DNA of 64,000 bases from Hymenobacter sp. YIM 151858-1 (GCF_025979705.1 NZ_CP110136.1:3410001-3474000), one strand, 5' to 3'; counted from the first letter of the stretch, positions 1 to 64,000 are shown. Translations and numbers: made by a program. The notes: generated by a model from the sequence alone, not told the origin.

Positions 1-210
1 CGTTAAGTATCTGGCAACAAGGCGAGTACTTTTAACATACCCTGTGGAAAGGCAGTGTATAAGTGCGTTCTTGTGCACATGTTATCAAGCCGTGTGCATA
101 AGCCCCATTTTTATCCACTTATGCACCGCCCTAACAACTGAAGACAAAAAAGATTTTTAAAATTTTATTTAGTGAAAAGTTATTAGGCAGGTGGATAAGT
201 TGGGCCGGCC
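1..210. other. Candidate replication origin: DnaA-box cluster with AT-rich tract
   Basis: This gene-free stretch holds one exact match to the DnaA-box consensus TTWTNCACA (complement strand, 93-101) and four one-mismatch sites at 43-51, 111-119, 119-127 and 190-198. Between the fourth and fifth lies an AT-rich tract (about 139-187) that stands out in a GC-rich genome and could be an unwinding element. Boxes in both orientations beside an AT-rich tract are typical of oriC. Two parS-like sites further on (13,594 and 22,586) support an origin-proximal location. No dnaA is in the window, but in Bacteroidota dnaA and oriC are often apart. The sequence upstream is not visible, so the real cluster may be larger. 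The assignment is inference from motifs. Confidence 0.45.
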
Positions 211-485
211 GGAAAATGCCGCCGGAAGAAGTCGGCCCGAAAAAAAAGAGCGCCGCGGCTCGCGCCGGAAAAAGCCCGACCCGAAACCGGGGCGCCAGCG
301 AAGGAAAGCCCGCCGCAGGTTCGGCTTCGCAAAAGGAACCCTGCCGCAGCTCGTGCGAAAACCCCGGCTCACCTAGGCGGCCGCGCCCCCGGCCCACACC
401 AGCTGCCCGGCCACCTAGGGCCGTGGGCAAATCATTTGGGCGGCGGTTTTGCGTATACAGCCACTCATTGCTGCCGCACCGCCCT

Positions 486-977
486 ATGCCGTTCGATTAC
501 ACCCTCGACTTTCGCCACGTCGATTTCCGCGCCCACCCCGAGCTGTACCGCGTGGGCAAGGGTGAGCAGGGCGTTTTGCTCGTGGAGCCCTATAAGAGCG
601 AGATCCTGCCCTTCTGGCGCTTTCGTACACCGGCGGTAGCCCGCGAGTCGTCGGAAGCGATTTACGAGCTGTTTCTGGCGTATTTGGGCAAAGCCGATTT
701 CGTGGGGGCCGACATGGCCCGGAAGTTTCTGCAGATGGGCTTTACCCGAGCCCGCCGCTACGCCAACCACCGCGGCGGCAAAAAGTACGACGGCCCCGTG
801 CCCGACGATAAAAAAGGCCAAAGCGGGGCCCACGGCCGGGCCGAGCTGCCCCGCACCCCCGAAGACCCTGTGAAAGCCGAGGCCGCGGCCATCTTCAAAG
901 CCAAATGGGACGAGGCCAAGCACCACCCCGAATACCTGCGCCAGAAAGCCGAGTTCGAGCAGCGCTACGGAAAATGA
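486..977 (+). CDS. DUF4385 family protein
   Basis: A 163-residue soluble protein that I recognise as DUF4385, a family of unknown function found in bacteria and phages. The start is set at the ATG giving MPFDYTLDF because the family begins with this segment. The reading frame stays open upstream to about 216, but that part is a low-complexity Arg/Pro/Ala translation and lies in the candidate origin region. Visible family features are the aromatic start FDYTLDFR, a basic central segment RRYANHRGGKKYDG (about residues 95-108), and a charged C-terminal helix rich in Lys and Glu. Two CCTAGG copies (372 and 414) lie upstream. It is monocistronic, and nothing shows its biochemical role. Confidence 0.75.
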   Translation: MPFDYTLDFRHVDFRAHPELYRVGKGEQGVLLVEPYKSEILPFWRFRTPAVARESSEAIYELFLAYLGKADFVGADMARKFLQMGFTRARRYANHRGGKKYDGPVPDDKKGQSGAHGRAELPRTPEDPVKAEAAAIFKAKWDEAKHHPEYLRQKAEFEQRYGK

Positions 978-1100
978 GTTGTTAGTTGTCAGGTTCGGGT
1001 TGTTAGGTTGTGTATGTTCCGCCTCTCCACGGATGCCGCCAATAATTCACAACCGGCAACTCACCACTATCAACCGACAACTCGCAACTGACAACTGAAC
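978..1100. repeat. Imperfect inverted repeat of low-complexity GTTG/CAAC arms
   Basis: The left arm (about 976-1012) repeats units such as AGTTGTTAGTTGTCAG. The right arm (about 1048-1100) is roughly its reverse complement, with units such as CAACTGACAACTGAAC. The transcript could fold into a long imperfect hairpin downstream of the DUF4385 gene. Two more intergenic spaces in the window (43.5 and 49.3 kb) have the same architecture with different word content. No protein is encoded here. Confidence 0.6.
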
Positions 1101-1151
1101 CCAACACCTACCTTTACCCCACTACCAACCCTTCAAACCTCCCTCCGCGAT

Positions 1152-1631
1152 ATGAATACGCTCCAACCCCGCAGCACCGAGGAAAACGAAATCGTGTTGG
1201 GCCAAGGCATGGGCCCGCTGAAGTTTGGCGCCAGCATGGACGAAGTGCGCGCCCTGATGGGTGAGCCCGAAGAAATCGAAGAGTCGGAAGACGACGACGA
1301 GTTTGAACACCAGGCCTGGAACTACCTCGAAGAAGGATACTCGCTGTACTTCGACCGCGAAGACGACTACCGCCTCTCCTGCATCGAAACCGACCACCCC
1401 GGCATGCGCCTCTACGGCGAGCCCATCCACAGCAAGTCGCTCGAGCACGTGCAGGAGCTGATGCGCCGCCACGGCCACGGTGCCGGCGAAATGGAAAAGG
1501 TGGATACCGGCGAAGTGCGCCTCTCGTACGAGAAGGAAATGATTGACTTATACTTTGATGAAGACGAGCTGCAGTTCGTGAACTTCGGCGTGTTCATCAA
1601 CGACGACCTGGAGGTGCAGTGGCCCGCCTAG
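1152..1631 (+). CDS. Conserved hypothetical acidic protein
   Basis: A 159-residue, strongly acidic soluble protein with no signal peptide or membrane segment. I do not recognise a named domain. An early segment (LGQGMGPLKFGASMDEVRAL, about residues 16-35) resembles the opening of small regulatory or immunity-like proteins in which a glycine-rich strand is followed by a helix. Then comes a run of Glu/Asp (about 39-50) and alternating strands with conserved-looking Tyr and Phe. A Bacteroidota-like -7 element (TACCTTTA, 1109-1116) precedes the ATG. The stop codon TAG is part of a CCTAGGT copy. A DnaA-box-like cluster follows immediately. The coding assignment is secure from length, codon use and the lack of a competing frame; the function is unknown. 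Confidence 0.75.
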   Translation: MNTLQPRSTEENEIVLGQGMGPLKFGASMDEVRALMGEPEEIEESEDDDEFEHQAWNYLEEGYSLYFDREDDYRLSCIETDHPGMRLYGEPIHSKSLEHVQELMRRHGHGAGEMEKVDTGEVRLSYEKEMIDLYFDEDELQFVNFGVFINDDLEVQWPA

Positions 1632-1638
1632 GTGCTAC

Positions 1639-1681
1639 TTATCCACAAAAACCGCGTTTTTGGGTGTTGATAAGTTGATAA
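1639..1681. other. Second DnaA-box-like cluster
   Basis: An exact DnaA box TTATCCACA lies at 1639-1647, followed by a one-mismatch site on the other strand (TGTTGATAA, 1665-1673) and a weaker overlapping GTTGATAAG repeat, then an A-rich tract to about 1700. A small hairpin AAAAAC-CGC-GTTTTT sits between. The group lies 1.5 kb from the cluster at the window start and could be a second part of a bipartite origin or a DnaA-regulated site. Confidence 0.4.
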
Positions 1682-1772
1682 GTATTTGAAAACAAAAGAT
1701 CAACGCCCCGAAACCAACGTTTTTTTAGCGAAGCGCGTACAAGCCTGCTTGGGCGCCGAGTAGCTGCCAAAC

Positions 1773-1805
1773 AAAAAGCCGCCCCGTTGCTGGGGCGGCT
1801 TTTTT
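1773..1805. terminator. Bidirectional intrinsic terminator
   Basis: A perfect stem AGCCGCCCC/GGGGCGGCT with a six-base loop is flanked by A5 on the left and T6 on the right, so it can terminate transcription from both sides. It lies between the convergent hypothetical gene (ending 1631) and the phosphate transporter gene (ending 1832 on the minus strand). Confidence 0.9.
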
Positions 1806-1831
1806 GTGCCTTTCGAAGAATACGGTTGCGC

Positions 1832-3232
1832 TTACAGCAGCGCCCGGAACAGCAGGAACAGCACGCCCGACAGCGCCATGGTTACGGGCAGCGTAAGCAC
1901 CCAAGCCAGCGCAATGTTGCGCACCATGCCGGGGTTCAGGTTTTTGATACCGCGGTTGGCCACCATGGAGCCCGCAATGGCCGACGACAGCACGTGCGTG
2001 GTGGAGGAGGGCAGGCCCGAGGCCGTGCTCAGGCCAATCATGGTAGCGGCAATCAGCTCCGACGAAGCACCCTGCGCGTAGGTAAGGTGCTCCTTGCCGA
2101 TTCGCTCGCCAATGGTTACCACGATGCGCTTCCAGCCAATCATGGTACCGATACCTAGGGACAGCGACACGATCAGCACTACCCATTTGGGGGCGTAGTC
2201 GGTAAAGCTGCGCATGTTCTTGATGCCTTCGTCGTAGGCCTCGCGGTCAGCGGGGCTCAGGCTTACCCGGTCGCTATCCATCAGCTTTTTGGCCCGGGTG
2301 TAGGTCAGCAGAATGGCCTTGCGAATCTGGAAACGGTCGGTTTCGGGCAGCTGCTTCACGTCGGTTTTGCCGGCGAAAATGCGGTCGAGGTTAGCCGTTT
2401 GCTGGTTGATATCGGCCAGGGCTTTTTGCTCGTCGGGGGCCAGCTCGGCCGGGTTGATCTTGCGCATTACCTGCTCCACGCGCACGAGCGAATCGCGCAT
2501 GTCGAGCGGGTTCTTCGACTCATCGAGCGCAAACTTGATGGGCACAATGCCAATCAGGATCAGCATGATCAGCCCTACGCCCTTCTGGCCGTCGTTGGAG
2601 CCGTGGAAGAAGCTTACCAGCGTGCAGGTGGCAATCAGGATCAGGCGAATCCAAAGGGGTGGCGGCTTGCGCTTGTGCGGCTCCTTAAAGATGGCTTTCG
2701 ACTTGACGAACCGCTTCAGGATGAACATCACCAGAATGGTAAGCGTGAAGCCAAACAGCGGGCCAATCAGCAGCGCAATGCCGGTTTCGGTGGCCTTGCC
2801 CCAGTTAACAGCGGCGCCGTTGGAGCCGGGCAGCAGCGAAAAGGCAATGCCCACGCCCAGGATGGAGCCGATGAGCGCGTGCGAGCTGGAAGCCGGGATG
2901 CCGTAGTACCAGGTGCCCACGTTCCAGATGATGGCGGCCAGAATCAGGGCGCCCACCATGGCAATGCCGTGGTAAATGTTCTGGTCGACGAGGCTCTCGA
3001 CGGGCAGCAGGTACACAATGCCCATGGCCACGGTGATGCCGCCGCCAAACACGCCGATGAAGTTCCAGAAAGCTGACCAGACCACGGCTATCCAGGGCCG
3101 CAGCGTATTGGTGTAAATGACGGTTGCTACCGCGTTAGCAGTGTCGTGAAAGCCGTTGACGAATTCGAACGCGCAGGCGGCAATCAGACACACCAGCAGC
3201 AGCAGGAGCACTTGGGGCTCTAAGCCAAGCAT
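1832..3232 (-). CDS. pit: PiT-family inorganic phosphate transporter
   Basis: A 466-residue inner-membrane protein of the PiT (PHO4) family, which imports metal-phosphate by proton or cation symport. The duplicated signature is clear: the N-terminal copy GFHDTANAVATV (about residues 27-38) and the C-terminal copy GLPSSTTHVLSSAIAGS (about 404-420). About ten hydrophobic segments surround a central hydrophilic loop (about 235-345) rich in charged residues, longer than in the Escherichia coli protein and common in Bacteroidota members. The ATG start gives a short N-terminus directly before the first membrane span. No PhoU-like partner gene is adjacent, and the gene is transcribed alone, diverging from glyS. 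One CCTAGGT copy lies in the coding sequence (Leu-Gly). Family is certain; low-affinity phosphate uptake is inferred. Confidence 0.93.
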   Translation of the reverse strand: MLGLEPQVLLLLLVCLIAACAFEFVNGFHDTANAVATVIYTNTLRPWIAVVWSAFWNFIGVFGGGITVAMGIVYLLPVESLVDQNIYHGIAMVGALILAAIIWNVGTWYYGIPASSSHALIGSILGVGIAFSLLPGSNGAAVNWGKATETGIALLIGPLFGFTLTILVMFILKRFVKSKAIFKEPHKRKPPPLWIRLILIATCTLVSFFHGSNDGQKGVGLIMLILIGIVPIKFALDESKNPLDMRDSLVRVEQVMRKINPAELAPDEQKALADINQQTANLDRIFAGKTDVKQLPETDRFQIRKAILLTYTRAKKLMDSDRVSLSPADREAYDEGIKNMRSFTDYAPKWVVLIVSLSLGIGTMIGWKRIVVTIGERIGKEHLTYAQGASSELIAATMIGLSTASGLPSSTTHVLSSAIAGSMVANRGIKNLNPGMVRNIALAWVLTLPVTMALSGVLFLLFRALL

Positions 3233-3404
3233 ATTGGTGAGGGTTAGTGAGCAAAAAAGTTTGGCCGCCCAAAAGTACGGGCCACCGAAAAGGGCACAAG
3301 ATTATGAAATTGTTACTCGATACGCCCGCACCGCGGTCAGCAGAATAGGCCTTGTACCATTGCTTCTACAAAAAGTTTAGTCGGCGGGCTTTTACCGGAA
3401 GCCG

Positions 3405-3412
3405 TACTTTTG
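3405..3412 (+). promoter_or_regulatory. -7 promoter element of glyS
   Basis: TACTTTTG matches the Bacteroidota -7 consensus TAnnTTTG exactly. Only four bases separate it from the glyS ATG, so the transcript would start at or just before the start codon, giving a leaderless or nearly leaderless mRNA. Confidence 0.6.
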
Positions 3413-3416
3413 CCCC

Positions 3417-4934
3417 ATGAGCAACCCGACGCAGAAACCAACCCTCGAAAATACCCAGCTGAAAGACATTGTTGCCCACGCCAAGGAATACGGCTTCGTG
3501 TTCCCGTCGTCGGAAATCTACGACGGCCTCGCGGCCGTGTACGATTACGGCCCCAACGGCGTGGAGCTCAAGAACAACCTGAAGCGCCTGTGGTGGGAAG
3601 CCATGACGCAGCTCAACCCCAACGTGGTGGGTATTGACGCGGCCATCTTCATGCACCCGCTCACGTGGCACGCCTCGGGCCACGTGGCTGGTTTCAACGA
3701 TCCGCTCATCGACAACCTCGACAGCAAGAAGCGCTACCGCGCCGACGTGCTGGTGGAGGAAAAAGCCGCGCAGTACGAAAACAACGGCGAAGTGGAGCGC
3801 GCGCAAGCGCTGCTGCAGCACCTGGGCCGCCTGCTCACCGACAACGACCTAGGCGGCGTAAAGCAGCTTATCATCGACGAGAAGATTACCTGCCCGGTAT
3901 CGGGTACCGGCAACTGGACCGACGTGCGCCAGTTTAACCTGATGTTCTCGACGCAGGGCTCGGCCGTGGAAAGCGACGCCGCCCAGATTTACCTGCGCCC
4001 CGAAACCGCCCAGGGCATTTTCGTGAACTTCCTGAACGTGCAGAAGTCGGCCCGCATGAAGGTGCCCTTCGGCATTGCGCAAATCGGCAAAGCCTTCCGC
4101 AACGAGATTGTGGCCCGCCAGTTCATCTTCCGGATGCGCGAGTTCGAGCAAATGGAGATGCAGTTCTTCGTGCGCCCTGGCACCGAAATGGAGTGGTACC
4201 AGCAGTGGAAGGAAACCCGCCGCCGCTGGCACGAGGCCCTGGGTTTGCCCGCGGCCAAGCTGCGCTTCCACGACCACGAGAAGCTGGCCCACTACGCCAA
4301 CGCCGCCGTCGATATCGAGTTTGAATTCCCCTTCGGCTTCAAGGAAATCGAGGGCATCCACTCGCGCACCGACTTCGACCTGACCCAGCACCAGGAGCTC
4401 TCGAAGAAAAAGCAGCAGTACTTCGACGCCGACATCAACCCCGAAACCGGCAAGCCCTACGGCAACTACGTGCCCTACGTGGTAGAAACCTCCGTGGGTG
4501 CCGACCGCCTGTTCCTGGCCACGCTCTGCAACGCCTACACCGAGGAAACCCTGACCGAGGGCGAAGGCGAGCAGCAGCAAACCAAGCAGCGCACCTACCT
4601 GAAGCTGCACCCCGCGGTGGCGCCCATCAAGGCGGCCATCTTCCCGCTGGTGCGCAAGGATGGTTTGCCCGAAAAGGCCCAGCAGATTTTCGACGAGCTG
4701 CGCCACGACTTCCGCATCATCATGGAAGAGCGCGACGCCATCGGCAAGCGCTACACCCGCCAGGACCTCATCGGCACGCCGTTCTGCATTGCCGTCGACC
4801 ACCAGACGCTGGAAGACGACACCGTAACCGTGCGCCACCGCGACTCGCGCGAGCAGGTGCGCATGCCCATTGCCGAGCTGCGCCAGTACATTGGCCAGGC
4901 CGTAAGCTTCCGCCGCATTTTCGAGCAGCTGTAA
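3417..4934 (+). CDS. glyS: Glycine--tRNA ligase, dimeric type
   Basis: A 505-residue class II aminoacyl-tRNA synthetase that charges tRNA-Gly. It is the single-chain (alpha2) form of archaea, eukaryotes and many bacteria, not the alpha2beta2 form. Visible features are the start of the catalytic core AKEYGFVFPSSEIYDGL (about residues 21-37), motif 2 around FGIAQIGKAFRNEI (about 218-231), motif 3 around VGADRLFLATL (about 360-370), and a C-terminal anticodon-binding domain from about 400. The length is normal for the family. Upstream is a -7 element so close that the mRNA may lack a leader; the next in-frame ATG is too far in to be a realistic alternative start. A strong terminator follows, so the gene is monocistronic. 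Confidence 0.97.
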   Translation: MSNPTQKPTLENTQLKDIVAHAKEYGFVFPSSEIYDGLAAVYDYGPNGVELKNNLKRLWWEAMTQLNPNVVGIDAAIFMHPLTWHASGHVAGFNDPLIDNLDSKKRYRADVLVEEKAAQYENNGEVERAQALLQHLGRLLTDNDLGGVKQLIIDEKITCPVSGTGNWTDVRQFNLMFSTQGSAVESDAAQIYLRPETAQGIFVNFLNVQKSARMKVPFGIAQIGKAFRNEIVARQFIFRMREFEQMEMQFFVRPGTEMEWYQQWKETRRRWHEALGLPAAKLRFHDHEKLAHYANAAVDIEFEFPFGFKEIEGIHSRTDFDLTQHQELSKKKQQYFDADINPETGKPYGNYVPYVVETSVGADRLFLATLCNAYTEETLTEGEGEQQQTKQRTYLKLHPAVAPIKAAIFPLVRKDGLPEKAQQIFDELRHDFRIIMEERDAIGKRYTRQDLIGTPFCIAVDHQTLEDDTVTVRHRDSREQVRMPIAELRQYIGQAVSFRRIFEQL

Positions 4935-4958
4935 GAAGCCCTAGGTGCTACAGAAAAG

Positions 4959-4995
4959 AAGAGGCCCCGGACGAGTGTCCGGGGCCTCTTTGTGT
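4959..4995 (+). terminator. Intrinsic terminator after glyS
   Basis: A perfect 12-bp stem GAGGCCCCGGAC/GTCCGGGGCCTC with a four-base loop is followed by a T-rich run (TTTGTGTTT). An A-rich stretch on the left may let it act weakly for the convergent minus-strand gene too. A CCTAGGT copy (4940) lies between the stop codon and the stem. Confidence 0.88.
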
Positions 4996-5023
4996 TTCAG
5001 ATGGGTGCTGATGCCGCTGCCAC

Positions 5024-5413
5024 CTAGGGCATGGCGCGCGAGGCGACGCAGCGGAAGCGAGCCTGCCCGGGCCGGAACGTGCTGCCGGCCGGGCAGCTGC
5101 CAATGCTGTAACGATACTGCCCCTCGCTGGGTAGCGAAGCCATAAACATGGGCTGCGCAGCACGGTTGGGTTGCGGGCCTAGGTGCACCTCGGTAAGCCA
5201 CTGCTCGTAGGAGAGCGAGGCCGGGGCGCTACGCCGCAGGTTAAGCAACAGCTTGCCTACGTGCTGCGCCAGCATGTGCTCGAGGGCACCGTGGTAACCC
5301 CCGCCAAAGGATAAGTGGCGGTAGCTAGCGGAAGCGGTAAGCGGTAACGTATCGGATACGGCACCGCGGCGGGGCGCTGCATCCGGAGTAAAATGCCATG
5401 TCATTGTGTGCAT
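5024..5413 (-). CDS. Hypothetical protein
   Basis: A predicted protein of about 129 residues with no domain that I recognise. The start is placed at the ATG giving MHTMTWHFTPDA; a second ATG three codons later (5404) is equally possible. A longer reading to 5695 would overlap the exporter gene and its promoter and is unlikely. The sequence has mixed polarity, without a clear signal peptide or membrane segment. Its C-terminal part (SEGQYRYSIGSCPAG followed by RFRCVASR) contains two Cys and a Gly/Arg-rich pattern that resembles short formylglycine-sulfatase-like endings, but this is only a resemblance. The stop codon TAG is part of a CCTAGG copy, and another copy lies inside (Leu-Gly). It is read opposite to its neighbours. 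Confidence 0.55.
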   Translation of the reverse strand: MHTMTWHFTPDAAPRRGAVSDTLPLTASASYRHLSFGGGYHGALEHMLAQHVGKLLLNLRRSAPASLSYEQWLTEVHLGPQPNRAAQPMFMASLPSEGQYRYSIGSCPAGSTFRPGQARFRCVASRAMP

Positions 5414-5569
5414 ACGGGCCGCCGAGCAAGGGTGGGTTGCGTGGGCTGGCAGAAAACTAAGCACATATACGCGCTTTACAACGCTATGAGTTACAAATAC
5501 TTGCACTATTGATGCTTTTTCGGTGCTAGGTGCAATCGGCCCCGGAAAAATAGCCCCACCGGCATTGCG

Positions 5570-5577
5570 TACCTTTG
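5570..5577 (+). promoter_or_regulatory. -7 promoter element of the MMPL exporter gene
   Basis: TACCTTTG is an exact match to TAnnTTTG, 23 bases before the ATG at 5601. A CTAGGTGC sequence (a variant of the iterated element) lies about 45 bases upstream of it. Confidence 0.6.
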
Positions 5578-5600
5578 CCCCAATTTTCCTGCCGTAGCCG

Positions 5601-8063
5601 ATGTGGAGTAAGCTTGCCCTGCTGATTATCAAGAACCGCCGCCTGCTTGTTGGGGTGCTGGCGGTCATCACCGTGTTTATGGCCTGGAAAGCCAAGGACG
5701 TGGAAATGACCTACGACTTTGCCCAGGTCGTATCGCCCGACGACCCGGACATGGTATACTTCCAGGAGTTCAAGAAAACCTTCGGCGAAGACGGCAACGT
5801 GCTGGTGCTGGGCATGCAGGATAGCTCGGTGTACCGCTTGGGCAACTTCAACGAGCTGCGCATGCTTACCGATACCCTCGGTAAGGTAGAAGGCGTGAAC
5901 GGCGTGCTATCGGTAACCAAGCTCATTCAGCTTACCAAGGATACCGCCAACCAGCGCTTTGCCGCCGAACCCATTTTCCGCACGTTTCCGCAAACCCAGA
6001 AGGAGCTCGACTCGCTGATGCAGATCGTGAACCGGCAGGAGTTCTACAAAGGCCAGCTTATCAGCCCCAGCACCGGGGCCACGCTCATGGCCCTTACCAT
6101 GGACCCCAAGTACCTGAACTCGTCGCGGCGGCAGGCCGTGATGCAGGACATTCTGGCCCATGCCGAGCGGTTCACCCAAAAAACCGGCATCAAGCTGCAC
6201 TACGCCGGCCTGCCCTACGTGCGCTCCACGATGACAAGCAAGGTGGCCGGCGAAATGAAGTTTTTCCTGATGCTGGCGGCGCTGGTTACCAGTGCCACGC
6301 TGCTGGTGTTTTTCCGGACGTGGTCGGCGGTGGTGTTTCCGCTACTGATTGTGGGCGTGGCCGTTATCTGGTGCGTGGGCACCATTGTGCTGCTCGGCTA
6401 TAAGATTACGCTGCTTACGGGCTTGATTCCCAGTATCCTGATCGTAATCGGGATACCCAACTGCACGTACCTGCTCTCGCGCTACCACTACGACTACCGC
6501 ATTTCGGGCAACCAGGTGCTGGCCATGGTGCGCGTGGTGCGCAAAATTGGCCTGGTTACGCTGATGAACAACACGGCCACGGCCACGGGCTTTTTCGTGT
6601 TCTGCTTCACCAACATTGCCATTCTGTACCAGTTTGGCTGGGTGGCCACCATCAGCATTTTCGCGGCCTTTTTCATCTCGATCATTCTCATCCCGATCGT
6701 ATTTACCTACCTGCCGCCGCCCACGCCCAAGCAGCTCGAGCACCTCGATGCCAAGCCGCTCACCAAGCTGCTCGAGTTCTTCGACTACCTGGTGCTGGAG
6801 CGCCGTGGGCTGGTGTACGGTACCGCCATTGTGCTGTGCGCCCTAGGTGCCCTGGGGGCCAGCCGGCTGCAGTCGGTGGCGTACATGGTCGATGATCTGC
6901 CCAAAAACTCGTCCGTCAACGCCGACCTCAAGTTCTTCGAGCAGCATTTCAACGGCATTATGCCGCTCGAAATCGTGATTGACACCGGCAAGAAGCGTGG
7001 CATTCTGAAGCTGAAAAACCTCGAGCGCATCGACCGTCTCGAGAACTACCTGCGTACGCAGCCGGTGCTTACCTCGCCCATCAGCATTGTTACCTTCCTG
7101 AAGGCCTCCACCCAGGCCTTCTACAACGGCGACCCGGCGTATTACCGCCTCCCCGACAACTCCGAGCGCAACTTTATCCTGAGCTACCTGGCCCGCTCGC
7201 AGGGCAAGGAGGGCTCGGGCATGGACAACAAGCTGCTGCGCTCCTTTGCCGACTCCACGGGCCAGAAGGCACGCATTTCCCTCAAGATTGCCGACATCGG
7301 TTCGCGCAACCTCGATACGCTGCTGCTCAACAAGATCGAGCCCAAAATCAAGGAAATCTTCAACGGTACGGGCATGGAGGTGAAGCTAACCGGCACCACC
7401 ATCCTGTTCACCAAAGGCAACGAGTACATCATCGGCACGCTGCGCAACAGCCTTATCCACGCGTTTGGCCTGGTGGGGCTTATCGTGCTGGTGCTGTTCC
7501 GCTCCATCCGCTCGGTGTTCTTCACGCTGCTGCCCAACTTCGTTACGCTGCTGCTCACGGCCGGCCTCATGGGCTACTTCGGCATTGCCCTGAAGCCCGC
7601 CACGGCCCTGATTTTCTGCATCGCCCTAGGTATCGACGGCGACAACTCCATTCACCTGCTGGCCAAGTTCCGGCAGGAAATGGCCACCAACGGCCGCCGC
7701 GTGCGGGCCGCCATCAGCACCACGCTCTCGGAGGCCGGCACCAGCATGATTTACACCAGCATCGTGCTGTTTGTGGGCTTTAGCATCTTCGCGTTCAGTG
7801 AGTTTGGCGGTACCAAGGCCCTGGGGCTGCTGATGTCGGCCTCGTTGCTGATTACCAACTTCTCGAACCTGATTTTGCTGCCCGCGCTGCTGGTAACCTT
7901 CGAGCACGGCAAGGACGAAACCATCGACCGCGCCCTGATTCAGCACTACGACGACCAGTACCACGAGGAGGACGACGACCTGGAGCTGAACCTCGATAAG
8001 ATGACCGTGCAGCCGCGCCTGCCGCACGGCTCGCCCGCCGAACGCGGCCCTGCCACCACCTAG
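5601..8063 (+). CDS. MMPL/RND-family exporter
   Basis: An 820-residue inner-membrane protein of the RND superfamily, MMPL branch, which moves lipids, hopanoids or other hydrophobic molecules out of the membrane using the proton gradient. The layout is duplicated: one membrane span near the N-terminus (about residues 8-28), a periplasmic domain (about 30-205), five or six spans (about 215-375) with a sterol-sensing-like pattern, then a second span near 405-425, a second periplasmic domain, and a final block of spans (about 610-770) containing LGIDGDNSIHLLAKFR, whose acidic residues fit the proton-relay position. The C-terminal tail is acidic and cytoplasmic. No membrane-fusion or outer-membrane partner is adjacent, as expected for stand-alone MMPL proteins. 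It ends in a TAG within CCTAGG. The substrate is unknown. Confidence 0.88.
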   Translation: MWSKLALLIIKNRRLLVGVLAVITVFMAWKAKDVEMTYDFAQVVSPDDPDMVYFQEFKKTFGEDGNVLVLGMQDSSVYRLGNFNELRMLTDTLGKVEGVNGVLSVTKLIQLTKDTANQRFAAEPIFRTFPQTQKELDSLMQIVNRQEFYKGQLISPSTGATLMALTMDPKYLNSSRRQAVMQDILAHAERFTQKTGIKLHYAGLPYVRSTMTSKVAGEMKFFLMLAALVTSATLLVFFRTWSAVVFPLLIVGVAVIWCVGTIVLLGYKITLLTGLIPSILIVIGIPNCTYLLSRYHYDYRISGNQVLAMVRVVRKIGLVTLMNNTATATGFFVFCFTNIAILYQFGWVATISIFAAFFISIILIPIVFTYLPPPTPKQLEHLDAKPLTKLLEFFDYLVLERRGLVYGTAIVLCALGALGASRLQSVAYMVDDLPKNSSVNADLKFFEQHFNGIMPLEIVIDTGKKRGILKLKNLERIDRLENYLRTQPVLTSPISIVTFLKASTQAFYNGDPAYYRLPDNSERNFILSYLARSQGKEGSGMDNKLLRSFADSTGQKARISLKIADIGSRNLDTLLLNKIEPKIKEIFNGTGMEVKLTGTTILFTKGNEYIIGTLRNSLIHAFGLVGLIVLVLFRSIRSVFFTLLPNFVTLLLTAGLMGYFGIALKPATALIFCIALGIDGDNSIHLLAKFRQEMATNGRRVRAAISTTLSEAGTSMIYTSIVLFVGFSIFAFSEFGGTKALGLLMSASLLITNFSNLILLPALLVTFEHGKDETIDRALIQHYDDQYHEEDDDLELNLDKMTVQPRLPHGSPAERGPATT

Positions 8064-8212
8064 GCGCGCAGCCGCCTGTGCCTGAGCCTTTTTGCTTTCT
8101 CCTTTGTTTGCTTTCGATAACCGACTTTCCTAGCCCAACCCAGAGCTAAAAAACCAGCGCCGATAGCTGCCCTTAAGCGCAGAGCCGCCTAGGTGCTGAG
8201 GCCTTCTGACCG

Positions 8213-11200
8213 ATGAGATACCCCGAATACAAACAGCCCTTCGATTACGCCCAGGTTGGCACCGATATCCTGCGTTGGTGGCAGGAAAACGGCATTTTCG
8301 AGAAAAGCGTGAGCACCCGCGAGGGCCGCGAAACGTTCGTGTTCTACGAGGGCCCGCCCTCGGCCAACGGCGCGCCCGGCATTCACCACGTAATGGCCCG
8401 CACGGTAAAAGACATTTTCTGCCGCTACCAAACGCTTAAGGGCTTTCAGGTAAACCGCAAAGGCGGCTGGGACACCCACGGCCTGCCCATTGAGCTGCAG
8501 GTAGAGAAGGAGCTGGGCATCACGAAGGAGGACATCGGGAAGAAGATCAGCATCGAGGACTACAACCAGCGCTGCCGCGAAACGGTGATGCGGTTTAAGC
8601 ACCAGTGGGATGACTTGACCGAGAAGATGGGCTACTGGGTGGACCTCAACGACCCCTACATCACCTTCGAGCCGGAGTACATCGAGAGCTGCTGGGCGCT
8701 GCTGAAGAAGCTCTACGACAAGGGTTTGCTCTACAAGGGCTACACCATTCAGCCGTACTCGCCGGCGGCCGGTACCGGCCTCAGCTCGCACGAGTTGAAC
8801 CAACCCGGCACCTACCGCGACGTGAAGGACACGACCATCGTGGCCGAGTTCGAGGTGAAGCGCAACGAGCAGTCGGAGAAGCTGTTTGCCCTGGCCGACG
8901 GCCTGCCGGTGTTCGTGCTGGCCTGGACGACCACGCCCTGGACGCTGCCTGCCAATACGGGTTTGGCCGTGGGCAAAAACATCCGCTACGCCGTGGTGCG
9001 CACCTTCAACCCCTACACCCGCGAGCCGCAGGTAGTGGTGCTGGCCAAGGATTTGCTGAGCCGCCACTTCTCCGAAAAAGGCGCTGAGGCTTGGCTGGAC
9101 GAGTACAAACCCGGTGATAAAGTGCTGCCCTGGCGCCAGGTGGGCGAGTTCAGCGGCGCTGAGCTGGTGGGCATCGGCTACCAGCGTTTGTTCGGCCGCG
9201 AAGTTGGTTTCCCGGCCTTCGAAGGGGAGGAGCGGGCTTTCCGCGTAATTCCTGGTGACTTCGTAACCACCGAAGACGGTACCGGCATTGTGCACATCTC
9301 GCCCACCTTCGGCGCCGATGACTTCCGCGTAGCCCAGCAAAACGATATCCCGGCCCTGCTTGTCGTCGGCGACGACGGCAAGCCCGGCCCCATCGTGGAC
9401 CGCACCGGCCGCTACGTGCCGCAAATGGGCGAATTTGGCGGCCGTTGGGTGAAAAACTACGACGGCCACGACGACTCCGCCGCCGACTACCGCACCCTCG
9501 ACGTGGACATCAGCGTGCGCCTGAAGGAGCGCGGCCGGGCCTTCAAAGTGGAGAAGTACGAGCACACCTACCCGCACTGCTGGCGCACCGATAAGCCCGT
9601 GCTGTACTACCCGCTCGACTCGTGGTTTATCAAGACCACGGCCGTCAAGGACCGCCTCATCGAGCTCAACAAAACCATCAACTGGAAGCCCGAAAGCACC
9701 GGCACCGGCCGCTTCGGCAACTGGTTGGAGAACCTGGTTGACTGGAACCTGAGCCGCTCGCGCTACTGGGGTACGCCGCTGCCCATCTGGCGCACGCAGG
9801 ATGGCACGGAGGAGCTGTGCATTGGCTCGGTGGAGGAGCTAAAGCGGGAGATTGACAAGGCCGTAGCGGCCGAAATCATGACCCACAACCCCTACGCCAA
9901 CGGCGAAAAGGTAGACCTGCACCGGCCATACGTCGACGATATTTTCCTCGTGTCGCCGTCGGGCCAGCCCATGTACCGCGAGCCGGACCTCATCGACGTG
10001 TGGTTCGACTCGGGCGCTATGCCCTACGCGCAGTGGCACTACCCGCTCGAAAACGAAGGTCAGTTCAAGAAGAATTTCCCGGCCGATTTCATTGCCGAAG
10101 GTGTCGACCAGACGCGCGGCTGGTTCTTTACGCTGCACGCCCTAGGGGTGATGCTGGAAGACTCGGTGGCGTTTAAGAACGTAATAGCCAACGGCTTGGT
10201 GCTCGACAAGAACGGCAACAAGATGTCAAAGCGCCTCGGCAACGCCATCGATCCGTTCGAAACCATCGGCAAATTCGGGCCCGATGCCACGCGCTGGTAC
10301 ATGATTGCCAACGCCCAGCCCTGGGACAACCTGAAGTTCGACCTGGCTGGCATTACGGAGGTACAGCGCCGCTTTTTCGGCACGCTGTTCAACACGTACT
10401 CGTTCTACGCCCTCTACGCCAACCTCGACGAGTTCCAGACCCGCGAGTTCGACCGTGTGCCGCTCACCGAGCTGTCGGAGCTGGACCGCTGGATTCTCTC
10501 GAAGCTGCAGTCGCTCATCTTGGAAGTACAGGGTCATTTCGACAACTACGACCCCACGAAAGCGGCCCGCGCTATCCAGGATTTCGTCACCGATCAGCTC
10601 TCCAACTGGTACGTGCGCCTCTCGCGCCGCCGTTTCTGGAAAGGCGAGCTAACCACGGATAAGCAGGCCGCCTTCGAAACCCTGCAGCAGTGCCTCGTGG
10701 TGGTGTCGCAGCTGATGTCGCCCATCGCGCCCTTCTTCGCCGAGTGGCTCTACAAGAACATGACCGACGGCATGCGCGCCGAGGCGGTGGAAAAAGCTAC
10801 CCCGCTGCGCTACGAATCGGTGCACCTCACGGAGCTGGTAGAAGCCGAAGAAAGCCTGATTGACAAGGCTTTGGAAGAGCGTATGGACTTGGCCCAGCGC
10901 ATCAGCTCGCTTACGCACTCGCTCCGGAAGAAATCGGTACTGAAGGTGCGTCAGCCGCTGCAGCGCATCCTCGTGCCGGTGCTCACCGAGACGACTCGCG
11001 AGCAGGTAGGGAAGGTAGAGGACCTGATTTGCGCCGAGGTGAACGTGAAGCACGTGGAGTTCCTCGACGATACCTCGGGCGTGCTGGTGAAGTCGGTGAA
11101 GCCCAACTTCAAGCGCCTAGGTCAGCAGTTTGGCCCGCGCCTGAAGGCCGTGGCGGCCCGCATTCAGCAGATGACGTCGGAGGAAATCGGCCAGCTCGAA

Positions 11201-11617
11201 AAGGCTGGTCAGCTGATGGTAGAGGTTGAGGCTCAGGAGGTAACGCTTTCGCCGGAAGACGTGGAAATCCGCACCGAAGACCTGCCCGGCTGGCTGGTAG
11301 CCACCGACGGCCCGCTGACAGTTGCCCTCGACGTAACCCTGACCGACGAGCTGCGGCACGAAGGCGTAGCCCGCGAGCTGGTGAACCGTTTGCAGAATCT
11401 GCGCAAGGATTCGGGCCTCGAAGTGCAGGACAAAATTCGGGTGACCCTAGGTGCCGACCAGCCCGAACTGGTACAGGCCGTGCAGGAATTCGGCGATTAT
11501 ATCCGCACCGAAACCCAAGCCCTGTCGCTGGATCTGGCGAATGGTCTGACGGACGGCGCCGTGCTCGAATTTGACGAGTACAGCGTGCCGGTGCGCCTGG
11601 AAGTCGTAAAAAGCTGA
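8213..11617 (+). CDS. ileS: Isoleucine--tRNA ligase
   Basis: A 1134-residue class I synthetase that charges tRNA-Ile. The HIGH motif appears as GIHH within PPSANGAPGIHHVMA (about residues 48-62), and KMSKR at about residue 670 is the second ATP-binding motif. The large insertion between them (about 200-420) is the CP1 editing domain that hydrolyses misacylated Val-tRNA. The C-terminal anticodon-binding domain follows. The length and the absence of the C-terminal zinc-finger cysteines of the E. coli type fit the eukaryote-like IleRS class (type 2, often mupirocin-tolerant) common in Bacteroidota; the resistance is inference. The ATG follows a CCTAGGT copy by about 20 bases. The gene heads a pair with lspA, the usual order in this phylum, though the dksA-like gene often lying between them is at 27.7 kb here. 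Confidence 0.97.
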   Translation: MRYPEYKQPFDYAQVGTDILRWWQENGIFEKSVSTREGRETFVFYEGPPSANGAPGIHHVMARTVKDIFCRYQTLKGFQVNRKGGWDTHGLPIELQVEKELGITKEDIGKKISIEDYNQRCRETVMRFKHQWDDLTEKMGYWVDLNDPYITFEPEYIESCWALLKKLYDKGLLYKGYTIQPYSPAAGTGLSSHELNQPGTYRDVKDTTIVAEFEVKRNEQSEKLFALADGLPVFVLAWTTTPWTLPANTGLAVGKNIRYAVVRTFNPYTREPQVVVLAKDLLSRHFSEKGAEAWLDEYKPGDKVLPWRQVGEFSGAELVGIGYQRLFGREVGFPAFEGEERAFRVIPGDFVTTEDGTGIVHISPTFGADDFRVAQQNDIPALLVVGDDGKPGPIVDRTGRYVPQMGEFGGRWVKNYDGHDDSAADYRTLDVDISVRLKERGRAFKVEKYEHTYPHCWRTDKPVLYYPLDSWFIKTTAVKDRLIELNKTINWKPESTGTGRFGNWLENLVDWNLSRSRYWGTPLPIWRTQDGTEELCIGSVEELKREIDKAVAAEIMTHNPYANGEKVDLHRPYVDDIFLVSPSGQPMYREPDLIDVWFDSGAMPYAQWHYPLENEGQFKKNFPADFIAEGVDQTRGWFFTLHALGVMLEDSVAFKNVIANGLVLDKNGNKMSKRLGNAIDPFETIGKFGPDATRWYMIANAQPWDNLKFDLAGITEVQRRFFGTLFNTYSFYALYANLDEFQTREFDRVPLTELSELDRWILSKLQSLILEVQGHFDNYDPTKAARAIQDFVTDQLSNWYVRLSRRRFWKGELTTDKQAAFETLQQCLVVVSQLMSPIAPFFAEWLYKNMTDGMRAEAVEKATPLRYESVHLTELVEAEESLIDKALEERMDLAQRISSLTHSLRKKSVLKVRQPLQRILVPVLTETTREQVGKVEDLICAEVNVKHVEFLDDTSGVLVKSVKPNFKRLGQQFGPRLKAVAARIQQMTSEEIGQLEKAGQLMVEVEAQEVTLSPEDVEIRTEDLPGWLVATDGPLTVALDVTLTDELRHEGVARELVNRLQNLRKDSGLEVQDKIRVTLGADQPELVQAVQEFGDYIRTETQALSLDLANGLTDGAVLEFDEYSVPVRLEVVKS

Positions 11618-11626
11618 GCCACAGTA

Positions 11627-11657
11627 GCCGGGCGGCGTGCTAAATTCGCCGCCCGGC
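11627..11657 (+). terminator. Strong hairpin after ileS
   Basis: A perfect 11-bp stem GCCGGGCGGCG/CGCCGCCCGGC with a nine-base loop lies ten bases after the ileS stop codon. No T-run follows, so it may be a Rho-independent-like pause, an attenuator or an mRNA 3'-end stabiliser rather than a full terminator. Confidence 0.6.
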
Positions 11658-11842
11658 ACACCGGCGCACAAAATGCCGCCGGAGTAGTCTGAAAAGGTCA
11701 AAAATCCCCATTTTCAAGCCCGGAAGGGCAAACCTATCGGCACAAAGCCCGACAGAATCTTGTGCCAAGCTAGTCTAAGATTGGGGTGTAGCGGTGTGCC
11801 AACTGCAGTCCAATTCGGCCCGGCGGCTAAATCAGCGAATTC

Positions 11843-12481
11843 ATGAAATACTGGAAGTACTACCTGCTCGCGCTGCTGGTAATTGTTATCGACCAACTCT
11901 CGAAGTGGGCCGTGCATACCTACATGCAACCGGGCATGCCGGGCGAAATTCCACTGCTGGGCGACTGGTTTAAGCTGCACTACACGCTCAATCCGGGCAT
12001 GGCTTTCGGGGTAGAGTTGCCGCCGCCTTACGGCAAGGTGTTGCTCACGAGCTTCCGGTTGGTGGCCGTTACGGGCATTGCGTACTACATCTACCGCTTG
12101 CGCAAACAAGGCATGCCCAGCGGCCTGATCTGGTGCGTGGCCGCCATACTCGGCGGGGCCATCGGTAACCTTATCGACTCAATTTCCTACGGCCTGATCT
12201 ACGACAACGCGCCGTTTGGCTCGCCCACGCCGTGGTTCCACGGCCAAGTTATCGACATGCTGTACCTCGACCTGTACGAAGGCTTCTTGCCCGACTCCTG
12301 GCCGCTGATTGGCAACATGCACGTGTCGCTCTGGCCCATCTTCAACATTGCCGATGCGGCCATTTTCCTGGGGGTGATGTTCATTTTGCTGAACCAGAAC
12401 CGCTTTTTCCACCCGCATCCGCAGCCAGCCCACCATGCCGAACACCGTTCTGATGCCGAAGCTGCCACCGAAATAGCCTAG
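11843..12481 (+). CDS. lspA: Lipoprotein signal peptidase (signal peptidase II)
   Basis: A 212-residue inner-membrane aspartic peptidase that cleaves the signal peptide of prolipoproteins after lipidation of the Cys. Four membrane spans are visible, the first at about residues 5-23. The two catalytic aspartates lie in the conserved segments GGAIGNLIDSISYG (about residues 104-117) and FNIADAAIFLG (about 168-178). The protein is longer than the E. coli enzyme (164) because of an insertion between the two Asp motifs and a His/Ala-rich C-terminal tail, both usual in Bacteroidota. Substrates in this window would include LptC, the DUF4270 protein and two small lipoproteins. The stop codon is part of a CCTAGGT copy, and a terminator follows. 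Confidence 0.96.
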   Translation: MKYWKYYLLALLVIVIDQLSKWAVHTYMQPGMPGEIPLLGDWFKLHYTLNPGMAFGVELPPPYGKVLLTSFRLVAVTGIAYYIYRLRKQGMPSGLIWCVAAILGGAIGNLIDSISYGLIYDNAPFGSPTPWFHGQVIDMLYLDLYEGFLPDSWPLIGNMHVSLWPIFNIADAAIFLGVMFILLNQNRFFHPHPQPAHHAEHRSDAEAATEIA

Positions 12482-12525
12482 GTACTCCGGATTATGTTAA
12501 GTAGCTGAGCTTAGCCACTTTTTTG

Positions 12526-12563
12526 CAACAGCCCGCGCCGAAAGCGCGGGCTGTTGAATTTTT
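12526..12563 (+). terminator. Intrinsic terminator after lspA
   Basis: A perfect 13-bp stem CAACAGCCCGCGC/GCGCGGGCTGTTG with a five-base loop is followed by AATTTTT. It closes the ileS-lspA unit. Confidence 0.92.
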
Positions 12564-12629
12564 ACGCCGAACGTTGCCGTTCTTGCACCTGCGCGGCTAT
12601 TTGCTGGCGCCTCATACTTTGTTTGCCTT

Positions 12630-14633
12630 TTGAAGCCGCTGCTCGACATCCGCGACCTGACCATTGATTTTGCCTCGCAATACGGCACCACGCGTGCGGT
12701 AGAAGGGATTTCCTTTCAGCTGAACGCGGGCGAAACGGTGGCCATTGTGGGCGAGTCGGGCTCGGGCAAATCGGTGACATCCTTGGCGCTGCTGGGGCTG
12801 ATTCCAATGCCGCCGGGCAAGCTGAGTGGGGGAGAAGCACGCTTTCAGTCGCAGGCCCTAGGTGGCGAGGTCGATTTGCTGCGTCTCTCGGAGGAAGAGC
12901 TGCAGCGGGTACGCGGCAACGAAATTTCGATGATTTTTCAGGAGCCGATGACCTCCCTGAACCCCGTGCACACCTGCGGGGAGCAAGTGGTGGAGGCTTT
13001 GCTGCTGCACACTTCGCTGAGCAAACAGGAAGCCGCGGCGCGCACCATCGAGCTATTCACGGAAGCGCAGTTGCCACGGCCCGAAAAAATCTTCAAGTCC
13101 TACCCGCACGAAATCAGCGGGGGCCAAAAGCAGCGGGTAATGATAGCCATGGCCATGGCCTGCCAGCCCGCCATCCTGATTGCCGACGAGCCCACCACGG
13201 CCCTCGACGTAACGGTGCAGGCCCGCATTCTGCAACTCATCGACGATTTGCGCCGGCAGCGCAACACGGCCGTGCTCTTCATCACCCACGACCTAGGCGT
13301 GGTGGCCGAAATTGCCGACCGCATTCTGGTGATGTACCGCGGCAAGGTGGTGGAGCAGGGGAGCGTGCTCGACATTTTCACGAACCCCAAGCACCCGTAT
13401 ACCAAAGGGCTGCTGGCGTGTCGGCCAAAATTGTCGCAAGGCAAAAAAAGATTGCCCACGGTGGCCGATTTTATGCGCGAAGATGCTGCCGGCGGCTTTT
13501 TTAGCACTGAAACCGCGCCGTTGCAAAGCCCTGCTAACGAGGTAGCTGCTTTAGTAGACGAACACTCTCAGAGTGCAGACGAAACTACCAAATTGTTCCC
13601 CGTGGAACATCCGTCTGATGTTCCACAAGCGGCCGATGCTTTGGTGGGTTTTAAGCAGGCGCCGCTGCTCGAAACCGGAGTGCCCGTACCCAATGCCGCT
13701 GCTGCACCCATCGTAACTGCTCCGGCTGAACCAGCTGCGGCTGATGTAGCTCAGGTGAAAGCCCTAGGTGCTGCCGCAAGCGAGCAGGTGAAACAGTCGG
13801 GCGAGGTGCTGCTACGCGTGCAGGACTTGCGCGTGTACTACCCGGTGCGCAAAGGCTTTTTCGGACGCGCCACCGAAGTGGTGCGCGCCGTCGATGGCGT
13901 GAGCTTCGACATTTACCGCGGTGAAACCGTGGGGCTGGTAGGAGAGTCGGGCTGCGGAAAAACTACCCTGGGGCGTACGCTGCTGAGGTTGGTGGAACCA
14001 ACCAGCGGCAGCATTCTGTTTGATGGTACCGATTGGGCAAAGCTGCGGGCGGGCGAGTTGCGCCGCCGTCGCCGCGATTTCCAGATGGTGTTTCAGGACC
14101 CCTACGCCGCCCTCAATCCCATGCTCACGGTGGGTGAGGCCATTTTGGAGCCAATGCGCGTGCACAACGTAGGAGGAACCCGCCAGCAGCAAAAAGACCG
14201 CGTATTGGAGCTGCTGCGCACGGTGGGCCTGAAAGAAGAACACTACCTCCGCTACCCGCACGAGTTCAGCGGTGGCCAGCGCCAGCGCATTTGCATTGCG
14301 CGGGCCTTGGCGCTGCAGCCCAAGTGCATCATCTGCGATGAATCCGTATCGGCGCTCGATGTGTCGGTGCAGGCGCAGGTGCTCAACTTGCTGAACGACC
14401 TGAAGCGCGACTTCGGCATCACGTACCTGTTCATCACCCACGATTTATCGGTGGCGCGTTTTATGAGCGACCGGCTGCTGGTAATGAACCAGGGGCAGAT
14501 TGTGGAGCAAGGCCTGGCGGCCGACATCTACGCCAACCCGCAGCACGAGTACACCCAGCGCCTGCTGGCAGCCATCCCGAAGGATACGCCGGCTGACATT
14601 CGCGCCGCCGTGGCTCGCCGGCAATTGGCGTAA
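12630..14633 (+). CDS. Fused oligopeptide/dipeptide ABC transporter ATPase (DppD-DppF type)
   Basis: A 667-residue protein carrying two complete ABC ATPase domains that power peptide or nickel import permeases. Domain 1 has Walker A GESGSGKS (about residue 41), signature SGGQKQR (about 165) and Walker B ILIADEPT. Domain 2 has Walker A GESGCGKT (about 437), signature SGGQRQR (about 546) and [12 protein letters not shown]. Each is followed by the oligopeptide-type C-terminal extension ([18 protein letters not shown]). The linker (about 285-395) is an Ala/Pro/Glu-rich, poorly conserved spacer containing a parS-like DNA site. The start is a TTG giving [10 protein letters not shown]; no better ATG exists in front of the domain. 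The permease and binding-protein genes are not adjacent, so the substrate is open. Confidence 0.92.
13594..13626. other. parS-like site inside the ABC ATPase linker
   Basis: TGTTCCCCGTGGAACA (13594-13609) differs at one position from the palindrome TGTTCCACGTGGAACA, a form of the widely conserved ParB-binding site parS. A further half-site TGTTCCAC follows at 13619-13626. Both fall in the non-conserved linker of the ABC ATPase, where the protein sequence is free to vary. A second parS-like site at 22,586 makes a chance match less likely. Confidence 0.55.
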
Positions 14634-15074
14634 CCTGGGCTCCTATAGCAAGGTCTGGTAGCTGATATTTTGGCTAGGTGGCTTACAACGCCTGGCTTAT
14701 TGCGGCTGCAATGCTCTTCTGAACGCATTACAACTCCTATACGAGCACTTTGTAGTTCAACCATGGCCGGGTGTGCCTCAAAACACCAGCGTGGCTTAAA
14801 ACGCCCGAAAACTGCTTAACTCCCCTCTTGCTGCTTCTCGCGTATCACCTAGCAGCTTCGATTACCGTCGAAATATTCAGAAGTTCTGTTTTTTCGCACA
14901 ACCTAAGTCGGCACTTTGCCGAACAACTACTGCCCGCAGGCCCCTAGGTCGGTAGGCAGTTACCATCCACCCGTGGGCAAGCCCGGTACCCAGTCCAGCG
15001 GCTACCCACTGTTACCAGCTAATTCGCCGCCCGTCAGAGATACCCAAAAGCAGCCCGGCGGCGACCCTTTTCGA
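14634..15074 (+). promoter_or_regulatory. Upstream region of rnr, no gene seen
   Basis: This 441-base stretch is AT-richer than the flanking genes and carries no convincing coding sequence. Near its end is a weak -7-like GCACTTTG (14909-14916) with a T-rich tract about 20 bases upstream, a plausible promoter for the RNase R gene. A CCTAGGT copy lies at 14943. Transcription from this promoter would give a leader of about 150 bases. I see no riboswitch family in it. Confidence 0.4.
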
Positions 15075-17651
15075 ATGAGAAGAAACAACGAATCGGCCGA
15101 TGCGCCGCGCCCCTCGCGCGACCCGGCCCGCCGCCGCGAGGCAGCCGCCCCGGCACCCGTATCGAAGACCCTGGTGTTCCGCATTTTTGCCGACAACCCG
15201 GGCAAGGTGTTTAGCTACCGCCAGATTTCGCGTCGCCTAGGTGTCGTGAGCAAAGAGCAGCGCGAAGAGGTGTTTCACCACCTCAAGGACCTCAAGCGTA
15301 GCGGCCACATCGCCCTGCTCCAGAACGACGACTACCGCTTGGTAGAGCTGCCGGGCCGCTCCTTCAACGAGCGCCCCGACAACGACAAGCCCGCCCGCGA
15401 CCGGGGCCCGAAGCGTGGTAAGTTCGACCCTGGCTTTGTGGCCGAACTGGGCCAGGAGCCCGTGACGCACCGCCGCCGTACGCCCGGCTTCGATTTCCCC
15501 GGCACCACCGACCGCACCCACCGCCCCGGCAACTACCGCCACCGCGAGGCCGGCGCCGGCGGGCAGGAAATTACCGGCACCGTCGACCTGGCCAACAACA
15601 AGTACGCCTACATCGTGAGCGAGGAGCTCAGCGAAGACCTGCGCGTGTACACCGACCGCCTTGGCTTTGCCCTCGACGGCGATACCGTGCGCGTGCGCCT
15701 GGGCAAGGCCCGTGACGGCCGCCCCTCCGGCGACGTGGTGCAGGTACTTGAGCGTCGCAAAGAAGAAGTGGTAGGCCGCCTGATGATGCAGGCGGGCTTT
15801 GGCTTTGTGCAGCCCGACAACAAGCGTATCTACTTCGATGTGTTTGTGCCCGGCCATGCTTTTGCCGATGCCAAGAACGGTGACAAGGTGCTCGTGAAAA
15901 TCACCGAGTGGCCCGACGAGTTCGGCCGCCAGCCGGTGGGCGAAGTGCTGCGCAGCTTCGGCGCGGCCGGGGAGCACGAGGCCGAGATTCACGCCATCAT
16001 GGCGGAGTTCGGCTTGCCCTTCGAGTTCCCCGAAGAAGTGGAGCGCGAGGCCAACGAAATCCCGGCCAACATCTCGGCCGAGGAAATTGCCAAGCGCCGC
16101 GACTTCCGCGACATCACGACTTTTACCATCGACCCCGTTGATGCCAAGGACTTCGACGATGCCCTCTCCTTGCGCCAGCTCGAGAACGGGCACTGGGAGG
16201 TGGGCGTGCACATCGCCGACGTAACGCACTACGTGTTGCCCGGCACCCGCCTCGAGAAGGAAGCCCACTGGCGCGCCACCTCGGTGTACCTCGTCGACCG
16301 CACTATTCCGATGCTGCCCGAACGCCTCTCCAACGGCCTCTGCTCGCTGCGCCCGCACGAAGACAAGCTGACTTTCTCGGCCGTGTTCGAGCTCGACGAG
16401 CAAGGCAAGCTCTACGACGCGTGGTTTGGCCGCACCATCATTCACTCCGACCGCCGCTTCACCTACGAAGAGGCGCAGGAGCGGATTGAGTCGGGCGAGG
16501 GCGATTTTGCCGACGAGGTGAACCTGCTCAACCGCATTGCCAAGGAGCTGCAGGCGGCGCGCTTCCGCAAGGGCGCCATCAGCTTCGAGGCGCCCGAGGT
16601 GAAGTTTAAGCTCGACGAGCACGGCAAGCCCGTGGGCGTGTATGTGAAAGAGCGCAAGGACGCGCACAAGCTGATTGAGGAGTTTATGCTGCTCGCCAAC
16701 CGCAAAGTGGCCGAGTTCGTGTACCGCCTCAAAAAGACGAAGCCGCGCTTCACGATGGTGTACCGTACCCACAACGCGCCCGACCCCGAGCGCCTCGAAA
16801 ACTTCGCGCTGTTTGCCCGCCAGTTTGGCTACGACCTGAATCTGGGCGAAGACGCCAACGTGAGCAAGGAGCTGAACAAGCTGACTGCCGAGGTAGAAGG
16901 CAAGCCCGAGCAATCGGTGATTCAGGCTCTGGCGGTGCGCTCCATGGCCAAGGCCATTTACACCACCGAAGCCCTAGGTCACTTTGGCCTGGCCTTCGAC
17001 CACTACTCGCACTTCACCTCGCCCATCCGCCGGTACCCCGACATGATGGCGCACCGCCTGCTCGAGCACTACCTGCACGGCGGCAAGAACGTGGACGCCG
17101 AGGAGCTGGAAGAAGACTGCAAGCACTCTTCGGAGCGCGAGAAGCGGGCCGCCCAGGCCGAGCGCGCCAGCATCAAGTACAAGCAGGTCGAGTTCATGGC
17201 CGAGCACGTGGGCGAGGAATTCACCGGCGTGGTATCGGGCCTTACCGAATGGGGCCTGTACGTGGAGATGGGCGAAACCAAGAGCGAAGGCATGGCTCGC
17301 CTGGCCGATATTCAGGAGGACTTTTTCGAACTCGACAAGGAGAACCTGCGCATCATCGGCCGCAACACGGGCCGCATCATTCGCTTCGGCGACGAGGTAA
17401 AGGTGATTATCAAAGCCGCCAACCTGCTCGACCGCACCATCGACCTGGAGCTGGTGTCGCTGCCGCGCAACGCCGGCCGTGCTGCCCGCCCCCGCGAGGA
17501 GTTCGGCGACCGGGCTCCGCGCCAACGCCCCGGTGGCCGCGGCGTGGCCGGGGGTACCGGTGGCGGTGGCCGCCCGCGCCGCGAAGGTGGCCGTTCGGCC
17601 TCCGACAAGCCCAAGCCCAAGGGCAAAGGCCGCAGCCGCTACCACGGCTAA
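15075..17651 (+). CDS. rnr: Ribonuclease R
   Basis: An 858-residue 3'-5' exoribonuclease of the RNB family, which degrades structured RNA and helps in rRNA and mRNA quality control. Order of domains: an N-terminal winged-helix-like segment (about residues 30-95), cold-shock domains (about 150-300), the RNB catalytic domain with the acidic cluster DPVDAKDFDDA (about 351-361), an S1 RNA-binding domain (about 695-785, from EEFTGVVSGLTEWGLY), and a basic Gly/Arg tail. The ATG giving MRRNNESADA is chosen because the frame upstream (to 14916) would overlap the likely promoter and reads as Pro/Ser-rich low complexity. The C-terminal Gly-Arg run ending in KGKGRSR is likely an RNA-binding extension. 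A terminator follows. Confidence 0.95.
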   Translation: MRRNNESADAPRPSRDPARRREAAAPAPVSKTLVFRIFADNPGKVFSYRQISRRLGVVSKEQREEVFHHLKDLKRSGHIALLQNDDYRLVELPGRSFNERPDNDKPARDRGPKRGKFDPGFVAELGQEPVTHRRRTPGFDFPGTTDRTHRPGNYRHREAGAGGQEITGTVDLANNKYAYIVSEELSEDLRVYTDRLGFALDGDTVRVRLGKARDGRPSGDVVQVLERRKEEVVGRLMMQAGFGFVQPDNKRIYFDVFVPGHAFADAKNGDKVLVKITEWPDEFGRQPVGEVLRSFGAAGEHEAEIHAIMAEFGLPFEFPEEVEREANEIPANISAEEIAKRRDFRDITTFTIDPVDAKDFDDALSLRQLENGHWEVGVHIADVTHYVLPGTRLEKEAHWRATSVYLVDRTIPMLPERLSNGLCSLRPHEDKLTFSAVFELDEQGKLYDAWFGRTIIHSDRRFTYEEAQERIESGEGDFADEVNLLNRIAKELQAARFRKGAISFEAPEVKFKLDEHGKPVGVYVKERKDAHKLIEEFMLLANRKVAEFVYRLKKTKPRFTMVYRTHNAPDPERLENFALFARQFGYDLNLGEDANVSKELNKLTAEVEGKPEQSVIQALAVRSMAKAIYTTEALGHFGLAFDHYSHFTSPIRRYPDMMAHRLLEHYLHGGKNVDAEELEEDCKHSSEREKRAAQAERASIKYKQVEFMAEHVGEEFTGVVSGLTEWGLYVEMGETKSEGMARLADIQEDFFELDKENLRIIGRNTGRIIRFGDEVKVIIKAANLLDRTIDLELVSLPRNAGRAARPREEFGDRAPRQRPGGRGVAGGTGGGGRPRREGGRSASDKPKPKGKGRSRYHG

Positions 17652-17675
17652 GCTGGCTTATTGCCGAATGAATAG

Positions 17676-17711
17676 ACCGCCCTGTTGGCCTAGCGCCGGC
17701 AGGGCGGTTTT
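17676..17711 (+). terminator. Intrinsic terminator after rnr
   Basis: A 9-bp stem ACCGCCCTG/CAGGGCGGT encloses a 15-base loop that itself contains GGC/GCC pairing, followed by TTTTG. It lies 25 bases after the rnr stop. Confidence 0.85.
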
Positions 17712-17715
17712 GCAT

Positions 17716-17846
17716 GTAGCGCGGACTTTGTAGTCCGCGTCCACAGATACTATTCTCTAAATCCTTGCCCTAGGTCCTGAGGATTGAGTTTCTATCCGGG
17801 GACGCGGACTGCAACCGCAGGTCGGCGCAGCCAAAGTACGCGCTAC
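17716..17846. repeat. REP/MITE-like inverted-repeat element
   Basis: The element begins with GTAGCGCGGACTTTGTAG, whose inner part forms a perfect 8-bp hairpin CGCGGACT/AGTCCGCG (17720-17739), continues into GTCC, and ends with the near-complement GGACGCGGACTGCAA (from 17799) and GCGCTAC (17840-17846). The outer ends GTAGCGC and GCGCTAC are exact reverse complements. The right half is eroded. A CCTAGGT copy lies in the middle (17769). It looks like a non-coding dispersed repeat of the REP type; copies elsewhere in the genome would be expected. Confidence 0.6.
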
Positions 17847-17925
17847 TACGCGCTGCCGCGCCTTGCGCAACTGCCCGTGCCACCCAGGCGTCGTACCTTG
17901 CACCCGACGACTTACTGCCGCCTCT

Positions 17926-18900
17926 GTGGATCTTTCTGTTTTCTCAAACGCCCTTACGGCTGCGCTAACGCAGCTGCACTACGGCGACCAACCCGCCGAA
18001 CTTTACGAGCCCATTCGCTACTCCATGCGCATGGGTGGCAAGCGCATTCGGCCGCTGCTCACGCTCCTAGGTGCCCAGCTCTTCACCGATGATTGGCAGC
18101 TGGCCCTGCGCCCCGCCATGGCCGTGGAGGTGTTCCATAACTTCACCCTGCTCCACGACGACATCATGGACCAAGCGCCGCTGCGCCGCGGCCAACCCAC
18201 GGTGCACGCCAAGTGGAACCCGAACGTGGCCATCCTCTCCGGCGACGTGATGCTGGTGCGGGCCTACGAGCTGCTCTTCGACATCGAACCCGCCTTGCTG
18301 CCCGAGGCTTTGCGCCGCTTCAGCCAAACCGCCGCCGAGGTGTGCGAGGGCCAGCAGCTCGACATGAACTTCGAGAAGGAGGCCCGCGTCAGCATCGCGC
18401 AGTACCTCGATATGATTCGGCTGAAGACGGCCGTGCTGCTGGGCTTTGCCCTGGAGCTGGGCGCCCGCCTAGGTGGCGCCTCCCCTGCCGATGCTGACCA
18501 CCTGCGCCGCTTCGGTACCGATATCGGCGTGGCCTTTCAGCTGCGCGACGATTTGCTCGACGTGTACGGCGACGCGGCCACCTTCGGCAAGCGCGTGGGC
18601 GGTGACATCGTATCGGACAAGAAAACCTACCTGCTGCTGACGGCGCTGGAACAGGCAAACGAAGCTCAGCAAGCCACGCTGCAGCAATGGGTAGGCAACA
18701 CCGCCCCCGAAGCCGCCGAGGCCAAGGTAGCGGCCGTACGGGCTGTTTACGACGAACTGCAGATCCGGCCCCGTACCGAAGCCCTCATCAACGAGTACTT
18801 CCAGGACGCCCTGGCGCACCTGGAGGCCGTGCAAGCCCCCGCCGAACGCAAGCAGCCGTTGCGCGGTTTGGCTTTGCAGCTGATGGAGCGCGAAAACTAA
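17926..18900 (+). CDS. Polyprenyl diphosphate synthase (trans-isoprenyl)
   Basis: A 324-residue all-helical enzyme that condenses isopentenyl diphosphate onto an allylic primer, making a C15-C40 chain for quinones, carotenoids or membrane carriers. Both Asp-rich motifs are present: LLHDDIMD (first, about residues 76-83) and QLRDDLLDVYGD (second, about 204-215), plus the GGKRIRPLL substrate segment (about 39-47). The start is set at a GTG (VDLSVFSNAL), because the longer ATG version would begin upstream of a likely promoter element (TACCTTGC, 17894) and would add an unrelated Cys/Pro-rich stretch. Chain length cannot be read safely from the sequence. It is followed after 48 bases by the rhomboid gene, possibly co-transcribed. 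Confidence 0.92.
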   Translation: MDLSVFSNALTAALTQLHYGDQPAELYEPIRYSMRMGGKRIRPLLTLLGAQLFTDDWQLALRPAMAVEVFHNFTLLHDDIMDQAPLRRGQPTVHAKWNPNVAILSGDVMLVRAYELLFDIEPALLPEALRRFSQTAAEVCEGQQLDMNFEKEARVSIAQYLDMIRLKTAVLLGFALELGARLGGASPADADHLRRFGTDIGVAFQLRDDLLDVYGDAATFGKRVGGDIVSDKKTYLLLTALEQANEAQQATLQQWVGNTAPEAAEAKVAAVRAVYDELQIRPRTEALINEYFQDALAHLEAVQAPAERKQPLRGLALQLMEREN

Positions 18901-18948
18901 CGGCTTTCGTTCGGGCTTCTTTTTATTCTGACCCCTCTCTTAATTCTC

Positions 18949-19590
18949 ATGACCATCGACCTCGTGCTGCTGCTGATTCTCGTCACCTGCGGCATCTCCA
19001 TTTACGCCTGGCAAAACCACTCCTTGCTGGAGCAGTGGATTTTTAGCCCGTACCGCGTGCAGAAAAACCGCGAGTACTACCGCTTCCTCACGTCGGGCTT
19101 TTTGCACGCCGACTGGATGCACCTCATCTTTAACATGTTTTCGTTCTACTCGTTTGGGCAGCTGGTGCTCCAGCGCATGCAAATCGAGTTTGGCGGACTG
19201 AACGGCATGTGGGTGTTTCTGCTGCTCTACATCGGCGGCATTATCGTGTCGGATATTCCCACGTTTTTCCGGCACCGCCGCGATGCGCGCTACGGCAGCC
19301 TGGGTGCTTCGGGCGGCGTGGCCTCAGTCATCTTTGCGGCCGTGCTGTTTTACCCCGTGGCGCCGGAAGGCGGCGGCATCCTCATCTTCCCGATACCGTT
19401 CCGTATTCAGCCCTTCATCTTCGGCTTCCTGTACCTGGCCTACTCCTACTACCAGGGCCGCCGCATGGGCGACAACATCAACCACGACGCGCATTTTTAC
19501 GGCGCGCTCTACGGCGTGGTGCTCACCATGCTCATCAACCCACAGGCTGGACTCGAGTTCTGGCAACAAATAAGTGATAAGTATTTGTAA
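18949..19590 (+). CDS. Rhomboid-family intramembrane serine protease
   Basis: A 213-residue inner-membrane protease that cuts substrates within or near their transmembrane segments. Six hydrophobic segments are visible. The catalytic Ser lies in GASGG (about residue 121), with the partner His in the segment INHDAHFYGALYG (about 176-188). The HxxxN-like oxyanion segment appears as DWMHLIFNMFSFYSFG (about 55-70). It is a minimal rhomboid without an extra cytoplasmic domain. The ATG start sits directly before the first membrane span. It may be transcribed with the prenyl synthase gene, 48 bases upstream; no functional link is evident. Confidence 0.93.
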   Translation: MTIDLVLLLILVTCGISIYAWQNHSLLEQWIFSPYRVQKNREYYRFLTSGFLHADWMHLIFNMFSFYSFGQLVLQRMQIEFGGLNGMWVFLLLYIGGIIVSDIPTFFRHRRDARYGSLGASGGVASVIFAAVLFYPVAPEGGGILIFPIPFRIQPFIFGFLYLAYSYYQGRRMGDNINHDAHFYGALYGVVLTMLINPQAGLEFWQQISDKYL

Positions 19591-19695
19591 GTCAATGATT
19601 TGTATATAAAATTAGAATTTCACTATATCCAATATGTCGGGCTTGCGTAAAGAGAGCAAATTGAACGCTCCTTTCTTACCTAAGCCAAACACCAC

Positions 19696-19974
19696 ATGAA
19701 CTTCCTCGCTAAGTATTCCCTGCGCCCGGCTGTTACGGCGTGCCTTATGTCGTTGCTCACCCTAAGCATGTCGGCCTGCAGCCGGCGTACGTCGAGCGGC
19801 AGCCTCACCATTTTCGGCGGCATTATCCTGATCCTTGATATTCTGGCCCTGATCGACATTCTGCGTCAGCCGTGGTCGTTGGGTAAGAAAATTCTGTGGG
19901 TGGCTATTATCTGGTTCTTGCCGCTCCTAGGTTTGTTGCTGTACTACCTGCTGGCCGGCCGCGGCAAATCGTAA
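19696..19974 (+). CDS. PLDc_N-domain small membrane protein
   Basis: A 92-residue protein with an N-terminal hydrophobic segment ending in LSMSAC, which fits a lipoprotein signal (Cys at about 28), followed by two membrane spans. The second half (IDILRQPWSLGKKILWVAII, then WFLPLLGLLLYY) is the PLDc_N motif: it is the membrane anchor of cardiolipin synthases that also occurs as a stand-alone small protein. Its function on its own is unknown. The upstream space is AT-rich (19591-19650), probably a promoter. A very strong hairpin follows. A CCTAGGT copy lies in the last span (Leu-Gly). Confidence 0.8.
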   Translation: MNFLAKYSLRPAVTACLMSLLTLSMSACSRRTSSGSLTIFGGIILILDILALIDILRQPWSLGKKILWVAIIWFLPLLGLLLYYLLAGRGKS

Positions 19975-19992
19975 GCTCGCGTCAGAACGCTT

Positions 19993-20044
19993 CCAACAAC
20001 AGCAAGGCCCGCTCCCATCAGGTAGCGGGCCTTGCTGTTGTTGG
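19993..20044. terminator. 21-bp perfect hairpin between convergent genes
   Basis: Left arm 19993-20013 and right arm 20024-20044 are exact reverse complements (21 bp) around a ten-base loop. No strong T-run follows on either side, but the position between convergent genes fits a two-way transcription barrier. Confidence 0.85.
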
Positions 20045-20078
20045 GAGGATAAGCAGCCTGTGCGCAGCGAGGTTGGCC

Positions 20079-20711
20079 TTACTGCACCCGGCCAAATACG
20101 CGTTGCTTCTCCAGCCGAGCGGCCTGGCGCAGCACCTCGCCTAGGTTCGTTATTTCGGTTACCTGCCAGTAGTCGCCCCGGTCGCGCATTTGCAGCTCCA
20201 GCACGAGCGTGGTATCGAGCTTGGGCTGCGTAAACTCGAGGCCCACCAAGGCTAGCTCGCCCTGCTCCTTTAGGTATTTCACCCCCTTGAAGCTGCTTTC
20301 GGGACTTACTATACGGCTGGCCAACCCGGCCAGCGAAAACTTCACTATGCGCTCGAATTCGTTGTTGGCGTTGGCATCGAACGAGCCCGTGGCAACGTAA
20401 TGCTGCACCTCTTTGCGGGCTACGCTGGCCAGCTGTGGTTTGGCCAGGTTAAGCGCGCCGCGCATCAGCAAGCCGCCGCTGTTTGCGTTCAGCAACCCCA
20501 GCAGCTGGTCTTGCTCGGCTACCTGATCCACGAGGCTGCTGGCCACGCTTTGTATATCTACGTACTTTTCGAAGCTGGCCACATCGTGGTCGTGCACGGC
20601 CTTTGCCGCTTTAGCCAGGGCAAATTTGGGCCCAGCTGCCACCGTGCGGTAGTACCAATAGCCGCCAACGGCCAGTACAACCAGCAGCAGCAAAACAAGA
20701 ATACGTTTCAT
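20079..20711 (-). CDS. DUF2939 family protein
   Basis: A 210-residue protein with one N-terminal hydrophobic segment (about residues 3-20), acting as an uncleaved anchor or signal, and a soluble periplasmic part. The pattern (short anchor, then FALAKAAKAVHDHDVASFEKYVD with alternating helices and strands) matches DUF2939, a family of unknown function found widely in Gram-negative bacteria. The protein reads the opposite way to its neighbours and shares its upstream space with the glycerophosphodiesterase gene. A CCTAGG copy in the coding sequence encodes Leu-Gly. Confidence 0.75.
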   Translation of the reverse strand: MKRILVLLLLVVLAVGGYWYYRTVAAGPKFALAKAAKAVHDHDVASFEKYVDIQSVASSLVDQVAEQDQLLGLLNANSGGLLMRGALNLAKPQLASVARKEVQHYVATGSFDANANNEFERIVKFSLAGLASRIVSPESSFKGVKYLKEQGELALVGLEFTQPKLDTTLVLELQMRDRGDYWQVTEITNLGEVLRQAARLEKQRVFGRVQ

Positions 20712-20958
20712 ATGTGGAGTTGTGGTATGCAGATTGGGCCTTGCCGAGCTGGCAAAATATGACTTTGCTGCCTAATAAGGCCCTGGCATACTCAACAGCA
20801 AAGCCGGTGCTGTTTGTGCCCTAGGTACTGGGTTCGGGGAACACCAGCGGGGGTAAATGCTGGTTGTGCCTGCGCTGGTCCGTGGCTTGGTGCGCTGCTC
20901 CAAGGCGAGGTATCAGGGTTGCAGTTTATCCACGGGCTGGTTCTTGCGTATCAGCAGC

Positions 20959-21810
20959 ATGGCTCCTCGCACCCCTTCGCTGCAGCGCCCACGCATTTAC
21001 GGCCACCGCGGTTGCCGCGGTTTGCGCCCCGAAAACACGCTGGCCGCCTTCCTGCACGCGTTGGAATGGCCCATTTACGGGCTGGAGCTCGACGTGGTGC
21101 TTTCGGCCGATGGCGAAGTCGTGGTGTCGCACGAGCCCTGGCTGAATGCCGACATTTGCCTAGGTCCCGACGGCACACGCCTGACGCCGGAGCAAGGCCG
21201 CGGGTTCAACCTCTACCAGCAGCCGTATGCTGCCATTAAGCGTTGCGACTGCGGCAGCCTCCGCCACCCCGCCTTTCCGGAGCAGCAGTTAATGCCTGCT
21301 GCCAAGCCTTTGCTAAGCGAGGTGTTCGAGGCCGTGGCCCAGCGTGCTGCCGAACTGCGTCGACCCGTGCCTGCGTATTCAATCGAACTAAAAAGCGAGC
21401 CGCATACCGACGGCGTGTTGCACCCAGCGCCTGCTGCTTTCGTTGCACGCGTACTCGCCGAGCTCAGCGCCAGCTTGCGCTACCCCGCGCCCGAGGTGCT
21501 CATCATGTCCTTCGATCATCGGGTGGTGCAGGCTACGCGGCAGCTATCCGACCTCCCGGTTTGCTTGCTTATCGAAGACAACTTGACAGTAGACCAGCAC
21601 ATCGCCGGGCTTGGCTTTGTGCCCGATGTCCTAGGTCCGAAATACACCTTGCTTACTCCTGAGCTGCTACGCTATTGCCGCTTGCATGATCTGCCCATCG
21701 TGGCCTGGACGGTAAACGACCCAGTGGCAATTGCTGCGGTTGCCAAGCTAGGTGTCCGGGGCATCACCACCGATTACCCCGATCGTGCCGTTGGTGTACT
21801 AGGTGCGTAA
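20959..21810 (+). CDS. Glycerophosphodiester phosphodiesterase
   Basis: A 283-residue TIM-barrel enzyme that hydrolyses deacylated phospholipids (glycerophosphodiesters) to glycerol-3-phosphate and an alcohol. The catalytic signature is present: IYGHRGCRGLRPENTLAAF (about residues 12-30) with the His-Arg pair, then LELDVVLSADGEVVVSHE (about 43-60) with the metal-binding Glu, Asp and second His. The ATG giving MAPRTPSLQRP is chosen, since the upstream frame adds an unrelated stretch. No signal peptide is seen, so it is probably cytoplasmic. Three copies or variants of the CTAGGT element lie in or at the end of the gene. Confidence 0.92.
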   Translation: MAPRTPSLQRPRIYGHRGCRGLRPENTLAAFLHALEWPIYGLELDVVLSADGEVVVSHEPWLNADICLGPDGTRLTPEQGRGFNLYQQPYAAIKRCDCGSLRHPAFPEQQLMPAAKPLLSEVFEAVAQRAAELRRPVPAYSIELKSEPHTDGVLHPAPAAFVARVLAELSASLRYPAPEVLIMSFDHRVVQATRQLSDLPVCLLIEDNLTVDQHIAGLGFVPDVLGPKYTLLTPELLRYCRLHDLPIVAWTVNDPVAIAAVAKLGVRGITTDYPDRAVGVLGA

Positions 21811-22202
21811 CACCGCCACGGCGTTGCAACAGTACCCTAGCTCTGATTTCTCAGATTTAGGACAAGAACTGTTGTGGCAAAGGGTGGGGGAGAGGTACAA
21901 GAAGCCATTGGGTTTTGTGCTGCACAAGGTGGGTCGGTACAACCTGCCCTGCTTAAACCAGCGCTTGGGCGCTGCTACAAGGGTATTTATGCTTGCGAGG
22001 TTTGATAAGTGCTTGTAGGTGTTACAGGCATGTGTTGCAACAACTGTATCGCTGTGCGTGTAACAAGTGTTGTGTAACAGTGTTGCGTAGTGTTATTGTT
22101 ACAGTTACAACGGTGTATTGTAATGCATTTTTTAACTGTTGTGTTTGATACAATAAAACATTTTTACATCTTTACAACGCACCCCGTAACGACACACTGT
22201 AT
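21811..22202 (+). promoter_or_regulatory. AT-rich upstream region with repeated TGTAAC/GTTACA
   Basis: This gene-free 392-base stretch becomes AT-rich from about 22,000 and contains five or more copies of TGTAAC or its complement GTTACA within 22018-22110, often coupled to GTGTTG (for example GTGTAACAAGTGTTG and TGTGTAACAGTGTTG). A further run GTGTTTGATACAATAAAAC and TTTACATCTTTACAACG precede the ATG at 22203. The repeat density suggests operators for the HTH protein encoded downstream, or an iteron-like array. I see no coding sequence in it that I trust. Confidence 0.5.
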
Positions 22203-22577
22203 ATGGCTCACCAAGGCGAAATCTTGCAGGAAGCAATCAAAAACAGCGGTATTTCGATTAGTAAGCTTGTACAGGAGCTGGGTATTACACGTCCGACCAT
22301 TTATCGTAAATTCAAAGAGACAACCTTGGATTACAGTTTTGTTCAGCGTGTCGGCGAAGTGATACAACACGACTTTACGGATGAACTTGATACACCTGTT
22401 CAGTCTCAAATACACTTTACACCTACACCTGTAAAGGCCGCCGCTGCAACACGAAGTGTATCATTACAGCCTGTGGATCAGGACCCTGTAAAAGCATTAA
22501 TGGCCCTGCAAGCGAAGTATATCGCCCTGCTCGAAGCATATAATGAGTTGCTGTTAAAAGTCTATGGCCCGAAGTGA
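22203..22577 (+). CDS. Small helix-turn-helix DNA-binding protein
   Basis: A 124-residue protein. The N-terminal half (about residues 5-50) is a helix-turn-helix of the Xre/Cro or Fis kind: ILQEAIKNSGISISKLVQEL then GITRPTIYRKFKETTLDYSF, with the recognition helix around RPTIYRKF. A Thr/Pro/Ala-rich linker follows (about 60-90), then a C-terminal amphipathic helix (ALMALQAKYIALLEAYNELL) that looks like a dimerisation coil. Codon use is AT-richer than in the neighbours. The array of TGTAAC repeats in front of it suggests autoregulation. A parS-like site begins eight bases after the stop codon. Its target and role are unknown; the position suggests a link to the origin or partition region, which is inference. 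Confidence 0.8.
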   Translation: MAHQGEILQEAIKNSGISISKLVQELGITRPTIYRKFKETTLDYSFVQRVGEVIQHDFTDELDTPVQSQIHFTPTPVKAAAATRSVSLQPVDQDPVKALMALQAKYIALLEAYNELLLKVYGPK

Positions 22578-22585
22578 ACAGGTGA

Positions 22586-22601
22586 TGTTTCACGTGGAAC
22601 A
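22586..22601. other. parS: parS-like ParB-binding site
   Basis: TGTTTCACGTGGAACA is a 16-base near-palindrome one base from both common parS forms (TGTTTCACGTGAAACA and TGTTCCACGTGGAACA). ParB binds such sites and loads the chromosome segregation complex, nearly always near oriC. parA and parB are not in this window. Confidence 0.8.
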
Positions 22602-23316
22602 TTGTAGTGTTTCGCTACGGCTAAAGCCTGTCTCTTCCTTTACAGAGTGCCCAGCCCAGGGGTGGGCAAAGGCAACCAGATTCATGCGGCTTCGAGCCCG
22701 CGGGAATTGAGTGCCGATAAAGAGAGCGGCCTTATAATAGTTTGGCCGATGTATCGATTCTGCGGCGTTAGCGCCTGATGACAACAACCCTTGGTCGCAA
22801 CGATATTAGCTAGCTCCGGCCAGCTGTGTCAGGCTTAAAAACAACCGCTTTACGTCACTTTGAGCAAGAGCTGATAGACGTGTTTAAGTAGGCAGCGGTA
22901 CCGCCAAAACGACACACTTAGGTGCTGTCTTATAACTAAACTCTTAGTAGATAGGTCCTCTAGGATGGGGCCTGGTGGCTTCACATGCTAAGCCAAACGA
23001 GCAGTTGATGCAGAGTGGAGCGCGGCTTTATTAGAGCGGCACTGACAAAGCGAAACGGGCAGCAAGCAAGGTGTTCAACAGCAATGCACACAAAGGCGCT
23101 GGCCACTCAGAGAACAGCCAGGTAAGGCAGCTGGCAATTAGGCCAGCAACAACGGTGCAGCGTAGTAAAAGGCAGTAGCCACTGAGCCCGGTAATTTCCG
23201 GACAAACCGAAAGATGAGGGCATGGAAGCCACGTTCCACCTGTGCGGGGGAGTTGTGGCAAGCAAGTGGGTAGGGGAGGCAACCTGGGCTGGGAAAGCCG
23301 GAGGTGTTAGTGGGGC
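22602..23316. other. Gene-free region, possibly decayed
   Basis: No convincing gene is seen in these 715 bases on either strand; the frames are short and broken. A stretch near 22918-22950 (AGGTGCTGTCTTATAACTA) resembles the ends of IS5-type elements, and a minus-strand frame near 23,200 has a transposase-like VERGFHALIFRF pattern, but both are too weak to call an insertion sequence. No tRNA or known RNA is recognised. No CCTAGG copy lies between 21,636 and 25,236. Confidence 0.4.
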
Positions 23317-23634
23317 TTAGAGGAAAACAACCTCGTGCACGATGTCTTCGCCGACCTCACTGTTGATGATTTCGGCAACGCGCGTCTTAGCCATGAAGAG
23401 CTCGTGTTTCAGAGGGGCTGAGGTAAGGCGCACAAACAGCTTGTTGTTGCGGAAGTATACCTCCTGAGTTTTGAGGGCTACGGCCCTCCCCATTATTCGC
23501 TCCCACGAAGCAACCACGTATACCTCGTTCATTTTGCCTTGCAAACGGTACGCCTTCAGCAGTGCCTGGATGCCCTCTTTGAGAGGTACGACATCGGCCT
23601 TGCGGGAAAACTCGGAGGCGTTACGTGATTTCAA
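23317..23634 (-). CDS. DUF721 (DciA-like) protein
   Basis: A small basic protein of about 105 residues of the DUF721 family, whose members include DciA, the helicase loader or operator that replaces DnaC in most bacteria. Visible family features are the segment LLKAYRLQGKMNEVYVVASWERIMG (about residues 20-44, with the conserved Trp) and the KH-like strand-helix end NNKLFVRLTSAPLKHELFM. The start is placed at a TTG (KSRNASEFSR) because the longer frame adds a Cys-rich stretch unlike the family. It lies 91 bases downstream of recF on the same strand, the typical order in Bacteroidota. A role in replicative helicase loading is inferred from the family. Confidence 0.85.
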   Translation of the reverse strand: MKSRNASEFSRKADVVPLKEGIQALLKAYRLQGKMNEVYVVASWERIMGRAVALKTQEVYFRNNKLFVRLTSAPLKHELFMAKTRVAEIINSEVGEDIVHEVVFL

Positions 23635-23725
23635 GGTGAAAAAGGTAAAATAATGCGCGGAAACACACAGCAAGCCTGATTTTGAACAGGCCGGCGAGCA
23701 GTGCAAAGGTAGCTCCACTTAGGGG

Positions 23726-24835
23726 TTAAAGGGGCCGAACCGCGCCCTTATCTACTCTGAACCGGGTGATTTGTTCGGATAGTCCGGAAAGGGCCCGGTC
23801 GGTGCGCTCCAGGTGCGTATCGGTAAGGAAAACCTGTCCGAAGGTATGATTGGCTACCAGCTGCAGCAGGCGAGTGATGCGGCGCTCGTCGAGGCGGTCG
23901 AAGATGTCGTCGAGCAGCAGCAGGGGCTTGTGCTGCTTCTGGGTGGCCATTATCTCGAAGTGGGCGAGCTTGAGCGCAATGGCATAGGACTTTTGCTGGC
24001 CCTGCGAACCGAAGCTCTTAACCGGTGCCTCGTCCATGAGAAAGACGTAATCGTCCTTGTGGGGGCCCATGGTCGTGCGCTGCAAGGCTAGGTCTTTGCG
24101 CTCGTGCTGGCGCAGGAGCTGGCCGAAATTCTGATCGGGCAGCTGGCTTTTGTGTTCAAGGGTGACCTGCTCCCGGCTGTCGGCCAGCTCTTGGTAATGG
24201 CGCTGAAACACGAGAGTAAACTGCTTCAGAAACTCCTGCCTCCGGATTACCAGTTGCTCGCCCGCAGGCACCAATTGCTCGTCGAGCACCTGCAGGTAGT
24301 CGCGGTCGAACGTGTGGCGCTCGGCGAACTGCTTGAGCAAGGCATTGCGTTGCTTCAGCAGAAAGCTGTACTGAATCAGGAGCTCGAGGTAGGCATGGTC
24401 GAGCTGGGAGATAATACTGTCGAAATACTTCCGCCGGTCTTCGCTGCCTTGCCGTATAAGGTCGGTGTCGTAGGGCGAGATGAGGACAACCGGGTACTGG
24501 CCGATGTGGTCGGATATGCGGTCGTAAGGTTGCTTGTTGTGCGTAACCAGTTTTTTCTGGCCGGTGCGCAAGCTGCACTGAATGGTATCGGAAGCAGGAG
24601 AGGAGGGCAGCGAAAAGCTACCCTTCACCAGAAAGAAGTCGGCGCCTTGCTTCATGCACTGGGCATCGGAAGCGGCGAAGGCGCTCTTGGTCATGGAGAG
24701 GTAGTGAATGGCGTCGAGCAGGTTGGTTTTGCCGCTGCCGTTCTCCCCAATAAAGCAGTTGATGTGAGGCGAAAGAGTAAGGCTGGCCTCGTCGTAATTC
24801 TTGAAAAAAAGGAGTTGCAGCGAGTCCAGCGTCAT
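23726..24835 (-). CDS. recF: DNA replication and repair protein RecF
   Basis: A 369-residue SMC-like ATPase that helps load RecA at single-strand gaps together with RecO and RecR. Walker A is GENGSGKTN (about residues 30-38), the conserved signature region lies near FGSQGQQKSYAIALKLA (about 285-301), and Walker B is LLLLDDIFDRLDERR (about 317-331). The ATG giving MTLDSLQLLF matches the family start; the frame runs 21 codons further upstream but into the shared promoter region. Elsewhere recF often sits in the dnaA-dnaN-recF origin cluster; here it is with the DciA-like gene and diverges from pdhA. Confidence 0.96.
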   Translation of the reverse strand: MTLDSLQLLFFKNYDEASLTLSPHINCFIGENGSGKTNLLDAIHYLSMTKSAFAASDAQCMKQGADFFLVKGSFSLPSSPASDTIQCSLRTGQKKLVTHNKQPYDRISDHIGQYPVVLISPYDTDLIRQGSEDRRKYFDSIISQLDHAYLELLIQYSFLLKQRNALLKQFAERHTFDRDYLQVLDEQLVPAGEQLVIRRQEFLKQFTLVFQRHYQELADSREQVTLEHKSQLPDQNFGQLLRQHERKDLALQRTTMGPHKDDYVFLMDEAPVKSFGSQGQQKSYAIALKLAHFEIMATQKQHKPLLLLDDIFDRLDERRITRLLQLVANHTFGQVFLTDTHLERTDRALSGLSEQITRFRVDKGAVRPL

Positions 24836-24871
24836 GAAAAGCGGAGGTTTCGGAGTTGCAATGCTTTTACG

Positions 24872-24879
24872 TACTTTCG
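24872..24879 (+). promoter_or_regulatory. -7-like promoter element of pdhA
   Basis: TACTTTCG has one mismatch to TAnnTTTG and lies 31 bases before the pdhA ATG. The 75-base space between recF and pdhA must hold both divergent promoters. Confidence 0.5.
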
Positions 24880-24910
24880 CATTCCAAAACCCGATCAAGA
24901 AGAGCTACTA

Positions 24911-26005
24911 ATGGCGGATACGAAGGTAAAGGCTGCTTCGAAGGCATCCAATTCGGTAGGCAAAGCCAACAACGGCGCCCAGCAGCAAGGCCAGGCGCCC
25001 GAGGCTGCCGCCGGCAACGCCGAGTTCAATAAAGAAACTTACCTCACTTGGTACGAGAGCATGATGCTCATGCGCCGGTTTGAGGAGAAGGCAGGTCAGC
25101 TATACGGCCAGCAGAAGATCAAAGGTTTCTGCCACCTTTACATTGGGCAGGAAGCGTGCGTGGCCGGTGCTGTTTCGGCCCTGCAGAAAGGCGACAAGTG
25201 GATTACCGCTTACCGCGACCATGCCCACCCGCTGGCCCTAGGTACCTCGCCGAACGCCCTGATGGCAGAGCTGTTTGCCAAGGAAACCGGCTGCTCCAAA
25301 GGCAAAGGCGGCTCCATGCACATGTTCGATAAGAACGTGAACTTCATGGGCGGCCACGGCATTGTGGGGGGCCAGGTGCCCCTAGGTGCCGGCGTTGCAT
25401 TTGCCGAGAAGTACAACAAAACCGGCAACCTCTGCATTTGCTACATGGGCGATGGTGCCGTGCGCCAGGGTGCTCTGCACGAAGCCTTCAACATGGCGAT
25501 GCTCTGGAAGCTGCCGGTGATTTTTGTGGTAGAGAACAACGGGTATGCCATGGGTACCTCGGTGAGCCGCACCTCCAACGTTACCGACCTGTACACCATC
25601 GGCGAGGGCTACGACATGCCGTCGGAGCCGGTTGATGCCATGCAGGTGGAAGAGGTACACCAGGCCGTGGCCCGGGCTGCAGAGCGCGCCCGTGCTGGTG
25701 AAGGTCCTACTTTCCTTGAGTTTAAAACGTACCGCTACAAAGGCCACTCCATGTCGGACCCGGCCAAGTACCGCACCAAGGAGGAGGTAGAAGGGTACCG
25801 CCAGCGCGACTCGATCGAGAACGTGCGGGCCGTGATTCTGGAGCGCCAGTACGCCACCGAAGATGAGCTGAACGCCATCGACGAAAAGATCAAGGCTGCC
25901 GTGGCCGAGTCGGTAGAGTTTGCCGAAAACTCGCCGTTCCCGCCCGCCGAGGAGTTGTTCCAGGACGTTTACGTGCAGGCGGATTACCCCTACATCCGCG
26001 AGTAA
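24911..26005 (+). CDS. pdhA: Pyruvate dehydrogenase E1 component, alpha subunit
   Basis: A 364-residue thiamine-diphosphate enzyme subunit that, with the beta subunit, decarboxylates pyruvate and passes the acetyl group to E2. The thiamine-binding motif begins GDGAVRQGALHEAFNMA and ends VVENN (about residues 180-210). The loop around TYRYKGHSMSDPAKYR (about 276-291) matches the E1-alpha phosphorylation-loop region. The N-terminal 40 residues are Ala/Gln/Asn-rich and variable. The ATG follows an AAGAAGAG purine stretch. The beta subunit (pdhB) and E2 are not adjacent, which is common in Bacteroidota. It could in principle be a branched-chain or acetoin E1 alpha, but the similarity pattern favours pyruvate. 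Confidence 0.93.
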   Translation: MADTKVKAASKASNSVGKANNGAQQQGQAPEAAAGNAEFNKETYLTWYESMMLMRRFEEKAGQLYGQQKIKGFCHLYIGQEACVAGAVSALQKGDKWITAYRDHAHPLALGTSPNALMAELFAKETGCSKGKGGSMHMFDKNVNFMGGHGIVGGQVPLGAGVAFAEKYNKTGNLCICYMGDGAVRQGALHEAFNMAMLWKLPVIFVVENNGYAMGTSVSRTSNVTDLYTIGEGYDMPSEPVDAMQVEEVHQAVARAAERARAGEGPTFLEFKTYRYKGHSMSDPAKYRTKEEVEGYRQRDSIENVRAVILERQYATEDELNAIDEKIKAAVAESVEFAENSPFPPAEELFQDVYVQADYPYIRE

Positions 26006-26060
26006 CTACAGCTTACGCAAAGCCGGGCAGCCCGCACAGGCTGCCAACTTTTCTTCTCTC

Positions 26061-26837
26061 ATGTCGAAGATTCCCTTTACGCGCAACTCGCCGCTCGCGC
26101 GCCAGAACCAGCCGCAACAGCAGCCCGAGCAGGGTCAGCCGGACCCCAACGCACCCGCTGCGCACCCCATGCTGGAAGATCCGAACGCCCTGGCCGCGCG
26201 CCTAGGTGAATCGGAGGATTTTGTCCGTCGCAATAAAAACATCCTGTTCGGCATTCTGGCAGCAGTGGTGTTGCTGGTGGTAGGTGGCTTTGGCTATTAC
26301 ACGTGGCGCAGCTCGCAAGACGAGAAAGCCCAGGCAGCCATGTTTCAGGCGGTGCACTACTGGGAGTCCGATTCGCTGAAGAAAGCCATGAAGGGCGACG
26401 GGCAGTACGCCGGCCTGGAGGCAGTAGTCAACGAATACAGCGGTACCAAGGCCGCTAACCTGGCTAACTTCTACGCTGGTACGGCCGCCCTGAAAAACGG
26501 CGAGTTTCAAAAGGCCATCGATTACCTCGAGGACTTCAGCTCCGACGACCTGCTGCTGCAGGCCCGCGCTTACGCCCTTATCGGCGATGCCAACATGGAG
26601 CTAAAGAAGTACAAGGAAGCCGGCGACTACTACCAGAAAGCCGCCGACTACAAAACCAACGACTACTTTACGCCGGCTTACCTGATGAAGCTTGCCTTGG
26701 CGCAAGAGATGCAAAAGGATTACGCCGCTGCCGAGCAGACGTACAGCAAAATCGTAACCGACTACCCAACCTCGTCGGAAGTAACCGATGCCAAGGTGTA
26801 CCAAGCCCGAGCCAAGGCTATGCTCGGTGGTAAGTAG
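26061..26837 (+). CDS. Tetratricopeptide-repeat membrane protein (YfgM-like)
   Basis: A 258-residue protein with a Gln/Pro-rich cytoplasmic N-terminus, a single membrane span (about residues 58-82, NILFGILAAVVLLVVGGF), and a periplasmic part built of TPR units (about 105-255: AANLANFYAGTAALKNGEF, LLLQARAYALIGDANMEL, then AYLMKLALAQEMQKDYAAA). This layout matches YfgM, a periplasmic partner of PpiD and the Sec translocon. It is 55 bases downstream of pdhA and upstream of ribH, an order common in this phylum. A terminator follows, so pdhA and this gene may form one unit. The YfgM-like role is inference. Confidence 0.85.
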   Translation: MSKIPFTRNSPLARQNQPQQQPEQGQPDPNAPAAHPMLEDPNALAARLGESEDFVRRNKNILFGILAAVVLLVVGGFGYYTWRSSQDEKAQAAMFQAVHYWESDSLKKAMKGDGQYAGLEAVVNEYSGTKAANLANFYAGTAALKNGEFQKAIDYLEDFSSDDLLLQARAYALIGDANMELKKYKEAGDYYQKAADYKTNDYFTPAYLMKLALAQEMQKDYAAAEQTYSKIVTDYPTSSEVTDAKVYQARAKAMLGGK

Positions 26838-26848
26838 GCCCTAGGTTA

Positions 26849-26896
26849 AAAACAGCGGCGCCGCTTCCTGCATAGGGGAGCGGCGCCGCTGTTTTA
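26849..26896. terminator. Strong bidirectional-type terminator
   Basis: A perfect 17-bp stem (26849-26865 with 26879-26895), beginning AAAACAGCGGC and ending in GCTGTTTT, encloses a 13-base loop. A CCTAGGT copy (26840) lies just before it. Confidence 0.92.
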
Positions 26897-26961
26897 GCGC
26901 GGCGGGGTATTGTAGCCGCCGAAGCAGATATTTGCAGCCACTAAATCAACAAGCCTTACCT

Positions 26962-27438
26962 ATGGCTACATCCCTGAAAAACCTCAGCGACTATACTTCC
27001 GATCAGTTTATCGACATCAGCGATAAGCGTTTTGGGTTGGTGGTAGCCGAGTGGAACCGCACCATTACCGACACCCTGTGCCAAGGCGCCTACGAAACAC
27101 TGCTGAAGCACGGCGCGAAAGCCGAAAACATTTTCCGCAACACCGTACCCGGTAGCTTCGAGCTGGGCCTAGGTGCGCAATTGCTCGCGCAACACGAGGA
27201 GATTGACGCCGTGATTTGCCTGGGCGTCATCATCAAAGGCGAAACGCGCCACGACGAGTTTATTGCCCATGCCGTAGCCCAGGGGCTTATGGACGTGGGC
27301 CTCAAGTTCAACAAGCCCGTCATTTTCGGAGTACTTACCACCGAAAACGAAGAGCAGGCCTGGGACCGCGCCGGCGGCAAACACGGCAACAAGGGAGTGG
27401 AGGCGGCCGTAACGGCCATTCACATGCTGGGTTTCTGA
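26962..27438 (+). CDS. ribH: 6,7-dimethyl-8-ribityllumazine synthase
   Basis: A 158-residue enzyme of the riboflavin pathway. It condenses 5-amino-6-ribitylaminouracil with dihydroxybutanone phosphate to lumazine, usually as a 60-mer or decamer. Conserved features are VAEWNRTITDTL (substrate-binding Trp/Asn, about residues 26-37), VPGSFELGLGAQLLA (about 59-73) and GVIIKGETRHDEFIA (about 86-100) with the catalytic Arg-His pair. The ATG giving MATSLKNL fits the family length. A -7-like element GATATTTG lies at 26927-26934. No other rib gene is near and no FMN riboswitch is seen. Confidence 0.96.
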   Translation: MATSLKNLSDYTSDQFIDISDKRFGLVVAEWNRTITDTLCQGAYETLLKHGAKAENIFRNTVPGSFELGLGAQLLAQHEEIDAVICLGVIIKGETRHDEFIAHAVAQGLMDVGLKFNKPVIFGVLTTENEEQAWDRAGGKHGNKGVEAAVTAIHMLGF

Positions 27439-27670
27439 ACCTTGCCAAGCCCGACAGGGTTGGAGTAGCAGTAAAGTCTTAGCTTTGTGCTACGAAAACC
27501 GGGCTGACTGATCGGCCGGAACACTTTGGGCTACTTGGCATTGCCGCTGCAGGGCACTAATCCTGAACTGCTTATGTTGCCAACGCTACAAGCTCAGGGT
27601 GCTTCCGCAGCTAAGATGCACTTGGTAAGTTATTTATTTTCAACTGCTTACAACATTTTCCTGCCTCACC

Positions 27671-28054
27671 ATGAGTGAAGAATCACTACGCTACTCCCGG
27701 GAAGAGCTGGCCGAGTTCGAAGCCATCATTCAGGAAAAGCTAGCTGCCGCCCGGAAAGAAGTAGCGTTCATCAAAGAAACGCTGAGCCGCCGCAACGACT
27801 CCGGTACCGATACCACGGCTTCGCCCTCGAAGGTGTTGGAAGATGGTGCTGATACTGCCGAGAAGGAAAGCCTGAACCAGCTGGCTTCGCGGCAGATGAA
27901 GTTTATTCAGCAGCTCGAAAACGCGCTTATCCGCATCAAGAACGGTACGTACGGTGTTTGCATCGGTACCGGCAAGCTCATCCCGAAGGAGCGCCTGCGG
28001 GCCGTGCCGCACACGCAGCACTCCATCGAAGCCAAAATGGCGCGCCGCGACTAA
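27671..28054 (+). CDS. TraR/DksA-family protein with degenerate zinc finger
   Basis: A 127-residue protein of the DksA/TraR family, which binds the secondary channel of RNA polymerase and changes promoter response to ppGpp. The N-terminal part is a helical coiled coil (YSREELAEFEAIIQEKLAAA, about residues 8-27, and the return helix to about 90). The finger region YGVCIGTGKLIPKERLRAVP (about 94-113) keeps the family motif but has only one of the four usual Cys, so it cannot bind zinc in the standard way. This variant is usual among Bacteroidota homologues as far as I know. It is read alone, with a 230-base upstream space and an inverted repeat downstream. A regulatory role in transcription is inferred. 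Confidence 0.88.
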   Translation: MSEESLRYSREELAEFEAIIQEKLAAARKEVAFIKETLSRRNDSGTDTTASPSKVLEDGADTAEKESLNQLASRQMKFIQQLENALIRIKNGTYGVCIGTGKLIPKERLRAVPHTQHSIEAKMARRD

Positions 28055-28080
28055 ACCCCGCTGGCCGTTGTGTTACTAGC

Positions 28081-28150
28081 CGCCCGGATTTGCGCGGTCG
28101 ACTTTGCTCCAGTTGGAGAAAAGCCGTGCGCGAAATCCGGGCGCTGTTTT
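28081..28150 (+). terminator. Large inverted repeat after the dksA-like gene
   Basis: The left arm CGCCCGGATTTGCGCGG (28081-28097) pairs with the right arm CCGTGCGCGAAATCCGGGCG (28124-28143), with at least 11 perfect outer base pairs, followed by CTGTTTT. It fits a terminator; the 26-base loop is longer than usual. Confidence 0.75.
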
Positions 28151-28253
28151 CGCAGGCACTTCGCCGCACGAAAACGCCCCTGCTGACGTTTGTCAGATCT
28201 AATAAGTCACATTAATAGTCCGGCAGCGATGCCGTGCGTCTGAATACTCCCAC

Positions 28254-30005
28254 ATGGGTAAGAAGCAGCAATCATTTGGAGGCCCCGGCAACCGCCGGCC
28301 TGGCCGCCCCGGCTCCGACAACAACCGCGGAGACAAACCCTTTAACTCGTACGGCGACGACCGCCGCTCGGGAGGTGCACCGCGCCGCCCCGAAGGCGGC
28401 AACGACTTCCCCTCGCGTCCGCCGTTTGGCCGTCCGGCCGGCAAGCCCGGCTTCGGCAACGGTCCCGACCGTCGCTTTAGCCGCCCTGCCGGTGAGGAGC
28501 GCCGTTTTGAGCGCCCCCGCTACAACAAGCCGGCCGAGCCCGATGGGGCTGCCGACTTTATGCGCGGCCGCCTGAACAAACCCGATTTCCGGGGCGACGA
28601 GCGCACCGAACGCCCGAACAACGATGAGCGCGGCCCGCGCCGCAGCTTTGACCGCCGCCCCGAGGGCAATGACCGTCCGCGGCGTAGCTTCGGCAATGAG
28701 CGCGGCGGCTACGGCAGCGAGCGTGGAGGCAACGACCGCAGTGGCTTTGGTGCGCGCGGTGGCAGCAACGAGCGCGGCGGTTTCGGAGCGCGCGGTGGAA
28801 ACTTTGGCGGCGAATCGCGCTTTGGGCGCGACGAACGCCCGGCACGCCGCTTTGAGCGCGATGGCGACGCCCCGCGCCCCAGCCGCGGCAACCGCGGACC
28901 TAGCAACGACGAACCCCGCTTTGAGCGCGGCCCGGCGCGGCGCTTCGACCGCGACGAGCAACGCCCGGAACGCCCCGAGCGCCGGTTCGACAACCGCGAG
29001 GAGCGCAGCGGAGCCGGCCGCTTTGGCCGCCCGGCCGACGACAAGCCCCGCTTTGGTGGCACGGGCCGTTTTGAGCGCCCGCAGCGCGAGGAGCGCCCCA
29101 GCCGTGGCGAGCGGCCCGAGCGTTTTAACCGCGAAGAGCGCCCAAGCTTCGACCGGAAGCCCCGCGCCCCGCGCGAAAACCGCTACGACCGCACCAACGA
29201 CGAGCAGCAGGAAGCGCCGGCTTACAAAAACCTCAAGTTTTACGAGGAAGATAAAACCCGGGGCAACAAGCGCCGTCGTGAAGAGGCCGAAGGCGACGAG
29301 ACGGTACGCCTGAACCGCTACATCGCCAACGCCGGCATTTGCTCGCGCCGCGAAGCCGATCAGCTGATTGAGGCCGGCGAGATTCGCGTGAACGGGGAAG
29401 TAGTAACCGAGCTGGGCTACAAGGTGAAGCCTAGCGATACGGTGCACTACGGCAAAACCAACCTGAAGCGCGAGAAGCTGGTGTACGTGCTGCTGAACAA
29501 GCCGAAGGATTTCCTGACGACTACCGAAGACCCGGAAGGCCGCAAAACCGTGATGGACCTGGTGAAGAACGCCTCGAAGGAGCGCATCTTCCCGGTAGGT
29601 CGCCTCGACCGCAACACCACCGGCCTGCTGCTGTTCACCAACGACGGCGAAGTTGCGCAGAAGCTCAGCCACCCTTCGCACCGCAATAAAAAGGTGTACC
29701 AGGTAGAGCTGGACAAGGAGCTTACCGACGAGCACCTGGCGCAGATTGCGGCGGGCCTGGAGCTGGAAGATGGCAAAGCCGAAGTAGACGACGTGGCCGT
29801 GGTGGCGGGTAACCGTTATTTCGTGGGCGTCGAAATCCATATCGGGCGCAACCGCATTGTGCGCCGCATTTTCGAGCACCTGGGTTACGATGTGAAAAGC
29901 CTTGATCGGGTGCAGTACGCTGGCCTGACCAAGAAGGACCTGCCACGCGGCAACTGGCGCTACCTCACCGAAAAAGAGGTAATTCGCCTGAAATATTTCA
30001 TGTAA
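28254..30005 (+). CDS. rluB: RluB/RsuA-family 23S rRNA pseudouridine synthase with long Arg/Gly-rich N-terminus
   Basis: A 583-residue protein. The C-terminal 240 residues are a complete RsuA/RluB-type pseudouridine synthase: an S4 RNA-binding domain (VRLNRYIANAGICSRREADQ, about residues 346-365) and the catalytic domain with the nucleophile Asp in GRLDRNTTGLLLF (about 450-462). It converts a specific uridine of ribosomal RNA to pseudouridine. The N-terminal 330 residues are low-complexity, rich in Arg, Gly, Asp and Phe, with repeated units such as RGGNDRSGFGARGG, and probably disordered and RNA-binding. Such extensions occur in many Bacteroidota homologues, but this one is long. Symbol is by family similarity; RluF or RluE-like specificity cannot be excluded. 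Confidence 0.9.
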   Translation: MGKKQQSFGGPGNRRPGRPGSDNNRGDKPFNSYGDDRRSGGAPRRPEGGNDFPSRPPFGRPAGKPGFGNGPDRRFSRPAGEERRFERPRYNKPAEPDGAADFMRGRLNKPDFRGDERTERPNNDERGPRRSFDRRPEGNDRPRRSFGNERGGYGSERGGNDRSGFGARGGSNERGGFGARGGNFGGESRFGRDERPARRFERDGDAPRPSRGNRGPSNDEPRFERGPARRFDRDEQRPERPERRFDNREERSGAGRFGRPADDKPRFGGTGRFERPQREERPSRGERPERFNREERPSFDRKPRAPRENRYDRTNDEQQEAPAYKNLKFYEEDKTRGNKRRREEAEGDETVRLNRYIANAGICSRREADQLIEAGEIRVNGEVVTELGYKVKPSDTVHYGKTNLKREKLVYVLLNKPKDFLTTTEDPEGRKTVMDLVKNASKERIFPVGRLDRNTTGLLLFTNDGEVAQKLSHPSHRNKKVYQVELDKELTDEHLAQIAAGLELEDGKAEVDDVAVVAGNRYFVGVEIHIGRNRIVRRIFEHLGYDVKSLDRVQYAGLTKKDLPRGNWRYLTEKEVIRLKYFM

Positions 30006-30088
30006 GCACGCAACCCCGGCCGCGCGTTCGGGGCTCTTACCGGCGGCGGTCTGGCCTTAAGCAAGCCAGGCCGCCGCTGTTCGGTAGC

Positions 30089-30832
30089 ATGACCACTCTC
30101 GTACTCGACATTGGCAACACGGCGGCTAAATACGGCTGCTTCCGCGGCTCGGCTTTGGCCGAAACCGGCAGCGTAGCCACGCCCGCCGAGTTGCGCGAGG
30201 TGGCCAAACGCGTACAACCCGAGCACGTATTGCTGGCCTCGGTAGCAGCCCCGGCCGAACCCTGGGCCGACGCCCTAGGTGGCGCGGTAAGCGGCAGGGT
30301 AGTGGTGCTGAAGCCTGGCGAAACGCCGGTGCCCATAGCCAATGCCTACGCCACTCCGCTTACCCTAGGTGCCGACCGCCTGGCCGCCGCCGCGGGGGCT
30401 GCCCACTTGCTGCCCTGCCGCCCGGTGCTGGTGGTTGATGCAGGCACCTGCATTAAATGCGACTTGGTAGCCGCCGACGGTACCTTTATGGGCGGTAGTA
30501 TTGCGCCGGGTTTGCGCATGCGCCTGCAGGCCATGCACCACTTTACGGGGCGCTTGCCCGAGTTGCCGCTGCTAGGTGCCAACGAGGCCGCCACCTTGGC
30601 GCTGTGCGGCACCGATACGCGTACGGCCATGCTCAGCGGGGCCCTCAACGGGGCCGTGGCTGAGGTAAACGGCATGCTCGGCAGCTACCGCCAGCAACAC
30701 CCCAACTTAGCGGTGGTGCTGGCCGGCGGCGACGCTGCATTTTTTGAATCGCGCCTGAAAGGGCACATCTTTGTACTGACCGAGCTGGTTTTGCTGGGTC
30801 TTCACCGAATACTGGTGCATAATGTCGGGTAA
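30089..30832 (+). CDS. coaX: Type III pantothenate kinase
   Basis: A 247-residue ASKHA-fold kinase that phosphorylates pantothenate in the first committed step of CoA synthesis; type III enzymes are not inhibited by CoA. The phosphate-1 motif is LVLDIGNTAAKYG (about residues 4-16). The central motif with the catalytic Asp is LVVDAGTCIKCDLV (about 115-128), followed by GGSIAPGLRMRLQAMH (about 135-150). The C-terminal adenosine motif is VLAGGDA (about 211-217). It overlaps the next gene by 11 bases, so it starts the operon coaX - outer-membrane protein - lptC - small membrane protein. Together with panC and panD at 57 kb it covers three CoA-pathway steps. It has three CTAGGT copies or variants. 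Confidence 0.96.
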   Translation: MTTLVLDIGNTAAKYGCFRGSALAETGSVATPAELREVAKRVQPEHVLLASVAAPAEPWADALGGAVSGRVVVLKPGETPVPIANAYATPLTLGADRLAAAAGAAHLLPCRPVLVVDAGTCIKCDLVAADGTFMGGSIAPGLRMRLQAMHHFTGRLPELPLLGANEAATLALCGTDTRTAMLSGALNGAVAEVNGMLGSYRQQHPNLAVVLAGGDAAFFESRLKGHIFVLTELVLLGLHRILVHNVG

Positions 30833-32156
30833 CAAACTGACCGCACTGGCTCTGCTGAGCCTGCTGGGGGCTGCTTCAGCTGCTTCAGGGCAGGGTCTTG
30901 GCAACTCCCCATACTCACGCTTGGGCCTGGGCGACATCACTCCGAATGCCGGTGGCGTTCGGCAACAAGGCATGGGAGGCGTTGGCCTGGCGGCACCAAA
31001 CGCCGTGCAGATCAACGAACTAAACCCCGCGCTGCTATACTACACCAGCCGCACTACCTACGAGGCCGCCTTTACGGGGCAGCTAAAGCAGCTGCGCAGC
31101 AGCACGGCTTCGCAGCGCACTGGTAGCGGCACGCTGGGCTACCTGGCCCTGGGCATTCCGATTTCGCGGAGCTGGGCTTTGGCGGCTGGCCTCAAGCCGC
31201 TTTCGGCCGTGGATTACGAATCGGTGGTTACCCGAACGGTAAGTGGCAGCACCGATGCCCTGGTACGCAACGAGTTGCAAGGCTCGGGCGGGTTGTCGGA
31301 AGTATACCTAGGGCACGGGGTGCGCTTGGCCAAGGGGCTGAGCATGGGCCTTACAACCTCGTACATCTTTGGCACCATCGACCGGGCCGCGTACGCCACT
31401 GTGCAGCCGCCGCTCGAGCAGCTGGAGCCCGACGAGATTCTGAAGCGCGTAGGCACCGTCGACCGTACCCGGTACACCGACTTTGGCTTCCGTACGGGCC
31501 TGCACTACCGCCGCGACCTCAGCAAGAAGATTGCGGCCAACGTAGCGGCCGTGTACTCGTTTAAAACGAACCTGAACGGCCGCCGCACCCTGCAGCAGGA
31601 AACCCAGGACATAAACGGCACCAAATTGCAGGAGCCGCGCATTTTGCAGAATGAGGTAAAAGGCGAGGCCGTATTACCGGGCTCGTTGCAGTTGGGCGTA
31701 AGCCTCGATAACAACAAAAACTGGAGCCTGAGCGCCGACGTGGCCCGGCAGCAGTGGTCGAAGTACCGCGACTTCAACGGCACGCAGCAGGTGTTCGGCG
31801 ACACGTGGCGCATGGGCGTGGGCGGCGAGCTGACGCCCGACCCGGGCTCGGTTACCAACTACTTTCAGCGCGTAACCTACCGGTTTGGCCTGAGTGCCGC
31901 GCAGTTGCCCTACCGCCCCGGTGGCCAAACGCTCTACGACCGGGCCGTAAGCTGGGGCTTCAGCTTCCCGTTCCCCACGTCGTCGGCGCTGGAGGCCACC
32001 AACATGAACCTGAGCTTTACCTACGGGCAGCGCGGCAACACCGATGTGGTTACCGAGGGCAACACGCGCCTGTCGAACATCAAGGAAAACTACATGCGCG
32101 TGCAGCTGGGCGTATCGCTCAACAGCCGCTGGTTCTTGAAGCGTCGTATTGAATAA
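30822..32156 (+). CDS. Outer-membrane beta-barrel protein
   Basis: A 444-residue secreted protein with a signal peptide (LTALALLSLLGAASAASGQ, cleavage near residue 24) and about 14 predicted amphipathic beta strands alternating polar and non-polar residues. The N-terminal SPYSRLGLGD segment and the repeated glycine/aromatic pattern fit the FadL/PorP-like barrel proteins common in Bacteroidota. It is followed immediately by lptC in the same operon, overlapping by 8 bases, which suggests a link to lipid or lipopolysaccharide traffic at the outer membrane; the substrate is unknown. Confidence 0.82.
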   Translation: MSGNKLTALALLSLLGAASAASGQGLGNSPYSRLGLGDITPNAGGVRQQGMGGVGLAAPNAVQINELNPALLYYTSRTTYEAAFTGQLKQLRSSTASQRTGSGTLGYLALGIPISRSWALAAGLKPLSAVDYESVVTRTVSGSTDALVRNELQGSGGLSEVYLGHGVRLAKGLSMGLTTSYIFGTIDRAAYATVQPPLEQLEPDEILKRVGTVDRTRYTDFGFRTGLHYRRDLSKKIAANVAAVYSFKTNLNGRRTLQQETQDINGTKLQEPRILQNEVKGEAVLPGSLQLGVSLDNNKNWSLSADVARQQWSKYRDFNGTQQVFGDTWRMGVGGELTPDPGSVTNYFQRVTYRFGLSAAQLPYRPGGQTLYDRAVSWGFSFPFPTSSALEATNMNLSFTYGQRGNTDVVTEGNTRLSNIKENYMRVQLGVSLNSRWFLKRRIE

Positions 32157-32751
32157 GTCTGCCGTGAAAGCCACGGAATGCACCATCCAGGCCGTTTGGG
32201 GCGCCCTGCTGCTGGGCGCCGCCCTTGGGCTGGGCAGCTGCCAGGAAAAGGCCGCTGACCCTGTTAAAAAGGTGGTGTACGCAGGCCCTACGCTCGAAAC
32301 TTCCAACGTCACGACGCTTTTCAGCGACTCGGCTCGGTTGCAGGTACGCCTGACGGCTCCGCTTGAGCAAACCTTCGAGAACGGCGACCTGGTGTATCCC
32401 AAGGGCATGAACATCGTGTTCTACGCCAAAGACGGCACCACCGTCGTGAACACCCTGCAGGGCGACTACGGCAAGTATACGCGTGCCGAGAACGTGTACT
32501 TTGTGCGGGGCGATGTGCGCGTGCGCAACGAGCAAAAGCAGCAGGGCATGCGCTCGGAGGAGCTGTACTACGACCGCCCCAAGGCCCGCATCTACACCAA
32601 GAAGTTCGTGCGGGTGGAAACGCCCACCGAAATCCTGACCGGCCACGGGCTGGAGGCCAACGAAGATTTTTCGCGCTACAAAATTCTTAAGCCCGAAGGC
32701 GTGTTTACCATCGAGCAGGGTGCAAGCCCTGCCGGTTCGGCCAATCCCTAG
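32149..32751 (+). CDS. lptC: LPS export ABC transporter periplasmic protein LptC
   Basis: A 200-residue protein with an N-terminal hydrophobic segment ending in the lipobox LGLGSCQ, suggesting a lipid anchor. The periplasmic part (about residues 45-195) is a beta-jellyroll of the LptC type: SDSARLQVRLTAPL, ENGDLVYPKGMNI, AKDGTTVVNTLQGDYGKYT and a closing GHGLEANEDFSRYKI. LptC receives lipopolysaccharide from LptB2FG and passes it to the LptA bridge. The start is a TTG overlapping the previous gene by 8 bases; a GTG four codons later is also possible. The ATPase gene lptB lies 10 kb away at 42.8 kb. The stop codon TAG is part of a CCTAGGT copy. Confidence 0.88.
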   Translation: MNKSAVKATECTIQAVWGALLLGAALGLGSCQEKAADPVKKVVYAGPTLETSNVTTLFSDSARLQVRLTAPLEQTFENGDLVYPKGMNIVFYAKDGTTVVNTLQGDYGKYTRAENVYFVRGDVRVRNEQKQQGMRSEELYYDRPKARIYTKKFVRVETPTEILTGHGLEANEDFSRYKILKPEGVFTIEQGASPAGSANP

Positions 32752-32762
32752 GTGGTTCTCTC

Positions 32763-33014
32763 ATGAAGCTTCCTTCTTTCGACCGCGGCATGGCGCGCAC
32801 GGTGTTGTTTTCGGTAGCGGTGGTGGCGTTCATCATCGGGGTGTACGAAACCCTGCTTACCAACGACATCATGCGCAACTATGTGTTTTTCATGGTCAGC
32901 GTCATCTGCCTGCTGGTGTACCGGCGCCTGAAGATTGCCGAACAGGAGGCTGCACCGGCTGCGCCCGAGCCCAAGCGCAAAACGGCTAAGCCCAAGGCCA
33001 AGGGCCGCCGCTAG
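32763..33014 (+). CDS. Small two-span membrane protein
   Basis: An 83-residue protein with two membrane segments (about residues 12-30 and 38-55), a short external loop, and a basic C-terminal tail rich in Lys, Ala and Pro. I recognise no named domain. It begins 11 bases after lptC and is likely co-transcribed with it. The tail could contact the membrane surface or nucleic acid. The function is unknown. Confidence 0.7.
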   Translation: MKLPSFDRGMARTVLFSVAVVAFIIGVYETLLTNDIMRNYVFFMVSVICLLVYRRLKIAEQEAAPAAPEPKRKTAKPKAKGRR

Positions 33015-33020
33015 GTCGGC

Positions 33021-33052
33021 TTTTGTCATTTGCCCCAAAAGGGGTTATTTTG
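33021..33052 (+). promoter_or_regulatory. Promoter upstream of the PpiD-like gene
   Basis: A -33-type TTTTG (33021-33025) and a -7-like TTATTTTG (33045-33052, one mismatch) are 19 bases apart, the normal Bacteroidota spacing. The ATG follows 41 bases downstream. Confidence 0.55.
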
Positions 33053-33093
33053 CGCGTCTTACTGCGTTTTCTTTGCTGCTTACTTTCAACTAA

Positions 33094-35202
33094 ATGGCTT
33101 TAATCAACACCATCCGGGAAAAATCAGGCTGGGCCGTTGGCACCGTGGCCATCGGGATGCTGCTGTTCATCGTGGGCGGTGACCTGATCGGCGGACAAAA
33201 CAATCTGTTTAACCGGCAGGATACCTCCGTGGGCGAAGTGGCCGGCGAAGAGGTGAGCCTCGACGAGTTTAACGCCGCCCTGGAGCAGTCGAAAGAAGCG
33301 TTTGCCGCGCAGAATGGCCGCCAGCCCACCGAGCAGGAGCAGCAGCAACTGCGCGACCAGGCCTGGAACCAGATTGTGTTTCAGCGCGCCTTTCAGCCGC
33401 AGTTCGAGGCCCTGGGTCTGAAAGTGACCGACGAGGAGCTGACCGACATGGTGCAGGGCAAGAACATTCACCCCACCATTCAGCAGGCCTTTACCAATCC
33501 GCAAACCGGCCAGTTCGACCGCGCCCGCGTGATTGAGTACCTGCGCGCCCTCGATAAGCTGCCCCCGCAGCAGCAGGCTGCCTGGTACAGCTTCGAGCAA
33601 AACCTGCCGCAGGAACGCATGGGCAACAAGTACTACGCCCTGCTGAAAAATTCGGATTACGTAACCAGCGCCGAGGCCCAACGCTTCGACGTATCGCAGA
33701 ACAGCCGCGCCAACCTGCGCTACCTGTTTGTGCCTTACTTCAGCATCTCCGACTCGGTCGTGAAGGTGAACGACTCGCAGCTGCAAGACTACATTGCGCG
33801 CAACAAAGCCCGCTACAAGGTGCAGGACGGCCGCGACGTGGAGTTTGTGGTGGTGAACGTGGTGCCCTCGAAAGAAGACTCCGCCGCCGTGCGCCAAACC
33901 GTGGACCAGCTGGCCCAGCAGTTCCGCACCGCCCCGAACGACTCGTTGTTCGTGCGCCTGAACTCCGACCAGCCTTACAACGGCCAGTTTGTATCGCCGG
34001 CCGACCTGCCCGAGAAGCTGCGCCAGCAGCTGCCGCTGCAGCAAGGCCAGGTGTACGGCCCCTTCGCCGAAAACGGCACCTACTCGCTCTACAAAGTAAC
34101 GGGCACCAAAGCCGGTGCTCAGCAGGCTGCCCGCGCCAGCCACATCCTGATTAAGCCCGAAGGCACCACGCCCGAGGCCGATGCAGCTGCTAAAGCCAAG
34201 GCCCAAGGCATTCTGAACCAGATTAAAGGCGGCGCCGATTTTGCCGCCTTGGCTCGTCAGCACGGCACCGATGGCACCGCGCCCCTAGGTGGCGACCTGG
34301 GCTGGTTTACCACGGGCCGCATGGTGCCCGAGTTCGAGAAGGCCGTGTTCGGTGCTTCGTCGGCGGGTGTGCTGCCCAACCTCGTGAAAACCTCGTTTGG
34401 TTACCACATCATTAAGGTTACGGCGCCCAAAACCAACCAGACTTACCGCGTGGCGGCCGTTCAAAAAGGCATTACGCCTTCCGACGCCACCAACGAAACC
34501 GCCTACCAGCGTGCCCAGGAGCTGAAGGCCAAGGCCACCGACCTCGAGTCGTTCCGCAAGGCCGTGGCGGCCGACAAAACCTTGCAGAAGCAGGAAGCCC
34601 GCGGCGTAGGCAAGTCGGATGCCGTGGTGGGCAACGTGCCCAACGCCCGCGAAGTAGTGCGCTGGGCCTTTAACAAAGAAACCGAAGTAGGCGAGGTATC
34701 GGACGTGTTTCAGGTGAACGACCAGTACGTGATTGCCGTCCTCACGGGCACGCGCACCGAAGGCACCGCCGATGTAGCCGCCGTGAAGCCCGAGGTTTCG
34801 GCCTTTGTGCGCAACGACGAGAAAGCCAAGCAGATTATAGCCAAGCTGAAGGGCAGCACCCTGGAGCAGATGGCCGCGGCGTACGGCGCCAACGCCCAGG
34901 TGCGCACGGCCAACGACGTAACCCTGGGTCAGGGCGTAATTCCGGGCCTCGGCAACGAGCCGGTAGCCGTGGGTACGGCGTTCGGCCTGAAGCCCGGCCA
35001 GCGTTCGGCCCCCATCCAGGGCGAGCAGGGCGTGCTGGTGGTTGAGCTGGTAAGCAAAAACGAGCCGGCTGCTCCCTCCACCGACCTGAAAACCGTACGC
35101 AACCAGCTGCAGCAAATGCGCGGGGCCCGCTCCACGGGCGCCATCTACGAAACCGTACGCCAGAAGGCCGAGGTGAAAGACGAACGCGTGAAGTTCTTCT
35201 AA
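33094..35202 (+). CDS. PpiD/SurA-like peptidylprolyl isomerase, membrane-anchored
   Basis: A 702-residue periplasmic folding factor. An N-terminal membrane span (about residues 12-32) anchors it, as in PpiD. A SurA-N-like chaperone region follows (about 40-180; EEVSLDEFNAALEQSKEAF, then QLRDQAWNQIVFQRAF). The parvulin (PpiC) domain lies at about 345-450: ASHILIKPEG near the start, GGADFAALARQHGTDG in the middle and FGYHIIKVT at the end. A second, divergent parvulin-like region (about 540-660) may be present. It would help outer-membrane proteins leaving the Sec translocon, consistent with the neighbouring barrel protein and lptC. A terminator follows. Confidence 0.9.
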   Translation: MALINTIREKSGWAVGTVAIGMLLFIVGGDLIGGQNNLFNRQDTSVGEVAGEEVSLDEFNAALEQSKEAFAAQNGRQPTEQEQQQLRDQAWNQIVFQRAFQPQFEALGLKVTDEELTDMVQGKNIHPTIQQAFTNPQTGQFDRARVIEYLRALDKLPPQQQAAWYSFEQNLPQERMGNKYYALLKNSDYVTSAEAQRFDVSQNSRANLRYLFVPYFSISDSVVKVNDSQLQDYIARNKARYKVQDGRDVEFVVVNVVPSKEDSAAVRQTVDQLAQQFRTAPNDSLFVRLNSDQPYNGQFVSPADLPEKLRQQLPLQQGQVYGPFAENGTYSLYKVTGTKAGAQQAARASHILIKPEGTTPEADAAAKAKAQGILNQIKGGADFAALARQHGTDGTAPLGGDLGWFTTGRMVPEFEKAVFGASSAGVLPNLVKTSFGYHIIKVTAPKTNQTYRVAAVQKGITPSDATNETAYQRAQELKAKATDLESFRKAVAADKTLQKQEARGVGKSDAVVGNVPNAREVVRWAFNKETEVGEVSDVFQVNDQYVIAVLTGTRTEGTADVAAVKPEVSAFVRNDEKAKQIIAKLKGSTLEQMAAAYGANAQVRTANDVTLGQGVIPGLGNEPVAVGTAFGLKPGQRSAPIQGEQGVLVVELVSKNEPAAPSTDLKTVRNQLQQMRGARSTGAIYETVRQKAEVKDERVKFF

Positions 35203-35227
35203 GCCACTGCCGCTACCACAACCGCCG

Positions 35228-35262
35228 AAGGGCCGTATCTTTCCAAGGGTACGGCCCTTTTG
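35228..35262 (+). terminator. Intrinsic terminator after the PpiD-like gene
   Basis: A perfect 10-bp stem AAGGGCCGTA/TACGGCCCTT with a 12-base loop is followed by TTGCTTT. Confidence 0.88.
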
Positions 35263-35399
35263 CTTTGCGCAACGGCGGCGGTATTGGCTGGTCTTTGGCA
35301 TTGCGGAGGCCGGGCTTGAATGAAACCCGCGCGGTAGATGTTGAGCGCCCAAAGCCACCCGAGTTTGTTGTTGCGTAGCCGCCATCCGTTTTGCCTGCC

Positions 35400-37232
35400 A
35401 TGAGCCTGTTATCTGCGTTGAGGAATAAAAGCTACCTAGGGCTGCTGGGCCTGCTGCTGGCCGCCGGCCCGGCGCTGGGGCAGGAGGGAAGCGGGCCCAT
35501 TGCAGGCGCGCGCGAATACGCCCGCAAAGGCGAGCTGCTGAAAGCCGAGGCGCTGTTCGAGGGTTTGCCCAAGGATGCGCAACTGGCCCCAAACGTGCTG
35601 CCCGATTACCTGCAGGTGCTGGTGGAGCTGAAGAAGTACAAGGACGCCGAGAAACTGGCCCGCCGCGCCATCAAGAAGAACCCCGCCGAGCCCACGTTGG
35701 GCGTGGCCCTAGGTGGTGTGTACGCCGCGGCCGGCGACAGTGCCTCCGCCAACAAACAATACGGCCGCGTGGTGGCTAGCCTACGCCCCGAGCAGGTGCT
35801 GCCCTTGGCAGCCGAGTTTCAGCAGCGGGGGTTGGTACGGTGGTCGGAGCAGGCCTACCTGCAAGGCCGCCAATTGGCCCACAACCGCACCGAGTACGCC
35901 CAGCAGCTCATCGACCTGTACAGCCGCCAGAACCGCGTAGAGCCGCTCATGAACGAGGCGCTTAATCTGGTGGAGCAGGACGAAAAGCAGCTGCCCTTTG
36001 TGCGCAACATGCTCCAGAACCTAGGGCAGAACGAGCAGGCATTTGCGGCGCTCGAGAAAGCACTCATTACCCGTACCCAAAGCAACCCCGAGAAAAGCGC
36101 CTGGCCCGAGCTATTGCTGTGGCTGTACCAGCAGCGCCGCGACTTTGGCAGCGCCCTGGTGCAGGCCCGCGCCCTCGACCGGCGCCTGCGCACCGAGGGC
36201 AGCCGCGTGATGGATGTGGCCACCATTGCCCAGCGCAACAAAGACTACGATACCGCCATCGAGGGCTACGAGTACCTAGCCAAGGAGTACCGCGGCGGGC
36301 GCTTCTACCAACCTGCCCGCCAGAAATTGATTCAGGCCCGCGAGGAGCAGGTGCGCAATACCTTCCCCGTCGACCAGGCGAAGCTGCGCGCTTTGGCGGC
36401 CGATTATCAGCAGCTCCTTTCCGAGCTGGGCCGCACGGCCCAAAGCGCCGATGTGCTGCGCAATCTGGCCCTGTTGTACGCCTTTCAGCTCGATGAGAAG
36501 GATAAGGGTATGCAGCTGCTGCAGGAGGTAATTGAGCTGCCCCGGGCCGATGCGCAGCTCGTCGACGAAGCCAAAATTGCCTTAGGTGATATTTACCTGC
36601 TGCGCGGCGAGCCGTGGGAGGCCACGCTGCTGTACTCGCAGGTAGAAAAATCGCGCAAAGATCAGCCTCTGGGCTACGAAGCCAAGCTGCGTAACGCCCG
36701 CCTCAGCTACTTCGCCGGCGACTTTAAGCTGGCCCAAAGCCACCTCGATATTCTGAAGCTGGCCACCAGCCGCGAAATTGCCAACGACGCCATGCAGCTC
36801 AGCCTGCTTATCGGCGACAACACAGCCATGGATACGGCCGGCGTAGCCATGCGCGCCTACGCCGCTGCCGAGCTGCAGGTGTTCCAGAACAAGGTGCCGC
36901 AGGCCATCAAAGCCCTCGACGATTTGCTGACCAAGTACCCCGGCCACGCCCTCACCGACGAAGCCTGGTACCTGAAAGCCCAGCTGCAGCGCCGCACCGG
37001 CGACTACAACGGCGCCGTGGAAACCCTGCAGCGCATCACCAGCAACCCCAAATACGACATCCTTTCCGACGACGCCCTGTTCCTGACGGCCGAGATACAG
37101 GAGCAAAACCGCCAGGACCGCGTACGGGCGCAGGAGCTCTACACCACGCTGCTCACCAAATACCCCGGCAGTATCTACGGCGCCGAGGCCCGCAAGCGCG
37201 TGCGCCGCCTGCGCGGCGACATGGTCAACTAA
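35400..37232 (+). CDS. Secreted tetratricopeptide-repeat protein
   Basis: A 610-residue protein with a clear signal peptide (SYLGLLGLLLAAGPALGQ, cleavage near residue 28), followed by many TPR units across the whole length. The repeats have the helix pairs LPDYLQVLVELKKYKDAEKL, LGDIYLLRGEPWEATLLYSQ and YLKAQLQRRTGDYNGAVETL. It has no other domain. Such periplasmic TPR proteins in Bacteroidota are often scaffolds for envelope assembly or gliding components. The ATG is preferred to a TTG three codons upstream because it gives a normal signal peptide. A hairpin that overlaps the stop codon ends the gene. Confidence 0.85.
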   Translation: MSLLSALRNKSYLGLLGLLLAAGPALGQEGSGPIAGAREYARKGELLKAEALFEGLPKDAQLAPNVLPDYLQVLVELKKYKDAEKLARRAIKKNPAEPTLGVALGGVYAAAGDSASANKQYGRVVASLRPEQVLPLAAEFQQRGLVRWSEQAYLQGRQLAHNRTEYAQQLIDLYSRQNRVEPLMNEALNLVEQDEKQLPFVRNMLQNLGQNEQAFAALEKALITRTQSNPEKSAWPELLLWLYQQRRDFGSALVQARALDRRLRTEGSRVMDVATIAQRNKDYDTAIEGYEYLAKEYRGGRFYQPARQKLIQAREEQVRNTFPVDQAKLRALAADYQQLLSELGRTAQSADVLRNLALLYAFQLDEKDKGMQLLQEVIELPRADAQLVDEAKIALGDIYLLRGEPWEATLLYSQVEKSRKDQPLGYEAKLRNARLSYFAGDFKLAQSHLDILKLATSREIANDAMQLSLLIGDNTAMDTAGVAMRAYAAAELQVFQNKVPQAIKALDDLLTKYPGHALTDEAWYLKAQLQRRTGDYNGAVETLQRITSNPKYDILSDDALFLTAEIQEQNRQDRVRAQELYTTLLTKYPGSIYGAEARKRVRRLRGDMVN

Positions 37233-37263
37233 AAAGCCGGCCCCGTGTGGGGTCGGCTTTTTT
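37231..37263. terminator. Bidirectional terminator overlapping both stop codons
   Basis: AAAAAGCCGGCCCC pairs with GGGGTCGGCTTTTT with one mismatch in the stem. It overlaps the stop codon of the TPR gene and the last base of the convergent lipoprotein gene, so both share one terminator. Confidence 0.9.
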
Positions 37264-37949
37264 CATTTAATGATGACGTTGAACGTGCTTTTCTGCTCGT
37301 AATACACCATCGCCTCGTGCGCGCCATGCTCGGTGGAAAAGGTTTTGCTGTACTGCTGCAGCAAGTCGAAGTTGGTGAGGCTGCCGTTGATGGTGTAATA
37401 GAGGTGACCCAACACAGCACGGATCGGCACCCCGTCGGTGTCTTTGCCCAAATCGATGAAGGGCAACGGCTCGCCCGGACGGAACACGTGCCGGGTGTCA
37501 CCGGATGCATTGATGGTGATGCTGGCAATGCCCGGCTTTACGGCCACCAAGCCGAGTTTGATGCGGTAGCGCCCGTCTTGGTGTACTGGCTCGAAAGACC
37601 CCACTGTAGCCCCCAAATTCGCGACGCGGCCCACTCGATTGAGCACCTGAAAAGCGGAGGCGAAACCCCGCTGCCGCTCTGGCGCGCCGGTGAGCTGGTA
37701 GAAGCTCATGAACGTGAACGGTTGCGCATCCTGGGGCCGCACGCGGTGGCGCTTGCCGGTACGGATATCGAGCAAAGAATCAGAATAATTGGCTTCCACC
37801 CAGAGCGTGTCGCCCAGCCGCATTTCCCGGTGCCCGGGCCGGATGGTAAGCGGCACCTCAAAAAACAACTCCTGCGACCTAGGTACGGGCTCAGGCTTAC
37901 ACGCGGCCAGCAAGGCCAGCGGCAAAAGAATGGTCAGTATAACTCTCAT
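37263..37949 (-). CDS. Hypothetical lipoprotein
   Basis: A 228-residue protein with a lipoprotein signal: ILTILLPLALLAACKPEP, lipobox LAAC, Cys at about residue 17. The mature part is a mixed alpha/beta protein without a domain that I recognise; segments such as RLGDTLWVEANYSDSLLD and FEPVHQDGRYRIKLGL look like beta strands of a sandwich fold. It reads on the minus strand, convergent with the TPR gene. One CCTAGGT copy here is read as Pro-Arg (CCT AGG), one of only three such exceptions to the usual Leu-Gly frame. The function is unknown. Confidence 0.75.
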   Translation of the reverse strand: MRVILTILLPLALLAACKPEPVPRSQELFFEVPLTIRPGHREMRLGDTLWVEANYSDSLLDIRTGKRHRVRPQDAQPFTFMSFYQLTGAPERQRGFASAFQVLNRVGRVANLGATVGSFEPVHQDGRYRIKLGLVAVKPGIASITINASGDTRHVFRPGEPLPFIDLGKDTDGVPIRAVLGHLYYTINGSLTNFDLLQQYSKTFSTEHGAHEAMVYYEQKSTFNVIIK

Positions 37950-38120
37950 CGATAGACCCTGATAACCGGCTTTGTTCGCCGAACTCTTAAGTTATCGGTT
38001 CGTTCATGACCACACGCGTGGTTGCAGAATTACGCGCGCCACGGCAGAGCATCAGCAACCGGCTGCGGCCCTAGGTGCCAGCGGGCTGGGTGCCGGGCTG
38101 CACCTGCCGACCACCTAGGG

Positions 38121-38234
38121 CTACCCGAAGAACACAAACATCAGCAGCAGCGCCACGATGAACACGAGGTACATCAGCCCATCGGTGAGGATGTACTGCC
38201 GGTAGCGTTGGTAAAATTGGCGGAGGCGCTGCAT
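38121..38234 (-). CDS. 37-residue single-span membrane peptide
   Basis: A tiny gene of 38 codons. The product has a basic N-terminus (MQRLRQFYQRYRQYI) followed by one strongly hydrophobic segment (GLMYLVFIVALLLMFVFFG). Similar tiny proteins with a basic start, LMYLV core and FF end are found widely in Bacteroidota. The codons are normal for the genome. A CCTAGG copy touches its 3' end (38114). The gene sits in the space between the lipoprotein gene and recJ. Function unknown. Confidence 0.65.
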   Translation of the reverse strand: MQRLRQFYQRYRQYILTDGLMYLVFIVALLLMFVFFG

Positions 38235-38323
38235 GGCTGAAAAGGAGCAGAATGGCGGCCAAATTTACCGCTGCCGAGGTGGCGTTTCGCAAAATCGGGG
38301 CTGAAAGCGTGCCGTTTTCTTCT

Positions 38324-38331
38324 TACTTTTG
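38324..38331 (+). promoter_or_regulatory. -7 promoter element of recJ
   Basis: TACTTTTG matches TAnnTTTG exactly, 20 bases before the recJ ATG. Confidence 0.6.
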
Positions 38332-38351
38332 AAGGTATTGCCCTCCCCACC

Positions 38352-40073
38352 ATGCTAAAACGTTGGATTCGTAAGCCTGCTCCCGACCGCGAGAAGGTCG
38401 AGCACCTGTCGGCAGCCCTGCGCGTAAACGAGTCCATCATTGCCTTGCTGTGCCAGCGGGGCATTTGCACCTTCGAGGAGGCCAAGGCGTATTTCCGCCC
38501 GGCCCTGGAGGAGCTGCCCGACCCCATGCTCATGCGCGACATGGACCGGGCCGTGCAGCGCCTCGTGGAAGCCCTGTTTCAGGAGGAAAAAGTGCTGGTG
38601 TACGGCGACTACGATGTGGACGGCACCACCTCCGTGGCGCTGGTGTACTCGTATCTGCGCTCGTTGTTTGGGCCCGCCCGCATCGACTACTACATTCCCG
38701 ACCGCTACATCGAGGGCTACGGCATTTCGACAATAGGCATCGATTGGGCGGCTGCCAACGGCTTTAAGCTGATTGTGGCGCTCGACTGCGGCGTGAAAGC
38801 CGTCGACAAAATCAGCTACGCCCGCGATAAAGGCGTCGATTTTATCGTGTGCGACCACCACTTGCCCGGCGACGAGCTGCCGCCCGCCGTGGCCGTGCTC
38901 GACCCCAAGCGTTCGGATTGCCCGTACCCCTACAAAGAGCTGTCGGGCTGCGGCGTGGGCTTTAAGCTGATGCAGGCGCTGTGCCGCAGCCAAGGCTTCG
39001 ATGAAGCCCCCCTGCACGAGCTGATGGATTTGCTGGCCGTGAGCATCGCGGCCGACATTGTGCCCATTACCGGCGAAAACCGCACGCTGATGTTCCACGG
39101 CCTCAAGCGCCTGAACGACCCCAGCATAGAAACGCGCCCCGGCCTGTACGCCCTGCGCCAGCTGGCCGGCCTGCGCGAGGGGCCGCTCACGGTAAGCAGC
39201 CTGGTGTTTGGCTTTGCGCCCCGCATCAACGCGGCCGGGCGCCTCGGTGATGCCAAGCGTTCGGTGGCTATGCTGCTCTCTGAAACCGCCGAGCAGGCCC
39301 TGGCTACGGCCAGCGTCGTCGACCAAACCAACACCGAGCGCCGCGGCTTCGATACGCGCATTACCGAGGAGGCGCTGCAGATGATCGAAACCGACCTGGA
39401 GCTGCGCAACGCCCGCTCCACCGTGCTCTTCAAGCAGGATTGGCACAAGGGCGTAATCGGCATTGTGGCTTCGCGCTGCCTCGATAAGTACTACCGCCCC
39501 ACGGTTATCCTCACCGAATCGAACGGCAAAGCCACGGGCTCGGCGCGTTCGGTGGCGGGCTTCGATGTGCACCAGGCCATTTTGGAGTGCTCCGATTTGC
39601 TGGAGCAATTCGGGGGGCACATGTACGCGGCCGGCCTCACGCTGCCGCTCGAAAACGTGGCCGAGTTCCGCCGCCGCTTCGAGGCCGTGGTGGCTTCGCG
39701 CATCAAAGAGGAGCAGATGATTCCGCCCGTCGACATCGACCTGCCGCTGCGCCTGCGCGAGGTCACCTGGAACTTCTACAACCTGCTGCGCCAGATGGAG
39801 CCCTTCGGCCCCGGCAACCCCAGCCCGGTGTTCGAGGCCGAGCAGGTGTACGCCGTGCCCGGCACCGTGAAGGTGGTGGGCTCGTCGCACCTCAAGCTGA
39901 CCCTGATGCAGGAAGACTCGAACCAGATCGACGCCATCGGCTTTGGGCTGGCCGACCACTACGGGCGCATTGCCAAAGGGCAGCCGTTTAACATCTGCTA
40001 CACCGTGGACGTGAATGAGTGGCGCGGGCAAAAATCGTTGCAGCTGCGCCTCAAGGACATCGGCTGGGCGTAA
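38352..40073 (+). CDS. recJ: Single-stranded-DNA-specific exonuclease RecJ
   Basis: A 573-residue DHH-family 5'-3' exonuclease used in recombination and mismatch repair. The motifs are in order: VYGDYDVDGTTSVALVY (motif I, about residues 81-97), LDCGVKA, FIVCDHHLPGDELP (DHH, about 164-177), LLAVSIAADIVP (about 229-240), and the DHHA1 region with FGGHMYAAGLTL (about 417-428). The length is normal. The ATG follows a perfect -7 element. Downstream comes a space packed with four CCTAGG copies and then the M61 peptidase. Confidence 0.96.
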   Translation: MLKRWIRKPAPDREKVEHLSAALRVNESIIALLCQRGICTFEEAKAYFRPALEELPDPMLMRDMDRAVQRLVEALFQEEKVLVYGDYDVDGTTSVALVYSYLRSLFGPARIDYYIPDRYIEGYGISTIGIDWAAANGFKLIVALDCGVKAVDKISYARDKGVDFIVCDHHLPGDELPPAVAVLDPKRSDCPYPYKELSGCGVGFKLMQALCRSQGFDEAPLHELMDLLAVSIAADIVPITGENRTLMFHGLKRLNDPSIETRPGLYALRQLAGLREGPLTVSSLVFGFAPRINAAGRLGDAKRSVAMLLSETAEQALATASVVDQTNTERRGFDTRITEEALQMIETDLELRNARSTVLFKQDWHKGVIGIVASRCLDKYYRPTVILTESNGKATGSARSVAGFDVHQAILECSDLLEQFGGHMYAAGLTLPLENVAEFRRRFEAVVASRIKEEQMIPPVDIDLPLRLREVTWNFYNLLRQMEPFGPGNPSPVFEAEQVYAVPGTVKVVGSSHLKLTLMQEDSNQIDAIGFGLADHYGRIAKGQPFNICYTVDVNEWRGQKSLQLRLKDIGWA

Positions 40074-40077
40074 GCCA

Positions 40078-40189
40078 CCTAGGGCCTTTGGGCCTGCGCG
40101 CCGCCGCTTTGGCGCAGCCCACTAACCATTACCTTAGTAGCCTAGGTCGCTCCCGGCCTAGGCTATTCGCTTTTCTATCCTTTCCTAGG
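40078..40189. repeat. Four CCTAGG copies in 112 bases
   Basis: CCTAGG occurs at 40078, 40141, 40157 and 40184 in the short space between recJ and the M61 peptidase gene. This is the densest group in the window. The second and third flank CGCTCCCGG. The group falls where the promoter and leader of the peptidase gene would be. Confidence 0.85.
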
Positions 40190-40192
40190 TTG

Positions 40193-42055
40193 ATGAAATC
40201 CTTCCTGCTCAGTGCCAGCCTCGGCAGCTTGTTTGCTTTTGGCGCCCACGCCCAAACGCCCGCCGCCGGCACCTACCGCATTACCGTCGATACGCAACCC
40301 GCTGCCAGCTCCGACCAGCTGCGCGTAATCATCCAGACGCCGCCCGTACGCGAGGAGCGCGTAACGTACGTAATGCCGAGCGTGGTGCCGGGCTCGTACT
40401 CCAAAAAGGACTACGGCCGCTTTGTGCAGGGCCTGAAAGCTTTCGACGACAAAGGCAAGGCGCTGAAGGTGACGCGCGAGGGCCAGAACCTGTTCACCAT
40501 CGACAAAGCCACCAAGCTCGCCCGCATTGAGTACCTGGTAGACGACACCTGGGACGCCAAGCAGGACGACAGCTACATCTTTCAGCCAGGCGGTACCAAC
40601 TTCGATGCCCGTTCGGCCTATAGCAACTTCGTGCTGAACCACTACGGCCTCTACGGCTACTTAGAGGGTTACAAAATGGTGCCTTACGAAGTAACCGTGA
40701 AGCATGCGCCCGAACTCTACGCCAGCACTGCGCTGCCGGTGCAGCGCTCCGCCACGCAGGATGTGTTTCGGGCCGATAGCTACGTAACCCTGGCCGATGG
40801 CCCCATTCTGTACAGCAAGCCCGATACCACCAGCTTTGTGGCCGGCGGGGCGCGCATTGGGGTGTCGGTAGTGTCGGAGCTGGGCAAGGTGAAGGCGGCG
40901 CAAATCAGCCAGACCATCCGGCCCATGGCCGAGGCCCTAGGTCAGTTTTTCGGGAAGATGCCGGTGCCCAACTACCAGTTTCTGATGTATTTCCCCGATT
41001 ACCAGACCTCGCAGGTAATCAACCGCAACACGGGCGGTTTCGGGGCCATGGAGCACTCGTACTCGTCGTTGTACTTTTTGCCCGAGCGCAACACCGAGGG
41101 CGAGCTAACCGAGATGGTGCGCGAGGTGGCCTCGCACGAGTTTCTGCACATGCTGGCGCCGCTGAACATCCACTCCCGCGAAATCGGCGAGTTCGACTTC
41201 CGCAACCCCAAAATGTCGCAGCACCTGTGGCTGTACGAGGGCGTGACGGAATACTTCGCTCACCTGGTGCAGGTACGGGCCGGGCTTACCACCGAGGAGC
41301 AGTTCCGCAGCGCCATGCAGGAAAAAATCCGCGACGCGGAGAAGTACCCGGCGGGCGTGTCGTTCACGGAAATGAGCCGCCGCATTCTGGAGCAGCCCTA
41401 CGACAAGATGTACGAGAACGTGTACAAAAAGGGCGCGCTCATCGGCTTGCTGCTCGATATCCGTATTCAGGAGCTCACCAAAGGCCAGAAAACCCTGCGC
41501 GACGTGCTGCTGACCCTGCGCGACAAGTACGGGCCCACGCGTTCCTTTGAGGATGCGCAGCTGATACCCGAGGTAGTAGCCCTCACGCACCCCGAGGTAC
41601 AGCAGTTCTTCGACCGCTACGTAGTAGGCACCGAAGCCTTGCCGCTAACCGAGTACCTCGACAAAATTGGCTGGCGCTACGCCGATAAAGCCCCCGCCCG
41701 CATCAAGGCGTTCGGGCAGCTGGGTTTCCGCTACGACGAAGCCAAAAAGGAGTTTGCCACTGCCGATGTAACGCCCGAAACCAACGCCTTCGGCCTGCAA
41801 AACGGCGACGTGATTGTAGCCGTGAACGGGCAACCCGTAACCCTCGAAACGGCCGAACAGCTGCTGCGTTCCTTGGTGGAGCCCACTACGGATAAGCCCG
41901 TGCGCCTCACCCTGCGCCGCGGCAGCACCACCAAAGATGCCCAAGCCGCCCCGCGCGAGTTCGATGTGGAAATCCGGAACCAGCTGGCCCCGAGCACCGC
42001 ACCCACGCCGGCGCAGCTGGCCTTGCGCCGGCAGTTGCTCAACAGCAAAAGCTAG
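40193..42055 (+). CDS. M61 (glycyl aminopeptidase) family metallopeptidase with PDZ domain
   Basis: A 620-residue exported protein with a signal peptide (SFLLSASLGSLFAFGAHAQ, cleavage near residue 21). The N-terminal region is the beta-rich M61 domain. The zinc site is HEFLHML (about residues 315-321), followed by LYEGVTEYFAHLVQVRAG (about 344-361) with the third ligand Glu. A PDZ domain occupies about residues 490-600 (FGLQNGDVIVAVNGQPV). The family has aminopeptidase activity toward N-terminal Gly or Ala. The ATG is 4 bases after a CCTAGGT copy. The start upstream in the same frame would be inside recJ and is not used. A terminator follows. Confidence 0.92.
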   Translation: MKSFLLSASLGSLFAFGAHAQTPAAGTYRITVDTQPAASSDQLRVIIQTPPVREERVTYVMPSVVPGSYSKKDYGRFVQGLKAFDDKGKALKVTREGQNLFTIDKATKLARIEYLVDDTWDAKQDDSYIFQPGGTNFDARSAYSNFVLNHYGLYGYLEGYKMVPYEVTVKHAPELYASTALPVQRSATQDVFRADSYVTLADGPILYSKPDTTSFVAGGARIGVSVVSELGKVKAAQISQTIRPMAEALGQFFGKMPVPNYQFLMYFPDYQTSQVINRNTGGFGAMEHSYSSLYFLPERNTEGELTEMVREVASHEFLHMLAPLNIHSREIGEFDFRNPKMSQHLWLYEGVTEYFAHLVQVRAGLTTEEQFRSAMQEKIRDAEKYPAGVSFTEMSRRILEQPYDKMYENVYKKGALIGLLLDIRIQELTKGQKTLRDVLLTLRDKYGPTRSFEDAQLIPEVVALTHPEVQQFFDRYVVGTEALPLTEYLDKIGWRYADKAPARIKAFGQLGFRYDEAKKEFATADVTPETNAFGLQNGDVIVAVNGQPVTLETAEQLLRSLVEPTTDKPVRLTLRRGSTTKDAQAAPREFDVEIRNQLAPSTAPTPAQLALRRQLLNSKS

Positions 42056-42084
42056 CCCGAAGCACCTAGGGCTTACCCACAGAG

Positions 42085-42118
42085 GACGGGGCCGGCAAGG
42101 TTAATTGCCGGCCCCGTC
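42085..42118. terminator. Strong hairpin between convergent genes
   Basis: A perfect 14-bp stem GACGGGGCCGGCAA/TTGCCGGCCCCGTC around a six-base loop, with no long T-run, lies between the M61 gene and the convergent secreted-protein gene. Confidence 0.82.
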
Positions 42119-42130
42119 GTTGGTAAAGAG

Positions 42131-42670
42131 TTATTTGGTTGCCGTAGCAGGCAAGATGTACGACTCGGTGCCCCAGCGCACGTAGCCGTTGCCCGAAAGC
42201 CAGCCCTGCTTGGCCACGGTCGGCAACGATACGTAGGGCGTCCACTTGTAGCGCGTTATGCGCACAAAGGCAAGCTGGCCGTTGTGCCGCGTTTCTTCCA
42301 GAACGGGGTGCTTGCCTTGATAGCCGTAAAACACATCAAGCGTAGCACCGTTGCGGCGCACTCGGCGTACGTGCTTCCAGAGCAATACCTGCTTGGGCGT
42401 ACGCCCTTCAACCGAGGCAGTAGCCGTGGCTACCAGGCGCTCCGGCTGGGCGTAGCCGCGCGTAACTACGCGGCGCTTACCAATGGCCGGAGCTTTGGTC
42501 ACGAGGCTAACGGTGCGGCTTTGAAGCTCCTGGCGCAGCGTATTGGCGGTGTGCACCACGGAGTCGCGGGCGGCAGTGGCCTTGCCCACATCGGTAATTA
42601 CTTGGGCTCCGGCCCAGCTGGGCAGTATGCTAATGGCGGCAACAACACCAACCCGAGTAATCGTAAGCAT
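42131..42670 (-). CDS. Hypothetical secreted protein
   Basis: A 179-residue protein with a signal-peptide-like N-terminus (MLTITRVGVVAAISILPSWA) and a probable cleavage after GAQ. The rest is basic with a Tyr/Trp-rich C-terminus (ITRYKWTPYVSLP), without a domain that I recognise. It is transcribed away from lptB. The frame is open for the whole length and codon use is normal. Function unknown. Confidence 0.65.
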   Translation of the reverse strand: MLTITRVGVVAAISILPSWAGAQVITDVGKATAARDSVVHTANTLRQELQSRTVSLVTKAPAIGKRRVVTRGYAQPERLVATATASVEGRTPKQVLLWKHVRRVRRNGATLDVFYGYQGKHPVLEETRHNGQLAFVRITRYKWTPYVSLPTVAKQGWLSGNGYVRWGTESYILPATATK

Positions 42671-42760
42671 GCAAATGGATAGTGAGGTGGACTAAAACCG
42701 GCTCAAAAACGTTGCCAAGCTCGGCAATAGACTTTGCGGTAGCATTGTGCGCCGCCCCCT

Positions 42761-42768
42761 TACCTTTG
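42761..42768 (+). promoter_or_regulatory. -7 promoter element of lptB
   Basis: TACCTTTG matches TAnnTTTG exactly and ends eight bases before the lptB ATG, suggesting a leader of only a few bases. Confidence 0.6.
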
Positions 42769-42776
42769 CCGATAGC

Positions 42777-43508
42777 ATGATTCTGCGCGCCGAACACCTC
42801 GTCAAGAAATACAAGCAACGCACCGTTGTCAGTGATATGTCCCTGCACGTGGAGCAGGGCGAAATCGTGGGCCTGCTCGGGCCCAACGGGGCTGGCAAAA
42901 CCACTTCGTTTTACATGACGGTGGGCATGGTGAAGCCCAACTCGGGCCGCATCTTCCTCGACGACGAAGACATTACCGGCCTGCCCATTTACCAGCGCGC
43001 CCGCCGCGGCATCGGCTACCTGGCCCAGGAGGCCTCGGTGTTCCGCGACCTGACGGTGGAGGAGAATATCCTGTCGGTGCTGGAAATGACCAAGCTCAGC
43101 AAGCAGCAGCAGCACGACAAGGTGGAGGAGCTGCTCAACGAGTTTAGCCTCACGCACGTGCGCAAAAACCTAGGGCGCGTGCTGAGCGGCGGCGAGCGGC
43201 GGCGCACCGAAATTGCCCGCGCCCTGGCCGTCGACCCGAAGTTTGTGCTGCTCGACGAGCCCTTTGCCGGCGTCGACCCGATTGCGGTGGAGGAAATTCA
43301 GGGCATTGTGGCCAAGCTGAAGCACAAAAACATCGGCATCCTCATCACCGACCACAACGTGAACGAGACGCTGAGCATCGTAGATCGGGCGTACTTGCTC
43401 TTCGAGGGCAAGCTGCTGAAGGCCGGCACCGCCGAAGAGCTGGCTGCCGACGAAATGGTGCGCCGCGTGTACCTAGGGCGCCACTTCGAGCTGAAGCGAA
43501 AGATTTAA
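42777..43508 (+). CDS. lptB: LPS export ABC transporter ATPase LptB
   Basis: A 243-residue ABC ATPase that drives lipopolysaccharide extraction with LptFG. Walker A is [10 protein letters not shown] (about residues 37-46), the signature is [15 protein letters not shown] (about 138-152), and Walker B is [15 protein letters not shown] (about 158-172), which is the form typical of LptB. The ATG giving [12 protein letters not shown] is chosen over an upstream in-frame codon because the promoter element overlaps the earlier part. It is not next to lptC (32 kb) or lptF/lptG (not in the window). Confidence 0.96.
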
Positions 43509-43511
43509 GCG

Positions 43512-43652
43512 AATGTCAATTATCAATGAGCAATTAGTAATGAACAATTGCCCGGCATCCAGCACGCGTGGTTAGCGTACACGGGCTGGTTCGTTACTCG
43601 TTGATCGTTGTCGGCAACGATTGCTCATTGTTCATTGCCCATTGATAATTAA
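43512..43652. repeat. Imperfect inverted repeat of ATTATCAATGAGCAAT type
   Basis: The left arm (43515-43550, beginning TCAATTATCAATGAGCAA) and right arm (43618-43652, ending CCATTGATAATTAAATGA) are near reverse complements. The central loop is GC-rich. The words GAGCAAT and GAACAAT recur. The right arm runs into the start codon of the next gene, so a fold there could affect its translation. Confidence 0.7.
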
Positions 43653-45164
43653 ATGATCGATACCCTGCTCACCTGGATGGTAAAGCCGCGTTTGGCGCGC
43701 CTCGAACGCATGCGCGCCGAGCCGCACGCCGCGCAGCGCGAGGTGCTGCAGGAGCTGCTCCAAACCGCGCGCCACACCGATTGGGGCCGCATGTACGGCT
43801 ACGCCGAGGGCCTTAACGCCCGCGAGTTTGCCCAACGCGTGCCCGTGAGCAGCTACGAGCAGCTGTACCCCTGGATTGAGCGCGTGCTCCGCGGCGACGA
43901 CGACGTGCTGTGGCCGGGCCGCGTGCAGTGGTTTGCCAAAAGCAGCGGCACCACCAACGCCCGCAGCAAGTACATACCTGTTACGCCGCAGTCGCTCGAA
44001 GACTGCCACTACCGCGCCGGCCGCGACATGGTGGCCGTGGCCCAGACGCTGTACCCCGATGCAGGCATCCTGCGCGGCAAAACGCTTTCCCTAGGGGGCA
44101 CGCACGTGGCCAACCCCTTCCGGCCCGACGACCCCGCCTCGCGCGTAGGCGACGTATCGGCGGTAATCATGCAGAACCTGCCGGCCTGGGCCGAGTCGCG
44201 CCGCACGCCGCCGCTCGAGCTGGCTTTGCTTGATGAGTGGGAAGAAAAGCTGGAGCGCATGGCCCGGCACGTGCTGCACGAAAACGTGGCCTGCCTGGCC
44301 GGCGTGCCCACCTGGATGATTATGCTGCTGCGGCGCGTATCGGAGCTGGCCGGCGGCCGGCCCATTCCGGAGGTGTGGCCCAACCTGCGCCTGTTTATGC
44401 ACGGAGCCGTGGCGTTTGGGCCCTACCGCGAACTGTTCCGGCAGCTGATACCGGAGGCGCAGATGCGCTACCTCGAGATTTACAACGCCTCCGAGGGCTA
44501 CCTGGCGTTTCAGGATCAGCCCGACTCGCAGGACCTGCTGCTGCTGCTCGACCACGGCATTTACTACGAGTTTATTCCGCTTGAAGAAGTAGGCAAGGAG
44601 CACCCGCGTACCCTCACGCTCGAGGAAGTGGAGGTAGGCCCGAGCTACGCCCTCGTCATCAGCACCAACGCCGGCTTGTGGCGCTACCAGATTGGCGACA
44701 CGGTGCGCTTTACCTCGGTGGCGCCGTACCGCATTCGCATCTCGGGCCGTACCAAGCACTTCCTCAATGCTTTCGGCGAGGAGGTGGTAGTAGAAAACGC
44801 CGATGCCGCCATTGCCGCCGCGGCCGCTGCTACCGGTGCGCTGGTGAAAGAGTACACGGCCGCACCCATTTATTTCAGCACCGGCGAAGGCTCGCGCGGC
44901 GGGCACCAGTGGCTGATTGAGTTTACGCAGCCGCCGGCCAGCGAGGCGCAGTTTGCGCAAGTGCTCGACGAAACCCTGCGCCAGCTCAACTCCGATTACG
45001 ACGCCAAGCGCCACCGCGACATTGCCCTGAAGCCGCCCGTGCTCACGGTAGCGGCACCGGGCACGTTTGAGCAGTGGCTGGCCCGCCGCGGCAAGCTGGG
45101 CGGCCAGCACAAAGTGCCGCGCCTCAGCAACAACCGCGAGCTGCTCGACGAGCTGCTGAGCTAA
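43653..45164 (+). CDS. GH3-superfamily protein
   Basis: A 503-residue protein of the GH3 (auxin-responsive promoter) family, an acyl-adenylate-forming enzyme superfamily; plant members join amino acids to jasmonate or auxin, while bacterial members are largely uncharacterised. The ATP-binding segment is FAKSSGTTNARSKYIPVT (about residues 91-108), and the second block is NASEGYLAFQDQPDS (about 278-292). The C-terminal motif with an invariant-like Arg/Lys pattern is WRYQIGDTVRFTS (about 346-358), followed by RISGRTKHFLNAFGEE. The start is an ATG inside the inverted repeat. No gene for a partner metabolite is adjacent. The family is sure; the substrates are unknown. Confidence 0.9.
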   Translation: MIDTLLTWMVKPRLARLERMRAEPHAAQREVLQELLQTARHTDWGRMYGYAEGLNAREFAQRVPVSSYEQLYPWIERVLRGDDDVLWPGRVQWFAKSSGTTNARSKYIPVTPQSLEDCHYRAGRDMVAVAQTLYPDAGILRGKTLSLGGTHVANPFRPDDPASRVGDVSAVIMQNLPAWAESRRTPPLELALLDEWEEKLERMARHVLHENVACLAGVPTWMIMLLRRVSELAGGRPIPEVWPNLRLFMHGAVAFGPYRELFRQLIPEAQMRYLEIYNASEGYLAFQDQPDSQDLLLLLDHGIYYEFIPLEEVGKEHPRTLTLEEVEVGPSYALVISTNAGLWRYQIGDTVRFTSVAPYRIRISGRTKHFLNAFGEEVVVENADAAIAAAAAATGALVKEYTAAPIYFSTGEGSRGGHQWLIEFTQPPASEAQFAQVLDETLRQLNSDYDAKRHRDIALKPPVLTVAAPGTFEQWLARRGKLGGQHKVPRLSNNRELLDELLS

Positions 45165-45226
45165 TTGCGCCTGCCCTAGGTACTCCGGCCGTTGCAGCAG
45201 GCGGGCAGGGCTGCTACCTTGTCCCG

Positions 45227-45745
45227 ATGGAATCATCACCTAGGAGGCTAGCATGGGTTGGCTGCGCAGTGCTGCTGGCTGCCGCGCTAGCGGCCTGCCA
45301 GGCGCCGCGCGGGCCCATCGGGTTTTGGTCGCGCAACCGGCTCGATGCCCGGCAGGAGCGGCACGGCCCCTGGCGCGCCTACTTCGATAGCGCCAACACC
45401 AGGCTGGCCTCGCGCGGGCACTACCAACACGGGCGGCCGCGTGGCCACTGGCGCTACTACACTTTTGCGGGCAAGCTCGACCACGACGACCGGTACCGGC
45501 CGGGCGGACTCATGCTGGTGCGTCATTTTCACCCAAACGGGCAAGTAGCGCGGCGCGGGCAGGCCCGCCTCGAAAGCGACACTGCCGTGGTGCAGTACTA
45601 TTGGTTTGGGCTGTGGCAGCTTTACGATAGCACCGGGCACGCCACAAACTGGGAGCTGTACGAAAAAGGCCACCGCATGGCAAAAGGTGCAGGAGTAGCC
45701 AGGCCCAATGCCGCACCCCGAAGCGGCAGCTCCCGCAGCAAATAA
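45227..45745 (+). CDS. MORN-repeat-like lipoprotein
   Basis: A 172-residue protein with a lipoprotein signal: VLLAAALAACQAP, Cys at about residue 24. The mature part has short repeated units of the MORN type (HGPWRAYFD, GRPRGHWRYYT and ATNWELYEKG), a pattern of Gly, Trp and Tyr that folds as beta-hairpins. Such proteins are often linked to membrane surfaces. The ATG is five bases after a TACCTTGT -7-like element (45215-45222), so the leader is very short. A CCTAGG copy lies just after the start and is read as Pro-Arg. Confidence 0.75.
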   Translation: MESSPRRLAWVGCAVLLAAALAACQAPRGPIGFWSRNRLDARQERHGPWRAYFDSANTRLASRGHYQHGRPRGHWRYYTFAGKLDHDDRYRPGGLMLVRHFHPNGQVARRGQARLESDTAVVQYYWFGLWQLYDSTGHATNWELYEKGHRMAKGAGVARPNAAPRSGSSRSK

Positions 45746-45823
45746 TCCTATCGTCTTTCCTTGTTTATTATTTGGTCGATTATATATTTATCGTAATCGT
45801 TCTACTCCCAAACCCCACCTGCA

Positions 45824-46024
45824 TTGCACACATTTACTGCTTCTGAAGTCGCTTCGCAGCCGTATGTATCGCGCAAGAAGCGCTACCGGCGCCGGGTCGT
45901 AACCGAATCGAAAAGCATTTTGGGCAAACGTGCCGTGCTGGGTTTGCTGGGCCTGCTGGTGCTGGCCCTGCTGGCCAGCCTGGGCGTAATTGCCGGGTCC
46001 ATGATTGGCGGCAATCCGGTTTAG
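45824..46024 (+). CDS. Small single-span membrane protein
   Basis: A predicted 66-residue protein with a basic N-terminal half (SRKKRYRRRVV) and a hydrophobic C-terminal half (LGLLGLLVLALLASLGVIAG) that would span the membrane once. The start is uncertain: the frame opens at a TTG and has no ATG before the basic segment. The AT-rich space in front (45746-45800, with TATATATTTATCG) looks like a promoter. A terminator lies downstream, which supports a real transcript. I recognise no family. Confidence 0.5.
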   Translation: MHTFTASEVASQPYVSRKKRYRRRVVTESKSILGKRAVLGLLGLLVLALLASLGVIAGSMIGGNPV

Positions 46025-46080
46025 TTGCTAGTTGGGCAAAGCCGCCGCGGCAGCGCCCTGGGTCTTGCTCTCATGCCTAA

Positions 46081-46115
46081 AAAAAGGCGGCGCTACGTAA
46101 GCAGCGCCGCCTTTT
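46081..46115. terminator. Bidirectional terminator
   Basis: A perfect 13-bp stem AAAAGGCGGCGCT/AGCGCCGCCTTTT with an eight-base loop, flanked by A and T runs, separates the small membrane gene from the convergent AIM24 gene. Confidence 0.9.
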
Positions 46116-46140
46116 GGCTTAGGGCAGTACCCTAGGTCGG

Positions 46141-46920
46141 TTATTGGTCGAACATCCGGCCCAGGCCGCCCAGCACGGTGCCGCTTTCCTTTTGCGCGTT
46201 GGCGCCGTTGGGCATCAGGGCCTGAATGAGTTTTTTCACGGGCATGCTTTGCAGCCATACGCGGCCGGTGCCGCGCAACGTGGCCAGCATCAGGCCTTCG
46301 CCGCCAAAAATCATCGACTTGAGGTTGCCGGCCCGGGCAATGCTGAACTCGATGCCCGGCTCAAACGCCACCACGCAGCCCGTATCTACGCGCAGCATTT
46401 CGCCGTTCAGGCGCCGCTCAATTACGGTGCCGCCCGCGTGGATAAACGCCTTGCCGTCGCCGGTGAGCTTTTGCAGAATGAAGCCCTCGCCGCCAAACAA
46501 GCCCGAGCCGATGCGCTGGTTGAAGTGAATGCCGATTTTGGTGCCCCGCGCGGCGGCCAAAAAGCCGTCCTTCTGCACAATCAGGCCGTTGGGCAAGGTG
46601 CTTAGGTCGAGGGGCATGATGGTGCCGGGGTAGGGGGCCGAAAAGCCTACGCGGGCTTTGCCGTGGTGCCCGGCGTGGGTAAAGTGCGTCATGAACAACG
46701 ACTCGCCCGTAATCATGCGCGTGCCGGCCGAGAGCAGCTTGCCGAAGAAGCCCTGCTCGGGCTCCGAGCCGTCGCCCATGCGCGTGTCCCAGGCAATGGG
46801 CTCGTCCATGTACACCATGGTGCCCGCCTCGGCAATAACCGACTCGCCCGGGTCGAGCTCAATTTCTACTACTTGTATATCGTGGCCAAGGATGCGGTAA
46901 TCAACGTCGTGTGAACGCAT
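46141..46920 (-). CDS. AIM24/TIGR00266 family protein
   Basis: A 259-residue protein of the AIM24 family, a beta-sandwich (tryptophan RNA-binding attenuator-like) fold of unknown exact function found in bacteria and mitochondria. Visible family features are the start [20 protein letters not shown] (about residues 5-24), [14 protein letters not shown], a Gly-rich strand region [19 protein letters not shown] (about 147-165), and a closing [20 protein letters not shown]. The ATG giving [10 protein letters not shown] is the family start; the frame continues upstream to 47217 but that part is a Pro/Ser-rich translation with no support. The last 15 residues are poorly conserved. Confidence 0.9.
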
Positions 46921-46967
46921 AGGTAAGCAGCTAGTTGGTGTGGCAGCAAGTATAGCAAAGTCGGTAT

Positions 46968-47016
46968 AAAAAAGCCGTGCCCGGCACCTGGGCGCGGGGC
47001 CAGGTACCGGGCACGG
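46968..47016 (-). terminator. Intrinsic terminator for the 127-residue acidic protein gene
   Basis: A 17-bp stem with one mismatch (46975-46991 with 47000-47016), CCGTGCCCGGCACCTGG on the left, is followed on the minus strand by a run of six T. It lies 25 bases beyond the stop of the gene at 47042. Confidence 0.88.
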
Positions 47017-47041
47017 GCAGCCGGTTGTTGGGCGGCGTAAG

Positions 47042-47425
47042 CTATTCGTCGGCGGTGGGGCCGGCGGGCAGGGCTGCGTCGTCGGCGGTTTTTTTGCTGC
47101 GCTTGGCCTCGCGCGAAGTGCGCCGCATGAAATCTTCGTCCGACTCTTCGGGCTCGGCCGCTTCGCCTTCCTCGATGGGAAAATCCGCCTCTTCGGCCTC
47201 GGCAGCGGCTTCTTCAAGCGCTTTTTCGCCGAACTGGCCTTCGCGGTTCACCAGCTTCTTGTCGCGCACGTGGCGGTTCAGAAACTCGTTGATCTGCTCG
47301 ATGCTATAGGTGGAGGTGATTTCGCCCAGCGGGTTCACCTTTATTTCGAAGCCCTCCAGCTCTTTGTGGACCCGGGGCTTTTTTTCGGGGTCCTGCTGTT
47401 TTTTCTTGACAGGTTTCTTGGCCAT
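47042..47425 (-). CDS. Conserved hypothetical acidic protein
   Basis: A 127-residue hydrophilic protein. The N-terminal half is basic ([19 protein letters not shown]) and carries a conserved-looking block [20 protein letters not shown] followed by [15 protein letters not shown] (about residues 22-60). The C-terminal half is Glu/Ala/Asp-rich and probably disordered. Proteins with this block occur in Cytophagales genomes as far as I recall, without a known role. It has its own terminator and a CCTAGG copy in the upstream space. Confidence 0.75.
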
Positions 47426-47584
47426 GATGGGTCGCGCCTAGGTTGGTGTATGCCGCGCCCGCCCCGCTGCACTTTTGGCGCAAAACAAGGCGGCCGCGTA
47501 GCTTCTCACCTACGTAGCGGCCCCGGTATCGGATGCGTTCCGGGCCGGCTACTTGCCGCGCCGCCCGGTTGCCAGCCATGCCAC

Positions 47585-47627
47585 CAAAAAAGAGAGCCCG
47601 CCGGCAACGATGTGCCGGCAGGCTCTC
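47585..47627 (-). terminator. Intrinsic terminator after gltX
   Basis: A 15-bp stem with one mismatch (47592-47606 with 47613-47627) is followed on the minus strand by a T-rich run. It lies 30 bases beyond the gltX stop. Confidence 0.88.
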
Positions 47628-47656
47628 CAAAGCCAATCAAGGATTAAACCCGGCTG

Positions 47657-49213
47657 CTAGCTGGCCTGCGGCGCCAGCGCCGCCACGGCCGCCTGAATGC
47701 GCTCGGCCGTTTCCTGGGTACCCAAGATGCTCATAATGGCCATCAGATCGGGGCCGGCGGCGGCGCCGGTTACGGCTACGCGCAGGGCTTGCAACACCTG
47801 GCCGATTTTGATGCCCTGGCGCTCCAGTACCTGCGTCAGCAGGGCCTTGATGCCGTCGGGGGTGGTGTCGGCGGCCGCGGGCAGCTCCTGGGCAAACTCA
47901 CCTAGGGCGGCGGCCACCTGGGCGTTCCACTTCTTGCTGATGACCTGCTCGTCGTAGGCGGCGGGGCGCTCGAAGAACAAGCGGGCCTCGCGGGCCAGAT
48001 CGGCCGGGAACGTGGCGCGCTCCTTTACCAGGCCGGCAATTTGCTCGGCTTTATCGGCGGGCAAATTGGCCTCCAGGCCTTGCTGCTGCAGGGCCTCGGT
48101 GAGGTACTGGGCCAGCTCGCTGTCGGGCTTGACGCGTAGGTACTGCTCGTTGTACCAGCGCACTTTGTTTTGGTCGAAGCGGGCCGGCGACTTGCTCACG
48201 CGCTCAATCGTGAAGGCGTCGATCAGCTCCGGCATCGTAAACAGCTCCTGCGTGGTGCCGGGGTTCCAGCCCAGGAAGGCGAGGAAGTTGATGAACGCCT
48301 CGGGCAGGTAGCCCGATTCGCGGTAGCCGCTGCTCACGGTCGGCTCGCCGGTTTCGGCGTCTTTGCCGTGCCACTCCAGCGGGAACACCGGAAAACCCAG
48401 CCGGTCGCCGTCGCGCTTGCTCAGTTTGCCGGTGCCGTCGGGCTTCAGCAGCAGGGGCAAGTGGGCAAACTGCGGCATGGTGCTTTCCCAGCCTAGGTAG
48501 CGGTACAGCAGCACGTGCAAGGGGGCCGAGGGCAGCCACTCTTCGCCCCGAATCACGTGGGTGATTTCCATCAGGTGGTCGTCCACGATGTTCGCCAGGT
48601 GGTACGTGGGCATGCCGTCCGACTTCATCAGCACTTTGTCGTCGATGCTGGACGAGTGCACCACCACCCAGCCGCGGATGAGGTCGTTAAAGCGCACTTC
48701 TTCCTTGCGCGGCACCTTCAGGCGAATCACGTACGGCGCGCCGCTCTCGAGCAGCTGCTTTACTTCCTCGTCGGGCAGCGTGAGGGAGTTGCGCATTTGG
48801 GTGCGCGTAATGCTGTTGTACTGCGGGTTGGGCACCTTGGCCGCCGTGAGGCGCGCGCGCATAGCGTCGAGCTCCTCGGGCGTATCGAAAGCGTAGTACG
48901 CGTGGCCGGCCTCGATGAGCTGCATGGCGTACTGCATGTACATGGGCTTCCGCTCGCTCTGGCGGTACGGTGCGTGCGGGCCGCCTTGCTCGGGGCCTTC
49001 GTCAATCTCGATGCCGCACCAGCGCAGCGAATCCATGATGTACTGCTCGGCGCCGGGTACGAAGCGGTTTTGGTCGGTGTCTTCGATGCGCAGCAGCATC
49101 TTGCCACCCAACTTGCGGGCCAGCAGGTAGTTATACAGCGCAGTGCGCACGCCGCCAATGTGCAGCGGCCCGGTCGGGCTGGGCGCAAAACGCACCCGAA
49201 CTTCTCTTTCCAT
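47657..49213 (-). CDS. gltX: Glutamate--tRNA ligase
   Basis: A 518-residue class I synthetase that charges tRNA-Glu. The HIGH motif lies in FAPSPTGPLHIGGVRTALYN (about residues 8-27), and the second ATP-binding motif appears as KLSKRDGDRLGF (about 253-264). The C-terminal anticodon-binding domain begins near 330. The ATG giving MEREVRVRF is chosen; a start four codons upstream would also be in frame. The gene is flanked by its own terminator downstream and an inverted-repeat region upstream. Confidence 0.96.
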   Translation of the reverse strand: MEREVRVRFAPSPTGPLHIGGVRTALYNYLLARKLGGKMLLRIEDTDQNRFVPGAEQYIMDSLRWCGIEIDEGPEQGGPHAPYRQSERKPMYMQYAMQLIEAGHAYYAFDTPEELDAMRARLTAAKVPNPQYNSITRTQMRNSLTLPDEEVKQLLESGAPYVIRLKVPRKEEVRFNDLIRGWVVVHSSSIDDKVLMKSDGMPTYHLANIVDDHLMEITHVIRGEEWLPSAPLHVLLYRYLGWESTMPQFAHLPLLLKPDGTGKLSKRDGDRLGFPVFPLEWHGKDAETGEPTVSSGYRESGYLPEAFINFLAFLGWNPGTTQELFTMPELIDAFTIERVSKSPARFDQNKVRWYNEQYLRVKPDSELAQYLTEALQQQGLEANLPADKAEQIAGLVKERATFPADLAREARLFFERPAAYDEQVISKKWNAQVAAALGEFAQELPAAADTTPDGIKALLTQVLERQGIKIGQVLQALRVAVTGAAAGPDLMAIMSILGTQETAERIQAAVAALAPQAS

Positions 49214-49269
49214 ACGAAACGACAATATCGGGCCCCAACCAACTGCAGGGGCCTAACAGCGGCGCAAAG

Positions 49270-49480
49270 GTAGGAAGGAAGTCAGGGAGTTTTGGAGTTA
49301 ATGAGTTTAGGAGTTAGCGAGTTTTGAGTTTGGGAGTTGGCGAGTTGTGAAGGTCAGGCTCAGCAACTGAACAACTGAACGGCCGAGGTCCTAGGTCGCC
49401 TGCGCGTTTTGGCCCAAGGGCACCTAGGCAACTCTTCCCCTCACAACTCACCAACTCCTAAACTCCAAAACTCATTAACT
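49270..49480. repeat. Long imperfect inverted repeat of GGAGTT/AACTCC words with two CCTAGG copies in the loop
   Basis: The left arm (about 49280-49355) is a tandem of GGAGTT-type words (GAGTTTTGGAGTTAATGAG and variants). The right arm (about 49438-49480) is their near-complement (CACAACTCACCAACTCC and CTCATTAAC). The loop holds one CCTAGGT (49390) and one ACCTAGG (49423), facing each other as an inverted pair. Nothing is coded here. Confidence 0.7.
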
Positions 49481-49670
49481 AAACCGCGTCTCGGTGGCGG
49501 AACGAAAGCCAGAGCACCAGCCCGAGCAGCGTTACGCCGCCCCGGATAAGCCAGGCCGTGGTTTCGCCCCACTGCTCAATCCAGCCCAGAAACATGAATT
49601 TCATGCCCACGAAGGGCAACACCAACGACACCAGCCCCACCAGAAATAAGCCAATTCCGAGCTCTTTCAT
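49479..49670 (-). CDS. Small two-span membrane protein
   Basis: A 63-residue protein with two membrane segments (ELGIGLFLVGLVSLVLPFVG, about residues 3-22, and AWLIRGGVTLLGLVLWLSF, about 40-58) joined by a short loop with Trp and Glu. The start is the ATG giving MKELGIGLFL. It lies upstream of the inverted repeat and opposite the RidA-like gene's promoter side. Related short membrane proteins exist in many genomes; the function is unknown. Confidence 0.65.
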   Translation of the reverse strand: MKELGIGLFLVGLVSLVLPFVGMKFMFLGWIEQWGETTAWLIRGGVTLLGLVLWLSFRHRDAV

Positions 49671-49727
49671 AACGGTTTTGTTTAACGTACCTAGGGCCAA
49701 CGCCGGGCGGCCGGGCTTAGTGTGCGG

Positions 49728-50117
49728 CTAGCCTTTTACGGCGATGCACGAAATTTCCACCAGCACGTCTTTGGGCAGGCGGGCTACCTCCACGGTTTCG
49801 CGGGCGGGGTAGGGGCCCTGGCCGAAGTACGAACCGTAGATTTCGTTGATCGTGCCGAAGTGCCCCAGGTCTTTCACGAAGATGCTGCACTTCACCACGT
49901 CGGGCAGGGCGTAGCCGCCGGCGGCCAGCACGGCCTGCAGGTTGCGCATTACCTGGTGGGTTTGGGCCTGCACGTCGCCTTCGCCGATGAGCTGCCCGCC
50001 CGAGGCGTCGAGGGCAATTTGGCCCGATACGTAGATGGTGTTGCCGGCCTGCACGGCCTGGCTGTAGGGCCCGATGGGGGCCGGCGCTTCGGGCGAGTTG
50101 ATGATGGTATTTGCCAT
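49728..50117 (-). CDS. ridA: RidA-family reactive enamine/imine deaminase
   Basis: A 129-residue trimeric enzyme that hydrolyses reactive enamine or imine intermediates, mainly 2-aminoacrylate from serine dehydratase, and protects pyridoxal-phosphate enzymes. The family core is clear: APAPIGPYSQAVQAGNTIYV (about residues 11-30), SGQIALDASGGQL, and the active-site Arg in PYPARETVEVARLPKDVLVE (about 102-121). The length is normal for the family. It diverges from the 3-hydroxyacyl-CoA dehydrogenase domain gene. No amino-acid catabolism operon is adjacent. Confidence 0.95.
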   Translation of the reverse strand: MANTIINSPEAPAPIGPYSQAVQAGNTIYVSGQIALDASGGQLIGEGDVQAQTHQVMRNLQAVLAAGGYALPDVVKCSIFVKDLGHFGTINEIYGSYFGQGPYPARETVEVARLPKDVLVEISCIAVKG

Positions 50118-50174
50118 AAGAATGCTAAGAGCGGGCCGAAGCCCTATTTTCGTGGCCTGAACTTAGCCAAAACG

Positions 50175-50870
50175 ATGCACCTGCTCATCCTCGACGGCCA
50201 GCACCTCGCAGCCGAACTCCGCGAAAAGTTCGGTGCGCAGCACCAGTACACCTTCGTGCCCGAGGCCGGCGGCCGCCTCGTCGACGAGCTGGAAACCGCC
50301 ATGCCGCTGCTCGACGAGGCCCTGCCCACCGCCGATGTGGTGTTCGATTTCGGCAACTACGGCCCGCTCTACGAAGAGAAAGCGGGCATCGTGGCGTTTG
50401 TCGAAGCCGCGACCGAGTCGCTGGCTTCGCGCTTCGGCGCGGCCCGGCCAGCCTACCCGGTGTTCGGTTTTTGCGGCCTGCCCACGCTGCTCAACCGCAG
50501 CCTGCTCGAAGTCAGCCTGCTCGACCCTGCCGACGCCCAGCCGCTTGCCCAGGTATGCGCCGCCCTAGGTACCGAGTACCGCGTGGTAGAAGACCGCGTG
50601 GGCCTGGTGACGCCGCGCGTGGTGTGCATGATCATCAACGAGGCCTGCTACACCTTGCAAGAGGGCACGGCCAGCATCCGCGACATCGACCTGGGCATGA
50701 AGCTCGGCACGAACTACCCCAAAGGCCCCTTCGAGTGGGCCAATGCCATCGGCGTCGAGCGCGTGTACGAGGTGCTGAATACGCTCTGGGAAGATACCCG
50801 CGACGAGCGGTACAAAATCTGCCCACTGCTCAAGCGCATGGTGCAGCGCCAGGAAAGCTTCGCGCTTTAG
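50175..50870 (+). CDS. 3-hydroxyacyl-CoA dehydrogenase C-terminal-domain protein
   Basis: A 231-residue protein. The last 95 residues are the helical C-terminal domain of 3-hydroxyacyl-CoA dehydrogenase (LVTPRVVCMIINEACYTLQE, then GTNYPKGPFEWANAIGVERV). The first 135 residues lack the NAD-binding GxGxxG fingerprint and are only distantly similar to the Rossmann domain. The protein is thus a stand-alone relative rather than a full enzyme; it may form part of a multi-chain activity or have another use. The ATG follows TATTTTCG, a -7-like sequence. The last four bases overlap the 3' end of the DUF6056 gene on the other strand. Confidence 0.8.
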   Translation: MHLLILDGQHLAAELREKFGAQHQYTFVPEAGGRLVDELETAMPLLDEALPTADVVFDFGNYGPLYEEKAGIVAFVEAATESLASRFGAARPAYPVFGFCGLPTLLNRSLLEVSLLDPADAQPLAQVCAALGTEYRVVEDRVGLVTPRVVCMIINEACYTLQEGTASIRDIDLGMKLGTNYPKGPFEWANAIGVERVYEVLNTLWEDTRDERYKICPLLKRMVQRQESFAL

Positions 50871-52366
50871 GGTTGCTGAACAGCCGGGGCCGGGGCTTCG
50901 GGTATGCGGATGCTGCGCTTGCCAAAGTACTCGGCGTAGGCTTGGTTGGCCCAGTCGTTGGGGTTGGTTTCCAGGTCTGAAAACAGGATGGTAGCGGGCG
51001 GTTCTTGCAGGCGCGCCACTACTACATCGGGCGGCGTGGGCGTGTGCAAGTAGGCGTAGCGGGCGGTGAGCTGCCGGTCGTAGCGCGCGGCGGCGCCACC
51101 TAGCCAGTCGCGGTAGGCCACCACAATGTTGTTGGCGTTTTCGCGTGGCTCGCGGCCGCGCATCCGGCGGGTGTGCCCGAACGCAAACACCAACGCTATC
51201 CAGAGCACCAGCGCCACCTGCACGGCCCTAGGTACCGAAACCGCCTGCACATCGAGCTTGCGCCAGAAGTACCGGGCCCATGCGTAAGCGTGGAGAAACC
51301 ACCACACCAGAAAGAACAGGTACAGCACGTTCTTCGACCGGGGCGGCATGGCCAGGCTCGTCGTCCAGAAAGCCACAAACATCAGCAGCACCAACGAAAC
51401 GGCCATCAGCACCAGCATCAGCAGCGGACGGCGGGCCAGGCGGTTGAGCGGCAGGTCGGCTTTCTTGCTTAGCCTGAAGGCCACGGGCGCGAGCAGCCCC
51501 GCAACCGCCGCCAACACGCCGTTGCCGAGCCAATTTACCACGAGGCGGTAAGCCGTTAGTCCGCCTTTGTCTAGCGCTTGCCACCAAGTGTACTGCCGCG
51601 TCGATTGGTCGAGCCGCACAAAATTGCCCGGTGCCAGAATCGTAGCCGCGCAAGCCGCGGCCACCACCAAGGCCAGCACCACGTAACCCCGGGCTATGCG
51701 TCGTTGCTGCAGGCTGCTCAGCAACGCAACGGCCCCGGTACCTAGGAGCAAGGGCACGGCATTGGTTTCGTTACCGCCTACAATCGCCACGGCCAGCAGG
51801 CATGCCGCTACCAGCCAGTTGCGTTGGGTTTGGCGGCTGGCGCTGTTGGCGTATTGGGCCAGCACGCCCAGCCAAACGAGCGTCAGCACGGCCGGCAGCA
51901 GGTAGTTGTAATTGCTGGTAACCCAGTAAAACGCCTCCGCGGGGCTGGGCATCTGGAACAGGAACAACAAGGTCAGCAGGCCGCTACCCGACCACAGTTG
52001 GCCGCGGCTGAAATGCTTGCCCAGCAGCAGGCGCAGCATAGCAAAACCCGCCACCGGTACCGCCAAAATTGTGAGCAGGCAAACCAGGCCGTACCCTTCG
52101 GTGATGAAACCGTACGTTACGGGGTGCAGCAAGGCCCACAGCACGGCCGAAGTGTAGCGGCCCGTCCACTGCGTGTACAAATAAGTTATCTGCCCGAAAT
52201 GCCCGTTTTTGCCTACCTGCGTGGCCATCAGAAAATCATCGGCCGACGGATGTGCATACCAGCACAGCGCCAGAAAAGGCAACAAGCCCAGCCCAATGGC
52301 CACGGTAAGCAGCGCAGCACCTAGGCGCCGGGGTTTGGCCGATAAAGCAGTTTTCACGGCAGGCAA
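50867..52366 (-). CDS. DUF6056 multi-span membrane protein
   Basis: A 499-residue membrane protein with about 11 spans, resembling the GT-C-like glycosyltransferase group (DUF6056). The first large external loop has the pattern CWYAHPSADDFLMATQVGKN (about residues 34-53), where the Asp pair is where a GT-C enzyme would bind its metal and lipid-phosphate donor. A long final periplasmic segment ends the protein (about 400-499). The start is a TTG; a GTG three codons later is equally plausible. It may add sugars to surface polymers; this is inference from fold class only. It runs alone, convergent with the gene to its left. Confidence 0.75.
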   Translation of the reverse strand: MPAVKTALSAKPRRLGAALLTVAIGLGLLPFLALCWYAHPSADDFLMATQVGKNGHFGQITYLYTQWTGRYTSAVLWALLHPVTYGFITEGYGLVCLLTILAVPVAGFAMLRLLLGKHFSRGQLWSGSGLLTLLFLFQMPSPAEAFYWVTSNYNYLLPAVLTLVWLGVLAQYANSASRQTQRNWLVAACLLAVAIVGGNETNAVPLLLGTGAVALLSSLQQRRIARGYVVLALVVAAACAATILAPGNFVRLDQSTRQYTWWQALDKGGLTAYRLVVNWLGNGVLAAVAGLLAPVAFRLSKKADLPLNRLARRPLLMLVLMAVSLVLLMFVAFWTTSLAMPPRSKNVLYLFFLVWWFLHAYAWARYFWRKLDVQAVSVPRAVQVALVLWIALVFAFGHTRRMRGREPRENANNIVVAYRDWLGGAAARYDRQLTARYAYLHTPTPPDVVVARLQEPPATILFSDLETNPNDWANQAYAEYFGKRSIRIPEAPAPAVQQP

Positions 52367-52421
52367 CGAGCAGGAGTTGTTTAATGCAGCAACAAGAAGC
52401 TGAACAGTACCGAAAGTGCAT

Positions 52422-52455
52422 AAAAAAAGCGCCTCCCATTGAGGCGCTTTTTTCT
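52422..52455 (-). terminator. Intrinsic terminator after glmS
   Basis: A perfect 13-bp stem AAAAAAGCGCCTC/GAGGCGCTTTTTT with a five-base loop, with T-runs on both strands, lies between glmS and the DUF6056 gene, both on the minus strand. Confidence 0.92.
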
Positions 52456-52470
52456 TTTAGCTGAGGCAGC

Positions 52471-54306
52471 TTACTCTACCGTTACCGATTTAGCCAGGTT
52501 ACGCGGCTGATCGACGTTGCAGCCCCGCAGCACCGCAATGTGGTACGAGAGCAGCTGCAGCGGAATCACCGATACCAACGGCATCAGCTCGTCGGAGGTG
52601 TGCGGTACCTCCACCACGAACTCCGCCATCGGCGGAATCACCGTGTCGCCTTCGCTTACGATGGCGATGATGCGGCCTTTGCGGGCTTTCACCTCTTGAA
52701 TGTTCGATACGATTTTCTCGTACGAGCTGTCGCGGGTGGCAATAACCACCACCGGCATGTTCTCGTCGATCAGGGCGATGGGGCCGTGCTTCATCTCGGC
52801 TGCCGGGTAACCCTCGGCGTGGATGTAGCTGATCTCCTTCAGCTTCAGCGCGCCTTCCAGCGCTACCGGGAAGTTATAGCCGCGGCCCAGGTACAGGAAG
52901 TTGGCGGCGTCCTTGAAAATTTCCGAAATCTGACGAATCTCGGTGTCAAGCTCCAGTGCCTTTTCTACCTTCTGCGGAATGGTGTGCAGCTCCATCGTCA
53001 GCTCGCGCAAGCGCTGGTCCGACAACGTACCGCGGCGGTGGCCCACAATCATGGCCAGCAGCGTCAGCACCGTTACCTGGGCAGTAAATGCTTTCGTCGA
53101 AGCCACCCCGATTTCCGGGCCCGCGTGGGTGTAAGCACCCGCGTCGGTGGCGCGGGCAATGCTCGAGCCCACCACGTTGCAAATACCGAAAATGGTAGCG
53201 CCCTTGCTCTTGGCCAGCTCAATGGCGGCCAGCGTGTCGGCCGTTTCGCCCGACTGCGAAATCGCAATTACGATGTCGCGCTCCGACAGCACCGGGTTGC
53301 GGTAGCGGAACTCCGAAGCGTATTCCACCTCTACCGGAATGCGCGCCAGGTCCTCAATCAGGTACTCGGCCACCAGGCCGGCGTGCCACGAGGTACCGCA
53401 AGCCACAATAATAATGCGCTGGGCATTGATGAATTTCTGCTCGAAGGCACGTACGCCGCCCATGTTCAGGTGACCGGCCTCCAGCTCCAAACGGCCACGC
53501 ATCGAGTCCAGAATCGATTTGGGCTGCTCGTAGATTTCCTTCAGCATGAAGTGCTCGTAGCCGCCCTTTTCGATGCTGTCGAGCTCCAGCTCCAGCTTCT
53601 GGATGTAAGGAGTTTGGGGTACGTCTTCTTTGCTGCGGATGTCGAGCTTGCCGTCGCGGATTACCGCGATTTCGTAGTCGTTCACGTACACCACCTCGTT
53701 GGTGTACTCAATGATGGGGGTAGCATCCGAAGCCAGGAAGAACTCGTTGTCGCCCACGCCAATTACCATCGGCGAGCCTTTGCGGGCTGCAATGAGTTGG
53801 TTCGGCTCGTCCTTGCTTAGCACCACGATGGCGTAAGCACCTACCACTTCGTGGAGGGCCAGGCGTACCGCTTCTTCCAGCGAGCATTTGTTCTGCTTCT
53901 GAATTTCCTCAATCAGGTTCACGAATACCTCCGTGTCGGTGTCGGAGTGGAACTCGTGGCCCTGCTGAATCAAGTGCTGCTTCAGAGCGGCGTAATTCTC
54001 GATAATGCCATTGTGAATGATGGCAATGCGCTCAGAAGTAGAGTAGTGCGGGTGCGCGTTCACATCGTTCGGCTCGCCGTGCGTGGCCCAACGGGTGTGG
54101 CCCATACCTACGTGAGCATGCACATTCTTGTCGGCAATAAAGGCTTCAAGGTCGGCAACTTTGCCCTTTTTCTTGAATACTTTCAAGTCGCCGTTGAGCA
54201 AGGCAACGCCCGCTGAGTCGTAGCCGCGGTATTCCAGACGGCGCAGACCTTTGATGATGATGGGGCAGGCTTCACGGTGCCCGATGTAAGCTACAATTCC
54301 GCACAT
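52471..54306 (-). CDS. glmS: Glutamine--fructose-6-phosphate aminotransferase (isomerizing)
   Basis: A 611-residue enzyme that makes glucosamine-6-phosphate for peptidoglycan and lipopolysaccharide. The N-terminal glutaminase domain begins with the catalytic Cys2 (MCGIVAYIGHREACP) and contains HTRWATHGEPNDVNAHPH (about residues 71-88). Two SIS sugar-isomerase domains follow (about 285-420 with VACGTSWHAGLVAEYL, and 460-600 with YLGRGYNFPVALEGALKLKE). The final SVTVE matches the invariant C-terminus of the family. The length is normal. No glmS ribozyme is seen in the 87-base upstream space. It is the only gene in this window for amino-sugar supply. Confidence 0.97.
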   Translation of the reverse strand: MCGIVAYIGHREACPIIIKGLRRLEYRGYDSAGVALLNGDLKVFKKKGKVADLEAFIADKNVHAHVGMGHTRWATHGEPNDVNAHPHYSTSERIAIIHNGIIENYAALKQHLIQQGHEFHSDTDTEVFVNLIEEIQKQNKCSLEEAVRLALHEVVGAYAIVVLSKDEPNQLIAARKGSPMVIGVGDNEFFLASDATPIIEYTNEVVYVNDYEIAVIRDGKLDIRSKEDVPQTPYIQKLELELDSIEKGGYEHFMLKEIYEQPKSILDSMRGRLELEAGHLNMGGVRAFEQKFINAQRIIIVACGTSWHAGLVAEYLIEDLARIPVEVEYASEFRYRNPVLSERDIVIAISQSGETADTLAAIELAKSKGATIFGICNVVGSSIARATDAGAYTHAGPEIGVASTKAFTAQVTVLTLLAMIVGHRRGTLSDQRLRELTMELHTIPQKVEKALELDTEIRQISEIFKDAANFLYLGRGYNFPVALEGALKLKEISYIHAEGYPAAEMKHGPIALIDENMPVVVIATRDSSYEKIVSNIQEVKARKGRIIAIVSEGDTVIPPMAEFVVEVPHTSDELMPLVSVIPLQLLSYHIAVLRGCNVDQPRNLAKSVTVE

Positions 54307-54393
54307 AGTGTGTCAGAAGAAAAGTAAAGTTCAGTTAAAAAAGTCGTCGGCCCCTAGCAAAGCTCGTGCCGGGGTTACCTAAGGTTAGTTTTA

Positions 54394-55890
54394 CTAAGCT
54401 CCAGGTTTGGAGTAGTACACACGCAAGCGAATGTTGCTGGCGTCGATGGTGGCCCGGTCGAGGGAAAGCGGCAAACTGGTTTCGTTTCCGCGTAGTTCCC
54501 GCCGCAGCGTTGGCGAAAGAATAAATGCCGCCGGGTAGGGCGTTGCGAGCTGATTGGTTACGTACGTTTGAACGTAGGTTGTAAGCAGGGCTGTGTAGTT
54601 GTTGCTAACACCCGTCGCTGTGTTTTGGCGGGTTAGCTGGGCTTCGAGCCGCTGCCCCTGGGAGTTCACGTTCTCGCCTAGTACAAAGCGCAAAGACTGG
54701 GTCAAGCCGTTATTCGTTTTCAGCACCTGATTACGAGCGTTGGCCTCGTAGAGGTACAAGCTGCTGGGTGCCGGATACACGAGGTTTGAGCCCGCTTTCA
54801 GAGGTACAATCAGCTCGGCGCGGTTGATAATGATGTTTTCGCGCTGTTGCAGGGCTCGAAGCTGCTCCAAGCCTGGAATGACCAGCTTGGTTGACAGGCC
54901 AGTACCATCCTGCGCGTAACTGGTATTATCAAGCAAGTTGGCAGGTACTTCGGCAGCGCTGTTACCGTTAAGCGAACTAAACGGTGCTCCGGCGCTGCTC
55001 AAATCATACCGGAGATTGGTAAAGAACCGTGGATCGGCAACGGCACCCGTGCTATTCACATAATTGAAGCGGTACGCCTTCTGTTCGGTAGGCGAGGTGC
55101 CCGATGTGGTATTAACCCGGTAGTAAACCAGAACCTGCGAAATTCCCGAGCGGTCGAATCCTATAACCGTACGCTCGGTGCCAGCGCCCGGAAGAATGGC
55201 CAGGCCCCGCCAAACGCGCTGCAGCTCCTGCTGCGAAAGCGTTTCGGTGGTGGTGGCCTTCATCAGGTTAAACAGAGCCGTTGCAAAGGCAGTGGGCTGC
55301 GAACCGGAAATCAGGATACGCAACGGCAACTGGATGCTATCGGCCGTGTTGGCTTTGTTGCGGATCGTCCGGTTGAGCGACACCAAGGCATTCTCCACGA
55401 TTGCCTGACCTAGGGCCGGGCGGCTGGTGGAGTTGTAGGTAGTTCGCTCATCCAGCGGCTTGTCCAAGTCGTACAAACTCAGCCGCACAGGCTGGGTAGC
55501 GCTGCCGTACACGCGGTCGAAGCCAGCCGTCAGCACGATGGAATCGAGCTGCGGGTTTTGCCCGGCAAATTTGGAGGGCAGCGGGTTGTTATTCGGGTCG
55601 AAGCTGGGCTGTACTTCCAAATAGGCGCGAGCCTCCAGCGTACCGCGCGTGTTAGCGTCGGTGAGCCGGCCTACCAAGAAGCGCGTGCGCCGCTGGGTGA
55701 GTAACGAATCCTGCCAGATGGTAGATGCAGTTACGGGGAAGTCCTCGTACTTCGTATCGACGGAGGCAGAGCCCGGCACATCCAGGCCTAGCTCGTTGGC
55801 ATCTTCGCACGAACCGAGCGAAAACAAAGCGGACGCCAACAGCAAAGCCGTCGACGTCCGCAGGGTCAATAGCCTAGTTGGCCAATTCAT
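54394..55890 (-). CDS. DUF4270 lipoprotein
   Basis: A 498-residue lipoprotein of a family restricted to Bacteroidota. The signal ends in the lipobox LFSLGSCED with Cys at about residue 28. The mature protein is beta-rich with repeated strands and segments such as DSIVLTAGFDRVYGSATQPV and RAELIVPLKAGSNLVYPAPS. The function is unknown; neighbours in other genomes suggest a link to surface glycan or glycogen metabolism. It overlaps the glycogen synthase domain gene by 17 bases, so the two are translationally coupled. Six or more Asn/Tyr-rich loops suggest a surface-exposed sandwich fold. Confidence 0.88.
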   Translation of the reverse strand: MNWPTRLLTLRTSTALLLASALFSLGSCEDANELGLDVPGSASVDTKYEDFPVTASTIWQDSLLTQRRTRFLVGRLTDANTRGTLEARAYLEVQPSFDPNNNPLPSKFAGQNPQLDSIVLTAGFDRVYGSATQPVRLSLYDLDKPLDERTTYNSTSRPALGQAIVENALVSLNRTIRNKANTADSIQLPLRILISGSQPTAFATALFNLMKATTTETLSQQELQRVWRGLAILPGAGTERTVIGFDRSGISQVLVYYRVNTTSGTSPTEQKAYRFNYVNSTGAVADPRFFTNLRYDLSSAGAPFSSLNGNSAAEVPANLLDNTSYAQDGTGLSTKLVIPGLEQLRALQQRENIIINRAELIVPLKAGSNLVYPAPSSLYLYEANARNQVLKTNNGLTQSLRFVLGENVNSQGQRLEAQLTRQNTATGVSNNYTALLTTYVQTYVTNQLATPYPAAFILSPTLRRELRGNETSLPLSLDRATIDASNIRLRVYYSKPGA

Positions 55891-56686
55891 TATAAAGGGC
55901 GTAGTATGAGCTAAGCAGGTTCTCGTCGTCGGCCACCCGGCCTAGGCTGTGGCGCTGCGAGTATTCCTGGAAAAGAGCGTTCAGATTTTCGCTGAAATCC
56001 TCGTCGGAACGCACCACCGAGTCGGCGTACTCCATGCCAATCTTCACAAAACCAGTGAAATCGGCCGATTGCAGGGCCGCCAGCATCGAGTCGTCGATGT
56101 CAAGCATCTTGGCCTTCTCGATGATGTCGCCTTCGAATTTGTAGTCGAACTCGTTGTTGTAAACGGTAAAGATCGACTTCGCATCTTTGAAGATGGGGTC
56201 TTTCTTGTAAGTCGTCTTCAGGTACAACGGCATCAGGCCCGTCATCCAGTCGTTGCAGTGCACAATGTCCGGAGCCCAGCCAAGTTTCTTAACGGTTTCC
56301 AGCACGCCCTTGCAGAAGAAGATAGCCCGCTCGTCGTTATCGGCGTGGAACTGGTCGTTCTTGTCGCGCAGTACCGATTTGCGGTGGAAGTAATCTTCGT
56401 TGTCGATGAAGTATACTTGTAGCTTCGCGTTCGGAATGGAGGCCACTTTGATAATAAGCGGCTTTTCATCTTCGCCCACGGCAATGTTGATGCCCGAGAG
56501 CCGAACCACCTCGTGCAGGCGGTTTTTGCGTTCGTTGATGATGCCGAAGCGGGGTACGAAAATGCGGATTTCCATCCCCATCTCCTGCATGCCTTGCGGC
56601 AGGCGCCGCAGGAACTCCGCTACCCGGGTCGTTTGCAAAAACGGATTGATTTCCGTGGCAGCATAGAGAATTCTCAGCTTCGACAT
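55874..56686 (-). CDS. Glycogen/starch synthase N-terminal domain protein
   Basis: A 270-residue protein homologous only to the N-terminal GT5 domain of glycogen synthase GlgA. The family start is recognisable: LRILYAATEINPFLQTTRVA (about residues 4-23; the usual KTGGLADV loop is altered to QTTRVAEFL). PDIVHCNDWMTGLMPLYLK (about 138-156) matches the HxxDW motif. The C-terminal nucleotide-binding half (another 200 residues) is missing. This short form next to panC and DUF4270 is conserved in Bacteroidota, so it is not a local truncation. ADP-glucose:glucan transfer is doubtful for it alone; a regulatory or partner role is possible. Its promoter overlaps that of panC. Confidence 0.85.
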   Translation of the reverse strand: MSKLRILYAATEINPFLQTTRVAEFLRRLPQGMQEMGMEIRIFVPRFGIINERKNRLHEVVRLSGINIAVGEDEKPLIIKVASIPNAKLQVYFIDNEDYFHRKSVLRDKNDQFHADNDERAIFFCKGVLETVKKLGWAPDIVHCNDWMTGLMPLYLKTTYKKDPIFKDAKSIFTVYNNEFDYKFEGDIIEKAKMLDIDDSMLAALQSADFTGFVKIGMEYADSVVRSDEDFSENLNALFQEYSQRHSLGRVADDENLLSSYYALYNELAN

Positions 56687-56733
56687 ACGGGGTTAATGGA
56701 GAAGTTAGGAAAAGGAAACACCATTGGGACGCA

Positions 56734-56751
56734 CAAAATTAAACAATTTTG
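56734..56751. promoter_or_regulatory. Overlapping divergent promoters of the glycogen-synthase-domain gene and panC
   Basis: The palindrome CAAAATTAAACAATTTTG holds two -7 elements back to back: TAATTTTG on the minus strand (56741-56734, exact match to TAnnTTTG) and CAATTTTG on the plus strand (56744-56751, one mismatch). RNA polymerase could not sit on both at once, so the two genes may compete. Confidence 0.65.
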
Positions 56752-56802
56752 CCCGATAAATCCACTATGCTTACCCCGGGCGTCCGGGGCCGTCTGCCTG
56801 AC

Positions 56803-57657
56803 ATGGAGATACTTGAAACCGCCGCGGCGTTGCAAGCCCTTACCGAAAAATGGCGCCGCGAGGGCCGTAGCATCGGCTTTGTGCCCACCATGGGGGCCCT
56901 GCACGAAGGTCATTTGCAATTAGTACGCACTGCTGCAGCCCAAAACGACGAGGTGGTGGTGAGCATATTTGTGAATCCCACGCAGTTCAACAACAGCGAA
57001 GATTTCAAATTATATCCCCGGGTGCCCGAATCAGACGCCGAAATGCTGCGCGGAACGGGCTGTACAGCTTTATTTAGCCCCGCGGTAGCGGATATGTACC
57101 CGCAGCCTACGGTGCTGCAGTTTAATTTTGGCGCCCTCGAGAACGTAATGGAAGGGGCGCACCGGCCCGGACATTTCAACGGGGTGGCTACCGTGGTGAG
57201 CAAGTTGTTTCACCTGGGGCGGCCGCACCGCGCCTATTTCGGGCAGAAGGATTGGCAGCAAGTAGCGGTTGTGCGCCAGTTGGTGCAGGATTTAAGCTTC
57301 GATCTGGACCTGGTGAGCTGCCCAACCATTCGCGAAGCCGACGGGCTGGCCATGTCGTCGCGCAACCGCAGGCTTACGCCCGAGGCCCGGGCCGTGGCGC
57401 CGCGCCTGTACGAAGCTCTGCAGCTGGCGGCCGAACAACTTCAGCAAACCAGGCGACCGGCGGTGGCGCAGCAAGCGGCTATCGGCTTCCTAGGTGCCCA
57501 TCCGGAAATTGAGGTGGAGTACCTGGAGGTGGCCGACGCCCGTTCGCTGCAGCCACTACCGGCAACCGCGGCGCCCGGGCAAGAAGCGGTGATTTGCCTG
57601 GCAGTGTGGCTTGGCGGCGTACGGCTGATTGACAACGTGGTACTCTCGCTGACCTAG
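56803..57657 (+). CDS. panC: Pantothenate synthetase
   Basis: A 284-residue enzyme that joins pantoate and beta-alanine, with ATP, to pantothenate. Typical motifs are [17 protein letters not shown] (about residues 26-42, HxGH-like ATP site), [11 protein letters not shown] (about 62-72), [19 protein letters not shown] (about 145-163) and the KMSKS-like block [13 protein letters not shown] (about 184-196). The ATG giving [10 protein letters not shown] is chosen because the frame upstream would run into the promoter. It is followed by panD 70 bases later; the two supply the pathway to coaX at 30 kb. The stop codon is in a CCTAGG. Confidence 0.96.
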
Positions 57658-57692
57658 GACGGGCACCCGCAGCGGAGCGGACCTTATTTGCG

Positions 57693-57700
57693 TATCTTTG
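57693..57700 (+). promoter_or_regulatory. -7 promoter element of panD
   Basis: TATCTTTG is an exact TAnnTTTG match 27 bases before the panD ATG, so panD can be transcribed separately from panC. Confidence 0.6.
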
Positions 57701-57727
57701 CCGCCCTATTACCCGCACCGCTTACCC

Positions 57728-58075
57728 ATGCACATTGAGGTTCTAAAATCCAAGATACACCGCGCCAAAGTCACGCAGGCCGAGCTGCACTACGTGGGCA
57801 GCATCACCATCGACGAAGACCTGCTCGACGCCGCCAACATGGTGGAGAACGAGAAGGTGACGGTGGTGAACGTCAACAACGGCGAGCGGTTCGAAACCTA
57901 TACCATCAAAGGCGAGCGGGGCTCGGGCATGGTGTGCCTGAACGGTCCGGCAGCCCGTCGGGTAGCCGTCGGCGACATCGTCATTATCTTTTCCTACTGC
58001 CTCATCGACTTCGCCGTGGCGCGCGAACACAAGCCAACGCTTGTGTTTCCCGACCAACACAACCGGCTGGTTTAG
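57728..58075 (+). CDS. panD: Aspartate 1-decarboxylase proenzyme
   Basis: A 115-residue pyruvoyl enzyme that decarboxylates aspartate to beta-alanine for pantothenate. The self-cleavage site Gly-Ser is in [19 protein letters not shown] (about residues 20-38), giving the small beta chain and the alpha chain with the pyruvoyl group. The region [19 protein letters not shown] (about 72-90) is typical of the family. The ATG giving MHIEVLKSK matches the family start. It lies after panC and is followed by a terminator. Confidence 0.96.
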
Positions 58076-58095
58076 CCATATTGCATCAGCACCCG

Positions 58096-58127
58096 AAGCC
58101 AGTAGCCTTGCTGCTGGCTTTGTTTTT
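58096..58127 (+). terminator. Intrinsic terminator after panD
   Basis: AAGCCAG pairs with CTGGCTT, extended by AG/CT inside a bulged stem, followed by TGTTTTT. The promoter of the next gene must lie in or after it. Confidence 0.82.
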
Positions 58128-58165
58128 GGTGCTTTGCCCCGATTAGTCTTACCCAATCAGATAGA

Positions 58166-59227
58166 GTGAAACGGGTACTCGATATACTGAAATACGCCTT
58201 GCTGCTAGCTTTTTCGGCAGCCCTGATGATTTACGCCATTCGGGGCCAGGACCTGAGCCGCATTGGGCAGTACATGCTTGAAGCCGACTACAGCTGGCTT
58301 GGGTTAACCATGGCGCTGTCGGTGCTGGGCTACTTCAGCCGCAGTTACCGCTGGAAAATGCAGCTGGATGCGGCTAACTACCGGGCGCCTTTCTGGCAGG
58401 TATACCACGCCATGATGGTGGGCTACCTGGCCAACATGGTGCTGCCCCGCATGGGCGAGGTCATCAGGTGTTCGGTACTGCGCCGCACGAGCGGGGTGCC
58501 GGTGCACGTGGCCGTGGGCACGGTTATCACCGAGCGCGTTATTGATGTGCTGGTGCTGTTTGGCCTGTTGGGCGCCACGTTGCTGCTCGACTTCCACAAG
58601 TTCTGGGCGTTTGTGGTAGATAAGCTCCTGGGTGGGCAAGCCCAGTATGATGCCCTGGCCCGCAACCGCACGCCTTTGCTGTGGGCTGCTGTTATTGCCG
58701 GCGTGCTGCTGCTAATTGTGGCTTATGCGCTCTGGCGCAACCTCGAGCGCATCAACGAAAACCGCTTTTTCAACCGCATCATCAAATTCGTGCGGGGCTT
58801 GCTCGAAGGCGTGTTCAGCATTCGGAAGCTCGAGAACAAGGGCCTTTTTTTACTGCATACCTTCTTCACCTGGCTGGTGTATTTCCTGATGGATTACTTG
58901 GTCTTCTTCGCCTTTCCCGAAACCTACAACTTGGGCGCGCGGGCGGGCCTGGCGGTGCTTACGTTTGGGGCGTTTGGCATGGCCGCTCCGGTATCGGGCG
59001 GCATTGGTACCTTCCATTTGCTGGTGCAAAGCATACTTATCGTGTTCGGGGTTTCGCCCGAGGCCGGCATTGCCTATGCGCTGGTGGTGCACGGTGCCCA
59101 AACGTTGCTGGTGGTGCTCATGGGCGGCATCAGCTTTGTGGCTAGCATGATGCAGGCCGGCCGCAACGCCCGCGTAGCCACGGCCGAGTCTGCCGAACTG
59201 TCTGTAACCCATGCCGACGAAAGATAA
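58166..59227 (+). CDS. Flippase-like (lysylphosphatidylglycerol synthase transmembrane) protein
   Basis: A 353-residue membrane protein with about 8 spans of the LPG-synthase-TM/UPF0104 family, which includes flippase domains and AglD-type factors. Visible family features are the segment YFSRSYRWKMQLDA (about residues 56-69), MMVGYLANMVLPRMGEVIR (about 83-101), a span pair with ERVIDVLVLFGLLGATLLL (about 128-146), and the closing AAPVSGGIGTFHLLVQSI (about 272-289). The start is a GTG giving MKRVLDILKY. It overlaps rfaE2 by 17 bases, so the two are co-transcribed and perhaps act on the same glycolipid. Lipid translocation is inferred only. Confidence 0.85.
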   Translation: MKRVLDILKYALLLAFSAALMIYAIRGQDLSRIGQYMLEADYSWLGLTMALSVLGYFSRSYRWKMQLDAANYRAPFWQVYHAMMVGYLANMVLPRMGEVIRCSVLRRTSGVPVHVAVGTVITERVIDVLVLFGLLGATLLLDFHKFWAFVVDKLLGGQAQYDALARNRTPLLWAAVIAGVLLLIVAYALWRNLERINENRFFNRIIKFVRGLLEGVFSIRKLENKGLFLLHTFFTWLVYFLMDYLVFFAFPETYNLGARAGLAVLTFGAFGMAAPVSGGIGTFHLLVQSILIVFGVSPEAGIAYALVVHGAQTLLVVLMGGISFVASMMQAGRNARVATAESAELSVTHADER

Positions 59228-59705
59228 AATCCTGACCTGCGAGCAGTTGCCCGCCGTGCTTAGCGGCTGGCGCCAGCAAGGCAAGCGCATCGTATTCACC
59301 AACGGCTGTTTCGATCTGCTGCACCTAGGGCATGTCGATTACCTCGAAAAAGCCCGCGCCCTAGGTGACGTGCTGGTGGTGGGCCTGAACACCGATGCCT
59401 CGGTAAGCTGCCTGAAGCCCGGGCGCCCGCTGCAAGACGAAATGTCACGCGCGCGGGTGCTGGCCTCGCTTTTGTTTGTAGATGCCGTGGTGCTGTTCGG
59501 CGAGCCTACCCCGCTGGAGCTTATCCACCTCGTGCGGCCCGATGTGCTGGTAAAGGGCGACGACTACGCCATCAGCGGAATCGTGGGCCACGAGTTTGTG
59601 TTAAGCAACGGGGGGCAGGTGCAAACCGTACCTCTGGTGCCTGGTTACAGCACAACCCGCATAGTGGAGCGCATGCGCCAGGCCGAGGGCAGTACCGGCG
59701 CTTAG
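59211..59705 (+). CDS. rfaE2: D-glycero-beta-D-manno-heptose 1-phosphate adenylyltransferase
   Basis: A 164-residue nucleotidyltransferase that activates heptose-1-phosphate with ATP for lipopolysaccharide core synthesis; it corresponds to the C-terminal half of HldE. The core motif is FTNGCFDLLHLGHVDYLEKA (about residues 29-48), with the HxGH ATP site. Then come VGLNTDASVSCLKPGRPL and the late motif VLVKGDDYAISGIVGHEFVL. Two CCTAGG copies lie in this core (Leu-Gly). The gene for the kinase half (rfaE1) is not adjacent. It overlaps the flippase-like gene, consistent with a glycolipid operon. The last 10 residues are variable. Confidence 0.93.
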   Translation: MPTKDKILTCEQLPAVLSGWRQQGKRIVFTNGCFDLLHLGHVDYLEKARALGDVLVVGLNTDASVSCLKPGRPLQDEMSRARVLASLLFVDAVVLFGEPTPLELIHLVRPDVLVKGDDYAISGIVGHEFVLSNGGQVQTVPLVPGYSTTRIVERMRQAEGSTGA

Positions 59706-59784
59706 CACGCTCGAAGTCAGTTGGGCTGCTAGTTGCCGGGCACCACGCTCTTACACTTTCACACGCCTTAACTTTCTCCAGACG

Positions 59785-60477
59785 ATGAGTCCGAACGCTT
59801 TTTATATGCTGATGATCCTGCTCATGGTCGTGAGCATGGGTATTCAGTGGCGCCTCCGCAGCAAATTCACCAAGTACTCCCACATCGGGTTGCAGTCGGG
59901 GCTGTCGGGCAAGCAGATAGCCGAGCTGATGCTGGCCGACAACAACATTCACGACGTGCGCGTGATTTCGACCTCGGGCCGCCTAACCGACCACTACAAC
60001 CCCGCCGACAAAACCGTAAACCTAAGCGAAGAGGTGTACGAAGGCCGCTCGGCCGCTGCCGCCGCCGTAGCCGCCCACGAGTGCGGCCACGCCGTGCAGC
60101 ACGCCACCGCTTACGGCATGCTGCAGTTCCGCTCGGCCATGGTGCCGGCCCTGAGCGCCGTCTCGCGCTTTATGCCGTTCATCCTGATTGCGGGCATTTT
60201 CATGGTGCAATCCACGCTCATTCCGTTGGGCATCGGCATTGCCCTGTTTGCTCTCACCACACTGTTTAGCTTCATTACGCTGCCCGTGGAGTTCGATGCT
60301 TCGCGCCGGGCCCTGGTTTGGATCGATAAGCGGGGCATCGTAACGGCGCAGGAGCACGCCTTGGCCAAAGACGCCTTGTGGTGGGCCGCCATGACGTACG
60401 TAGTAGCTGCTATCAGCTCGCTGGCAACGCTGCTGTACTACGTAAGCATCTTTATGGGCAGCAGCCGTCGCAACTAA
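59785..60477 (+). CDS. Zinc-dependent membrane peptidase (YugP-like)
   Basis: A 230-residue inner-membrane protein of the YugP family of putative neutral zinc metallopeptidases. It has an N-terminal span (about residues 5-20), a zinc site VAAHECGHAVQHA (His97 and His101 by count), and three more hydrophobic segments (about 125-165 and 200-220). The loop STSGRLTDHYNPADKTVNLS (about 55-74) is typical of the family. Function is known only as probable proteolysis in the membrane. It follows rfaE2 by 79 bases and ends before a strong terminator. Confidence 0.88.
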   Translation: MSPNAFYMLMILLMVVSMGIQWRLRSKFTKYSHIGLQSGLSGKQIAELMLADNNIHDVRVISTSGRLTDHYNPADKTVNLSEEVYEGRSAAAAAVAAHECGHAVQHATAYGMLQFRSAMVPALSAVSRFMPFILIAGIFMVQSTLIPLGIGIALFALTTLFSFITLPVEFDASRRALVWIDKRGIVTAQEHALAKDALWWAAMTYVVAAISSLATLLYYVSIFMGSSRRN

Positions 60478-60506
60478 TGCCCGCAGCCGGCATCCGCACC
60501 CAATAC

Positions 60507-60537
60507 AAGCGCCCGCAATTGCGGGCGCTTTGTTTTT
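60507..60537 (+). terminator. Intrinsic terminator after the YugP-like gene
   Basis: A perfect 12-bp palindrome AAGCGCCCGCAA/TTGCGGGCGCTT without a separate loop is followed by TGTTTTT. A CCTAGGT copy follows at 60542. Confidence 0.9.
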
Positions 60538-60734
60538 GCTGCCTAGGTGTTCAGCAAGGCAAACAGTAGTTAAACCTAACGCCCGTTAGCCATGTTATGC
60601 AAGCAGCTTATAACTTAGCGTGCGCATCGGTGCGTTTAATGCTGCTTATCGGTTGATAACCACTCACCAGCTTGTAATTTCGCGGCGCCTTGCCGGACCC
60701 CGGTAGGTGCCAAGCCTCTTTTTCCCATTCCCAC

Positions 60735-61874
60735 ATGAACTTTCAGCTCACCGAAGAACAACTCGCCGTGCAAGCCGCGGCCCGCGAATTTGCCCAGAAC
60801 GAACTGTGGGCCGGCGTAATCGAGCGCGACGAACACCAGAAATTCCCCGCCGAGCAAATCAAAAAGATGGGCGAGCTGGGCTTTATGGGCATGATGGTGA
60901 GCCCCGAGTACGGCGGCGGCGGCATGGATACCGTGTCGTACGTGCTGGCCATGGAAGAAATTTCCAAGGTCGATGCCTCGTGTTCGGTTATCATGTCGGT
61001 AAACAACTCGCTGGTTTGCTGGGGCCTCGAGAAGTACGGCACCGAGGAGCAAAAGCAGAAATACCTGACCAAGCTGGCTACCGGCGAAATCATCGGCGCA
61101 TTCTGCTTATCAGAGCCCGAGGCTGGTTCCGACGCCACCATGCAGCGCACCACCGCCGTAGATATGGGCGACCATTACCTGCTGAACGGCACCAAAAACT
61201 GGATTACCAACGGCTCGTCGGCCTCGGTATACCTGGTAATTGCCCAAACTAACCCCGAGCTGCGCCACCGCGGCATCAACGCCCTGATTGTGGAGCGCGA
61301 TACTCCGGGTTTTGTAATTGGTCCGAAGGAAAACAAGCTGGGCATCCGCGGCTCCGATACGCACTCGCTCATGTTCACCGACGTGAAAGTGCCCAAGGAG
61401 AACCGCATCGGCGAAGACGGCTTCGGCTTCAAGTTCGCCATGCAGGTGCTGGCCGGTGGCCGCATTGGCATTGCTGCGCAAGCCCTAGGTATTGCTTCGG
61501 GTTCGTACGAACTGGCCGTTAAGTACTCAAAAGAGCGCAAGGCATTCGGTGTGCCGATTTCGCAGCACCAGGCCATCCAGTTCAAGCTGGCCGATATGGC
61601 TACCAACATCGATGCGGCCCGTTTGCTGTGCCTGCAAGCCGCTCACGACAAGGACGCCCACCTCGACTACGCCAAGTCGGGGGCTATGGCAAAGCTCTTC
61701 GCTTCGAAGGTTGCCATGGAAACTTCGGTGGAGGCCGTACAGGTGCACGGGGGCTACGGATTCGTGAAAGAATTCCACGTAGAGCGCCTGATGCGCGACG
61801 CCAAAATCACCCAGATTTATGAGGGAACTTCTGAGATTCAGAAAATTGTAATCTCGCGGGAAATCCTGAAGTAA
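60735..61874 (+). CDS. Acyl-CoA dehydrogenase (short-chain/butyryl type)
   Basis: A 379-residue FAD enzyme that oxidises acyl-CoA to trans-2-enoyl-CoA in fatty-acid or amino-acid catabolism, passing electrons to ETF. Typical signatures are GAFCLSEPEAGSDATMQRTT (about residues 119-138), then VQVHGGYGFVKEFHVERLMR (about 335-354). The catalytic Glu lies in QIYEGTSEIQK (about residue 362). The length fits short-chain acyl-CoA dehydrogenases. The ATG giving MNFQLTEEQL is the family start. A -7-like TAATTTCG (60676) lies in the 257-base upstream space. It stands alone; the 3-hydroxyacyl-CoA-dehydrogenase-domain gene at 50.2 kb may serve the same pathway. Confidence 0.95.
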   Translation: MNFQLTEEQLAVQAAAREFAQNELWAGVIERDEHQKFPAEQIKKMGELGFMGMMVSPEYGGGGMDTVSYVLAMEEISKVDASCSVIMSVNNSLVCWGLEKYGTEEQKQKYLTKLATGEIIGAFCLSEPEAGSDATMQRTTAVDMGDHYLLNGTKNWITNGSSASVYLVIAQTNPELRHRGINALIVERDTPGFVIGPKENKLGIRGSDTHSLMFTDVKVPKENRIGEDGFGFKFAMQVLAGGRIGIAAQALGIASGSYELAVKYSKERKAFGVPISQHQAIQFKLADMATNIDAARLLCLQAAHDKDAHLDYAKSGAMAKLFASKVAMETSVEAVQVHGGYGFVKEFHVERLMRDAKITQIYEGTSEIQKIVISREILK

Positions 61875-61908
61875 AATCGGAATTGCCTTAAAGTCAGAAT
61901 CCTTGCAC

Positions 61909-61946
61909 AAAACCCAGCCAAATTTCTGGCTGGGTTTTCGTTTTTG
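61909..61946 (+). terminator. Intrinsic terminator after the acyl-CoA dehydrogenase gene
   Basis: A perfect 12-bp stem AAAACCCAGCCA/TGGCTGGGTTTT with a six-base loop is followed by CGTTTTTG. Confidence 0.92.
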
Positions 61947-62033
61947 TGAATTTTTATATCTTATTTTGCATTGTCTAAACAGCGGCGAAGCCGTAGTCCG
62001 CTGGTAGTCAGCCAACCACTCCCGCGTCCGAAT

Positions 62034-62957
62034 ATGGAAGATTATAATAAAGTCATAGAATCGCTCGGTGTGCGCTACATCAAGGCTAAGAACCTGGTGT
62101 TGCAGCAGCCCTTCACCGTGCGCAACTCCTACGATGTAGGCAACAACCTCATCTTGTTGCACAAGGGGCGTATTTCGTTTGGCGATGAGGACACCGTGGT
62201 GGAGGAAGGCGACATGCTCTTCATTCCGGGCGGCCGGGCTACCCGCGTGAGCTATGGCGAGGCAGGCGGCAAAACCATCACCAACGACGACCTGATCAGC
62301 AACAAGGACAAGTTCTTCCATTCCAACACCGACCTCGACCTAATTTCGGACGCCGAGGAAAGCCACTCGTTCGTATCGTTCGAGGCCAAGGTGTTCGACT
62401 CGGTGAACTTCTTCGCGTCGCTCGACGTGCCGGCCTTCCTCATCAGCGGCAACTCGAAGCTGGCCAACCTGGTGATTAAGGTGGTGGAAGAAAGCTTGCA
62501 GGAGCTACCGGGCCGCGAGCGTCTGATTTCGATTTATACCGAGAACATCGTTGTTGAAATCATACGCTACATCTTGAAGAACAAGATGTTTGTGGAGCAA
62601 CTGGCCACCAACAGCACGTACTTCAAGGACCCACGCCTGATCGACCTGTTCAACTATATCAAGGAAAACCTAGGCGGCGACTTGTCGAACAAGGTGCTGT
62701 CGGGCGTGGCCAACGTGTCGGAGGATTACGTGGGCCAGTACTTCAAGATGCTGACGGGCATTAACCCGCAGGATTACATCGAGTACCAGCGCATGGAGCG
62801 CGCCGTGTTCCTGCTGCGCACTACCAAAAAGAGCATCCGCGACATCGGCAAGGAAGTGGGTTACAAAGACACCGCGTACTTCTGCCGCCGCTTCAAGATG
62901 ATGTTCGGCATTCCGGCTGGCAAGATGCGCCGCCGCGAGTCGGCCATGAACATCTAA
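62034..62957 (+). CDS. AraC-family transcriptional regulator
   Basis: A 307-residue regulator. The N-terminal half (about residues 1-160) is a beta-rich, cupin-like sensor part (TVRNSYDVGNNLILLHKGRI, FGDEDTVVEEGDMLFIPGGR). The C-terminal 100 residues are the AraC double helix-turn-helix: a first HTH around LSGVANVSEDYVGQYFKMLT (about 222-241) and the second in KKSIRDIGKEVGYKDTAYFC (about 266-285) followed by RRFKMMFG. The ATG giving MEDYNKVIES is chosen, since a TATATCTTATTTTG promoter-like tract (61954-61968) ends about 65 bases upstream. The effector is unknown. The upstream acyl-CoA dehydrogenase gene could be a target, but no evidence shows it. Confidence 0.92.
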   Translation: MEDYNKVIESLGVRYIKAKNLVLQQPFTVRNSYDVGNNLILLHKGRISFGDEDTVVEEGDMLFIPGGRATRVSYGEAGGKTITNDDLISNKDKFFHSNTDLDLISDAEESHSFVSFEAKVFDSVNFFASLDVPAFLISGNSKLANLVIKVVEESLQELPGRERLISIYTENIVVEIIRYILKNKMFVEQLATNSTYFKDPRLIDLFNYIKENLGGDLSNKVLSGVANVSEDYVGQYFKMLTGINPQDYIEYQRMERAVFLLRTTKKSIRDIGKEVGYKDTAYFCRRFKMMFGIPAGKMRRRESAMNI

Positions 62958-62964
62958 CCTAGGG

Positions 62965-63022
62965 CGCCCCAAAGCAAAAGCCCGCAGCACCACCTGGTGC
63001 TGCGGGCTTTTGCTTTGGGGCG
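62965..63022. terminator. 26-bp perfect bidirectional terminator
   Basis: Left arm 62965-62990 and right arm 62997-63022 are exact reverse complements with a six-base loop. The stem includes AAAGCAAAAG and CTTTTGCTTT near the ends, giving T-rich tails in both directions. It lies between the convergent AraC gene and GGGP synthase-like gene, and is the longest perfect stem that I found. Confidence 0.92.
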
Positions 63023-63028
63023 TTGTGC

Positions 63029-63802
63029 TTAGTTAAGCGCAGCGTCGAGGACGGTGTTGAAGCCGTGCACCACGCGCGACACCTCGCCCAGGAACTCGGG
63101 GTCTTTCTCGATCTGGTTGCCGATTACGATAACGTCGGCCCCGGCCGCTAGGGCGGCATGGGCTTTTTCGCCGGTGTTGATGCCGCCGCCCACAATAACG
63201 GGCAGCTCGACGGCCTGGCGCACGGCCCCAATCATGGCGGGCGACACGGGGTGCATAGCCCCACTGCCGCCATCGAGGTAAATCAGACCTAGGCCCAGCT
63301 GCTCGCCCGCCATAGCAGTACAGGCCGCAATGGTGGGCTTGTCGTGGGGCAGGGGCGTGGTGCCGCTCATGTAGCTGGCCGTGGTCTGCCGACCCGAGTC
63401 GACGAGCATATAACCTGTTGGCAGAATCTCGAGCTGGCTGGCGCGCAGCAGCGGTGCTGCCACCACGTGTTGGCCAATCAGGAAATCGGGGTTACGGCCC
63501 GAAATCAGTGAGAGCAGCAGGATGGCATCGGCTTGCGCATCAATGTGCAGGCTGTTGCTCGGAAACAGCACTACCGGCACCGGCGAGTGGGCTTTGAGCA
63601 AGCGAATAAGGGCAGCCTGGTGCTGCGAAGTCACCAGGCTGCCCCCTACGAAGAAGTAATCAACGGAATGCGTGTTGCTTAGCGCCAGAATACGCCGCGT
63701 ACCGGCCTCGTCGAGGTCGTCGGGGTCGAGCAGCACGGCCAGAGACTTCTGGCCGCGGGAGCAGCGGTGGCGCAGGGCATCATGCAGTGGGGTCAGGCGC
63801 AT
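63029..63802 (-). CDS. Geranylgeranylglyceryl/heptaprenylglyceryl phosphate synthase-like protein
   Basis: A 257-residue TIM-barrel protein of the GGGP synthase/PcrB family, which joins a polyprenyl diphosphate to glycerol-1-phosphate. Typical segments are SLAVLLDPDDLDE (about residues 18-30), YFFVGGSLVTSQHQ (about 47-60), LPTGYMLVDSG, LIYLDGGSGAMHPVSP (about 170-185), and the phosphate loop PVIVGGGINTGEKAHAALAA (about 200-219) followed by GADVIVIGNQIEK. Bacteroidota enzymes of this group are reported to make geranylgeranylglyceryl phosphate; the role in this organism is open. The ATG giving MRLTPLHDAL is chosen. It overlaps the partial gene to its right by 23 bases. Confidence 0.88.
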   Translation of the reverse strand: MRLTPLHDALRHRCSRGQKSLAVLLDPDDLDEAGTRRILALSNTHSVDYFFVGGSLVTSQHQAALIRLLKAHSPVPVVLFPSNSLHIDAQADAILLLSLISGRNPDFLIGQHVVAAPLLRASQLEILPTGYMLVDSGRQTTASYMSGTTPLPHDKPTIAACTAMAGEQLGLGLIYLDGGSGAMHPVSPAMIGAVRQAVELPVIVGGGINTGEKAHAALAAGADVIVIGNQIEKDPEFLGEVSRVVHGFNTVLDAALN

Positions 63803-64000
63803 GCGCGTCGTCGTGGTGGATGACAAAGTCGATGTCCTTGGTTTCGGGCTCAGTGGCCGAAGCTGCAAGGTCCGAATTTTTGTTTACATCCATCCACTCG
63901 CTCACTTTGCGCGTGACAAGGGCGATAACCACCCCCGACAGCTGACCGATGAGCATTTTGCCCGTATCAGACTCGGCCAAGGCCCGGAGCGTATCCCACA
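63780..64000 (-). CDS. Hypothetical protein, truncated by the window edge
   Basis: The reading frame runs off the right end of the window, so the N-terminus is unseen. The visible 73 codons contain a moderately hydrophobic segment (MLIGQLSGVVIALVTRKVSEW) and a Glu/Asp/His-rich C-terminal tail (DFVIHHDDAHAPD). The frame passes through the edge without a stop, and the 23-base overlap with the GGGP synthase-like gene suggests translational coupling. I do not recognise it. Confidence 0.5.
   Translation of the reverse strand, partial: WDTLRALAESDTGKMLIGQLSGVVIALVTRKVSEWMDVNKNSDLAASATEPETKDIDFVIHHDDAHAPDPTA

Follow-up and report, generated by a model that had tools for sequence, protein, structure and literature searches.

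A genome-wide iterated octamer in Hymenobacter as a putative self-recognition word

The genome of Hymenobacter sp. YIM 151858-1 carries about five thousand copies of one exact eight-letter word, [CGT]CCTAGGT (mostly SCCTAGGT), which looks like a tag for the organism's own DNA. The word is enriched and exact, was gained by several substitutions, is conserved between congeners, is nearly absent from mobile DNA and is replaced by different words in relatives. On balance we lean towards reading it as one lineage's dialect of a putative genome-wide self-recognition tag that is similar to a DNA uptake sequence but independent of a pilus. A DNA receptor at the cell surface or in the periplasm, distinct from a type IV pilus, would recognize the precise octamer on DNA from the surroundings and favor the import of fragments carrying it. 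Imported word-bearing alleles would then replace word-less alleles by homologous recombination, so that the word would spread by drive and afterwards be maintained in the native chromosome at a density near one copy per 0.85 kb.

Abundance, exactness and placement

The window, the whole stretch of 64,000 nucleotides analysed here (NZ_CP110136.1:3410001-3474000), holds 79 copies of CCTAGG, the first at 372 and the last at 63288-63293. This is the number and range given by an earlier sequence-only reading, and its figure of about 20 copies expected from base composition (0.3^4 x 0.2^2 x 64000) was also reproduced. An order-2 Markov model expects about 9, or 18.5 against 158 seen when both strands are counted. 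As that reading had it, CCTAGG makes up most CTAG sites (67% of 118) and nearly every copy extends to CCTAGGT: 75 of the 79 do so, 74 as [CGT]CCTAGGT on exactly one strand and one on both strands (ACCTAGGT, 37877-37884). Its further extension, said to be often GCCCTAGGTGC, was overstated, being found in 4+2 = 6 of 79 copies, and the flanking bases show weak preferences (G 0.49 at -2, G 0.46 at +7, C 0.40 at +8).

SCCTAGGT lies on the plus strand at 4939-4946, 5177-5184, 6841-6848, 7624-7631, 8187-8194, 11115-11122, 11445-11452, 12856-12863, 13762-13769, 14942-14949, 15235-15242, 16972-16979, 17768-17775, 18467-18474, 20139-20146, 20819-20826, 21158-21165, 25236-25243, 25380-25387, 26200-26207, 26839-26846, 27167-27174, 30273-30280, 30363-30370, 34283-34290, 35707-35714, 40935-40942, 46130-46137, 47436-47443, 48491-48498, 50563-50570, 51226-51233, 60541-60548 and 61483-61490. 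On the minus strand it is found at 371-378, 413-420, 2153-2160, 3847-3854, 5022-5029, 13291-13298, 31306-31313, 35434-35441, 36019-36026, 42064-42071, 43168-43175, 43471-43478, 47900-47907, 49689-49696, 52319-52326, 55408-55415, 62668-62675, 63287-63294 and 62957-62964, the last reaching one base into a called gene ending at 62957. TCCTAGGT occurs at 18065-18072, 19925-19932, 21629-21636, 40183-40190 and 57488-57495 (plus) and at 51740-51747 (minus). The TAG of the word serves as the stop of a called gene at 1626-1633 (plus; gene 1152-1631), 8058-8065 (minus; 5601-8063), 12476-12483 (plus; 11843-12481) and 32746-32753 (plus; gene ending at 32751), all SCCTAGGT, and at 57652-57659 (minus, TCCTAGGT; gene ending at 57657). 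Non-canonical copies are CCCTAGGG at 10140-10147 and 44089-44096 and GCCTAGGC at 55940-55947 and at 40156-40163, the latter inside a cluster of copies.

Inverted pairs are formed by SCCTAGGT at 38069-38076 (plus) and 38113-38120 (minus), 40077-40084 (minus) and 40140-40147 (plus), and 59323-59330 (minus) and 59359-59366 (plus), and by SCCTAGGT with TCCTAGGT at 45174-45181 (plus) and 45238-45245 (minus, TCCTAGGT) and at 49389-49396 (plus, TCCTAGGT) and 49422-49429 (minus). Among the close pairs (<80 bp) of G000, 21 of 26 have their copies in opposite orientation (p = 0.002). Spacing is near Poisson at about 0.84 kb per copy, and density is higher in spacers (2.6-2.9/kb in co-directional and convergent, 1.8/kb in divergent) than in genes (0.82/kb). 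Such permissive placement, together with close inverted pairs, is a trait of the DNA uptake sequences known as DUS and USS.

The remaining genome is equally enriched, with 4,884 copies of [CGT]CCTAGGT against 24 of the reversed control and 3,106 of CCCTAGGT against 2. ACCTAGGG is the most over-represented octamer, among those with at least 25 counts, at Markov orders 2, 3 and 4 (42.7x, 29.3x and 4.0x), and at order 5 it is absent from the best eight. An order-5 model had been proposed as a refutation, and it does match the 7-mer CCTAGGT (76.8 expected, 76 seen, both strands), but only because the enriched hexamers are themselves its input. One-mismatch neighbors of CCTAGGT are at most 1.4x the order-2 expectation, leaving aside those at position 7, which share sequence with the motif on the opposite strand, suggesting that the exact word is being read. 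While the core CCTAGG is palindromic the preferred octamer is not, and it avoids symmetry: of the 472 occurrences of CCTAGGT on the two strands, 14 are ACCTAGGT.

Of the 262 coding copies, 246 share the frame xNC|CTA|GGN, as would be expected if codon usage or an Ala-Leu-Gly protein sequence were the source of the word. We regard that explanation as refuted, since spacers are denser than genes and the word is lost on synonymous shuffling, the outcome of the codon shuffle that the sequence-only reading had called for: 1.3 +/- 1.0 (maximum 5, 200 shuffles) against 43 seen in the called genes of the window, and 10.6 +/- 3.2 (maximum 21, 100 shuffles) against 262 in 424 kb. An abundance of exact copies of one short word across a chromosome, above codon bias, is again a DUS/USS trait. 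Words that do look like codon context, TCGCGCA and CATTGCC, behave differently, being mostly in one frame and 1.5 to 2.6-fold.

Gain, conservation and absence from mobile DNA

Within the genus the motif is patchy, five of eight genomes being without it. Neither this patchiness nor the change of word in relatives was visible to the sequence-only reading. G200 and G097 hold 5,065 and 5,421 copies respectively. Alignment to one or more motif-poor congeners was possible for 44 window sites, and the smallest number of differences to any such congener is 0 in 2 sites, 1 in 9, 2 in 17, 3 in 10 and 4-5 in 6. The changes fall mostly on three wobble positions and are of mixed types (for example GCG CTG GGC to GCC CTA GGT), so that they do not represent one recurrent mutation; gain of the motif took several substitutions, at synonymous and spacer positions. 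Once present, the word is conserved in position between motif-rich congeners, one of the checks suggested beforehand. CTA codons are unchanged in G200 in 36 of 39 cases inside the motif and 17 of 48 outside (Fisher 4e-8), and in G201 in 34 of 37 and 13 of 46 respectively (Fisher 2e-9). Motif bases are 92.5% (G200) and 88.9% (G201) identical against 81-85% for the flanks, conservation of a kind also seen in DUS and USS. A functionless word left by lineage-specific mutational bias or as a transposon footprint would suit the patchy species distribution, but making the octamer takes transitions as well as transversions, spread over wobble sites that lie apart, words one base away are hardly raised and the word is conserved once arisen. 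This explanation is strongly disfavored and we give it very little weight.

Mobile DNA is nearly devoid of the motif. Of two smaller contigs, C2 (158 kb) has four copies and C3 has two in 100 of its 101 kb; a prophage region (~80 kb) has four and an integrase island (~25 kb) has none, and the motif-poor mobile regions have sharp edges. Absence from recently acquired DNA is a further DUS/USS trait. A simple core versus accessory difference is not seen within the window, which counts against a role in uptake: segments that cannot be aligned to motif-poor congeners carry 17 copies in 7.4 kb and 7 in 4.2 kb, a higher density than the 50 copies in 52.3 kb of alignable segments, presumably because many of the former are spacers.

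The chromosome-wide spread, positional conservation and preference for spacers could also be produced if an abundant protein of the nucleoid, of segregation or of recombination bound the word (Chi-like or NAP-like), with direct selection for about one site per kb. Chi and KOPS are over-represented non-palindromic octamers with strand polarity along the chromosome, and GGGTAGGG, the complement of one dialect described below, resembles the KOPS GGGNAGGG. Here, the genome totals of [CGT]CCTAGGT on the two strands are 2455 and 2429, and no consistent strand polarity was found along G000 in 18 samples plus the window, with origin and terminus unmapped; the suggested role in replication orientation is therefore unsupported. 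Palindromic dialects would give no polar signal, a core function is unlikely to be absent from five of eight genomes of the genus or to pass through at least ten changes of word, and the two smaller contigs and the prophage region are nearly without the word. We therefore consider such a protein site unlikely, though worth keeping in mind.

Dialects in relatives and comparison with known words

Among 204 genomes of the family, [CGT]CCTAGGT exceeds 2,000 copies in eight and CCTACCC exceeds 2,000 in 14, all different from the eight. The words found in relatives are CCTACCC, CTAGGCCA, CCCTAGGG, ACCTAGG(T), GGCTAGCC and RAAWW-GCCCCCCA, another genus has TATA-type words, and a single tree shows ten or more changes of word. 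ACCTAGGT, CCCTAGGG and GGCTAGCC are palindromic while CCTACCC, CTAGGCCA and GCCCCCCA are not. For CCTACCC, strand bias follows gene direction in three samples from the SusC/DUF5689 operon region (L107, L108 and L110), unlike the polarity of Chi or KOPS, and strand counts in L047 and L051 are only 17/11 and 20/11. In the Hymenobacter roseosalivarius clade the word is a 13-mer of a five-base A/T tract and GCCCCCCA (50 sites at three loci), with an A/T content of 86% at -5 and 96-100% at -4 to -1; each of two species has an inverted pair of it with a terminator-like look.

USS of the Pasteurellaceae, including Haemophilus, have a short core beside an A/T tract, and the H. roseosalivarius-clade word shares this layout, while the other dialects tabulated with their flanks have no such tract. 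DUS are known to occur as inverted pairs. To our knowledge, known DUS and USS are not palindromes, unlike some of the dialects here.

The occurrence of dialects between related species is itself a DUS/USS trait, and the pattern resembles the DUS dialects of Neisseriaceae. These are described as 10-12 bp words of 943 to 5,918 copies with a common CTG core (Frye 2013, PMC3630211), and DUS are recognized through the type IV pilus and ComP; the thousands of exact copies and species-specific words are alike, while the words here are 7-8 bp (13 in one clade) with no single core over all dialects. DUS are also reported to be more conserved than their surroundings, to sit at permissive core positions and to be absent from recently acquired genes (Treangen 2008, PMC2397512), and the word here is similar in all three respects. 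The proposed likeness in kind to HIP1 and uptake sequences stands. Among the roles listed in the sequence-only reading, uptake or self-recognition gives the best fit, considering that relatives have dialects, that the word is conserved and missing from mobile DNA, that it forms inverted pairs and that one dialect has an A/T tract.

Methyltransferases and uptake genes

A ratchet of the kind put forward by Elhai for HIP1 and the alternate HIPs of cyanobacteria, in which a resident methyltransferase modifies the word and methylation or mismatch-repair bias creates and preserves it, would suit the palindromic core and the rarity in newly arrived mobile DNA. Both systems have short words repeated about once per kb, one alternate HIP is described as taking the place of another from species to species, each with its methyltransferase (Elhai 2015), and the near-Poisson spacing of ~0.84 kb is close to the density given for that model. 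HIPs are mostly palindromic with cognate methyltransferases, however, while several dialects here are not palindromes, one spans 13 bases including an A/T tract and the octamer itself avoids its symmetric form. We surveyed the three methyltransferase families PF01555, PF00145 and PF07669. PF07669 (Eco57I-type) matches strongly in G097, G023 and G122, and there are PF01555 or PF00145 matches in G000, G201, G081, G065 and G023, but no member of the three families was common to the rich congeners G000, G200 and G201 and absent from poor ones. G200 lacks PF01555 and PF00145, G201 lacks PF00145 and PF07669, and G097 lacks PF01555 and PF00145, so none of the families is common to rich congeners. Weak PF07669 matches in a long frame occur in G000 and G200 (in the latter below the cut-off, in a 1,204-aa frame), and poor congeners also have such matches. 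A methylation target, though still conceivable, is weakened as an explanation by these gaps and by the non-palindromic dialects, and we judge the ratchet improbable.

Against the favored reading of a self-recognition tag, the pilus ATPase PF00437 was above cut-off in 0 of 52 panel genomes, with a sub-cut-off match in two. By this measure the classical uptake machinery, with its type IV pilus and ComP-type receptor, was not found, which separates these words from both DUS and USS, and we do not file the motif as either. ComEC is present in all 54 genomes tested, equally in motif-poor ones, so presence of this competence gene does not follow that of the motif. The searched literature gave no account of natural transformation in these species. 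Riemerella, also of the Bacteroidota, is transformable by proteins that its authors describe as unlike known uptake machinery, and R. columbina is reported to prefer its own DNA, with no motif named beyond A-rich words. No receptor was found. The domain DUF5689, carried by one of the Riemerella transformation proteins, was rejected as a marker for it: its distribution over 78 of 204 genomes is unrelated to that of the motif, since motif-poor genomes have it while G000 and G065 gave no match. Where its proteins were inspected, the domain was part of either an operon for nutrient uptake or a nuclease that is secreted.

Abundance and exactness of the iterated word

The sequence-only reading had counted about 79 copies of CCTAGG in the window, and 79 is the number found. 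They make up 67% of the 118 CTAG sites present, in agreement with the claim that most CTAG sites are of this kind, and the near-universal extension to CCTAGGT on one strand is borne out by the 74 copies that carry the T on exactly one strand. The base preceding CCTAGGT in these 74 copies is C, G or T, and the five exceptional octamers lie at 10140, 37877, 40156, 44089 and 55940. The longer form GCCCTAGGTGC, which had been described as frequent, is seen in just 6 of the 79 copies.

The enrichment extends over the rest of the genome (G000, 4.62 Mb in three contigs, the window being C1:3410001–3474000), where [CGT]CCTAGGT occurs 2,455 times on the forward and 2,429 times on the reverse strand, against 24 occurrences of the reversed control. 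In a chromosome set of 424 kb, consisting of the window and 18 stretches of 20 kb each, CCTAGGT was observed 472 times on both strands where an order-2 Markov model predicts 31.5, and its one-mismatch neighbours were raised at most 1.4-fold, except at position 7, where they overlap with the motif on the reverse strand. Synonymous codon shuffling left 1.3 ± 1.0 coding copies in the window (maximum 5, n = 200) against 43 real ones, and 10.6 ± 3.2 in the 424 kb (maximum 21, n = 100) against 262. The iterated word is a solid observation, and its reach exceeds what the sequence-only reading saw.

Several parts of the genome are nearly free of the word. Of the two smaller contigs, one has 4 copies in 158.2 kb and the other 2 copies in 100 kb, and on the chromosome (C1) two regions with sharp edges hold 4 copies (1.06–1.14 Mb, about 80 kb) and none (1.16–1.185 Mb, about 25 kb). 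The larger region, sampled as L217, L218, L069 and L219, is a prophage region with PHROGs matches to terminase large subunit, portal and virion proteins, most of the long ORFs that were tried against Pfam having no match; the smaller one has a match to a phage-type integrase. Since the smaller contigs, the prophage and the integrase region are all nearly word-free, newly arrived DNA seems to be without the word.

Position, gain and retention of the word

Genes were called with a simple codon-based caller written for this analysis, which assigned 75.5% of the 424 kb to 326 genes. The word lies inside genes in 262 cases (0.82 per kb), outside in 171 and across a gene end in 25. Its density in spacers of 10–600 bp, including copies that overlap a gene by no more than 5 bases, is 2.64 per kb for co-directional, 2.90 for convergent and 1.76 for divergent spacers. 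The frame of the genic copies is xNC-CTA-GGN in 246 and CCT-AGG in 16, and a comparison of coordinates indicates that 24 of the 25 gene-end copies supply the TAG stop of the gene. Spacing is near Poisson (CV 0.92, prophage sample L069 excluded), and 21 of the 26 pairs closer than 80 bp are inverted (p = 0.002). No consistent strand polarity was found along the chromosome samples, which gives no support to the suggested role in replication orientation; KOPS were also rejected as an explanation, as GGGTAGGG shows a resemblance without fixed polarity.

Eight genomes of the genus were compared, of which three are rich in the word (G000 with 4,884 copies, G200 with 5,065 and G201 with 5,339) and the other five are poor, with 27 to 77 copies. 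Among aligned window sites the word is identical at 0 of 37 in G197, 1 of 33 in G203, 1 of 36 in G202, 0 of 28 in G199 and 0 of 11 in G198, all poor congeners. The differences from the poor congeners cluster at motif positions 2, 5 and 8, which are wobble bases, and the types of change are mixed. The least difference to any poor congener, determined for 44 alignable sites, is 0 in 2, 1 in 9, 2 in 17, 3 in 10 and 4–5 in 6. The check proposed in the sequence-only reading, whether copies are conserved in position between species, came out positive for the rich congeners, as the octamer is identical at 39 of 59 sites in G200 and 34 of 58 in G201, where overall DNA identity to the window is 87–88%. 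CTA codons are unchanged inside the motif in 36 of 39 (G200) and 34 of 37 cases (G201), compared with 17 of 48 and 13 of 46 outside it (Fisher 4e-8 and 2e-9). The multi-base differences to the poor genomes, together with CTA retention in the rich ones, indicate that the word arose through several substitutions and was afterwards retained.

Different words in related species

Within the family Hymenobacteraceae, 8 of 204 genomes contain more than 2,000 copies of [CGT]CCTAGGT (G000, G200, G201, G023, G029, G081, G097 and G116) and 14 of 204 contain more than 2,000 copies of CCTACCC, with a maximum of 6,650 in G091; no genome is on both lists. G065 has 7,530 copies of CCTAGG, mainly as CCCTAGG(G) in a 20-kb sample, and the word of G034, G036, G122 and G130 is TAGGCCA/CTAGGCCA. 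The top CCTAGG counts among 390 genomes drawn from the order are in Hymenobacteraceae. A milder excess over the reversed control occurs outside the family in G216 (807/62), G232 (414/17), G244 (1349/610) and G343 (1138/546).

Such dialects were also assigned by name at 80 named ComEC loci, from single samples of 5–22 kb in which weak words are missed and “none” means none seen. SCCTAGGT was found in Solirubrum puertoriconensis and Hymenobacter sp. BT559, CCCTAGGG in H. polaris, ACCTAGG(T) in H. cavernae and H. crusticola, CTAGGCCA in H. wooponensis and H. fodinae, GGCTAGCC in CA2-7, and CCTACCC in UV11 and H. sediminis and, more weakly, in H. profundi, H. citatus, H. glacieicola and H. latericoloratus. 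H. roseosalivarius, BT188 and H. qilianensis share GCCCCCCA, in full RAAWW-GCCCCCCA-G (50 sites), which forms a terminator-like inverted pair once in each of two species. Three sampled genomes of g6, another genus of the family, have AACTATAG, AGGTATAG and AAGTATAA; these words (loci L257 in G175, L114 and L258 in G193, L256 in G167) have a TATA core, and in the sample from G175 the density of iterated words is about 3 per kb. As named loci and numbered genomes overlap (for example G091 with UV11, and G197 with H. busanensis, the ComEC rows of this second pair being at zero distance), the two sets are not summed.

Nine dialect words are in 4.5- to 18-fold excess over codon shuffles, and most occur in several reading frames and in spacers, although AAGTATA occurs just twice in spacers and the excess of GGCTAGCC is based on 14 sites. 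Two words that are enriched in motif-poor G197, TCGCGCA and CATTGCC, were rejected because they look like codon-context effects, and CRISPR-like or tandem words (for example at L152, L160, L198 and L200) were set aside by eye. A ComEC tree (FastTree, 83 rows, row L156 left out) requires at least 10 dialect switches, with SCCTAGGT in separate clades and CCTACCC likewise, the CCTACCC state of L126, L127, L137 and L159 being taken from weaker 22-kb signals (0.77–0.99 per kb). When sites of the own word of BT559, UV11, CA2-7 and H. polaris, members of one clade, were aligned to the other species, 2 of 178 comparisons were identical, 49 of the 178 being against H14-R3, which has no known word; among the variants listed, a few shared sites in H. 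polaris and CA2-7 carry the other species' word. The control word GGATCC is almost missing from many genomes of genus g4 (for example 1 in 6.0 Mb of G016, 0 in G114). Its scarcity suggests restriction avoidance.

Likeness to uptake sequences and candidate readers

Neisserial DUS are described as more conserved than their surroundings, with permissive core positions and absence from recently acquired genes, in PMC2397512, and as occurring in dialects in PMC3630211. The Hymenobacter word is likewise conserved above its surroundings, sits in permissive positions, has dialects and seems to be missing from newly arrived DNA, which favours the uptake signal listed among its possible roles. The comparison differs in the type IV pilus, as none of the 52 panel genomes had a match above the cut-off to the pilus ATPase family PF00437, although there were two weaker matches; the same search gave a match in every one of 14 control genomes, in 13 cases above the cut-off. 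As this feature was not found and uptake is a prediction, we do not class the word as a DUS or USS. In Riemerella anatipestifer transformation requires ComEC, DprA, ComF and RecA, together with four proteins that do not resemble known uptake machinery, according to PMC8459023, and transformation of R. columbina was competed, at equal DNA amounts, only by its own DNA, with no clear motif (PMC7965970). ComEC is found in 54 of 54 genomes and was rejected as a discriminating gene.

By analogy, we lean slightly towards a word that works like an uptake-sequence dialect system, in uptake or self-recognition. More tentatively, Hymenobacteraceae could have evolved pilus-free uptake or self-recognition with about ten dialects, some palindromic, independently of Neisseriaceae and Pasteurellaceae; as dialects change within a single genus and reappear in clades that are far apart, the specificity gene itself may move between species. 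The uptake sequences known to us come from two proteobacterial families that have type IV pili. A system of dialects in Bacteroidota that lacks a detectable pilus ATPase would, if true, be a third origin and a pointer to the outer-membrane step of Bacteroidota transformation, and gain, loss and switching within one genus would give comparative genomics many natural replicates for a receptor search that could also settle drive versus selection. Our search of a library without preprints and most subscription journals returned no such word for Hymenobacter or its phylum.

DUF5689, present in 78 of 204 genomes, was considered as a receptor and rejected because neither of its two protein classes sorts cleanly with the motif. 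The strong matches of genus g4, in the copies examined, lie within a conserved SusC–SusD–DUF5689 operon. Strong matches are found in six genomes that have words of the CTAG type (G023, G029, G034, G081, G097, G116), three with CCTACCC (G012, G027, G080) and eight g4 genomes with no known word (G017, G055, G059, G101, G117, G118, G123, G126); G065 and genus g1 have none. This operon (L100–L112, L115–L117, some copies incomplete), its Pfam content read on the G081 copy only, encodes an ECF sigma factor, FecR, SusC, SusD, the DUF5689 protein, a metallophosphatase and a glycerophosphodiester phosphodiesterase, and its role is probably phosphate-ester scavenging. The second class combines an OB-fold with a PLD nuclease and a Por sorting tail and adjoins mutS2 in Hymenobacter (L240–L243; Pfam on L241 and L242). 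The mutS2-adjacent DUF5689 protein of motif-rich G200 (L098:10034–11023) has 329 aa and no nuclease or tail match, and motif-rich G201 (L099) has a similar short frame.

The suggested role as a methylation target, with a methyltransferase as reader as in the HIP-like case (compare PMC4390886), is weakened. PF07669 is strong in G097, G023 and G122, but it is absent from G201 and below the cut-off in G200, and no tested family is common to the rich congeners: 11 of 26 panel genomes lack PF01555 (including G200, G097, G023, G029 and G116) and 17 of 26 lack PF00145 (including G200, G201, G081, G097, G065, G029 and G116). Should a methyltransferase or chromosome protein turn out to be the reader, HIP-like systems would be known from a second phylum and with many different words. 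Vsr endonuclease was rejected as a driver, as PF03852 occurs in 10 of 52 panel genomes, including G000, and not in G200 or G201, which have neither the Vsr nor the C5 methyltransferase family. In G000 the Vsr match and a C5 methyltransferase match are about 10 kb apart (C1:3010308 and 3021030).
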